A stretch of 35,105 bases of DNA from Halocafeteria seosinensis (taxonomy: Eukaryota > Sar > Bigyra > Bicosoecida), in NCBI GenBank assembly GCA_001687465.1, contig LVLI01000087.1, positions 1 through 35,105 on the forward strand. The letters are read 5' to 3'. Numbering within the stretch: position 1 is the stretch's first letter; each line of letters begins with the position of its first letter. Shown here one piece after another: positions 1-35,105 of this stretch. The notes below the pieces were generated by a model that saw only the letters and a program-made list of their open reading frames with translations, had not been told where the DNA came from and did not search any database. The position numbers and the translations under genes were made by a program.

Positions 1-80
1 CCTCATTGACTCGGGCCGACTTTGGCGTATTTTACTACTTACCATTTTCGGCTACAATCACACGTTTCCGTTACACCGTA

Positions 81-2357
81 ATGAGAGTGATTCGTGGCCG
101 TAAAGTTCAAGCTGCATCAGTGGCTTTGGTTGTATCGGTTCTAGTCTTGCTCGCTTGGCAACTCGCAGTGCTTTGTTGCTTCACGGAAAGACGTGATGGC
201 AACAGGATGGTAGCTCTGAACCACCCAGTGGGCTGCGAATCAGCCTGCGATGGTCGTGCAGGCAATGGTGTCTACCACATTCACAACGCTAGCATATACT
301 ATGAGGGTTTAGGTGATGCAGACTTTGAAGACGGTGCGCTCCGGCGGATGGTCCCCAGCAAGGGGCGAGGGCGTGATAGTGCTGCAGATTTTGTTCGGAC
401 CGCGAACTTTCGTGTACTTGTGCGTGAATCCGGAGTCCCTACCATCTATCAGGGCTATGATACTCCAATATGCTTTTATAGTGCGAGCAGTGTGTCAACA
501 GAAGTGATTGTACAGGCGCGCGTTATTGCTGGAAGCAAACGATTGAACCTTCTACAATTTACTGTTCCCATTATTAGTGGCATTGGGTGTTTATCATTTC
601 CAGGATCGCTCCCGGTACGTGCCACAGATGTTGTGGTAGAGATTTGCCCGATAGCTTCAAAATGTGGCAAGAGTACGGGAGATGTAGTGTCGAATTTCCA
701 AGTGAGCCGTCTGGAGTGTGACACTGTTCTTTCACCGAACAAGTCGCCCAGAAGCATACGATCCTCTTTTTCAACATTTTGTGTTGAAGGAGATGTTCCT
801 CTCGAAGAAAGTACAGTGACTCTTGGTGAGGGATCAATCCTTGCCATCAACTCAAGGTCATGTTTACGACAACAGAGCTCCCGACTTAATCTGGTAGGTA
901 CAGGACCCAACCCGGTCGTCATATTAACCTCCACGGAAAGACCTGTGAATAGCAGCAGCATCCATATAGGCCCAGCCTCCTCTTGCCTATTCTTCAATGT
1001 TTGGGGAGCTCACTCAGCCCACGGAGACAGTTCTCTTTTCCTTTCTATCAGCGGAGGAGGTCTGTCATGGACTCATGGAGGCATCATCTTTGGAGGGCAG
1101 TTTATACGTGGCGAGAGTAGCCGTCTACAAGTTTCTCATGTAATGCTGTGTAGCACCTCAGTGGATACTGCAATTGCTTTGAATTATTCCTCTCTCTGGT
1201 TCGAGTTCAACATCCTTCACTCTCATTCCCTCACTGCGGGGTCGCCCCCGGTAATTACACATCCTAAGCCTTTCTTTTATGTGAATGGGACTTTGCTCGG
1301 TCTTTTTGAAGTCACCATAAAATCTTCAGTGGTATCTTCCTCTGCCGGAATACCGCTTTTCATCGAGAACGGGAGGCAAATTAGCATAGCACACTGCTAC
1401 ATTGTCTCCCAAAACGGATCGACCGCCATAGAACTTGGGACTGACAGTATACTGAACATTGGCAGCGTTAGTCGTATTAAGCTTTTCAGCTTTATGGATA
1501 TATCAGTCCATAAACAGGGTTATTGGAGAACATACTCTACGAGCCGCCGCCACACTGGGTGTAGGCTTACAACATTTTTGAACCGTCCTCGTATGATTGA
1601 ACCAGCGGGCACTGGAGAAAAGTCTTTTCAAGGGATAAACATTTTTGGAGAATGGGTGGAATGTCCTTCCGTACGTGGACTGAAACGGCTGAATACCGGG
1701 TTTTCCCACGCGGTATACAATGTGACCATGAACGGGCACAATATGTTACTGCGTGCTCTATATAAATTTAGAGGCTCGAGGGTCAAGACAGTCGCCGGTG
1801 ACACCCTCCAACAACGCCTTTGGAGAGCAGTGAAATTATCATTACGTTTCTCTCGCTGGGGACGGCAGGAAGGATACTGCATGGTAGGCGAGGCAGGGGA
1901 GATTCACGACTTGCTGGAAAATACAGGAGGTCATGGTTACTATCAATTGAAGAAGCGACGTATTTTGACGCGGCTTCCCGCAAGAGTAGCAGTAAATATG
2001 CAAGTTGATATCCTGTATGCAGTGGCTTACCTTCAACTTGCCAATCCAATTGGCCCTATGCACCACGATGATCTATATAAAGGGCGTAAAGGATACAAAA
2101 ATGTTCAGTTCCTTTATTCCGGCGATGGCGGTTCCAAAATTATCGATTTGGATACTCTGAAGTTTACTGCTTCCAAGCGAGAAATGAAGGAAGTGTGTTT
2201 GGCTATGAATGATATGAACAAGATGATAAACAAGGAAGCTCGCGAGACGATATGTGTACAGTATCCTCAACATTGTGCCTTGATAAGGCAATGTTTAAGG
2301 GCTCCTTCTATCCTGAATATTGTGGAAAGGTACTTAGCACATGACTCATGCACATGA
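81..2357 (+). CDS. Membrane-anchored protein of unknown function with kinase-like C-terminal residues
   Basis: An uninterrupted 758-codon frame from the ATG at 81. The frame stays open to the window edge, but the upstream start would be a TTG at 6, and the ATG at 81 places a basic stretch followed by a strongly hydrophobic segment (about residues 11-34) right at the N-terminus, as in a signal anchor. The middle is rich in Ser, Gly, Val and Ile with several N-glycosylation sequons, which suggests an extracytoplasmic beta-rich region, perhaps a beta-helix. Near the end a His-His-Asp-Asp motif (about residue 660), a Lys-Asn 12 residues on, and Ile-Asp-Leu-Asp (about residue 686) resemble the catalytic-loop and DFG-type region of kinase-like folds such as secretory-pathway kinases. 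That is a resemblance only. No intron is needed. This is flanking DNA, not part of the viral element. Confidence 0.6.
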   Translation: MRVIRGRKVQAASVALVVSVLVLLAWQLAVLCCFTERRDGNRMVALNHPVGCESACDGRAGNGVYHIHNASIYYEGLGDADFEDGALRRMVPSKGRGRDSAADFVRTANFRVLVRESGVPTIYQGYDTPICFYSASSVSTEVIVQARVIAGSKRLNLLQFTVPIISGIGCLSFPGSLPVRATDVVVEICPIASKCGKSTGDVVSNFQVSRLECDTVLSPNKSPRSIRSSFSTFCVEGDVPLEESTVTLGEGSILAINSRSCLRQQSSRLNLVGTGPNPVVILTSTERPVNSSSIHIGPASSCLFFNVWGAHSAHGDSSLFLSISGGGLSWTHGGIIFGGQFIRGESSRLQVSHVMLCSTSVDTAIALNYSSLWFEFNILHSHSLTAGSPPVITHPKPFFYVNGTLLGLFEVTIKSSVVSSSAGIPLFIENGRQISIAHCYIVSQNGSTAIELGTDSILNIGSVSRIKLFSFMDISVHKQGYWRTYSTSRRHTGCRLTTFLNRPRMIEPAGTGEKSFQGINIFGEWVECPSVRGLKRLNTGFSHAVYNVTMNGHNMLLRALYKFRGSRVKTVAGDTLQQRLWRAVKLSLRFSRWGRQEGYCMVGEAGEIHDLLENTGGHGYYQLKKRRILTRLPARVAVNMQVDILYAVAYLQLANPIGPMHHDDLYKGRKGYKNVQFLYSGDGGSKIIDLDTLKFTASKREMKEVCLAMNDMNKMINKEARETICVQYPQHCALIRQCLRAPSILNIVERYLAHDSCT

Positions 2358-2567
2358 GATCATGTTTTTATAATGTAATTGGGGAATATTAGCTCCTACA
2401 TGAATTGTCATCGAAATCTGCCTGGTAAGTGGCAACGCCGGTCACCCGTCTGAACTTAACCAAAACAAAGATCGATATTACTAACCCCATCTTCCCCTTG
2501 CTTTAAGCAGTAGTTATATTTCAGTGCAACTAAGACAAATATTAAATTTACAAATTAGTCGCAAATT

Positions 2568-3116
2568 CAGGCTGGCACAAAAGTTACGTAGGTCCGGGTT
2601 ACGTGGAGTATAGGTTACTACTTCAACTTCCCATTTTCCCATATCTACCATCTATTTGTACGCTGAAAAGGTCGTCGTAGCAATCTATGCTCTTCAGTGT
2701 TTTCTTTCGTGCATGTATCGTATACAATCGTTGACTTAGATGACCGTTTTGAGGGACGGTACTCCGAGTCTTGGTCAGAAGATGAAAAGCTGATCTGGCG
2801 CATTCGTACTACACTAATGATGACATTGTCTTCCTCCCATCATCGGCATTTTCATTATCGTCTCTCGCTCGTTTGTGTGAGCACCTCATCTTCCAGAGCC
2901 GATCGTAGGGACGCCTCCGCCGATTGTCTAGTAGTGTAATACAATGTCTACCCCGAACACAGAGCCTCACAATGAATGGTACCAAGAAGCAAAGGTAACA
3001 CACGCCTTCTTTTAATATAGTGAATATACATGTATTATTCGTATACAATATTATAGGCGCAAATGATAGTGGTTGACTACGTTACATGAGGTCCATGTAA
3101 CTTTTGTGCCAGCCTG
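2568..3116. mobile_element. Short TIR element (MITE-like), about 549 bp
   Basis: A perfect 20-bp terminal inverted repeat beginning CAGGCTGGCACAAAAG lies at 2568-2587 and in inverted form at 3097-3116. Similarity continues weakly inward (GTAGGTCC against GGTCCATG). The interior holds only short frames (for example 2697-2939) with no recognisable transposase. The size and TIRs fit a non-autonomous DNA transposon. The end sequence is reminiscent of Tc1/mariner ends, but no flanking TA duplication is visible, so the family is not assigned. Confidence 0.6.
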
Positions 3117-3134
3117 GCGACAGGTACGGTCAGA

Positions 3135-3177
3135 GGGCGGCAACTTGATTGCTTGGGTATTTCCCAAGCAAGCCGCC
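3135..3177. repeat. Nested hairpin (foldback)
   Basis: GGGCGGC and GCCGCCC flank an inner inverted repeat TTGCTTGGG / CCCAAGCAA with loop TATTT. It lies in the 2358-3814 gene-free flank. No function is recognised. Related CTTGGG-rich motifs occur around 3194-3210 and 3632-3690, so it may be part of a decayed foldback element. Confidence 0.5.
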
Positions 3178-3643
3178 CTTTCGCCCAAGAAGTAACCAAG
3201 GCTTGGGTAAGACGAAGGAAAGTTTGTGGGATTCTTGTACCTTTTTTGTAATTTTTCACAAGGCCGCGGACACGGGGGAGGCCAATACCTCAGGGAAGCT
3301 ACGAGTAGCCTACACGATGTATTGGCTTCATTGGCTTGTGCATTGGGATGAACAGACGCTAAATGATTCAGAATGGTCACAGAGGAGTAGTTATGTATTT
3401 TGATGTATGTGCTACAGTCGTGTCGTTCTTTAGTCTGATCACGTGGAGAGCTGGCGTGTGGGGTTATTTGCAAGCCGGATTTTTGCAGCTAAATTTGATA
3501 CGGTAGGCTAGGAGAGTTCTCAATTGAATATACTCCTGAAATGTGGTAACAAAACGGGTTCTATGAGGCTTAGTAACCTTGTTTCTGGACCCAACGGACC
3601 ACATTTGAATTTTGTAATTTACGCGCGTTTTTTTACCCAAGGC

Positions 3644-3681
3644 TTGGACCGTGCTTGGACCCCGGCCCAAGCACGGTCCAA
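3644..3681. repeat. 15-bp perfect inverted repeat
   Basis: TTGGACCGTGCTTGG at 3644-3658 is matched by its reverse complement at 3667-3681 with an 8-nt loop. A further copy of CTTGGACCG follows. Just downstream the word TGTGGGGT occurs three times between about 3700 and 3770. These are simple or foldback repeats of the flank with no gene attached. Confidence 0.55.
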
Positions 3682-3814
3682 CTTGGACCGTGATTTGTGT
3701 GGGGTCGGCCAAAAAAGTGGATGTACAACCAAATTTTGTGTGGGGTCAATGCCGAAAAATGTGGGGTATTGATCAAAATTGCAGAAATCGTTGGAGGGAC
3801 AAGAAAACAGCGTA

Positions 3815-4650
3815 TTATACGCCAAGTTCATGTTCTTTAGAACGCTGATAGTCAAGACAAGCCTTATCGACGACCCACCTATTGACGGAGACATATATTT
3901 CGTTGCAAAACGTCGGTGCAGACTGCCTGTTTCTTGCAGGATCCTGTTGTCGCCTAGTGACCACTGAAAATGCTCGTTCTACACAAGCTGAAGACAATGG
4001 GACAGACAGCTGCTTAAGTGCCCACGAAGCTAGCTCAGGATATTCACTTCTCAATGCTTTCCAGTGGTTAATGAGAGTCTTACCAGTCGGGGAACACTGA
4101 GAAGGTGTACCGCATCACAATGTTCGTTGAAACAGTTACGGAATTCAAGGACTGTATCGCATGCAGCTAAGCCAGTAGGAACTAGCCACTTAAGCTTTTC
4201 AAAGCGTTCGATTGTGGCTCCCATGTGATCATCATACTTCTTTTTTGCTTTAGTCAAACCATCAAAGTAGCGGTTCAGAAGTTCGCGAAGGTCTGCTCCG
4301 TCAATAAGAAACTCTTCCAAGAATTTCTTCAAAGTACTCCTGCTGCCCGCCTCCAAGTCGCTAAATGTTTGTTCTAGGAACTTTCGCACCAGCTCGATTT
4401 CGTTAAAATCCACCTGATACACCTCGAATGCACAACGTGCTTGTATTGTCGTCGTCTTTGGAATAGCCTTACCGCTTTCACCATGTACTGCGCATTATCG
4501 CTGCAAACTGCAGTAAGTTGGTTGGGGCTGATACCGTTCTCCTGCAGTACTGAGTCCATCATTTCATCTACGGATTCCCCAGAGTATGAGTCTGGTGTCC
4601 GAACCGACAGCAAAATGGGGTGCTCAAAGTAAGCAGATGTGATCATCAGT
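3815..4650 (-). pseudogene. Decayed hAT-family transposase fragment
   Basis: Three overlapping minus-strand frames (3815-4054, 4051-4422, 4374-4646) read successively as parts of one protein separated by frameshifts. The last piece contains YPELASWALKQLSVPLSSA followed by CVERAFS, the typical signature of the hAT C-terminal dimerisation domain, and the first piece has a CSDNAQYM-type segment as in the hAT catalytic region. No intact N-terminus or BED zinc finger is visible before the viral element begins at about 4702. I infer an old hAT element next to, or possibly interrupted by, the viral insertion. Confidence 0.75.
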
Positions 4651-4701
4651 AATTGTAATAGGCTATGTTCATACCAAGTTACAAATTAAAAATACCTCCT
4701 G

Positions 4702-4890
4702 AGGATTAACCCCAGACTCACAGGGATAACTCCCCAGCTCCCTATGGAACTAGGAAAAAATCCCCCATTATAATTTTTTAAATACAAATGTTACTTTATA
4801 TTTAAAATTACATTCAAAAGTTAATGTCAAAATGTTACTTTAAAAATTNCACTTAAAATTNCATTTCAAAATTATGTTCTGAAACGTTAC
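4702..4890 (+). repeat. Left terminal inverted repeat
   Basis: It starts AGGATTAACCCCAG and ends GAAACGTTAC, and aligns along its length with the reverse complement of 29118-29322. The outer part (GACTCACAGGGATAACTCCC) is conserved between the two ends. The inner part is AT-rich with iterated GTTACTTT and TTTCACTT words and carries two ambiguous bases. The exact outer end is uncertain by about 10 bp, because the first bases differ from the right copy by a 2-nt indel. Confidence 0.9.
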
Positions 4891-5447
4891 TTTTTATATG
4901 TATGAAATTTATTTTCTCTAAATATTGAAGCTGAATAATCTGGGTTTCTTTTTCTTTCTCTATCAATTTCTTTAAGACGACGTATACAGTCTTGTTTTTC
5001 TTCTTCCTTTCTTTCTTCCTCCCGTTCCCTCCTTTCTCTTTCCTCTGCTTCTTTTCTTTTGATAGGGTCATCCCTTTCTGGAACAAATCTAACTTCATCC
5101 CCACCGATTCTATTTTGAAAATTCACCCGAACCGCTTTTGGATAAGTTCCACTAGCTGAATTTATAGGTGGTGAATATAAAACTAAATTATGTAGTTCAA
5201 TGTTTTTTTCTGTATTAAGTTTTCGTACAACATATTTTTCATTATCAACCATAGGATGAAAGCTATAAAAAATTACTCGTCTTAAATCTTCTGTTCTACT
5301 GTTTATGCTTACTGATGGAACGTTATTATTATGATTTATTTTTTGATACCGACCAGATTTATGGTTGTAAACATCACCTTTTTCAGATACTGAATAATTT
5401 GATTGATTTCTTACGGGAGCCCAACGAACACCATTATACCTTTTCAT
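4887..5447 (-). CDS. NUMOD4-like N-terminus with charged coiled-coil tail, function unknown
   Basis: A 186-residue protein from an ATG. Residues about 5-40 (WAPVRNQSNYSVSEKGDVYN) match the NUMOD4 pattern W-x(n)-Y-x-VS-x-x-G-x-V-x(n)-sG, a DNA-binding module usually found on HNH homing endonucleases. No HNH motif follows. Residues about 125-170 are instead a long Glu/Arg/Lys-rich helix. It may therefore be a nuclease-derived protein that lost its catalytic domain. Its stop codon touches the inner edge of the left terminal repeat. It is co-directional with the integrase, about 60 bp downstream of it. Confidence 0.8.
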   Translation of the reverse strand: MKRYNGVRWAPVRNQSNYSVSEKGDVYNHKSGRYQKINHNNNVPSVSINSRTEDLRRVIFYSFHPMVDNEKYVVRKLNTEKNIELHNLVLYSPPINSASGTYPKAVRVNFQNRIGGDEVRFVPERDDPIKRKEAEERERREREEERKEEEKQDCIRRLKEIDRERKRNPDYSASIFRENKFHTYKK

Positions 5448-5508
5448 TTTTACTATAACATTATAAGTTAAATTAGCTCTAAATTAATTTTCAAACGATT
5501 GTTACAAA

Positions 5509-6495
5509 TTATTTAGCTGACGGTTGAATATCTCGAACCTGCTTCTCTGGTATCCATTGATTGAATTTTTCCGGAAATCCTACCCACTTTACTAAAACAA
5601 ACTTTTTTCCATTTATCTTTTTACGTTGTAAGACTTTTTCAACTAAAAATTCTTGCTGTTGTTTGGTTTTTTGTAGTTCCGGTTCGTGAAAGGTACCTTC
5701 AACGCGTTGACCGTCTAAATCTTGTAGCTTATAAGTTATGGGGTCTGTTCGCTTGACTTCTGCGATTTCAAATATTTCTTCTGACCACTTCACCCGAGTT
5801 CCTTTCTCAAAAATATTCTTCTTTTTTATTTTGCGTACTCTATCACCTTCTTTAAACTTAGGTTTCCTCTTTTTCTTCTTCTCAAGGTCTTCGGGAAAAA
5901 TATTAATAGGGTTAGCTCTGGCTTTTCCTTTGTAAACGTCTTTCGGTTTTGCTCCGACGGTAGAATGAACTGTAGTATTGTACTCTTTCACTAGTTCTGG
6001 CAAAACATCTAACCAATTAAAGTCTCGTTGATTTGAAAATTCTTCTTCCATTTTCTCCCGAAGAGTACGATTAAAGCGTTCTACAATAGAATTTTTGGTG
6101 CGTCCGGTTGTATTGTAGATTTGCATTCCTTCATCTTCCAGAAAATTGAGAACTTGTTGATTAAAAAATTCACTTCCTTTATCTACCCAAATAAAATTAG
6201 GTTTCTGCTTGACTTTCTTTAATAATTGCGTTAAGACTTCTACCATCTCAGAACCTTGTTTTGTTTTTAAGGGTAGAGCGAAAGCAAACCGACTATGAAG
6301 CTCAATAGCGTTCAGAATAAATCGGAAACCTCGGTTATCATCTTTCACATCTGACATATCTAGCAAATCTAAAGCAATGATATTATGTAAGCCTCCGGAG
6401 ATGACTTTTCGTCTCGGGAATTTACGTTTTACGCCTTTGAATAGTTCCTTGGTTAATTGACGAACTTCTGGATCGGCTTGTCTACGACTAGACAT
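5509..6495 (-). CDS. Retroviral-type (rve) integrase with C-terminal chromodomain
   Basis: 328 residues. The DDE core is visible: Asp43 (ALDLLDM), Asp105 in WVDKGSEF and Glu139 in NSIVERFNRTL, the standard integrase order. Residues about 283-322 (FLVEKVLQ ... YVLVKW-like WVGF ... W) form a chromodomain, which in Polintons and Ty3 elements is thought to guide insertion to particular chromatin. The N-terminal HHCC zinc domain of retroviral integrases is absent, and the protein starts about 40 residues before the first catalytic Asp. It would join the terminal repeats to host DNA. It is downstream of PolB with only 17 bp between them. The ATG is preceded by ATATAGAAAA, the right-arm sequence of the element's start-site dyads, but without an obvious left arm. 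Confidence 0.95.
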   Translation of the reverse strand: MSSRRQADPEVRQLTKELFKGVKRKFPRRKVISGGLHNIIALDLLDMSDVKDDNRGFRFILNAIELHSRFAFALPLKTKQGSEMVEVLTQLLKKVKQKPNFIWVDKGSEFFNQQVLNFLEDEGMQIYNTTGRTKNSIVERFNRTLREKMEEEFSNQRDFNWLDVLPELVKEYNTTVHSTVGAKPKDVYKGKARANPINIFPEDLEKKKKRKPKFKEGDRVRKIKKKNIFEKGTRVKWSEEIFEIAEVKRTDPITYKLQDLDGQRVEGTFHEPELQKTKQQQEFLVEKVLQRKKINGKKFVLVKWVGFPEKFNQWIPEKQVRDIQPSAK

Positions 6496-6512
6496 TTTTC
6501 TATATTGATAAC

Positions 6513-9500
6513 TTAGTTCTCAAGAGTCTTATAATGTCCTAGAGCTAAGGTATCAATACCGTTCCCAAGAACGTAGCGTTTATCATCCAGAGGAGATAGA
6601 GCAGATTTTACAGCTTGATGGGTATAGACGCTATGGTGGAAACTGCTGATTTGCTTAAACTTAACCGTCTTCTGAATTTCTTCAGCAGTTGTACCGAAAA
6701 TACTACGCACATAATCTTGGTGTTTGATTTGCTTGCGTACAACAGCTTTCTTAACACCCTTAGCCTTTTTCTCGTTCTCCTCGTCCCGAGTTAAGAAACT
6801 ATAAAGCTTAGCTCTCAAACCACAGAACTCAGACATAGGAACACTATTCGTTTCATCTTTCATAAACCCGACTTTCTTTTTATTCTGAGTCGAATAAAGG
6901 AAGTGGTCTTTGGGATAATCTGAAAAATCAAAATGTGAATTTTTATAGGGTTCAATTTCCTTGTATAAGTCTTTGGTCTGAATATGATAACAGAATGAAT
7001 CGGTATCACTAAAACAGAGATTGGCATTATTTCCATACATTGGTTTAATAAAATTATAGTGAAAGTCCTGCATCAGCAATTTGCTTAAATCTAAAATAGA
7101 GCTGCCGATTAAGATAGGTTTGTCAAATTTGATGGTTTCTTTATTCATATCCAGTAGAACCAGTTTATCATTTTCAATAATATAACTCTGCTTATAGGTT
7201 GGTTTCTTGGTTAGCTTTTGATGGTATTCTTCACTGGTACAGACCTTAATATTGCTATAACCGCGAACATTTTCCATAGTCTTACCGAAAATACTGTTGT
7301 TCATCAGTTTAAATAAGTTTTTCTCAAAATCATCTTTTGCCTTCATTCTCAGTTGGCTATTAAGTTCAATGTAATCTTTCATAAAGGGTTCCTGACGAAA
7401 GCCGAGAACGCTATAGACTTTTTCTAACTCCATACCTTGCTCAAGATAGAATTGGAGGTTACGGATATGAACAACATATTTATCCTTATCATACAAATTA
7501 GGAATAAGTTTATTATCATTTCCATTCTTTTTATCACCTAAGATTTCGGCTATATTTTTCATATGCGGGCTATATTCACCTTTAGTATTTTCGGGAGCCA
7601 GAGGAAAATCATTATGTAGATCGTGAAGTTCTTTCGGATATCTCAGCTTAACTTTTAAGAAATACCCTCGTGAAGAATTCTTATCATAGTTTAGGATAAA
7701 GTTTTTATTAAATTCTTCTGGATTCTCCCAAGCATACCCTCCAGCAGGTAGCTTTTGAACCATACCCCAACCATAGAGATTATTCGCATCCACATAATAA
7801 AGATAACTTGTATTTTCTTCTGGCTTATAGGTTTCTGGGATATANGGGTTATTGGCTTTCGCATATCGTTTCGTGCTAATCATACTGACACCTCCACGTT
7901 TACCGTCTTCGGCAAACGTCAACATTTCGTATTGACCTTCGTGAAACAGTTCTATATTGTATTTACCGCTAATGTTGAGCAAGAAAGCGTCCCAAGATAA
8001 AGCGGGTGCGGTCAGATACCAGCAAGGGTCTAACTGATAATTTTTCATACATAGATTACGGAATTCTTCAAAAACATCAGCCAGTAGTAAAGTATCAGTC
8101 ATTAAGTAGAGTTCGTGATAATCTTTGAAGGTTTGACAACCAAATCTATCCCAAACTTTTTGTGCGTGTTCATAATCTTCATCACTGATTTCTTCTTCTT
8201 CTAAATCATTGTAAAAAGCACTCTTAGGAGGCAAAGCGTTATAGTTCATTCTTTTGGGATCACCGTTTGACCAAGTATAAGGGTAGACACCTTTTTGTCG
8301 AAGGAGCTCAATATTTTCCTGACTATACTCAGAGAAATAAGAATTAAAGTTAGCAAATAAGCTTTCGTCGTTTTTAGTTTTTAAGTTGTCCACTAAATTC
8401 TTGATAGAGGAACCCATAAAAGCGAAAGAATCAACAAATCTAAAGCGTCCGAGACCAAAGGTTATAAATTTTTCGACATTTTGAGGAAGTGCGTTAAATT
8501 TTCGGTTATTTGTTTTAGAATAATCAACTAACTGCTTAATTAATAGATGACTGTCATACCCTTTCAGATTATGAAAGATAACCGGAATAATAAACCTATC
8601 TTTATACTTTTTGTTTAAATTACAACCTGCGTGAGTAGCTCCTCTATACTGTCCGGTCAAGTGACAGTGATCACGATGTGGATTTCTTTCAAGCGGCTTA
8701 TGGCAAATGTAGCAGTGGGTAGCATTAAAGAAATGTTCTTCATCTTCTTCACTCATTTGTAGAGGGACATAACGATTAAAGACGATATCTTTTAGTTCTT
8801 TTTCTTTTTCAACCAACCAATCAATATATTTAATAATACAGTCTCCTTCAGTATCAGAGTAGAAAACCACCTGTTCATTAAATTCTGGAAGTATAGAGAC
8901 AAGGACAGCGTTAATACTGTTTGGGATGTGTTCGTGTGTCAGAATGTTTTGTGGGTTGTCACCTTTTTGTTTATGACACTCCACTAAACTGCTTTCAATA
9001 TCAGAATAAATAGCAAAAGGAAGTCTTAATTGTTTGTGAAAATTAGAGAACTTTAAATAATGTTCACCCTTTTTAGGCATAATAGGCCTAGCGCTTGGAT
9101 TTTTCAGACAACTATCTTTTTGATGTTCTTGAAGAGCAGTATTGTTTTCAAACGACTGGAGACAATTACTGCAGTAAACTCTAGCATGATTACCGTTAGC
9201 ACCTAGCAGAGAACTAAGAGATTTAATAGAGCAATAATGATAAATGTCTTTAACTTCATCTTCATAGAGTAAAAGATTAACGTGTTGTCGGTCTTGATGT
9301 TTAGTAATTCTCACTGGGTTGAGAGTAGATAAACGAAGGAAGTCTTCTTCAAGTCTTTCACGTGTGCGCATATTTTTTTCAGTTTGTTCCTCTAATACTG
9401 GAGTAAAGACATTGATAGACAACCAAGGATTTAAAATTTCTAATCGTTCAATATCTCTTGGACACTGAAGAGGAAAGTTTACCTTAAACTTTTTATCAGA

Positions 9501-10670
9501 AAGGATAACTTGGTTTTCAAACTTTTTATAGACAGAGGCTTTAGAACGATGTCCTTTACTGACTTGTTCGCAAAAGAGCGACATTAAGATGGAGTATAAT
9601 CCACATTTTCCGTCCTTAGCTCCGGTAGGATTTAACAATCCACGATTCTTTTTCAAACATTGAGGAAGAGCCACATCATCACCATCACGCCCCTTCATAG
9701 GAGTGAAAGCAATTAAATTTATTTGAAGGTTATCTACCCATTCAAGAACCCATTGCGAGCCACCATCAAGTAATTCATCTTCTATTAAAAGAATGGTATT
9801 TTCAAGCTCACGAACAGTATCTTCAACCTCATTTGCGTTAAAAATAGGTTTAGCATTTTCTTTTCTAGAAGTGTTCAATAGAAAAGGTGTTCCACTTGAG
9901 GTTGTTGGACTTGCCACATTATAAAAGAAGGCATCTAGAGCCATTTGAATTTTTATATTTTGTTTCTTTTCTTGAAACTTTTTAACTTCATCAACGACTT
10001 TTGAGCGAACCACGTTAAAGAATTTTTTAGAGTCACCGATTAAAGGTTCAGTCGTAACTTTTAGACCTAAGTCAACATTTTTAAATCGTTTTCGCTCTTC
10101 AACTTTTACAGTATAATCGGTTTCTGCTAATTCTTGTTGAGCCTGAACTCTTTGAGCTATATTAGCTCTATCTTGTTGACGAAGAATAATTCTAGTTAAT
10201 TCACGGCGCAAATTCTCGGTTTTTTCAGTTAACTTAACTTTGCGGAGGATTTGGTTAGGGTTTTCTTGCTGAAGTTTGTTTAGCTCACGACTGTTAGAGG
10301 GTCTAGGGAATTGTCTAAGACGATTTTGTAGAGCTTGACGACTTAAACCCTGAACACCAGTTCCTTGTCGATTCAAGGCACGATTAACCGAAAATTTTCG
10401 GATAATCTCAGACCGAATATCTTCTGAAGGAGCAGTCAGACGGACACGGCTTAATCCTCTATTTTTCAATTCATTCAAACGATTTTTAAGCTCATTACGG
10501 TTTGCTTTCTTTATTGTGTCAATAAACTTCTCGGGCACCCCGTGGAGAAGAGGCTTCTTCTTGTTCAGTTCCTGACGAAGTTTATTCTTTTTGGAATTGA
10601 GGTTGATTCGGGTGAGACCTAGCTGTTTTAATTCTTTTAATTGATTTTGTAATTCTTTAAACTCATTCAT
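6513..10670 (-). CDS. polB: Protein-primed family B DNA polymerase (Polinton type)
   Basis: About 1385 residues. The frame stays open four codons further, but that upstream start is TTG, and the ATG at 10670 directly abuts a dyad. Visible parts: three related Lys/Arg-rich N-terminal repeats (L-x-x-L-x-x-x-G-L-x-R-x-x-L) in the first 180 residues; a DGKCGLYSILMSLF segment typical of Polinton PolBs (about residue 360); a 3'-5' exonuclease motif IYSDIESSL (about 557); a Cys/His cluster CYICHKPL ... HRDHCHLTGQYRGATHAGCN resembling an endonuclease VII/HNH finger (about 650-685); and polymerase motifs YYVDANNLYGWGM (about 960), NSIFGKTMEN (about 1128) and FSDTDSF (about 1222). It would replicate the linear genome from a protein primer; the long N-terminus may contain the terminal protein (inference). 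One residue is ambiguous (n at 7845). Confidence 0.96.
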   Translation of the reverse strand: MNEFKELQNQLKELKQLGLTRINLNSKKNKLRQELNKKKPLLHGVPEKFIDTIKKANRNELKNRLNELKNRGLSRVRLTAPSEDIRSEIIRKFSVNRALNRQGTGVQGLSRQALQNRLRQFPRPSNSRELNKLQQENPNQILRKVKLTEKTENLRRELTRIILRQQDRANIAQRVQAQQELAETDYTVKVEERKRFKNVDLGLKVTTEPLIGDSKKFFNVVRSKVVDEVKKFQEKKQNIKIQMALDAFFYNVASPTTSSGTPFLLNTSRKENAKPIFNANEVEDTVRELENTILLIEDELLDGGSQWVLEWVDNLQINLIAFTPMKGRDGDDVALPQCLKKNRGLLNPTGAKDGKCGLYSILMSLFCEQVSKGHRSKASVYKKFENQVILSDKKFKVNFPLQCPRDIERLEILNPWLSINVFTPVLEEQTEKNMRTRERLEEDFLRLSTLNPVRITKHQDRQHVNLLLYEDEVKDIYHYCSIKSLSSLLGANGNHARVYCSNCLQSFENNTALQEHQKDSCLKNPSARPIMPKKGEHYLKFSNFHKQLRLPFAIYSDIESSLVECHKQKGDNPQNILTHEHIPNSINAVLVSILPEFNEQVVFYSDTEGDCIIKYIDWLVEKEKELKDIVFNRYVPLQMSEEDEEHFFNATHCYICHKPLERNPHRDHCHLTGQYRGATHAGCNLNKKYKDRFIIPVIFHNLKGYDSHLLIKQLVDYSKTNNRKFNALPQNVEKFITFGLGRFRFVDSFAFMGSSIKNLVDNLKTKNDESLFANFNSYFSEYSQENIELLRQKGVYPYTWSNGDPKRMNYNALPPKSAFYNDLEEEEISDEDYEHAQKVWDRFGCQTFKDYHELYLMTDTLLLADVFEEFRNLCMKNYQLDPCWYLTAPALSWDAFLLNISGKYNIELFHEGQYEMLTFAEDGKRGGVSMISTKRYAKANNXYIPETYKPEENTSYLYYVDANNLYGWGMVQKLPAGGYAWENPEEFNKNFILNYDKNSSRGYFLKVKLRYPKELHDLHNDFPLAPENTKGEYSPHMKNIAEILGDKKNGNDNKLIPNLYDKDKYVVHIRNLQFYLEQGMELEKVYSVLGFRQEPFMKDYIELNSQLRMKAKDDFEKNLFKLMNNSIFGKTMENVRGYSNIKVCTSEEYHQKLTKKPTYKQSYIIENDKLVLLDMNKETIKFDKPILIGSSILDLSKLLMQDFHYNFIKPMYGNNANLCFSDTDSFCYHIQTKDLYKEIEPYKNSHFDFSDYPKDHFLYSTQNKKKVGFMKDETNSVPMSEFCGLRAKLYSFLTRDEENEKKAKGVKKAVVRKQIKHQDYVRSIFGTTAEEIQKTVKFKQISSFHHSVYTHQAVKSALSPLDDKRYVLGNGIDTLALGHYKTLEN

Positions 10671-10693
10671 TATATTATACAATATATAATATA
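10671..10693 (-). promoter_or_regulatory. Start-site dyad of polB
   Basis: TATATTAT and ATAATATA are 8-bp complementary arms with a 7-nt spacer. The arm touches the PolB ATG, which supports 10670 as the true start. Confidence 0.5.
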
Positions 10694-10756
10694 AAATTCT
10701 TTAATAGTAACTTATTATGATTATAGAGAGTTATCAATCTTTTCTTCGTCTTTAAT

Positions 10757-10891
10757 TCAGTTCTTAAATTGGCTTGCCACTTGACCTATTTTATGAACAG
10801 TGTTTAGCGCGCCTCCAACTTTCTTTACAGTATTGCTTAGATTTCCGTTACTTGTTGGTTTTTGTGGGAGAAACTTTTGATGAAGACTCAT
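10757..10891 (-). CDS. 44-residue peptide, possible amphipathic virion peptide
   Basis: A short frame starting MSLHQKFLPQKP and ending in a Gly/Val/Lys-rich helix-like stretch (TVKKVGGALNTVHKIGQV). Its start resembles the first residues of the lipase-like protein at 13410-14231 (MSLKKIGG). It lies alone between polB and the divergent penton gene. Small amphipathic, membrane-active peptides are known in adenovirus (protein VI) and proposed in adintoviruses. That role here is inference from size and composition only. Confidence 0.5.
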   Translation of the reverse strand: MSLHQKFLPQKPTSNGNLSNTVKKVGGALNTVHKIGQVASQFKN

Positions 10892-10930
10892 TTTATCTAT
10901 ATTTAGTCATTAATTTTTGAAAAATAAACT

Positions 10931-10957
10931 ATTAATATATAAGCAAAATATATTAAT
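10931..10957 (+). promoter_or_regulatory. Start-site dyad of the penton-like gene
   Basis: ATTAATATA / TATATTAAT: 9-bp perfect arms, 9-nt spacer, ending at the base before the ATG. It lies in a divergent intergenic region where no gene ends, so it cannot be a 3' signal. Confidence 0.6.
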
Positions 10958-11788
10958 ATGTCCCGCGCTTCTGAATCCAATAAAGTACGATTGTTAGTAA
11001 ATAGCGAACTAGATAGAAGACCTGAAGACTCTCGCGACAATTTTAAAGTTTTCTTGTCCGAACCCTTGGAGCACCACCGCAATACCATCAAAATGGCATT
11101 ACGAAAAATTTCAGTGCCGAATTTGGCGTATACCTTCCATAAAAATGAATCTACCCTATATTACATTACCGATGTTGGAGGTGGGAGCGAAACTTTAAAA
11201 TCAATCGTTATTGACACTGGACGAAAGTTTAATTCTATTTCTGATTTATCAGACCACTTGGAGAATTTGTTTAACAATAATGGAGATAGTATATTAGTAG
11301 ATGTAGACCAAGACACTGATAAGTTAGAAATAACCAACGATACCAGTAGTGATATTCGTATTGTTTCAGGTTTTATATATGAAACTAATGTTCTAAATAC
11401 CCAACTTACCGATCACGCCAATTCTAAGCTTGGATTTCATCAGGATTTAACAAACGAGGTTTTATCTCCCTCAGAGTCGGTTATTGGTTCAGGAATCCCT
11501 AAATTAATCTCAACCGTTGTCTATCACATAGCCTCTACTCAGCTTATGTCAAATAGAATCACGAGAACACCTAACCCTAACACAAAACCCCACGTTTTGG
11601 CGACACTTTTGAACACAGTTTCCTTCGGTGATATTAATGCGGTTAGACTAGGAGAATCAGAGTTGTTTATACTTGAATACGAGAATTCCATTGATAGTTT
11701 TGATATAAAAATTTTAGACGACCAATTCCGAGAAGTTAGCCTAAATGGTGGCGAGATTAATTTAGAATTCGAGTTGTGGTGGTCATAA
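10958..11788 (+). CDS. Penton-like minor capsid protein (candidate)
   Basis: 276 residues. The N-terminal pattern, with F-K-V-F-L-S-E-P-L (about residue 31) then a basic stretch and K-M-A-L-R-K-I-S-V-P-N-L (about 46), matches the start of Polinton/virophage penton proteins, where a strand pair is followed by a W/M-x-V-A-L-x-x-I-x-x-P segment. The length is also that expected of a single-jelly-roll penton. It ends in a beta-rich segment, FELWWS. It would form the capsid vertices. It is the only plus-strand gene in the left half and diverges from the 44-residue peptide gene. Fold assignment rests on pattern and length, not on a search. Confidence 0.7.
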   Translation: MSRASESNKVRLLVNSELDRRPEDSRDNFKVFLSEPLEHHRNTIKMALRKISVPNLAYTFHKNESTLYYITDVGGGSETLKSIVIDTGRKFNSISDLSDHLENLFNNNGDSILVDVDQDTDKLEITNDTSSDIRIVSGFIYETNVLNTQLTDHANSKLGFHQDLTNEVLSPSESVIGSGIPKLISTVVYHIASTQLMSNRITRTPNPNTKPHVLATLLNTVSFGDINAVRLGESELFILEYENSIDSFDIKILDDQFREVSLNGGEINLEFELWWS

Positions 11789-11811
11789 AAAATTAGAGTT
11801 TGATACAACTT

Positions 11812-11840
11812 TTTAAAGAATATTTAAAATAATCTTTAAA
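11812..11840. terminator. Dyad between convergent genes
   Basis: TTTAAAGA / TCTTTAAA, 8-bp arms, between the stop of the penton-like gene and the stop of the minus-strand gene at 11842. A bidirectional 3'-end signal is plausible, as in giant viruses that end transcripts at palindromes. This is inference. Confidence 0.4.
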
Positions 11841-11841
11841 T

Positions 11842-12270
11842 TTAGTCACTCACGTACTGACTCTCATCAATTTCCTCCACATTTTCTAGGTTAGAGTCAT
11901 CCAAGATTTCAGAACTTTTAATTTTTTCTCCTTCTAGCTTATTTGGGTCTTCAATATTTTTAAGACCATAAAGACAATAACGAATTATATCCTTTTTTTC
12001 TCCCTCTTCCATTTGTTTAAAGAGATACCCTAAATAGTCTTGTTTATTTTGTTTCAACCAGCGGAAAGAATAACCTTTATGTTTCCCATACGTAATTTTC
12101 CTGAAATCAATGTCATAGAACCGACGGAAGAATTCTTTGAATAACTCAAGGTTTTGAATTTTAAAATTATCATCGGCTTTAGTTAGGAGGAAATAGATAT
12201 AATTAGGNTTAGTGTTAATGACTTTATCAACGGTATCGTTTGAATGTTTTTGACCAATGTTAATTTTCAT
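11842..12270 (-). CDS. Small protein with exodeoxyribonuclease X C-terminal-like segment
   Basis: 142 residues. The central KITYGKHKGYSFRWL ... YLGYLFKQ has the form FGKHKG-x(n)-YL-x-W-x that defines the ExoX C-terminal-like or DUF3820 module, often found in phage and viral proteins and thought to bind nucleic acid. There is no accompanying exonuclease catalytic domain (no DEDD residues). The C-terminus is acidic. One residue is ambiguous (n at 12208). A 6-bp dyad overlaps the ATG. It is part of the minus-strand block downstream of the lipase-like gene; a role in replication or repair is only a guess. Confidence 0.75.
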   Translation of the reverse strand: MKINIGQKHSNDTVDKVINTXPNYIYFLLTKADDNFKIQNLELFKEFFRRFYDIDFRKITYGKHKGYSFRWLKQNKQDYLGYLFKQMEEGEKKDIIRYCLYGLKNIEDPNKLEGEKIKSSEILDDSNLENVEEIDESQYVSD

Positions 12271-12334
12271 TATTTTTGATATAATAATAAGAGTTTAATT
12301 TTCTCTAAGCTGAAAATTAAACGATTATGAATAA

Positions 12335-12826
12335 TTATGACATAAAATAGTTTAAGGGATTAACGTTATTGTCTTTTAAATTTTTTTCATTTATTAGTTC
12401 TCGTTGAATTTCTTCACGAATTGAGGAAATAGTATCACCGAAACTATCAATTATTTTACGAACTTTTTTATTTTCTAGAGTTTCTTTTTTACTTGTAAAA
12501 TGCGTAAAAAGACCTTGAGGAGTAAAATAGCAAATAGAAGGGAAGTTAGGTTCAAAAAATAATTGAATATCACCTAAGAAACTAATAAAATTATTTATAC
12601 TCATTTCTTCAATCTCTTTTTCAGGTTTTCTTATTTCCTCTATTTTTTCACTCCATTCTTCTAAATGATCTTCAGAGTGAAACTGATAAGCAAATATTAA
12701 TAAATTTTTGATATAGTGTGGTGGGTTGAAGACTATAATATTATATTCTTGACTATAAACGAAACCAGCGTTCATTAAAAGTTTATCTATGATTTTTTCG
12801 CTTTGTTTAATCTCTTTGTTATTCAT
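12335..12826 (-). CDS. Hypothetical protein, 163 residues
   Basis: The frame is open from an ATG whose first base is the last base of an 11-bp-arm dyad, which marks it as a real gene of this element. The protein is acidic and mostly helical in appearance, with aromatic-rich patches (YNIIVFNPPHYIKNLLIFAY, about residues 27-46). No motif, signal peptide or membrane segment is recognised. It lies between the zinc-finger pair and the ExoX-C-like gene on the same strand. Confidence 0.75.
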   Translation of the reverse strand: MNNKEIKQSEKIIDKLLMNAGFVYSQEYNIIVFNPPHYIKNLLIFAYQFHSEDHLEEWSEKIEEIRKPEKEIEEMSINNFISFLGDIQLFFEPNFPSICYFTPQGLFTHFTSKKETLENKKVRKIIDSFGDTISSIREEIQRELINEKNLKDNNVNPLNYFMS

Positions 12827-12854
12827 TTTTTCTATAATTAATCTATAGAAAAAA
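12826..12854 (-). promoter_or_regulatory. Start-site dyad of the 163-residue gene
   Basis: TTTTTTCTATA / TATAGAAAAAA, 11-bp perfect arms. The outer base coincides with the A of the minus-strand ATG. A near-identical copy lies at 13106-13132. Confidence 0.65.
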
Positions 12855-12877
12855 AATTCTTTAACTCAAACTTTTAT

Positions 12878-13054
12878 TTACTTTAGGGTTGTCTTAGTAT
12901 ATTTCCTAATTACACCTGATAAATGCGGATGCCTCAATCGTATATGTCTTGTGATAGATTTAGGGTGAAGAGCCTTGTTACAAAATTGACAATTACTTTT
13001 GGGTGTTGCTTGTTTAGCTTCTACTCTTTCTAATTCTTCTTTTGAACCACTCAT
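12878..13054 (-). CDS. C2H2-type zinc-finger protein, 58 residues (tandem copy 1)
   Basis: A short frame from the ATG at 13054. It carries C-x2-C (CQFCNK) followed by a basic HIRLRHPH stretch, a single C2H2-like finger also seen in small viral DNA-binding proteins. It is clearly homologous to the neighbouring gene at 13151-13345 along its whole length, differing at scattered residues. Upstream it shares the sequence ACTATATATTATA and an AAGCTCT-type word with that neighbour. It is probably a regulator of transcription or replication (inference). It is too short for most automatic gene callers. Confidence 0.75.
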   Translation of the reverse strand: MSGSKEELERVEAKQATPKSNCQFCNKALHPKSITRHIRLRHPHLSGVIRKYTKTTLK

Positions 13055-13105
13055 TTCTTTCTATAATATATAGTAACTAAAAAGCTCTAAGTAAAAAATC
13101 TATGA

Positions 13106-13132
13106 TTTTTCTATAATTAATCTATAGAAAAA
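13106..13132. promoter_or_regulatory. Dyad between the two zinc-finger genes
   Basis: TTTTTCTATA / TATAGAAAAA, 10-bp arms. It is the duplicate of the dyad at 12826, now 52 nt upstream of one zinc-finger start and 19 nt beyond the other gene's stop. Confidence 0.5.
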
Positions 13133-13150
13133 ATTCTTAAACTCAAACTT

Positions 13151-13345
13151 TTAATTGATTTTAGTTAAATCTTTTAGGACTGTATTTGCATATTTCCTGA
13201 TTGCGTCAGATAAATGAGGATGCTTCATTCTAATATGTCTTGCAATAGATTTAGGGTGAAGAGATTTATTACAGAATTGACAATTTGTTTTTGGTGCTTC
13301 TTGTTTAGCTTCTTGTCTTTCTAATTCTTCTTTACTTCCAGACAT
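13151..13345 (-). CDS. C2H2-type zinc-finger protein, 64 residues (tandem copy 2)
   Basis: Paralogue of the preceding gene, with a charged N-terminus, then CQFCNKSLHPKSIARHIR and a KHPH motif forming one C2H2-like finger, and a short basic tail. Its promoter region TTACTATATATTATA is the same as that of copy 1 apart from the last few bases. It lies 64 bp downstream of the lipase-like gene on the same strand. A DNA-binding role is likely from the motif; the target is unknown. Confidence 0.8.
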   Translation of the reverse strand: MSGSKEELERQEAKQEAPKTNCQFCNKSLHPKSIARHIRMKHPHLSDAIRKYANTVLKDLTKIN

Positions 13346-13409
13346 TTTATTTATAATATATAGTAACTAAAAAGCTCTAAGTAACAAATTTAACGATTTA
13401 TGTTAATTA

Positions 13410-14231
13410 TTAATTAGGACGAGGAACAGCCCGAACTCCACCACTTGGTTTAAGACTAAACGTTTGCTGTTCATCATCATCATCGTCACCCTCATTCAGA
13501 AAACTTTCAAAAACTTCTAGCTTATGATTTTTGATGAGATTCTTCTCTTTAACCGGTAATGTTTTAATAGTAAAGAAAGTTGCTAAAGCTGGAATAGAAA
13601 CCGGATCACGTTTCGTTCTATAAATCGTGACTATATTTCTGAGACGACTGCTAAAAAGACTTTGAAGGATAGATTCAAAATTAGAAGCAGGATTAATAGC
13701 GTAAACACGGTCAACATTATTTTTATTTGTAGCAATAAATATACCCACGGCTGAGCCCAATGAGTGTCCCACAACTGAAATTTCAGAAGGATTAGTTGCG
13801 CTCACTATTTGATTAAACTGGCTTAAATTTCGTTGAAAACGTTGAGTGAAAAATTCCGGTTGAAAACTAGCAAATTGAATATCAGTTCCTACATCTTCAG
13901 CGTTTGCCGTTCCGCGAACAGCAACAAACAAATGATTAGAATCATCTAGATAAACAGCTAACTCATCAGTTGAGAAATTAGGAATAAGTTTAAAACCATC
14001 TACGTTTTCAGCTCTTTCATTTTGTGGACGATAAGCTTGATTCTCGAGTTTCATCGCAGTTTGTTCTATTGGACTTAATTCATCTACGGTATTTCGCTCA
14101 AAATTAAAGGTAGATTGTAAATCCTGACCAATTTTTTTAATACCTTGTCCACGATTCCCGAGCTGTCCAATAGGGTCACCACCTAGCCGAGCAATATCAC
14201 TTGCTAAACCTCCAATCTTTTTTAAGCTCAT
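13410..14231 (-). CDS. Lipase-like alpha/beta hydrolase (class 3 type)
   Basis: 273 residues. SVVGHSLGSAVG at about residues 152-163 contains the nucleophile elbow GHSLG. FVAVRGTAN about 50 residues earlier matches the oxyanion strand of class 3 lipases. A later RDPVS (about residue 205) and NHKLE could supply Asp and His. There is no secretion signal. The N-terminus is instead a Gly/Leu-rich helix-like stretch (MSLKKIGGLASDIARLGG), like the 44-residue peptide. Lipase or phospholipase domains occur in some parvovirus capsids and virophages, where they help membrane passage. A similar entry role is inference. It sits in the minus-strand block between the P/Q-rich protein and the zinc fingers. 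Confidence 0.85.
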   Translation of the reverse strand: MSLKKIGGLASDIARLGGDPIGQLGNRGQGIKKIGQDLQSTFNFERNTVDELSPIEQTAMKLENQAYRPQNERAENVDGFKLIPNFSTDELAVYLDDSNHLFVAVRGTANAEDVGTDIQFASFQPEFFTQRFQRNLSQFNQIVSATNPSEISVVGHSLGSAVGIFIATNKNNVDRVYAINPASNFESILQSLFSSRLRNIVTIYRTKRDPVSIPALATFFTIKTLPVKEKNLIKNHKLEVFESFLNEGDDDDDEQQTFSLKPSGGVRAVPRPN

Positions 14232-14242
14232 TTGTCTATATA

Positions 14243-14275
14243 ATAGATGGTTTCTTTAAAAAAGAAACCATCTAT
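14243..14275. terminator. 15-bp perfect hairpin between the P/Q-rich and lipase-like genes
   Basis: ATAGATGGTTTCTTT and its exact complement, separated by AAA. It lies 24 nt beyond the P/Q-rich stop and 12 nt before the lipase-like start, both on the minus strand. It is the longest perfect hairpin in the element. It is probably a transcript-end or processing signal, by analogy with palindrome-dependent 3' ends in giant viruses. Confidence 0.6.
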
Positions 14276-14299
14276 ACAACTTCAAAGAAAATTTATTTC

Positions 14300-15286
14300 T
14301 CAACTTTTGAAAAATGATAGAGGATTAATCGGCTGAGGCTTCTGAGGTTTAGCAGGAGCAGGACCAGGAGCAGGATTTTGCTTTCCTCCTCCTTTAGCTT
14401 TCGCTTTAGGTTGAGCAGATGACTGTTTGAAACCAAGGCTTGAAATCACATCAGTGGTTTGTAAATTGGGGTCGGGGGCAGAAGGCATAAGTCTAGTTGT
14501 TTGAGGAATATTTTGAGGAACCGCGTAAGGATTAGGTGGTGGGTCAAAACTCATATAATTTTCTTCCGGTTGATAGTATACTGGTTGCTGTGGTTGTGGT
14601 TGTTGATAGTATCGATTATCTATGACGTTTCCACGTTGTTGAGGCTCTAGATAATTTATTTGAGGTTGAGGTGGGTTTTGAGGAAAATATTGTTGCTGTG
14701 GGAGATATAGTTGAGTATCAGCTAAAGTTTGCTGAGGAGGATATTGACCAGTTGTTTGAATTTGTGGATTTTGCTGTGGTTGAGCTTGTTGTTGAGGTTG
14801 TCCTTGATTCTGCTCGTGGAAACGTACTTGTTTTTGTGGTGTTTCTTGTGCTTGATTTTGTGGTTGATTTTGTGGTTGATTCTGCTTCTGCTTATTTTTC
14901 TGATGATTAGGGTTAGCTTCTTTCATTTTTTCAATTGCTTGTCGTCGGGCTTCAGTCATTTTTCTCTTATACTGTTTCGGTTGAGGTTTCTGAGTCTCTT
15001 CTTGTGCTTGCTCTGTCGCTTGAGATTCCCGTGGATTTTGGCTTGTAGCTGATGAAACAGGGTTCGAGGCAACGCTGTTCGCTTGTTGCTGTCTTAGTCT
15101 ATAATATTCGTCTAGCTGTTCCGGTGTAAGGGAGAGAGAATAAAACCTTGATTTTGCTTTACTTTTAGATTTTTTAGCGGGTTTCCTAGGTCGTCTTTCT
15201 TCTCCTGATTCGGTAGAAGAATCGGTTGATTCACTTTCACTTTCTTCTAAGTGTCGGTTGAGTTCGTTGATGTCTAAACTACTCAT
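14300..15286 (-). CDS. Pro/Gln-rich disordered protein, possible virion component
   Basis: 328 residues. The N-terminus is Ser/Glu-rich followed by a Lys/Arg patch (RRPRKPAKKSKSKAKSR, about residues 32-48). The middle and C-terminal parts are dominated by Gln, Pro and Asn. There is no domain or membrane segment. Such low-complexity proteins occur as virion or core proteins in several large DNA viruses, but no homology is claimed. It diverges from the small plus-strand genes at 15387, and the intergenic region carries several ambiguous bases. Confidence 0.8.
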   Translation of the reverse strand: MSSLDINELNRHLEESESESTDSSTESGEERRPRKPAKKSKSKAKSRFYSLSLTPEQLDEYYRLRQQQANSVASNPVSSATSQNPRESQATEQAQEETQKPQPKQYKRKMTEARRQAIEKMKEANPNHQKNKQKQNQPQNQPQNQAQETPQKQVRFHEQNQGQPQQQAQPQQNPQIQTTGQYPPQQTLADTQLYLPQQQYFPQNPPQPQINYLEPQQRGNVIDNRYYQQPQPQQPVYYQPEENYMSFDPPPNPYAVPQNIPQTTRLMPSAPDPNLQTTDVISSLGFKQSSAQPKAKAKGGGKQNPAPGPAPAKPQKPQPINPLSFFKS

Positions 15287-15386
15287 TTTATTTACTATAA
15301 TTTACAATTAATTTTTACAATAGTACGATTTCGTAAAACAATATTGTAACATTGTAAANNGTAAAAANTAAGNATATTATATATTA

Positions 15387-15668
15387 ATGAAAAAAGCAAT
15401 GATAATTACGTTTGGAATTCTCGGAGCAGTAGGAGTTTACCACCTTCTTCAGAAATATCCGCAGAGGTTCAGAGATTTTATACCATTTTATCAAGAACAA
15501 GCAGAAGAAGAGAATATACCTCTTGAACTCAAAAATAAAGTGGAAGGAATGGGGGAGAGAATACCGGATGATGTACTGGAGAAAATGTTTATAAATTACA
15601 ATAATCATCATAAACATCATAAAATTAACTATGAAGATATAGATAAAAATGCCAGCTTCAACGCTTAA
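15387..15668 (+). CDS. Small N-terminally anchored protein, 93 residues
   Basis: The start MKKAMIITFGILGAVGVYHLL is a basic residue pair followed by a single hydrophobic helix (about residues 4-20), a signal anchor or minor virion membrane protein layout. The rest is acidic, then His/Asn-rich. The last 20 nt overlap the start of a second small frame at 15649, suggesting co-expression. No family recognised. Confidence 0.7.
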   Translation: MKKAMIITFGILGAVGVYHLLQKYPQRFRDFIPFYQEQAEEENIPLELKNKVEGMGERIPDDVLEKMFINYNNHHKHHKINYEDIDKNASFNA

Positions 15669-15795
15669 CTTCTTCAAAACCTCTGACCAACGACAACGAG
15701 CCGGATATAAGCGGTTTAACCGCAAGATGTTCAACATCGTGTCAACCCTTGATCCAACATTTATTAATTTGGGGAAAGGAGCACAGAGAATATAG
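15649..15795 (+). CDS. 48-residue basic protein
   Basis: A short frame overlapping the end of the 93-residue gene in another phase. It is basic in its first half (QRQRAGYKRFNRK) and hydrophobic at the end. It is similar in size and charge to small core or minor capsid peptides of adenovirus-like viruses, which is only an analogy. It is supported by the overlap arrangement and by the lack of other coding sequence before the next gene at 15856. Confidence 0.5.
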   Translation: MPASTLNFFKTSDQRQRAGYKRFNRKMFNIVSTLDPTFINLGKGAQRI

Positions 15796-15829
15796 TTTTA
15801 GTAACTAATTAAAAAATTGACTTAGAAAT

Positions 15830-15857
15830 ATTTTCTTGTATAGAGTTATAAGAAAAT
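15830..15857 (+). promoter_or_regulatory. Start-site dyad of the first HNH gene
   Basis: ATTTTCTT / AAGAAAAT, 8-bp arms. The right arm runs into the first two bases of the ATG at 15856. Confidence 0.55.
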
Positions 15858-16368
15858 GAATAACTCTAATGTTAGAAACTGGAAACGAGTTAAGGACTAT
15901 GAACAGTATTTAGTCAGTGATGACGGGCTGGTTTTTTCGATGAAATATCAAAAATATATGAAACAAAGAATACAAAATGATAACTATCATACAATTGGTT
16001 TAAGAAAACAAGGGAAACAAAAACAATTTTTTATTTCTCGCCTTGTTTTCTGTACGTTGAACGAATTTGATTATTTTGATAAATCTTTTCAGATAGATCA
16101 TATCAATCGTGATAAATCAGATAATTGTTTAGAAAATTTAAGAAAAGTTTCACGATCTCAGAACAAATTAAACACTAATTTGTATAAGAATAATACCACA
16201 AACTTTAAAGGAATTACTTGGTGTAAAAAACACAATAAATGGGTCGTTCGTCTTACGGTTTCTGAAGGTAACCAAAAATCTTTTGGTTATTTTAAGAATT
16301 TGGAAGACGCAGTTATTAAACGTGACCAAGTCCTTAAAGAAACACGAGATGGAATTAACTACATTTAG
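15856..16368 (+). CDS. NUMOD4-HNH homing-type endonuclease
   Basis: 170 residues. An N-terminal NUMOD4 module (WKRVKDYEQYLVSDDGLVFS) is followed by an HNH_3 core (QIDHINRDKSDNCLENLR, about residues 73-91) with the DH and N residues of the metal site, then an AP2-like DNA-binding end (FKGITWCKKHNKWVVRL ... SFGYF). This is the standard layout of free-standing homing endonucleases in phages and large DNA viruses. It would cut DNA lacking the gene and promote its own spread. It lies just before the capsid gene. A second gene of the same layout is at 21600. Confidence 0.92.
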   Translation: MNNSNVRNWKRVKDYEQYLVSDDGLVFSMKYQKYMKQRIQNDNYHTIGLRKQGKQKQFFISRLVFCTLNEFDYFDKSFQIDHINRDKSDNCLENLRKVSRSQNKLNTNLYKNNTTNFKGITWCKKHNKWVVRLTVSEGNQKSFGYFKNLEDAVIKRDQVLKETRDGINYI

Positions 16369-16374
16369 TCTTAA

Positions 16375-16400
16375 ATAATTACTTTCAAAAAAGTAATTAT
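16375..16400 (+). terminator. 11-bp hairpin after the HNH stop
   Basis: ATAATTACTTT / AAAGTAATTAT with a CAAA loop, six bases after the stop codon. A separate start-site dyad of the next gene follows, so this one is best read as a 3' signal. Confidence 0.5.
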
Positions 16401-16411
16401 CAATCAAAAAT

Positions 16412-16430
16412 TTTCTACTAATTATAGAAA
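16412..16430 (+). promoter_or_regulatory. Start-site dyad of the capsid gene
   Basis: TTTCTA / TAGAAA, 6-bp arms, ending six bases before the ATG at 16437. Confidence 0.4.
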
Positions 16431-16436
16431 TAAATA

Positions 16437-17912
16437 ATGGCACAAAATCCAGAACAGACAGATAGCGTACAGAACGCCAGAGCACCTCCGGCAACTATAT
16501 CTAGAACTCCAAATCAACTGTCAGATACTTCTCAAAACTTCTACTTCGATCCTAAGCTATGTCAGGAAAACTTCCAGATTTTAGATGATATTAATTCACG
16601 CGAAACAATTAGGACAGTTCCGCAAGCTGGTCGTGGACCTTATAAAGAGGGAGACGAAGTTTTGTTTAATTTACAATCTTCAGCTTCTCTTCTGGATCGT
16701 CAACAGACAAACATTAGGATGAAGATAAGAAATACAAGTAACTTGGATGGAGATGATAATCCATCATACGTTCTTTCAGATGGTGCTAATGTTCTTTTGG
16801 ATAATATGGAGCTGGAGTTAGGTGACCAAGTGGCAGAAAAAATTGAAGATGGAGCACGATATTTTCAACATTTAATTTTAGGGACTGTCAATCAAGGATG
16901 GTACGACCACGAAGCAAACGCACTAATGAGGAGTTGGAAATACCGAAGCTTTGCTAATAAATATGAAGTAAGGGTAGATGGTAACAGTGGTAATTGGAAA
17001 AATTTAGTTGGAAATGTTACTGTCGATGCTGATAAAAAATTAGAATTACGTGACCGTGATTTATTCCAATTTTCAGCAGATGAAATAGAATCAAACCCAC
17101 CCGGTAAATCTTTTTGGGTTATTGTTCACCCTGATAACTTAAGTTATTTCCGAGGTTCACGATTTGCTCCTCTATTTGTCAATAACACATTAAGAATTAA
17201 ACTACCCGAGGCTAAAAAGATTATGGAACCAAATTTAAACGCAAGTACAAGTGGAAACCCTAGCTATCAAATTGACAGTATTGAATTAATGGCTGAGCAC
17301 GTCTTCCCCTCATCAGAGCTTCTAAACAGTGTTCACGAAAGAATTTGTCGTTCTCCCTCTGGTTTAAGTATGGTTCTACCCAATTCTGCAGACTTATACC
17401 GAAGAGAATTAGGAAATCAAACACAACATAATATCACTATTTCGGCTAGTTATTCCAATATTCAAGGATTAGTTATGATGGTTTTCGACAAAGACATTGG
17501 TGAAAGCGTGGATAATATTGGGGAATGTCCTCTTCCTTCTTTAGAAAGTTATACTGTTTCTATCCAGACTCACGAACTGGGAACACGTGGTGGAGTCTTC
17601 ACCCTCCCCGAAGCCTATGCTAATTATAGAAAACACTATAACTTCTTATCTGATGTTTCTGGGCAAGGAATGTTAGACTATGAACGTTTTCAATTTAATC
17701 ATACTATTATGGCTGTTAACACTGATTTGCTTCCACACGCTCCACCTGAAGTTCTACAGAATAGCCTTTCAACCAATGATCGAGGGTCTCAGATTAATAT
17801 TGAACTGAATAATTCAGTTGCTGGAGAAACAAATAATAAACGACTGTATATTTGGGTAATCCACAAAAGAATCGCTCATTTAAGTAACGGAATGTCAAAA
17901 ATTGGAATCTAG
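16437..17912 (+). CDS. Major capsid protein (double jelly-roll, candidate)
   Basis: 491 residues, in the size range of Polinton major capsid proteins. It is beta-rich, without membrane segments or low complexity after the first 35 residues. An early stretch on binding and order (DGANVLLDNMELELGDQ), a mid-protein NTLRIKLPEAKK and a late strand-rich part ending LYIWVIHKRIAHLSNG fit a two-barrel capsid protein. It is encoded two genes before the packaging ATPase, the usual neighbourhood. No other protein in the element is a better candidate. The assignment comes from size, composition and position, so profile or structure comparison would be decisive. The gene is followed at 17954 by a copy of the structured repeat. 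Confidence 0.75.
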   Translation: MAQNPEQTDSVQNARAPPATISRTPNQLSDTSQNFYFDPKLCQENFQILDDINSRETIRTVPQAGRGPYKEGDEVLFNLQSSASLLDRQQTNIRMKIRNTSNLDGDDNPSYVLSDGANVLLDNMELELGDQVAEKIEDGARYFQHLILGTVNQGWYDHEANALMRSWKYRSFANKYEVRVDGNSGNWKNLVGNVTVDADKKLELRDRDLFQFSADEIESNPPGKSFWVIVHPDNLSYFRGSRFAPLFVNNTLRIKLPEAKKIMEPNLNASTSGNPSYQIDSIELMAEHVFPSSELLNSVHERICRSPSGLSMVLPNSADLYRRELGNQTQHNITISASYSNIQGLVMMVFDKDIGESVDNIGECPLPSLESYTVSIQTHELGTRGGVFTLPEAYANYRKHYNFLSDVSGQGMLDYERFQFNHTIMAVNTDLLPHAPPEVLQNSLSTNDRGSQINIELNNSVAGETNNKRLYIWVIHKRIAHLSNGMSKIGI

Positions 17913-17953
17913 TTACTTTAACCGTATCTATCGGTTGTGTAAATAATTAAGTT

Positions 17954-18029
17954 AGCTCAATGACGCCTCGGTCATTGTAGCGTCAGACTACAAGCTTAAA
18001 ACCACGCAAAGGCTACAAGCGAGATTAAT
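17954..18029 (+). ncRNA. Structured intergenic repeat, copy A
   Basis: About 75 nt, beginning AGCTCAATGACGCCTCGG and ending GCTACAAGCGAGATTAAT. AATGAC/GTCATT pairs around a GCCTCG loop, TTGTAG/CTACAA forms a second hairpin, and AGCT/AGCT can close both. The loop CTCG is complementary to the downstream CGAG. Nearly identical to copies B and C. It could be a transcript-end element, a stable small RNA or a recombination site. Confidence 0.75.
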
Positions 18030-18036
18030 CATTAAA

Positions 18037-18063
18037 ATTTATCTTTACATTATAAAGATAAAT
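18037..18063 (+). promoter_or_regulatory. Start-site dyad of the coiled-coil protein gene
   Basis: ATTTATCTTTA / TAAAGATAAAT, 11-bp perfect arms with a 5-nt loop. The right arm includes the AT of the ATG at 18062. Confidence 0.65.
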
Positions 18064-19558
18064 GAAAGGTTTCGCACAAACATTTCCCTTAAACAGTTCG
18101 TCGGGTAATATGAATTTTGTTTTTTCTCCACGACAAAATACCCCCAATCGTCCAAGTGTTTCTCAAGTTCCTATTTATCAAGATTTTCCCGTGGAAGGAA
18201 TTAAAGAATCGGCTGACCCTTATTATAAAGAGAGAAATCTTCCCCCTTATATTTTTGGTGCTGGAGTTATCCACGAGCCTCAAGATAAATATGTCAAACC
18301 TCTGAATGGAGGAAATCGGGCACCGCCTCCCATCAATTACAACAGATTAACCATTGGTCGTAATCTAATGAAACGTGGTGTTGATAGACCTGCGGTTATT
18401 GCGGATGAAGAAGAGAAGAGGGTAAATGTCCCCAATTACTTTAAGAAATATGGAGTTCGTAAACCTCCTATGTCACAACTACAAAGAACCTTTCTTGAAC
18501 AACAAGTTAATAGTTATCAGAGTCAAGAACCAGAACGAGCACGTCAAAGTCTTTTACAGGAAATGAAAGCCCGCGGGATTTTCCGACCCGAAATGAATCA
18601 GTGGCCGTTTATGGCTCTGAAAGAAGAAGTTCAAAAGTTTGGTGGAAAAGGTGGTTTTGCCGATAATCCTTTTGAAAGTGATGATGTATTTGCTGGAATT
18701 CTTCAACGATTCAATACAGCAAAACAGGAGAGTAATACCGGTGTTCAAAAAGATATTAATGAACTTCGTCAAGAACTGGGTAAACTCAACCAGAATATTC
18801 AACAAGAAGAAGAAGAACGTCAACGACGTGTGGAAGAAGATTTTAGACGACGACAAGAGCAAAACGAATTAAATTCTAATTTTAACGCTCCATCACCCCT
18901 AGGTGATTCCCCCCTTCCTAATTTTACAAATGGTTTAAATCAAACTAACCAATCTGTTATTAGACCACAACCTGACCGAGTATCACAAGAAGAAACGGGT
19001 GCGCACGGTATGGGTGTTAGTGATAATTTTTTGAGTGACCAACGAATACATATAGGTAGTCAAAATAATGCTTCAGCCTTCAAACCTGTTAATCAATCAA
19101 TTGGTCAAGGACAATTTTCCGGAGCTCCTCCAGAAGCATCAGCAACAGGAAGCGGTGGAAATGTAGTTGAGGAAGGGCAGGAAGAACGAGAAAGAGAAAG
19201 TGTATCATCATTAGATGATGAAAAACTGAAAAAATTGAACGAGAAAAATATTGAAGGTTTAGATAGAGTTCCACCTACTTCTGTTGCTGAAATTTTAAAC
19301 AAAACGCAATCCAGTAAGGTTAGAATCGAACCAGCATCAATAGAACCGGTAGAAGTTCCTACTGGTCAACGTAAAGCTTTTAATATTGTTGTTAATAAAG
19401 AATCAGAAGAAGGTGAGCCAAACCCAATAAGATCTATATACTGGGTTGATCCCTCTACTGGAAAAATTTATCCTAGTGCTAACAGTAAAAAACAGTCAAC
19501 TGCTAAATGGACAAAAGGAGAAATCGGTACAAAACTCAAACGAAAAGCTACAACTTAG
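18062..19558 (+). CDS. Coiled-coil protein, probable virion protein
   Basis: 498 residues, no recognised family. The first 170 residues are Pro/Asn/Arg-rich. Residues about 222-275 form a Glu/Gln/Arg coiled coil (KDINELRQELGKLNQNIQQE and on). A Ser/Asn/Gln-rich linker follows, then an acidic helix (about 375-400) and a C-terminal part with an IYWVDPSTGKIYPS segment. It lies between the capsid and ATPase genes and, like the capsid gene, is followed at once by the structured repeat, which suggests late co-regulated expression. A virion role is inferred from position. Confidence 0.8.
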   Translation: MKGFAQTFPLNSSSGNMNFVFSPRQNTPNRPSVSQVPIYQDFPVEGIKESADPYYKERNLPPYIFGAGVIHEPQDKYVKPLNGGNRAPPPINYNRLTIGRNLMKRGVDRPAVIADEEEKRVNVPNYFKKYGVRKPPMSQLQRTFLEQQVNSYQSQEPERARQSLLQEMKARGIFRPEMNQWPFMALKEEVQKFGGKGGFADNPFESDDVFAGILQRFNTAKQESNTGVQKDINELRQELGKLNQNIQQEEEERQRRVEEDFRRRQEQNELNSNFNAPSPLGDSPLPNFTNGLNQTNQSVIRPQPDRVSQEETGAHGMGVSDNFLSDQRIHIGSQNNASAFKPVNQSIGQGQFSGAPPEASATGSGGNVVEEGQEERERESVSSLDDEKLKKLNEKNIEGLDRVPPTSVAEILNKTQSSKVRIEPASIEPVEVPTGQRKAFNIVVNKESEEGEPNPIRSIYWVDPSTGKIYPSANSKKQSTAKWTKGEIGTKLKRKATT

Positions 19559-19560
19559 AA

Positions 19561-19636
19561 AGCTCAATGACGCCTCGGTCATTGTAGCGTCAGACTACAA
19601 GCTTAAAACCTCGCAATAGCTACAAGCGAGATTAAT
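19561..19636 (+). ncRNA. Structured intergenic repeat, copy B
   Basis: Begins two nucleotides after the stop codon of the coiled-coil gene and differs from copy A by a few bases in its second half (CCTCGCAATAGC instead of CCACGCAAAGGC). All the pairings listed for copy A are kept, including the 5-bp AAGCT/AGCTT closing stem. Confidence 0.75.
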
Positions 19637-19653
19637 TTACCTTTTAAATTAAT
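19631..19653 (+). promoter_or_regulatory. Dyad upstream of the ATPase gene
   Basis: ATTAATTTA / TAAATTAAT, 9-bp arms, overlapping the end of repeat B and 22 nt before the ATG. It is farther from its start codon than the other dyads, so it may belong to the repeat. Confidence 0.4.
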
Positions 19654-19675
19654 CTATAGAATATAAGTAGATAAT

Positions 19676-20518
19676 ATGCCTTTAGAATTTGATTTGTTTT
19701 CAGGAAAACAAGGTGAAGTCCAAGAAGAGAAGAAGATTCCGGAAGAACTTCATTTCCCCTTTCGTTTTTGTATCGTAGGAAGTACCGGCACGGGTAAAAC
19801 CAACCTAATTAAAAATTTCATTTATAAACATTATAAAGATGTCTTGGACAAAGTTTTCTATTTCTCCGCCAAAACCAAAACCTTGAATCAAATTAAAGAA
19901 CAGCACGAGAAATCAAGCCCTAGTTTTGATTTGGAATTGTTTAGGAGTTTTGACGACTCTAGAGTGAAGCAATTGGTCGACCAAGAAGATGAGGCTGACA
20001 ACTCAGCGTTGTTTGTCTTTGATGATATGTTAAGCAAGAATGTCCTGAGTAAACAAAAGAACAATAGTATTGACCAGATTCTTCAAAATGGACGAGAAGC
20101 CGGTATGTCGGCTATAATTTCAGCTCAACGTTACGCAGATTTAAACCCAAATGCCAGAAGGGACAACTGCTCAGCTCTGATTCTTCTTGAGAGTCTTGGA
20201 GATAGTGAGATAAAACGTATCGTGGATGAGCAAAAAATCAACGTGACAAAAGAGAAACTAAAAAAATTAATGTCTGAACACACTGGAGGTGAAGACCATA
20301 AATTTTTGGTTATAGATTTCACGGAGCCAATCCAAGAAAGATTTAAAGATTCTACATTTGAAAAAATAGACTTGAATGAGGATAATCACGAAGTCATCAG
20401 AGGGAAAAAACCTAGAGAATTCAAAAATAAAGCTAAAGTAAAGAGAAAAAGCAAATGTCTGATAAAGAAGATGGTAAAAAATCATCCCGTAAATCCTGCG
20501 GAAAAAATATTGAATTAA
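19676..20518 (+). CDS. A32-like (FtsK/HerA) genome-packaging ATPase
   Basis: 280 residues. Walker A GSTGTGKT at residues 35-42 and Walker B ALFVFDD at 111-117, followed by a polar SAQR sensor-like segment (about 158) and a basic C-terminus. Layout and length match the packaging ATPases of Polintons, virophages and nucleocytoviruses, which pump the genome into the procapsid. It is preceded by repeat B. Its last 64 nt overlap the next small frame starting at 20455 in a different phase, suggesting coupled expression. Confidence 0.95.
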   Translation: MPLEFDLFSGKQGEVQEEKKIPEELHFPFRFCIVGSTGTGKTNLIKNFIYKHYKDVLDKVFYFSAKTKTLNQIKEQHEKSSPSFDLELFRSFDDSRVKQLVDQEDEADNSALFVFDDMLSKNVLSKQKNNSIDQILQNGREAGMSAIISAQRYADLNPNARRDNCSALILLESLGDSEIKRIVDEQKINVTKEKLKKLMSEHTGGEDHKFLVIDFTEPIQERFKDSTFEKIDLNEDNHEVIRGKKPREFKNKAKVKRKSKCLIKKMVKNHPVNPAEKILN

Positions 20519-20874
20519 TTTAGTTCGAGAGCCCGCCTGACGGGTCAGGTAAATTATTACAGGCTGAATTTAAAGTAAATGGAAAAGAAAAGACTATAGC
20601 TTTCGGTTCACAAGATCGGGAAACTTATGTTAATTCAAAAAACCTTGAAGCAAGGACAAAATTTATTGAAAAGTTTGGTAATAGAGAAAGTAATCCATTA
20701 AACCCTAAAACTTTAGAAAGGTGGTTGCTTAACGAAACACGCAACTTTAGAGACAATGTTCGAATCTTTCGTGATAAATTCAATATTGATAGAAAACTGA
20801 AGAAAGATCCGGAGGTTGGGACAAGAAGGAGAACAAAGAGGAAAAAGCGAAGACGAAAACGACGTGAAGATTAA
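20455..20874 (+). pseudogene. Small DUF5754-like viral protein interrupted by an in-frame UAG
   Basis: An ATG at 20455 opens a frame of 22 codons, then TAG (20521-20523). The same frame stays open for a further 116 codons to TAA at 20874 with no internal ATG. The part after the TAG reads like small viral proteins of the DUF5754 type (K-L-x-A-E-F-K-V-N-G-K-x-K-T-I-x-F-G, then a helical region with a conserved W), and ends in a very basic tail (RRRTKRKKRRRKRR). It is thus a disrupted gene, a gene expressed by stop readthrough, or a sequencing error. A 5-bp stem CCTGA/TCAGG with loop CGGG starts 12 nt after the TAG, within an overlapping CCCG/CGGG pair. The gene starts inside the ATPase gene. 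Family assignment is moderate. Confidence 0.6.
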
Positions 20875-20893
20875 GTTTTAAATTAAAAAAAAA

Positions 20894-20920
20894 TTTTCTA
20901 TAATTATTTAATATAGAAAA
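20894..20920 (+). promoter_or_regulatory. Start-site dyad of the VLTF3-like gene
   Basis: TTTTCTATA / TATAGAAAA, 9-bp perfect arms and 9-nt spacer, one base before the ATG at 20922. The TCTA core recalls late promoters of CroV/Mavirus. Confidence 0.6.
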
Positions 20921-20921
20921 A

Positions 20922-21551
20922 ATGACTTGTATCAATTGTGAGTCTGGTAATCTTGATTGGGTAGGGTATGAAATGATTTGCTGTAATTGCGGTTCTGTTC
21001 AACCAGATAATTATATAATTGAATTAGAAGAACTACCAAGTCTCTCACCCTCGCCGATTGAGCGGGCTATCGATTTTATCTCAACTCACAACTTTAGCAA
21101 ATATCTGAAAAGCTTAAGTGGAATTGAGACCAAGAACATTTCCGATAAATTTTTGGATGAGGTCAACGAATTCTTGTTTAGAAATAATCTAGATACTAAC
21201 CACGAAAACATCCTTAAATTTTTAAAAAGCAAACGATTATATTCGTTATATTCACATACTTCTGTCATTCATCATAAATTGACGGGGGAACCACAATACT
21301 ATATCCCTCCAGAGTTACGGGATGAATTAGTTGGAATGTTCAAGCGGATAGAAATTATTTGGGGTTATGTCAGACCTAGAAACCGGATTTATTTACCAAA
21401 TTATAGCTTTTTCTTAAGAAAGATGCTCTTCTTGAAAAATTACGACGATCTGGCTTATAAATTTACATCCGTCAGTTACAAGTCAGCTAAGAAAGTTAAA
21501 GAAACTGAGGATATTTGGTTACGAATTTGTCAAGAATTGAACTGGAGTTAA
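20922..21551 (+). CDS. VLTF3-like late transcription factor
   Basis: 209 residues. An N-terminal zinc ribbon (C3-x2-C6 and C20-x2-C23) precedes a helical domain. YYIPPELRDELVGMFKRIE then a W and a P-R-N-R-I-Y-L-P-N-Y-S-F-F-L-R-K stretch (about residues 120-165) match the R-x-x-x-P-N-Y-x-F-x-L-x-K pattern of poxvirus late transcription factor 3 homologues. The C-terminal KETEDIWLRICQELNW corresponds to their D-x-x-W-x-x-I-C-x-x-L-x-W ending. In large DNA viruses this protein acts in late-gene transcription in infected-cell factories. Its presence implies element-specific late promoters. It follows the ATPase and the interrupted gene. Confidence 0.85.
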   Translation: MTCINCESGNLDWVGYEMICCNCGSVQPDNYIIELEELPSLSPSPIERAIDFISTHNFSKYLKSLSGIETKNISDKFLDEVNEFLFRNNLDTNHENILKFLKSKRLYSLYSHTSVIHHKLTGEPQYYIPPELRDELVGMFKRIEIIWGYVRPRNRIYLPNYSFFLRKMLFLKNYDDLAYKFTSVSYKSAKKVKETEDIWLRICQELNWS

Positions 21552-21574
21552 AAATATCACTTAAAGCTTTTCCA

Positions 21575-21601
21575 ATTTTATATTTGTATACAATATAAAA
21601 T
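21575..21601 (+). promoter_or_regulatory. Start-site dyad of the second HNH gene
   Basis: ATTTTATATT / AATATAAAAT, 10-bp perfect arms and 7-nt spacer. The right arm includes AT of the ATG at 21600. The arm sequence differs from neighbouring dyads but stays complementary. Confidence 0.6.
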
Positions 21602-22127
21602 GGATGTTATCTATGAACAACAAGAATACTTTAAAACTATTCCTCACTTTCCTGAGTATCAAGTTTCTACTTATGGTAGAGTTTATAGTACAAAATCAGG
21701 TAGAATGTTAACACTTGGAAATAATCGTGGTTATTTTGAAGTTAAGTTTCACTATTCTGGAAAAAATTATATTAGAGGGGTACATCGTCTAGTTGGACAA
21801 ACTTTTTATGGACTTGAAAAATTGGAAGGAAAGCAAATTGATCACAAAAACAATATTAGAAATGATAATCGTCTATCAAACTTGCGAATTTGTACTAGAC
21901 CGGAAAATTTATATAATACTGGAAAGAGAAGTGATAATTCTTCTGGCTACAAAGGAGTAGGATACCGAAAAGGACGTAAATATCAGAAAAACCCTTGGCA
22001 CGCAAGAATAATTTTTAATGGTAAAAGACATATTCTAGGTTATTTTCCAACTGCTGAACGAGCCTATGAAGCTTATAAGGAAAAAGCTAAAGAAGTTCAC
22101 GGAGAATTTTATCACTATAATGATTAG
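21600..22127 (+). CDS. NUMOD4-HNH-AP2 homing-type endonuclease
   Basis: 175 residues. NUMOD4 (FPEYQVSTYGRVYSTKSGR, about residues 18-36), HNH core (QIDHKNNIRNDNRLSNLR, about 80-97) and a C-terminal AP2-like module (SGYKGVGYRKG ... WHARI ... LGYFPTAERAYEAY). Same layout as the gene at 15856 but clearly diverged, so not a recent duplicate. It sits between the late transcription factor and the fibre gene block. Expected activity is site-specific DNA cutting that favours its own inheritance. Confidence 0.93.
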   Translation: MDVIYEQQEYFKTIPHFPEYQVSTYGRVYSTKSGRMLTLGNNRGYFEVKFHYSGKNYIRGVHRLVGQTFYGLEKLEGKQIDHKNNIRNDNRLSNLRICTRPENLYNTGKRSDNSSGYKGVGYRKGRKYQKNPWHARIIFNGKRHILGYFPTAERAYEAYKEKAKEVHGEFYHYND

Positions 22128-22133
22128 TTAAAA

Positions 22134-22160
22134 ATTTATCTTTTAACTATAAAGATAAAT
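22134..22160 (+). promoter_or_regulatory. Start-site dyad of fibre gene 1
   Basis: ATTTATCTTT / AAAGATAAAT, 10-bp arms, one base before the ATG at 22162. The arms match those of the dyad at 18037, so these two genes may be co-regulated. Confidence 0.6.
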
Positions 22161-22161
22161 A

Positions 22162-23964
22162 ATGAGTGGAACAATACGATTACATCACCAAACATCTGGT
22201 GGCTTGGCTGGGACAACAAAGGTTCACAAAGGGCTTAACGTAAGTAACGGAAGATTAAGTGTAGATTCTGGTTCCGGTCTTGCTTTTAACAATGACAATA
22301 AACTCGTTAATGAATGGTATAATGTTTCAGACGGTTCTAACCTTGATATGAACTCTAACCGAATCACTAATTTGGCAAATCCAACCGGTTCAGGTGATGC
22401 TACTACTAAGAGTTATATTGATAATCAAGTTAGCGTTCCTCAGCTAAGGAAAGGTGCTAGAGCCTACTATAGTTTTGATGATAGTAGTGAGCCTTATGCT
22501 GATTCAGTGGGACAATATGATGGACGAGCAGTAGGTGGAATAACTATTACAAACAGCGGGAAAATTGGAAGTGCTGTTGAATTTGATGGAAATCAATCTT
22601 ATGTTGAACTCCCAAACAATGCGTTTGACGTAGCAGGAAGCGACTTTTCCTTTTCCTTTTGGGCTTATGTAAAACTTACAAGTTCAGCTCAAATTCTTAT
22701 GGTTAGTCAAACGGATCAAGACAACAGATTGTTAATTACACAAGAAAGCGGTGATTATATCCGAATATTTACTAGTTCAGGAGGGACAGAGAAAGAAGTT
22801 CAATCGTCAACTTTATCAGGAAATACGTGGTATCATTTTGTTATCGTTGGACAAGGTACAACAGGTACAATTTATGTAAACGGAACACAAGACGCAACGG
22901 GAACAATATTTAATGATGCTACAATGACTGGTTCTACTTCGTTGGTTGGTATTGATAATCAAAACGCATTGTCCAACGGCTACCGCATAGATAAATTCGG
23001 TTTGTGGAATCGTGTTTTAACTGGAGATGAAATTGATTTTCTATATAATGGAGGAAATGGAACAAATAATTGGCAAGATACCTATTTAGCCACCAAGGGT
23101 GAAGTCACACAATTACGTCAATATACCAACGCATTGGCGGGACTTCCACAACTGAGACGTTCAGCGAGAGCCTATTATAGTTTTGATGGAAATGACCCTT
23201 ATGCTGATTCGTTTGGGACATATGATGGAACAAATAATGGGGTGAGTCAGAGCAATACAGCCAAAATTGGAAAATCTATTGAATTTAGCGCAGATGGTCA
23301 ATATGTAGACATCGGTCAAGCTCTAAAATTTGGAACGGGAGACTTTGCTGTTAGTTGTTGGTTTTATCCAACACAAACATCCAGCAGTAGCCACGACATA
23401 ATGTGGGGAACTGATGAAACAGGAGATGGCTTTAGGGCATTTGGTCTTTTTAATGATGATCAAACAATTGAATTCTTTACAACAGATGGTTCGACGGCAA
23501 AAAAAGTCATTACAAACACAACTGTAGCCCTAAATACGTGGCATTTTATTACGATGACACGTTCGGGTGGAACAGGTCAGATATATATTAACGGTTCGCT
23601 AGAAACGTTCGGAACAGTACGTAGCGATAATATTGCAAGTTCAGATATTACTTATATTGGAATCCCGGGCTCAAGTCATTCACCCCGTGGATTTATTGAT
23701 GAATTCGGTGCGTGGTCTCGAGTTCTATCGCAAGATGAAATCGTATATCTCTACAATAATGGTAACGGCACGAATGATTTTCAGAGTTTTGATTGGTATT
23801 CTCGTCCCGCACAAAGCAATGTTGATATGAATGGTAATTCAATAACCAATGGACAGGATATCACAACCAAACAACTCTTCCTAACCAATCTTCCGACGAG
23901 TGACCCTCTAGTTGCTGGTCAAGTTTGGAATAACAGTGGAGTATTGAACATTTCAAGCGGTTAA
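22162..23964 (+). CDS. Fibre-like protein with two LamG/concanavalin-type domains
   Basis: 600 residues. Near the N-terminus is a phage tail-fibre-type repeat (LDMNSNRITNLANPTGSGDA plus TKSYID, about residues 59-85). Two related lectin-like domains follow (about 95-300 and 330-540), each starting ARAYYSFD and containing a S-x-E-F strand, a F-x-x-S-x-W-x-Y/F strand, W-x-H/F and an I-Y-x-N-G-x motif, then ending in a F-G-x-W-x-R-V-L segment, the pattern of LamG_3 jelly rolls. Another N-M-N-G-x-x-I-T-x-G repeat lies near the end. It is probably a host-binding spike (inference). It is the first of three fibre-like genes in a row. Confidence 0.88.
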   Translation: MSGTIRLHHQTSGGLAGTTKVHKGLNVSNGRLSVDSGSGLAFNNDNKLVNEWYNVSDGSNLDMNSNRITNLANPTGSGDATTKSYIDNQVSVPQLRKGARAYYSFDDSSEPYADSVGQYDGRAVGGITITNSGKIGSAVEFDGNQSYVELPNNAFDVAGSDFSFSFWAYVKLTSSAQILMVSQTDQDNRLLITQESGDYIRIFTSSGGTEKEVQSSTLSGNTWYHFVIVGQGTTGTIYVNGTQDATGTIFNDATMTGSTSLVGIDNQNALSNGYRIDKFGLWNRVLTGDEIDFLYNGGNGTNNWQDTYLATKGEVTQLRQYTNALAGLPQLRRSARAYYSFDGNDPYADSFGTYDGTNNGVSQSNTAKIGKSIEFSADGQYVDIGQALKFGTGDFAVSCWFYPTQTSSSSHDIMWGTDETGDGFRAFGLFNDDQTIEFFTTDGSTAKKVITNTTVALNTWHFITMTRSGGTGQIYINGSLETFGTVRSDNIASSDITYIGIPGSSHSPRGFIDEFGAWSRVLSQDEIVYLYNNGNGTNDFQSFDWYSRPAQSNVDMNGNSITNGQDITTKQLFLTNLPTSDPLVAGQVWNNSGVLNISSG

Positions 23965-23980
23965 TTATAAATTTATCTAG

Positions 23981-24050
23981 TTACCGCGTTGCCTCGAACC
24001 CTGTAACAGCTTCTACAAGCGAGTTAAACCACGTAACAGCTACAAGCTAT
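23981..24050 (+). ncRNA. Structured intergenic repeat, diverged copy D
   Basis: After the stop of fibre gene 1. It keeps GCCTCG, two CTACAAGC words and GCGAG in the order seen in copies A-C, but the stems differ and GTAACAGC occurs twice. The conserved CTCG ... CGAG pairing supports a structural role. Confidence 0.5.
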
Positions 24051-24082
24051 TATTAATAAAATTATTATTATTAATATAGGAA

Positions 24083-25600
24083 ATGAGTTATATTTTCAGT
24101 AACTTAGGAGATTCTAAATTTTTGCCCGCTCAAAAAGGGTTTATTCTGGAAACAGAAGACGAAGACCATCATCCTCCCGATCGTTGGTATGAACATCCCG
24201 CCCAAGATAACGTTGATTTAAACTCAAATAAAATTACTAATCTAGGTGCTCCCTCCGGTGATGATGATGCGGTTAATCTTGTACATTTAGAAAGCAATTA
24301 TTTTTCGTCGAACGAGGCTAACAATCTTTTTCTTAGTGTTGACGGAAGCAATAGTATGAACGCGGGTCTTGATTTGAACTCTAACAAAATTGTTAATTTG
24401 AATGACCCTACTGAGCTAAACGATGCTGTAAATCTAAATCATTTAAGTAGTAATTATTACCAATCTTCAACCGTTGACAGTGATTTTTTACAAGTTAGTG
24501 GGGGTAATTCTATGAACTCGAATCTTGATTTGAGTTCGAACAAGGTTGTCAACTTATCAAATCCGGTTGATTCTACCGATGGGGTTAACCTATCTCATTT
24601 ACAAACCAATTACTACACATCTTCCGAGACCGATAACCAATTTCTTCAAGTTGATGGGTCTAACGCTATGACCAACAATTTAGATTTAAATTCTAATAAA
24701 ATTGTTAACTTATCTAATCCGGTTAATTCTAACGATGCCGTTAATCTGGATTATTTGACAGTTAATTATTATTCCTCTTCTGCCACTGATAACCGCTTTC
24801 TTCAAGTAGACGGCTCCAATTCAATGGAGAACAACTTAAATTTAAACTCTAATAAAATTGTTAATTTAGCTAATCCAGTTAATTCGGGTGATGCCGTCAA
24901 TAAAACTGAAGCTGACAGCACTTATTTAAAAATCAACGGTAGCACTCCTATGGCTGGAAACCTAAATATGGATACTAACCAAATTACTAATATGGGTAAT
25001 CCTACTGATTCAAACGATGGGGTTAACAAGACTTTCGCTGAATCAAACTATCTCTTGTTAGATGGTACTAATTCTATGAATGCTAATCTCGACGTAGGTC
25101 TGAACAAAGTAGTAGGAGTGAATAACCCCTCCAATAATAAAGATGGGGTAAATCTTCAGTATTTGACTACCAATACCAAAAATAAAGTTCAACACTTTAA
25201 AAATTCTGGAAGTGTGTTTTTGGACGGTAGTGATAATGAAGAAGAAATTGTTGACGACTTTTTCCTAGATGCTAATCAAACTTATATCGTGTTTGCTAAA
25301 TTTTGGACTTGGGACGTACCAAATAATCTAGGAGGTGGTGGAAGTCGTCTAGAACATTATCGTGATTTAAACATTATTGATCCATACGGCGGGTTTTGGT
25401 TAGATGACGACCGATTTAGTCATTTTGAAACCAATGGGTTATTATCTTTCTACGGTCATTATACTACTACAATTACCACTGATGGTACCGGCGCTGAGAC
25501 TTGGAAAGTTCGATTAGTAAACCTTTCCAGTAATAGTTTTACTGCGACTCTACAGCACGAAATGGAATTTTTACCAATTGGAAGTGTAAGTGAAATATAA
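24083..25600 (+). CDS. Fibre-like protein 2 with seven tail-fibre-type repeats
   Basis: 505 residues. After a short N-terminal domain ending in a DRWYEHPAQDN segment, seven repeats of about 42-52 residues run from about residue 43 to 360, each beginning L-D-L-N-S-N-K-I-V-N-L-x-x-P-x-x-x-x-D-A-V-N. This is the repeat found in tailed-phage fibres. A separate, non-repetitive beta-rich head of about 140 residues follows. Trimeric shaft-and-knob architecture is likely. The N-terminal 40 residues are nearly shared with fibre 3 (SYI ... GFILETEDEDHHPPD), suggesting a common attachment site on the capsid. It is flanked by copies D and C of the structured repeat. Confidence 0.88.
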   Translation: MSYIFSNLGDSKFLPAQKGFILETEDEDHHPPDRWYEHPAQDNVDLNSNKITNLGAPSGDDDAVNLVHLESNYFSSNEANNLFLSVDGSNSMNAGLDLNSNKIVNLNDPTELNDAVNLNHLSSNYYQSSTVDSDFLQVSGGNSMNSNLDLSSNKVVNLSNPVDSTDGVNLSHLQTNYYTSSETDNQFLQVDGSNAMTNNLDLNSNKIVNLSNPVNSNDAVNLDYLTVNYYSSSATDNRFLQVDGSNSMENNLNLNSNKIVNLANPVNSGDAVNKTEADSTYLKINGSTPMAGNLNMDTNQITNMGNPTDSNDGVNKTFAESNYLLLDGTNSMNANLDVGLNKVVGVNNPSNNKDGVNLQYLTTNTKNKVQHFKNSGSVFLDGSDNEEEIVDDFFLDANQTYIVFAKFWTWDVPNNLGGGGSRLEHYRDLNIIDPYGGFWLDDDRFSHFETNGLLSFYGHYTTTITTDGTGAETWKVRLVNLSSNSFTATLQHEMEFLPIGSVSEI

Positions 25601-25601
25601 A

Positions 25602-25675
25602 AGCTCAATGACGCCTCGGTCATTGTAGCGTCAGACTACAAGCTTAAAACCACGAAAAGCTACAAGCGAGATTAA
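25602..25675 (+). ncRNA. Structured intergenic repeat, copy C
   Basis: Begins right after the stop of fibre 2 and is almost identical to copies A and B in its first 50 nt. It keeps both hairpins, the AAGCT/AGCTT closing stem and CTCG/CGAG complementarity. Confidence 0.75.
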
Positions 25676-25682
25676 GCATTTT

Positions 25683-25715
25683 TTCTTTATAAAAGAAAGC
25701 ATCTATTATAAAGAA
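25683..25715 (+). promoter_or_regulatory. Start-site dyad of fibre gene 3
   Basis: TTCTTTATAA / TTATAAAGAA, 10-bp perfect arms, 13-nt spacer. The last base is the A of the ATG. Confidence 0.6.
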
Positions 25716-27253
25716 TGTCATATATTTCAAGTAACGTTTCATCTAATATTAGTCTAGGTAGAAAAGGTTATATTTTTGAGCTTGAAGATGAAGATGTTCA
25801 TCCTCCAGAAGAATGGTATAAACATCCCGCTGGGGAGAATATAGATTTAGCTGGAAATCGTTTAATAAATTTAAGCACAGCTAGTTTAGGTGATGAAGCT
25901 GTCACATTAAATTATCTTCAGAGTAATTTCGACACCGATTTAAATTTAGAAGAAAAATTTCTTCAGTTGGACGGAAATAATAGCTTAAACGCTAATCTTG
26001 ATATGAATTCAAACAAAATCCTTAATTTAGGTAATCCGGTTGATTCCGGAGATGGGGTTAATCTGGGTTATTTACAGAGCAATTACTATACATCGTCAAC
26101 CGTTGACAGTGATTTTCTACAGGTTAGCGGGGGTAATTCTATGAGTAGTAGTCTTGATTTGAGTTCGAACAAGGTTGTCAACCTAGCTACTCCAGTTGAT
26201 TCTGGAGATGGGATTAATCTAGACTATTTGACGGTTAATTATTATTCCTCTACGGGTGCTGATAATCGGTTCCTTCGGGTTGATGGAACGAATCCAATGG
26301 AAAATAACTTAAATTTGAATTCTAATAAGATTACTGGTTTAGCTAATCCAATTGATTCTGTGGATGGGGTGAGTCTAAATTATTTGGAAAACAACTACTA
26401 CTCTTCCACTGAGGCAGATAATCAATTCATTCAAGTTGACGGGGCTAATGCTATGAACAATAATTTAGATTTAGCAAATAATAGAATCGTTGATTTAGCA
26501 GATCCAACAGACTTAAACGATATAGCCACAAAAAATTATCTAGAGGCTGATTTTGTTAATTTGTCGGGGGATACAATGGCAAATAATTTAATTTTAGGTG
26601 GGAATAGAATTACGAGTGTGTCCGGTTCCTCAGACCTAGCTACTTTAGACTATGGAAATCTAACTTTTCCTCGGTTGGATGGGACAAATACTTTTGGAGC
26701 TAACCTTTCAGTCGGTGATAATAAAATCGTCAATTTGGGTAATGCTAGTAATGACAGAGATTTAGTTAATCTGGAGACGTTCAACAATCAAACAACAAGT
26801 TTTCCACGAGAAATTTCTCACTTCAGTTTTGAAGAAACGGATGTAACCATAAACAACGGCACCACATACGATTCATCTGTTACTAAAACCTTGTCTAAAA
26901 ATACAGATTATTTAGTATTTGTTCGCATATTTTCAGTTGGTGTAAATTCGGGCGTTAGTAGCGAATTTTATATGTTACATAAAATTAATGGTAATTCAAC
27001 TGACCCGTGGAGTTTTACAGGGGCTTATAAAGGAATCGATCTTTCAAAAAAAGCCACTTCCTATTTTGAAAGCGCTAGCGGAATTCATTTCACAGGGTAT
27101 TACTACACAACCCTAAGCGTTGGAACAAGCAATAACGTTTCTTTCAATCTTCAAATTGTCAACGATTCCGGAAGTAATCAAACAATTAATAGGATAACTC
27201 AAAATATTCATCTGCTAAAAATTGACGGGGTTGAAGAAATTTCATTAGCTTAA
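25715..27253 (+). CDS. Fibre-like protein 3 with seven tail-fibre-type repeats
   Basis: 512 residues, the same plan as fibre 2: a shared N-terminal segment (YIFELEDEDVHPPEEWYKHP), seven repeats from about residue 43 to 355 of the L-D-x-x-S-N-K-I-x-N-L type, then a different C-terminal head of about 150 residues with several aromatic beta strands. One repeat region is nearly identical at DNA level to fibre 2 (see findings). Different heads on similar shafts suggest distinct receptor specificities in one particle, or a reservoir for switching (inference). Confidence 0.88.
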   Translation: MSYISSNVSSNISLGRKGYIFELEDEDVHPPEEWYKHPAGENIDLAGNRLINLSTASLGDEAVTLNYLQSNFDTDLNLEEKFLQLDGNNSLNANLDMNSNKILNLGNPVDSGDGVNLGYLQSNYYTSSTVDSDFLQVSGGNSMSSSLDLSSNKVVNLATPVDSGDGINLDYLTVNYYSSTGADNRFLRVDGTNPMENNLNLNSNKITGLANPIDSVDGVSLNYLENNYYSSTEADNQFIQVDGANAMNNNLDLANNRIVDLADPTDLNDIATKNYLEADFVNLSGDTMANNLILGGNRITSVSGSSDLATLDYGNLTFPRLDGTNTFGANLSVGDNKIVNLGNASNDRDLVNLETFNNQTTSFPREISHFSFEETDVTINNGTTYDSSVTKTLSKNTDYLVFVRIFSVGVNSGVSSEFYMLHKINGNSTDPWSFTGAYKGIDLSKKATSYFESASGIHFTGYYYTTLSVGTSNNVSFNLQIVNDSGSNQTINRITQNIHLLKIDGVEEISLA

Positions 27254-27276
27254 ATTTTTCTTAAAATATAAAAGAA

Positions 27277-27435
27277 ATGTTAGAAATAATTATAGGTGTG
27301 ATTTCATTCGTGGGAGGTAGTGTTAGTGGTGTAGTCGCAAAGCTCATAAGGGACAAGCTATTAAAGTCAGATTGTGAGTTAAATGTTGGAATCCATAGCG
27401 GAGAGCGTGAAGAAGAAGAAACAAATAATAATTAG
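27277..27435 (+). CDS. 52-residue single-pass membrane protein
   Basis: The frame starts MLEIIIGVISFVGGSVSGVV, a hydrophobic segment with small residues, then a basic stretch (KLIRDKLLK) and an acidic tail ending EEEETNNN. It resembles small phage or viral membrane proteins such as holin-like or virion membrane peptides, but is not assignable. It is supported by a 6-bp dyad (TTTCTT/AAGAAA) that ends at its ATG. It was too short for the supplied frame list. Confidence 0.6.
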   Translation: MLEIIIGVISFVGGSVSGVVAKLIRDKLLKSDCELNVGIHSGEREEEETNNN

Positions 27436-27493
27436 TTAAAATTATTTAAATTTGGTATTAGAAATTATAGTATTATATAATATTATAATAAAA

Positions 27494-28021
27494 ATGCCAA
27501 AACTTCCAAAAGATTTTTCAAAATCTGTCATTTACAAATTATGTTGTTTAGACCCCGAAGTTAAAGAGGTTTATGTGGGAAGCACAACTAATTTTAAACA
27601 AAGAAAAAGTCTACATAAAAGTCGTTGTACAAATCCTAATGTTAATGGTTATAATTGTTTTGTTTATGAATTTATTCGTGAAAACGGTGGTTGGGAAAAC
27701 TGGCAAATGATTATGGTTGAGAATTACCCGTGTGAATCAAAACTAGAATTGGAAAAAAGAGAACGTGAAATTATAGAAGAGTTAGAAGCTAGTTTGAATA
27801 AAAGAATTCCTACTAGAACTAAGGAAGAATATTATGAAGAATATTATGAAAAAAATTTTGATTATTTAAAACAACAACGTAAAGAATATTATGAAAAAAA
27901 TTTTGATTATTTAAAACAACAAAAATCAGAAAAAATTCAGTGTGAATATTGTGGAAAATATCATAGAAAAGATAATAAATTAAGACATCAAAGAAGTCAA
28001 AAATGTAAGAAACACCAATAA
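27494..28021 (+). CDS. GIY-YIG endonuclease with C-terminal zinc finger
   Basis: The start is taken at the ATG at 27494, since the longer frame begins with TTG. About 175 residues. SVIYKLCCLD ... EVYVGSTTNFKQRKSLHK is a GIY-YIG variant (YKL ... YVG) with the downstream Arg (RK) and a Glu-bearing LELEKREREIIEEL helix, the layout common in nucleocytovirus and Polinton nucleases. Residues about 115-145 hold two copies of YYEKNFDYLKQQ. The end has CEYCGKYHRKDNKLRH, a C2H2-like finger for DNA binding. Probably another mobile nuclease. Confidence 0.9.
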   Translation: MPKLPKDFSKSVIYKLCCLDPEVKEVYVGSTTNFKQRKSLHKSRCTNPNVNGYNCFVYEFIRENGGWENWQMIMVENYPCESKLELEKREREIIEELEASLNKRIPTRTKEEYYEEYYEKNFDYLKQQRKEYYEKNFDYLKQQKSEKIQCEYCGKYHRKDNKLRHQRSQKCKKHQ

Positions 28022-28037
28022 TTTTTTAGCTTAAAAC

Positions 28038-28066
28038 TTTTTCTATATCATTTTAATATAGAAAAA
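28038..28066 (+). promoter_or_regulatory. Start-site dyad
   Basis: TTTTTCTATA / TATAGAAAAA, 10-bp perfect arms and 9-nt spacer, ending at the base before the ATG at 28067. Confidence 0.65.
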
Positions 28067-28303
28067 ATGGAACAAGTAGAGCAAAAAATTTTAGAACTGG
28101 AAGAATTAATGAAGGAACANTTCCAGCACGATTTTTATAATTTGGAGTTCGCGGACTTTCAAGTATATGATCGTGTAAATGATCGTTTGTGGCAAACGTG
28201 GTCTAGCCTTGATAATATCAGGTTTATGATAGACCGCTATCAAGATTTTCATAATGTAATTAGTCAAAATGAGCTACCGACCACAGAACGTTTGGAATGT
28301 TAA
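28067..28303 (+). CDS. Hypothetical protein, 78 residues
   Basis: Acidic, probably all-helical, with no recognised motif. Codon 18 contains an ambiguous base. The strong dyad abutting its ATG and the tight packing between neighbours support it as a real gene of the element. Confidence 0.65.
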   Translation: MEQVEQKILELEELMKEXFQHDFYNLEFADFQVYDRVNDRLWQTWSSLDNIRFMIDRYQDFHNVISQNELPTTERLEC

Positions 28304-28326
28304 TAAAAAATTTGACTTAAAGAATT

Positions 28327-28352
28327 TTTTTCTATAGAATAATATAGAAAAA
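28327..28352 (+). promoter_or_regulatory. Start-site dyad
   Basis: TTTTTCTATA / TATAGAAAAA with a 6-nt loop. The last base is the A of the ATG at 28352. Same arm sequence as at 28038. Confidence 0.65.
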
Positions 28353-28681
28353 TGAAAGTAATAGGATGTGTTTCTATACACCGTACTAACTACACTATAA
28401 ACATAAAAACAACCTATAACGAGGGTTGTATAAAAACTGTAGACGTTCCAGTACCTCATAGTTTTGGAGTTCAAAGAACTGAAGAAAAACGAGAAAAATG
28501 GCAAAAATTTCGTAAAGAAAAGTTAGATCAATATGTAACAGATATTAAAAACGATATTTATTTTCAATTTTTAAATGAAGACGATAAACCAACAATTGAT
28601 AAACTTGAAATTGAAAATTTTTTATCACGAGAAATTGAACTTGATTCACCTTTAAAAGAAATAGCTGAGTTTAAAAATTAA
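28352..28681 (+). CDS. Hypothetical protein, 109 residues
   Basis: It starts with a beta-like segment (MKVIGCVSIHRTNYTINIKT) followed by charged helices and an acidic end. There is no membrane segment or recognised motif. It is co-directional with its neighbours. It ends 39 bp before the tRNA gene, in a stretch with several ambiguous bases. Confidence 0.65.
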   Translation: MKVIGCVSIHRTNYTINIKTTYNEGCIKTVDVPVPHSFGVQRTEEKREKWQKFRKEKLDQYVTDIKNDIYFQFLNEDDKPTIDKLEIENFLSREIELDSPLKEIAEFKN

Positions 28682-28695
28682 TTNTTTNTTATNGN

Positions 28696-28723
28696 GCTCT
28701 ATTAATTATTCAGTTAATAGAGC
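28696..28723 (+). promoter_or_regulatory. Dyad at the 5' end of the tRNA gene
   Basis: GCTCTATTAA / TTAATAGAGC, 10-bp perfect arms and 8-nt spacer. The right arm overlaps the first three bases of the tRNA. It has the same placement as the dyads at protein-gene starts, or it may end the preceding transcript. Confidence 0.55.
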
Positions 28724-28792
28724 TGTGTAGCTCAACGGTTAGAGCAGTCCTTTGTGGCAGGACAGATGTGGTTTCGACTACCACCACAGCTA
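28721..28792 (+). tRNA. trnH(GTG): tRNA-His (anticodon GTG)
   Basis: A full cloverleaf: acceptor AGCTGTG/CACAGCT, D-stem GCTC/GAGC with a GG-containing loop, anticodon stem GTCCT/AGGAC with loop TTGTGGC (anticodon GTG at 28754-28756), a 4-nt variable region, T-stem GTGGT/ACCAC with loop TTCGACT, and discriminator A. A73 is the eukaryotic cytosolic state for tRNA-His, and base 28720 is G, so G-1 could be encoded. Oddities: the nearly universal G53-C61 pair is replaced by T-A, which also weakens the B box, and no run of four or more T follows within 40 nt, so normal Pol III termination is not evident. It lies 0.3 kb from the right terminus and is most likely carried by the virus. Confidence 0.9.
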
Positions 28793-28834
28793 TAAAAAAT
28801 TCAGGTTAAAGAAAATTTATTAATTATATATAAA

Positions 28835-29110
28835 ATGGGAGTTGAAATTCATAAATGTGAAAGATGTGATGGAGCTTACACAGAATTTGACGTTCCAAGT
28901 GTTTTAATTAAATTATCAGATAAAGAAGATGATGAATTTACTTTTTCTTCATTATGTTATGATTGCCACGACTTTTTCCTTAAAAGTGAAATGCTTGAAT
29001 TATATCCTATTTTCGATCCTGAATGTGATTTTAATTACAAACTAAAAGAAGGTTTTAAACTTGTTAAAAAGCTGAAAACAATAGAATATTATGATATTGA
29101 AAAAGTCTAA
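28835..29110 (+). CDS. Small zinc-ribbon protein, 91 residues
   Basis: Two knuckles, C8-x2-C11 and C41-x2-C44, about 30 residues apart, form a treble-clef or zinc-ribbon arrangement. The rest is charged, with a Lys-rich C-terminal helix. The domain family is not recognised. It is the last gene before the right terminal repeat, beginning 42 nt after the tRNA. It may bind nucleic acid. Confidence 0.75.
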   Translation: MGVEIHKCERCDGAYTEFDVPSVLIKLSDKEDDEFTFSSLCYDCHDFFLKSEMLELYPIFDPECDFNYKLKEGFKLVKKLKTIEYYDIEKV

Positions 29111-29117
29111 TTTTTAT

Positions 29118-29322
29118 GTAACGTTTCAGTTCATAAATTTTAAAGTGAAATTTTTAACATTAACTTTTAAGTGAAATTTTTAAAGTAACATTTTGAATTA
29201 ACTTTTGAATGTAATTTTAAATATAAAGTAACATTTGTATTTAAAAAATTATAATGGGGAGTTTTCTCCTAGTTCTGTAGGGAGCTGGGGAGTTATCCCT
29301 GTGAGTCTGGGGTTTGAATCCT
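29118..29322 (-). repeat. Right terminal inverted repeat
   Basis: Starts GTAACGTTTC and ends GGGGTTTGAATCCT, the inverse of 4702-4890. It is about 16 bp longer because the AT-rich word TTTTTAAC / AAGTGAAATT is duplicated. It differs by a 2-nt indel near the outer end. The outermost bases include GGTTTGAATCC, close to the Pol III B-box consensus, probably by chance. Confidence 0.9.
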
Positions 29323-29415
29323 GTATGATGTGACAATGGCTCTATCTATACTACTACCGAAATTTTTTTGAATGAGCCCCATGATTGTGCTTGATGACCA
29401 TAGTTATAATTGTTA

Positions 29416-29589
29416 CTATTTATTGTGGTTAATAAGGAACTCGCTATCAAGATAAGTCGGGATTTGGGAGGCGTCTGAAAACGGCTCGTCATAAAGGGCT
29501 GGCAGCTGAGGGATAACATTCATGGCTTCTTCCTCCGTCACGTAGGATTCTGTATGGTCGGTCCTAAGGTGCTCAGAACTCGTACCGGG
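29416..29589 (-). pseudogene. C-terminal remnant of an unrecognised flanking ORF
   Basis: A minus-strand frame open for about 57 codons and ending INHNK-stop, with an acidic, protein-like sequence ([19 protein letters not shown]). Near 29568 its reading meets the edge of the bacterial-type segment, so it may be truncated there. No family recognised. Low confidence. Confidence 0.3.
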
Positions 29590-29880
29590 CTATCACGTCG
29601 AATATGGGGGGATGGTTTTTGCTATTTTTTTCCTAGCTGAGTATGCTAATATGCTGCTTATTAGTGCGATAACAAGCCTATTCTTCTTGGGAGGGTGGCT
29701 ATCTCCTTTTACGAATATTCCTGTTTTAGGCTCGCTATTTGCTTGGGTGCCAGGTGTGATTTGGTTTGTATTAAAGACATGCTTATTTATGTTTGTTTAT
29801 TTTTGGATGCGGGCTACTTTTCCACGCTATCGTTATGATCAATTAATGTATTTGGGATGGAAGGTATTGATACCAATAAG
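29570..29880 (+). pseudogene. nuoH: Internal fragment of bacterial nuoH (NADH-quinone oxidoreductase subunit H)
   Basis: The frame from about 29570 reads [24 protein letters not shown] and, after two hydrophobic helices, [20 protein letters not shown] and KVLIP, the hallmark core of NuoH. The ATG at 29612 is internal to the family. The N-terminal two thirds and the last residues are missing: after KVLIPIS the sequence becomes unrelated. The wording is closest in style to gammaproteobacterial NuoH rather than mitochondrial ND1 (judged by memory of family patterns). It could be bacterial DNA inserted in the host, or an assembly chimera. Confidence 0.85.
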
Positions 29881-30925
29881 CGGTATCACCTCGGCCACTC
29901 TTCGACATCGCTCCTGAGTAAAAAGATTAAATTTCAAGAATAGTTGGCATTGCTCTTTAAGCTCCGTCATATTACTTTGATCGGGCTTGCTTTGACATGT
30001 TTCACATTGATGCTTAAAATGATCGTAAGATGAATGATTATTTAATTTTGATGCAATGTCTTCTGGAGTATAAATAGTTATCTCCGGAAAAGGCGCTTTA
30101 ACTACTTTTAAAGGGTTTTTACGTTTTATAATTTTATCGCGAAGGTTTACCAAGTATTCCGCTAATTGGTTAAAAAGAACCTGATCATCTGGAAAATTAA
30201 TTAAAAGAGCAGAACTCACTCCTACTTGTAGAGAATACTTTTGACATGAAACTGGTTTTTGGGATAAAGCTGCCCATTTTAAAATATTAGTTAAAAGACA
30301 ATTGAAATTTTCATTTCTCATCTCAAAATAGTTTTTTTGTTCTATAATATTAACGTCCTCACTAGGTATATCTTGTTGATTAGCAATTTTCTCTATTTCA
30401 ATTTTCAACAAATTAAGTAGTTGGTTCTGTTTATATTTTGAAACCTTTGCCAACAGATCTGTCATCAAATTATGGGAAAAACTCAGTGCCGTTACTAGCA
30501 CTTGAGATAAGGGAGACTCTGGCAGTGCGTGAATACAATAGCGATCAAGCAGCACGATAGCCAAAAACCATCTTTTGATAAAATAGAATGACCTGCTTGG
30601 AGTGTCGAACGATAACTTAAAGCATGGTCCAATGACTCAGCTGTCCAAATTGATGCGAGCAAATCAATTTCTGCGCCAGGACCTTGTACATAATTATTTA
30701 ACGGGGCAAGTTCGTTTTGAGATGATTTTTTTTGCTGGTTATTATTGCCTTCAATGAAAGTTAAATCTTGTTCACAATCTTTAATCTGCGCTAAATAATT
30801 TTCTACTTCTGTTAGATAAACTCCCTCATAAAAGCCGCTCAAAACAATTTCCACTAAAACTTCCCAGCCCGCCGCAACAGTAATTTTATCTGCCAAACGC
30901 GGTTCATTTGCTAAATATTGACCCT
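29839..30925 (-). pseudogene. Frameshifted bacterial-type ORF of unknown function
   Basis: Two minus-strand frames (to 30925 and 29839-30564) read as one protein of about 360 residues if a frameshift near 30555 is allowed: the first ends in KDGFWL and the second continues AIVLLDRYCIHALPES. No proper ATG is found at the 5' end (open from an in-frame stop near 30925), so it looks truncated on both counts. AT-rich composition matches the adjoining nuoH fragment and not the later flank. It has helical, Leu/Gln/Asn-rich sequence and a possible CETCQ zinc pair. No family recognised. Confidence 0.5.
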
Positions 30926-32083
30926 CTAACCAGTTTTAAAGGTTGTCAAAAAGCCGCGTCGCCTCGACAACCAGTGCCCCAGCCCAATCATTTGCAACAT
31001 TTTCTGAAAACGGCCTTTATTTTTATTTTATTTTACTGCACGAATCCAAGAGTACGGGGCCTTGTCGACATTCAGACATCATTGATCGACCACCAGTATT
31101 TAGTCGAGCACCACCAACGGCTTCGCCGACGGGAGCCCCGCGAAAAAGCACTTCTGCAAATTCTGCAACATTCAGAAGATGATACACGAAAGCTTCAAAC
31201 CTGTCCCAAGTGCTATATTTATCAAATTGCAAGCAGAGGAGGCGATGGTTCGGTTTCAGAAGTACATCACTGGAGTGTATTACTGCTCGAACGCCGCAAC
31301 TTAGTATCGCAGTGGAAAACTTCAGTATATCCTGCTCATGCAGAGGGGGACAGCGTCTTTTTAAATCCTCAATTCTTCTTATTGTTGTGGGAAGCTCTGC
31401 AGTCAGCGACTGGGTCTTTGGCTTGTGGCGGACAAGCTGGTGTCACCGCGCCTGATCCTGCTCATTATCAGTTTTGGCTACGGCCTTGCTCTGACCCTGC
31501 CTCTGGGCTGTTCACAGATGACCGATGGGAAATGATATTTGGTTGGTATCACCCAGAAACGTGGTGGTCTAAGCGGGTTCTCCAAGGATGGGCGTGTCAC
31601 CACACGGAAGCAACTGGGACCCTCCGTGGAGCTATCTTGCTTGTATCACGCGAGCAGGCAAATGACGCGACGAATCTCCTACTCCCCAATCTCCGTCCGT
31701 TGTGGAAACACCTTTTCTTAGATTACGAAGGGGCAGTACTCTACCTTGCACATGCTCCTAGCGGTTATCCGGAGCTCCAACAGTGGACTGCTCAAGTACC
31801 CCAAATCACGCTCCTCGCTGACCACCGTCAACAACGCTGCACCAACCTCAAAATGCCTTGGATACCTCTTCCACCAAATTTCGAGATAGTTCATTGGTGG
31901 CTTGGCAATTCCGTTGAGGAAACCATCGACTGGTATCTCGGGCGTCACTTCACGTACACTGTGCAGAATCATTCAATTCGCCTGTACGACAAGCTCAGTG
32001 CCATACCGTTTGTCAAAAAAGTAGGTGGGATCGGTGGATTACTTACTTTTTTGACTCAGTCAAAATTGGCCAACGGCCACTAA
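30908..32083 (+). CDS. ORF of unknown function without a normal start
   Basis: The frame is open for 391 codons from a TTG, and the first in-frame ATG falls about residue 210, so the true start is either in an upstream exon or lost. From about residue 95 the sequence is protein-like: a TCPKCYIYQI motif, then Trp-rich segments (HHWSVLLLE, HYQFWLRPC, WEMIFGWYHPETWW) and a long C-terminal part. GC content is clearly higher than in the bacterial segment just before it. No family recognised. It may be a 5'-truncated flanking gene at the junction. Confidence 0.45.
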   Translation: MLNIDPLTSFKGCQKAASPRQPVPQPNHLQHFLKTAFIFILFYCTNPRVRGLVDIQTSLIDHQYLVEHHQRLRRREPREKALLQILQHSEDDTRKLQTCPKCYIYQIASRGGDGSVSEVHHWSVLLLERRNLVSQWKTSVYPAHAEGDSVFLNPQFFLLLWEALQSATGSLACGGQAGVTAPDPAHYQFWLRPCSDPASGLFTDDRWEMIFGWYHPETWWSKRVLQGWACHHTEATGTLRGAILLVSREQANDATNLLLPNLRPLWKHLFLDYEGAVLYLAHAPSGYPELQQWTAQVPQITLLADHRQQRCTNLKMPWIPLPPNFEIVHWWLGNSVEETIDWYLGRHFTYTVQNHSIRLYDKLSAIPFVKKVGGIGGLLTFLTQSKLANGH

Positions 32084-32468
32084 AACAAAAAGCATCGGGG
32101 GTAAAAAATTCAGGGGAGATGAAGGGTGAAAGAAAATCGGGGGGCAATGCCCTGTGCGTGATGGGAGGGCCGTCCGAGTCTTGTGATGGCGGAGCTCACC
32201 CTGTTTTCCGCCCCACCTACTTTTTTGACGACCTCTGACCCCCGTTTTCTCATCCTACAGAGGGACAAAACGAACAAAAAGGGGTATTACTAAAATAAAA
32301 TCAGTAACAATAAGATATGCACAAGTAGAATGCTCTCACATGTAACACATAGTGAAATAACTCAAGTTATTTTTTCGAAGTTGAAGTTTCGGACTAGAAT
32401 TCAAAAATGTTGAAACTTGACCACAAAAGTCCAGTAGGAAGACACAATAATGCCATCATCATCCAAAC

Positions 32469-32909
32469 ATGGATACGACAAGGTGTAGAAAATTCCATAC
32501 TGCTCAACTTCAATTCAATGGGACCAACGGCATCACAATGGATGTCCTTTGGGACCAACAGCACCTTCGGGAGTACATGAAGGACAACAACAAGACTGCC
32601 TATATCCAATTCAGCAACTCTCAGAAATCTGAATATAGGAACATCCTCCGGAATAACCGGAGACTACGTGCCTCCAACCAAGGGTCTAGTGGGTTCGGGA
32701 CAAACTATCCCGGGATGCTCCCGCCCAGTATCCCGGGATGCTCTGGGATGCTCTGTCCGGGTATCCCGGGATGCTCTGCTGGAGTATCCCGGGATGCTCT
32801 CCGATTGTATCCCGGGATGCTCTCCGATTGTATCCCGGGATACCCTCACGAATCGCATCCCAAACGCATTTTAGTACCGTACATTCTATTTTTATTGACA
32901 GTAATGTAA
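32469..32909 (+). CDS. Doubtful ORF running into a minisatellite
   Basis: An ATG-started frame of 146 codons. The first 75 residues look protein-like (QLQFNGTNGITMDVLWDQQ). The rest is translated minisatellite with recurring PGM and IPG words. It is possibly a fragment of a transposon protein. No family recognised, and other frames across the repeat are equally open. Confidence 0.25.
   Translation: MDTTRCRKFHTAQLQFNGTNGITMDVLWDQQHLREYMKDNNKTAYIQFSNSQKSEYRNILRNNRRLRASNQGSSGFGTNYPGMLPPSIPGCSGMLCPGIPGCSAGVSRDALRLYPGMLSDCIPGYPHESHPKRILVPYILFLLTVM
32706..32845. repeat. Minisatellite with palindromic TCCCGGGA core
   Basis: Six copies of TATCCCGGGATGCTC-like sequence spaced about 23-32 bp apart. 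The last complete units share CTCCGATTGTATCCCGGGAT exactly. Each unit holds the self-complementary 8-mer TCCCGGGA, so single strands could form serial hairpins. GC-rich and outside the viral element. Confidence 0.8.
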
Positions 32910-34377
32910 CAGTAGAGAGTATTATACTTTTATGCATAAGAATGGTGTTTTTACAGTAGAAAGGCGGCCAAAATTGTACCATAATGGGCGAATTGGATCT
33001 CGTTTTTTCCGGCTCGAGCTTAGCCTTCGCTAGGTCGCTCAAGAATGCCTGTCATTTTGTGTTATACTGACTCCTATGGAGCGAAACTCCGTACACGTAC
33101 TCTATATCGAATGCGGATCCTGTTCATTTGAAATGCTTCCAGAAATATGAAGAAGGATGCGATGAAAAAGGGGCATTAATGAGGGGAACTTGGTGTGAAC
33201 TTCAGTGTGAAGCCGTCCGCCGGGCATACCTTAAAAGAGCCTAATATCTTCGTTGGGATGACTGTCTGACCTGAAGATGGTACCAAATGATTTATCGTTG
33301 ATATAGCGAGGGTAATATGACCTTGGATAGCTCCTAAGCCTTACCGGATACTCCTAGATACGGCCGAGAAAGCAGCGGCCAAAACTAGCGAGGAGGAGGT
33401 ACCAGTGACGAAAACATGCGCCGCAACATTACGCGATTACAAAGACGAATGGGCCAGGCAGATACCAGTTCCCAAGTTCATATTTCTTGTAGGCTTTACA
33501 TCGTGCACATATATCGTTGCTGCGTCTGTTTGGACACCACCATATCGAGCCCCCCAACGAGGATACCCGAACTACTCCCCTGACTGCGAAATATGCAGAA
33601 ATTCCAACGCCGTAGAGCACCCAGGATAGAGGTGTCGGGCATCTCCTTTGCGTGAATTCCTTTACAACGTACGTTCATCTGTGTTTGTTGGTGATGCTTT
33701 GTGGCGTCCGTCATCGGGGATACTTTGAAACGAGGTTTAGACGACGATGGCTTTTTCCTCGGAATTCGGCTGCGCTGCCAGCGGAAAAGCGGGTTCGGTA
33801 CAAGACTGTTTATCTATGTTCTATTAGGAGTCCTGGATCAGTATTTTGATTTTCATATGGGAATTCATAATATCTTTGCTGGAGGAAAAGTTTTTCTGGA
33901 TTTGGCAGAGTTGGATACTCCTAGTCCTGATGATGGACTCGGAGACCGCCGAACCGGCGCGGGTGGCGAAATGAGAGTTCTGTACCACGTCTAACTTGAG
34001 ACGTACCAATCTCCAAATGCAACGTTTGATTTGAATCAAACTCTAAGTAACATCATTCCGCTGTATGCAACATTAATCGGGAGTATTGGGGTAAGAGATA
34101 CCTCCAAAATAGTATCGTAAATGAAGGCTTTCGGACGAGTATCGGAGCAAGAAACCTGGAAAGTTATACATGCTTTCTAAGTCAAATCGAGGCAGGGGAA
34201 AACTGCGGGGGCTCTCGTTCCTTCTTCTATATTGAAAATCCTTTTGATCGCATCCATTCAAGTGAAATTTGTCGAAGACGGATACTCCCAAAGAGTGTTG
34301 TGAAATCGAAGTCTTCTACTGAAGTTCGCGTGGGGAGAAGAGTGCAGCTCTAACCTTATTGAGTTCGGGCATACGGA
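32910..34377. other. Flanking DNA without a recognisable gene
   Basis: Contains only short frames (for example 33405-33629 and 33701-33994) with no family resemblance. An in-phase but broken gene upstream of the Ulp1-like fragment is possible. No tRNA, rRNA or TIR pair was recognised here. Confidence 0.5.
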
Positions 34378-35004
34378 GTGCATGAGTCCACAAATCACCA
34401 TCACAGTTGCCTGTCGATTCTATACGTGTACGTAATCGGGATTACGGTGCCCCGGATAACCTCAGACTTTGGGTCTTGGACGAAAGGCTTTGGGGCGTTT
34501 AGAGGGCCAGCAATGTTCAAAGTGGGAGATGCCTTTTGTGTGCAATGCTGGTGGGAACACTATTGGCGCTCTAAATCCTTACTTTGTATTTTGTTTCCTT
34601 TGCATGCAGCTATTCATGCAGAATTCATTGTAGGTGGATACTCTAAACCAGGATGGAAGTTGGAGGCTGCCACAAGCGGTGGAGTGCGGAAAGTAGAATA
34701 TCATTCCCATCACTGTTTCGGCTCATTAAGGGAGTACTTGAATGGTTTGTTTCCTCTTAGTCAGTCTTCCGGACCATCTTTCCTGTCCATGCATGTTCCT
34801 TCAGCTTTGGACAGCGTCCAAGAGGTAGGTGCAGGTGTTTGCCCAACGCAACGTAACCATATTGATTGCGGGCCTCTAGTCGCCTGCGTGATGCGTTCTC
34901 TAGCATGGGACCTCCCGTTTGATTTCTCCCAAGAGACAATCGACGTCGAAAGAGCTAATATAGCTCTACAGTTGATCAAGGCATTTGCAGAAGATACAAG
35001 ATAG
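34378..35004 (+). pseudogene. Ulp1-like (C48) cysteine protease C-terminal fragment
   Basis: The frame starts at GTG, so the real start is upstream or lost. The last 50 residues contain Q-R-N-H-I-D-C-G-P-L-V-A-C (active-site Gln and Cys in the Q-x(4)-DCG-x-x-x-C arrangement) followed by a helix with an R-A-N-I-A-L-Q-L-I segment, the typical end of Ulp1/SENP-type proteases. An upstream H-S-H-H-C may correspond to the His region. Such domains are common in eukaryotic transposons as well as in host desumoylases. The surrounding decay suggests a transposon remnant. Confidence 0.6.
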
Positions 35005-35105
35005 GCGAAGTACCAAAGTCAAGCGTGCTGTAAATTCGTCCCCAGTAAAACTTGCAATTGTACCGTCTCCGCCTTAAGCGAAAAAGCATCCAACCATTGT
35101 ACACT

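What the first reader, a model, noticed from the sequence alone, without database searches (positions are those of the whole stretch)
10671..28723. Dyad-symmetric sequences ending exactly at start codons across the element, with covarying arms
At least a dozen genes have perfect inverted repeats of 8-11 bp arms (spacers 5-13 nt) whose right arm ends within 0-2 bases of, or inside, the ATG: 10671, 10931, 12826, 15830, 18037, 20894, 21575, 22134, 25683, 28038, 28327, plus one at the tRNA (28696). Weaker ones (6 bp) occur at 12270, 16412 and 27257. The arm sequence changes between genes (TTTTCTATA, ATTTATCTTT, TTCTTTATAA, ATTTTATATT, ATTAATATA) but complementarity is kept, which argues for selection on symmetry or on an RNA hairpin rather than a fixed word. 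One case (10931) is in a divergent region where it cannot be a transcript end. It could be a promoter for a dimeric factor, a 5'-leader hairpin, or a shared end/start signal. TCTA in several left arms recalls CroV/Mavirus late promoters.
Basis: partly seen in the sequence, partly recalled or inferred. Interest (0 to 1): 0.85.

Follow-up and report, generated by a model that had tools for sequence, protein, structure and literature searches.

The report
Hairpin signals at viral gene starts
A virus-like element sitting in what looks like a single-celled eukaryote's genome places a small hairpin directly against the start codon of nearly half of its genes; the letters of the two arms differ from gene to gene yet still pair, which suggests a punctuation mark read partly by shape, as in giant viruses.

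Summary
The window carries an endogenous polinton-like virus of about 24.6 kb (4.7-29.3 kb) with TIRs, rve+chromodomain integrase, A32-type ATPase, VLTF3-like factor and fibre genes. Of 25 non-overlapping ORFs, 10 have a perfect dyad of 9-11 bp whose outer end falls at the ATG (shuffles: mean 0.16, max 2). Arms match within a gene far more than between genes (permutation p=1e-5), with six arm words. Related elements in the same 30.6-Mb genome carry dyads at orthologous starts, some with co-changed arms; others have lost them. TATA begins at -17..-6 in 24 of 25 ORFs, and the published Megamimivirinae late-promoter pattern hits 8 of 25 (chance 0.75). Tandem boundaries tend to hold one hairpin, at the ATG or separately after the stop (0 of 13 versus 12 of 35, p=0.02), though shortage of room weakens this. 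Best reading: giant-virus-type punctuation, the 3' arm being the next gene's late promoter and the 5' arm completing a 3'-end hairpin. Dyads at divergent starts do not fit a pure terminator. No transcript data were on hand. New variant of a known kind.

The parts
4708..4873 (.). left terminal inverted repeat arm
   Evidence: 84% complementary to 29149-29314, ungapped; 4702-4873, 92%; further matches on C276, C56, C436, C120
29149..29314 (.). right terminal inverted repeat arm
5509..6495 (-). integrase with rve core and chromodomain; no ATG dyad, only ATATAGAAAAATG
6513..10670 (-). 1385-aa protein with an endonuclease VII-like patch (Pfam 22.7 bits, just under the 23.6 cut-off)
10670..10694 (-). 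ATG dyad TTATATTATA/TATAATATAA, loop 5
10757..10891 (-). 44-aa ORF between the 1385-aa and 276-aa genes; if it is a gene, the 10670 start is tandem, not divergent
10930..10958 (+). ATG dyad TATTAATATAT/ATATATTAATA, loop 7, of the 276-aa gene 10958-11788; divergent start; same arms in C88
12826..12854 (-). ATG dyad TTTTTTCTATA/TATAGAAAAAA, loop 7, of the 163-aa gene 12335-12826
13106..13132 (-). copy of the same dyad, 18 nt after the stop of the 64-aa gene 13151-13345 and without a start codon directly behind it (next start 51 nt on)
15831..15856 (+). ATG dyad of the NUMOD4/HNH gene 15856-16368: 7 bp perfect, 9 pairs with one G-T
16437..17912 (+). 491-aa protein, presumed major capsid protein by conservation only; no ATG dyad
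18037..18063 (+). ATG dyad ATTTATCTTTA/TAAAGATAAAT, loop 5, of the 498-aa gene 18062-19558
19676..20518 (+). A32-type packaging ATPase, 280 aa here against 400 and 402 aa in C367 and C88 (shortened here)
20894..20920 (+). ATG dyad TTTTCTATA/TATAGAAAA, loop 9, of the VLTF3-like gene 20922-21551
21575..21601 (+). ATG dyad ATTTTATATT/AATATAAAAT, loop 7, of the NUMOD4/HNH gene 21600-22127
22134..22160 (+). ATG dyad ATTTATCTTT/AAAGATAAAT, loop 7, of the LamG fibre gene 22162-23964
22125..22149 (+). hairpin TAGTTAAAA/TTTTAACTA beginning with the stop codon of the upstream gene and interlocked with the dyad 22134-22160
25683..25715 (+). ATG dyad TTCTTTATAA/TTATAAAGAA, loop 13, of the fibre gene 25715-27253
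27464..27489 (+). dyad ATTATAGTATT/AATATTATAAT (one G-T), 4 nt before the GIY-YIG gene 27494-28021
28038..28066 (+). ATG dyad TTTTTCTATAT/ATATAGAAAAA, loop 7, of the 78-aa ORF 28067-28303
28327..28352 (+). ATG dyad TTTTTCTATA/TATAGAAAAA, loop 6, of the 109-aa ORF 28352-28681
12293..12322 (-). separate hairpin after a stop codon, 11 bp
14243..14275 (-). separate hairpin after a stop codon, 15 bp
16375..16400 (+). separate hairpin after a stop codon, 11 bp
19629..19655 (+). separate hairpin between the 498-aa and ATPase genes, 11 bp
28696..28723 (+). 10-bp hairpin about 14 nt after the stop of the 109-aa ORF, overlapping the first bases of tRNA-His (28721-28792)

Best explanation
The dyads are transcription punctuation of the giant-virus type. 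Shown: 24 of 25 ORFs have TATA close before the ATG, the last bases before the ATG are A-rich, and 12 of 25 have an upstream arm (>=7 bp) that is the exact complement of this stretch. Inferred: the TATA/A-rich stretch (3' arm) is the late promoter or initiation site of the gene; the 5' arm makes it into a hairpin that, in the transcript of the preceding gene, serves as the 3'-end processing signal, as in the mimivirus 'hairpin rule'. Only pairing matters for the hairpin, so the arms may drift as long as they drift together; the promoter pins the 3' arm to the ATG. Where a boundary has its own hairpin after the stop, the start codon usually has no dyad. No RNA polymerase, poly(A) polymerase or RNase III was recognised above cut-off in the element's ORFs that I searched, so it may rely on a co-infecting giant virus, perhaps with its own VLTF3-like factor (inference).
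For: Dyads at ATG far above shuffles. Arms pair within genes. TATA starting at -17..-6 in 24 of 25 ORFs, shuffle 6.1, max 14; A fraction 0.71 in -6..-1 against 0.40 in -60..-41. Megamimivirinae late pattern from PMC11464507 (passages) with <=1 mismatch: 8 of 25 genes, shuffle 0.75, max 4; seven of the eight hit at -26..-31, five of these being genes with a dyad >=9 bp. One hairpin per tandem boundary: with both cut-offs at 9 bp, a separate hairpin at 0 of 13 boundaries with an ATG dyad and at 12 of 35 without, Fisher p=0.021; window alone 0 of 8 versus 6 of 11, p=0.018. The dyad copy 13106-13132 stands after a stop codon with no start codon directly behind it. Orthologous co-change: VLTF3-like gene arms TTTTCTATA/TATAGAAAA (window), TTATTTTCTA/TAGAAAATAA (C429), TTTTATTTT/AAAATAAAA (C294). 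Mimivirus hairpins are not conserved in sequence and are cut by a viral RNase III-like enzyme (PMC4402537, passages).
Against: Dyads at divergent starts, where no upstream gene is seen to end: 10958 (11 bp, window and C88; P=0.0022 by shuffle) and C289 2167 (10 bp; P=0.0016). C429 keeps the latter start but with an unpaired change in the 3' arm (seen by eye). The one-hairpin tendency is not significant for gaps >=60 nt (0 of 4 versus 10 of 20, p=0.11) or for the window alone at looser cut-offs of 7 and 8 bp (1 of 9 versus 6 of 10, p=0.057), so lack of room may explain part of it; rows from C55, C88 and C367 are partly orthologous and not independent. Dyads are absent at some orthologues: the 498-aa gene in C88 and C367; the LamG gene keeps 6 bp in both. 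The three ATG dyads folded are weak as RNA (-6 to -7.4 kcal/mol), against -18 for the 15-bp separate hairpin. One of 26 ORFs in host-like stretches also has an 11-bp dyad. Transcript ends are not mapped.
Confidence: 0.5

Rival explanations
1. Promoter dyad: the whole dyad belongs to the downstream gene and works at DNA level (strand opening, cruciform or a symmetric complex on the late promoter), with pairing itself selected. No role for the upstream gene.
For: Dyads at divergent starts; outer ends pinned to the ATG: in six contigs 20 of 33 best stems >=8 bp (offsets -1..29 searched) end at -1..+1; the late-motif pattern overlaps the dyad; upstream conservation between close orthologues is highest next to the ATG, 92% in -12..-1 falling to 70% in -60..-37.
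Against: 13 of 25 starts have none >=7 bp, including the presumed capsid gene and the integrase. The dyad copy at 13106-13132 has no start codon directly behind it. Separate hairpins are rare at boundaries that have an ATG dyad.
Confidence: 0.28
2. 5' leader hairpin in the mRNA of the downstream gene that affects its translation or stability.
For: The three ATG dyads folded as RNA beat shuffles (z -3.5 to -5.0); two stems reach >=8 pairs only with one G-T pair and none only with one A-C pair.
Against: The G-T count is within chance (2 of 69 ORFs, shuffle mean 0.6, max 3; A-A also gives 2). TATA at -17..-6 and the CTTA[AG]A element at -46..-28 (8 hits, shuffle 0.93, max 5) may mean that transcription starts inside or after the dyad, in which case the hairpin would not be in the mRNA (inference).
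Confidence: 0.1
3. Mutational origin: template switching at AT-rich promoters copies the core as an inverted repeat, without function.
For: Stems are mostly either long and perfect or absent (diagonal); orthologues gain and lose them.
Against: 21 of 23 perfect repeats are in the 11% of the element between ORFs; dyads at orthologous starts in C88, C367, C429 and C294.
Confidence: 0.1

Closest known systems
Late promoters of Megamimivirinae and their virophages
   Same: AT-rich bipartite motif T[AC]T...[AG]TA[TG]A close to the ATG; 8 of 25 genes match with <=1 mismatch (pattern from PMC11464507, passages)
   Different: The passages read describe no pairing of the two halves; 17 of 25 genes do not match
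Mavirus/EMALE TCTA promoter motif
   Same: TCTA flanked by AT-rich sequence (PMC8547959, passages); here TCTATA at 4.7 per kb between ORFs against 0.32 in coding DNA
   Different: Here TCTATA is one of several arm words and is paired with TATAGA; relation to any giant virus was not tested
Mimivirus 'hairpin rule' polyadenylation signals
   Same: Palindromes not conserved in sequence at gene ends (PMC4402537, passages); terminator hairpins also named for virophages and transpovirons (PMC7031253, passages)
   Different: Here many hairpins touch the next start codon, and some stand at divergent starts
Medusavirus palindromic promoter-like motif
   Same: A palindrome upstream of genes (PMC8557863, passages)
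   Different: One sequence motif, about 40 to 70 bp upstream, not at the ATG
ASFV-type late promoters with TATA at the initiation region
   Same: TATA close to the start (named in PMC11788076, passages and its reference list)
   Different: No dyad described in the passages read

Membership tests
Polinton-like virus / virophage-like element | Terminal inverted repeats around an element of 14-40 kb (size from the abstract of PMC12220804 in the listing) | tested here: met
Polinton-like virus / virophage-like element | FtsK/A32-type packaging ATPase | tested here: met
   PF04665 37.3 bits, cut-off 22.8
Polinton-like virus / virophage-like element | rve integrase, with chromodomain in polintons (recalled) | tested here: met
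   PF00665 33.5 bits, cut-off 32.6; PF00385 29.7 bits, cut-off 25.1
Polinton-like virus / virophage-like element | Double-jelly-roll major capsid protein | tested here: inconclusive
   491-aa protein with relatives on the other element contigs; no Pfam or PHROG match at the limits used, no PDB match better than E 0.064; single-sequence model useless, pLDDT 29.6
Polinton (Maverick) | Protein-primed DNA polymerase B | tested here: not met
   No polymerase B family among the 17 element proteins put to Pfam, the 1385-aa one included; the smaller ORFs were not searched there; not filed as a Polinton
Megamimivirinae-type late promoter | Published pattern within 100 nt upstream | tested here: inconclusive
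   8 of 25 genes against 0.75 expected; 17 do not match
Mimivirus hairpin-rule 3' ends | Palindrome at each transcript end | tested here: inconclusive
   A stem >=8 bp at 29 of 48 tandem boundaries against 5.5 by shuffle, max 8; transcript ends not mapped
Mimivirus hairpin-rule 3' ends | Cleavage by RNase III-like enzyme and polyadenylation within the hairpin | not testable with these tools
   needs RNA

The most novel reading that the evidence does not exclude
One hairpin serves two genes: its 3' arm is the promoter of the gene that follows and, in RNA, the whole hairpin ends the transcript of the gene before. Promoter choice then forces its own complement upstream, which makes arms covary from gene to gene. 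At divergent starts the same paired form would be used as a promoter read by shape.
Probability: 0.35. Interest if true: 0.72.

Novelty: new variant of a known kind. Interest (0 to 1): 0.55.

Why it matters
Giant-virus and virophage late promoters are known as weak AT-rich motifs, and their 3' ends as hairpins of free sequence. If the two are one object in this element, the degeneracy of the late motif would have a simple cause, and covariation would become a way to find promoters and helper-virus dependence in endogenous viruses. The published late pattern itself (T[AC]T facing A[TG]A) could be examined for pairing.

Tried and rejected
Relatives in IMG/VR: protein searches with the ATPase and the presumed capsid protein and peptide patterns found no related element; in a tblastn of the ORFs against the 30 contigs only HNH genes matched, on 3 contigs. 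In the 28 contigs found by the TCTATA/TATAGA pattern the pattern looks like chance: 2 of 281 ORFs have a dyad >=8 bp at the ATG. In the 19 contigs, 1 of 149 ORFs has one: L059 9202-9933, 12 bp, exactly at the ATG; not followed up. No phage record matches the ATPase or the integrase at E<=1.

Pure terminator: rejected as a full account because of divergent starts. Fixed palindromic binding site: rejected because arms of different words do not match each other. G-T against A-C test to tell RNA from DNA: too few cases. AAAATTGA early motif: one hit in -46..-28 and two within 100 nt, not the main signal. Capsid model discarded. PF04451 search of the genome found nothing, but its control also rang nowhere, so it says nothing.

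Results against: of 26 ORFs in host-like stretches (so called by GC and place, not proven; L003 includes a fragment of a related ATPase), 2 have a dyad >=7 bp and one of these 11 bp, L021 3912. In 78 ORFs of the 42%-GC elements only 4 reach 7 bp, three of them one orthologous gene. A weak match of the 142-aa protein to poxvirus RNA polymerase subunit rpo30_N (15.3 bits, cut-off 25) was not counted as a polymerase. Rows left out: ORFs without 60 nt upstream or with N there; also gaps outside 15-170 nt, among them the 20922 start (apparent gap 403 because the ATPase ORF is shortened). One search used a few start positions one to three bases off; the counts come.
Full report
What is there. The window is G000:C55:1-35105, a piece of a 30.6-Mb assembly in 605 contigs, by its size and the tool's notes on exons a eukaryote (inference). 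It holds a virus-like element of about 24.6 kb between terminal inverted repeats near 4.7 and 29.3 kb. Genes named by Pfam: integrase with rve core and chromodomain, A32-type ATPase, VLTF3-like factor, class 3 lipase-like protein, two NUMOD4/HNH and one GIY-YIG nuclease, a LamG fibre and two phage-tail-fibre-like proteins. The 491-aa product of 16437-17912 is the presumed capsid protein, by conservation only. The ATPase is 280 aa here but 400 and 402 aa in relatives on C367 and C88; it is cut short at 20518. The 328-aa gene at 15286 has 391 aa in C88; other orthologues in C88 and C367 agree closely in length for most genes seen, the LamG gene of C367 (772 against 600 aa) excepted. The nearest copies (C367, C88) have ATPase and presumed capsid proteins 81-91% identical to the window's, and C66 holds an 87% ATPase fragment; the other matches, piece by piece, are mostly 32-51% identical. 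So this is a family of insertions of different ages; nothing seen suggests a use by the host, which was not tested.

The dyads. In 25 non-overlapping ORFs, 10 have a perfect stem of 9-11 bp whose outer end falls at -1..+3 of the ATG, against a shuffle mean of 0.16 and maximum of 2. Over the whole element 21 of 23 perfect repeats of 9 bp or more lie between ORFs, where 0.93 are expected. Two more starts have 7-bp perfect stems that extend with a single G-T pair (15856, 27494). The first ATG of each ORF was taken, without choosing starts by their dyads.

Covariation. Taking the upstream arm of one gene and the start-side arm of another, 9 bp is reached in 3.8% of the pairs (largely among genes that share a word), against 10 of 25 for a gene's own arms; 100,000 permutations never gave 10 (max 7). 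The words are TTTTTCTATA (four genes, plus the copy at 13106-13132), TTTATCTTTA (two), TTCTTTATAA, TTTTATATT, TTATATTATA and TATTAATATAT. In the genome the pattern TTTCTATA-N(3-10)-TATAGAAA was listed at 9 places, all in contigs of this element family (C55 five, C88, C289, C367, C429); seven of them are ATG dyads, the other two being 13106-13132 and a mid-region hairpin of C429.

Relatives. Upstream of the VLTF3-like gene the arms are TTTTCTATA/TATAGAAAA here, 10 and 12 bp of the same word in C367 and C88, TTATTTTCTA/TAGAAAATAA in C429 and TTTTATTTT/AAAATAAAA in C294: both arms changed together. The lipase-like gene has TTTCTTTAACT/AGTTAAAGAAA and the 498-aa gene CTTTTAGTTA/TAACTAAAAG in C429. 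In the more GC-rich elements one gene has ATTAAGTGA/TCACTTAAT in three copies and, in a fourth (L010), ATCAAGTGA/TCACTTGAT a little further from the ATG, a paired T-A to C-G change seen by eye; a fifth copy (L008) has its first ATG elsewhere. Against this, the 498-aa gene lacks a dyad in C88 and C367, the LamG gene keeps only 6 bp there, and the fibre gene at 24083 has none in three elements. Counts per contig, stems >=9 bp at the ATG, ORFs >=60 aa: C55 10 of 23, C367 1 of 7, C88 2 of 13, C429 3 of 12, C294 1 of 5, C289 1 of 3; in C2, C301, C440, C46 and C443 together 1 of 42; in the GC-rich group 3 of 78; in host-like stretches 1 of 26. The feature is thus strongest in the window's own element.

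Promoter signs. TATA begins at -17..-6 in 24 of 25 ORFs (shuffle 6.1, max 14), also where there is no dyad. The exception is the ORF 15737-, which overlaps an opposite-strand ORF; an ORF 78% identical exists in C88, so whether it is a gene is open. The published Megamimivirinae late pattern (PMC11464507 passages) hits 8 of 25 with at most one mismatch (shuffle 0.75, max 4), seven of them at -26..-31. A further element CTTA[AG]A lies at -46..-28 (8 hits, shuffle 0.93, max 5), before nuclease genes and ORFs of unknown function. Conservation between close orthologues is 92% in -12..-1 and falls to 70% in -60..-37.

Which gene owns the hairpin? At 48 tandem boundaries of six contigs, 29 have some stem >=8 bp (shuffle 5.5, max 8). 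A separate hairpin >=9 bp occurs at 0 of 13 boundaries with an ATG dyad >=9 bp and at 12 of 35 without (p=0.021); for the window alone 0 of 8 and 6 of 11 (p=0.018); for gaps >=40 nt 0 of 11 and 12 of 27 (p=0.008); for gaps >=60 nt 0 of 4 and 10 of 20 (p=0.11). At cut-offs of 7 and 8 bp it is 2 of 18 and 13 of 30 (p=0.026), and for the window alone 1 of 9 and 6 of 10 (p=0.057). The copy at 13106-13132 stands 18 nt after a stop codon with the next start 51 nt further on. This speaks for a role at the end of the preceding gene. But of 10 starts at divergent boundaries, 4 have a dyad >=7 bp: 10958, its orthologue in C88, 15856, and C289 2167; for 10958 and C289 2167 shuffles reach the observed stem in about 0.2% of trials. 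A terminator alone cannot explain these. I therefore favour a late promoter core whose complement makes a hairpin used as a 3'-end signal, with the divergent cases as the main unsolved point.

Known and new. Hairpins not conserved in sequence at transcript ends are established in mimiviruses (PMC4402537 passages) and reported for Bodo saltans virus (PMC5871332 passages); terminator hairpins and late promoters are named together for virophages and transpovirons (PMC7031253 passages). Late motifs are called degenerate (PMC4402537 passages). In the seven literature searches made here and the passages read I saw no description of covarying dyads at start codons; no paper was read whole, subscription papers were not covered, and the original mimivirus promoter and hairpin papers were not seen.

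Noticed in passing
window 17958-17984, 19565-19591, 25606-25632: A repeat of about 75-85 nt (CAATGAC...GTCATTG and following) stands after genes 16437, 18062 and 24083; its 27-nt core is listed at 13 places in the genome, 3 in the window and 4 in C88, others on C50, C76, C85 (two), C526 and C584. Folded once as RNA it is no better than shuffles (z -0.87).
   Followed up: partly
window 29612-29914: A piece of NADH dehydrogenase subunit 1 (NuoH/nad1-like) right of the element, the only match found in the assembly: organelle- or bacterium-like DNA beside the element, or an assembly join.
   Followed up: partly
window 28721-28792: tRNA-His gene inside the element, preceded by a hairpin that overlaps its first bases.
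   Followed up: no
window 12878-13345: Two neighbouring small ORFs (58 and 64 aa) that look like a tandem duplication with a spacing of 291 bp, the dyad copied along.
   Followed up: partly
L059 9202-9933: A 12-bp perfect dyad exactly at an ATG in an AT-rich IMG/VR contig that carries an RNA polymerase motif.
   Followed up: no
L021 3912-5015: An 11-bp GC-rich dyad CAAGGCGTGTA/TACACGCCTTG ending one base before the ATG of a 367-aa ORF in a host-like stretch.
   Followed up: no
C429 11408-11432 (in L004) and the stretch upstream of the ATG dyad 2143-2165 in C289 (L025): The divergent region before the gene beginning MSNEIDFDE holds a second, nested hairpin besides the one at the ATG, seen in both contigs.
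   Followed up: partly
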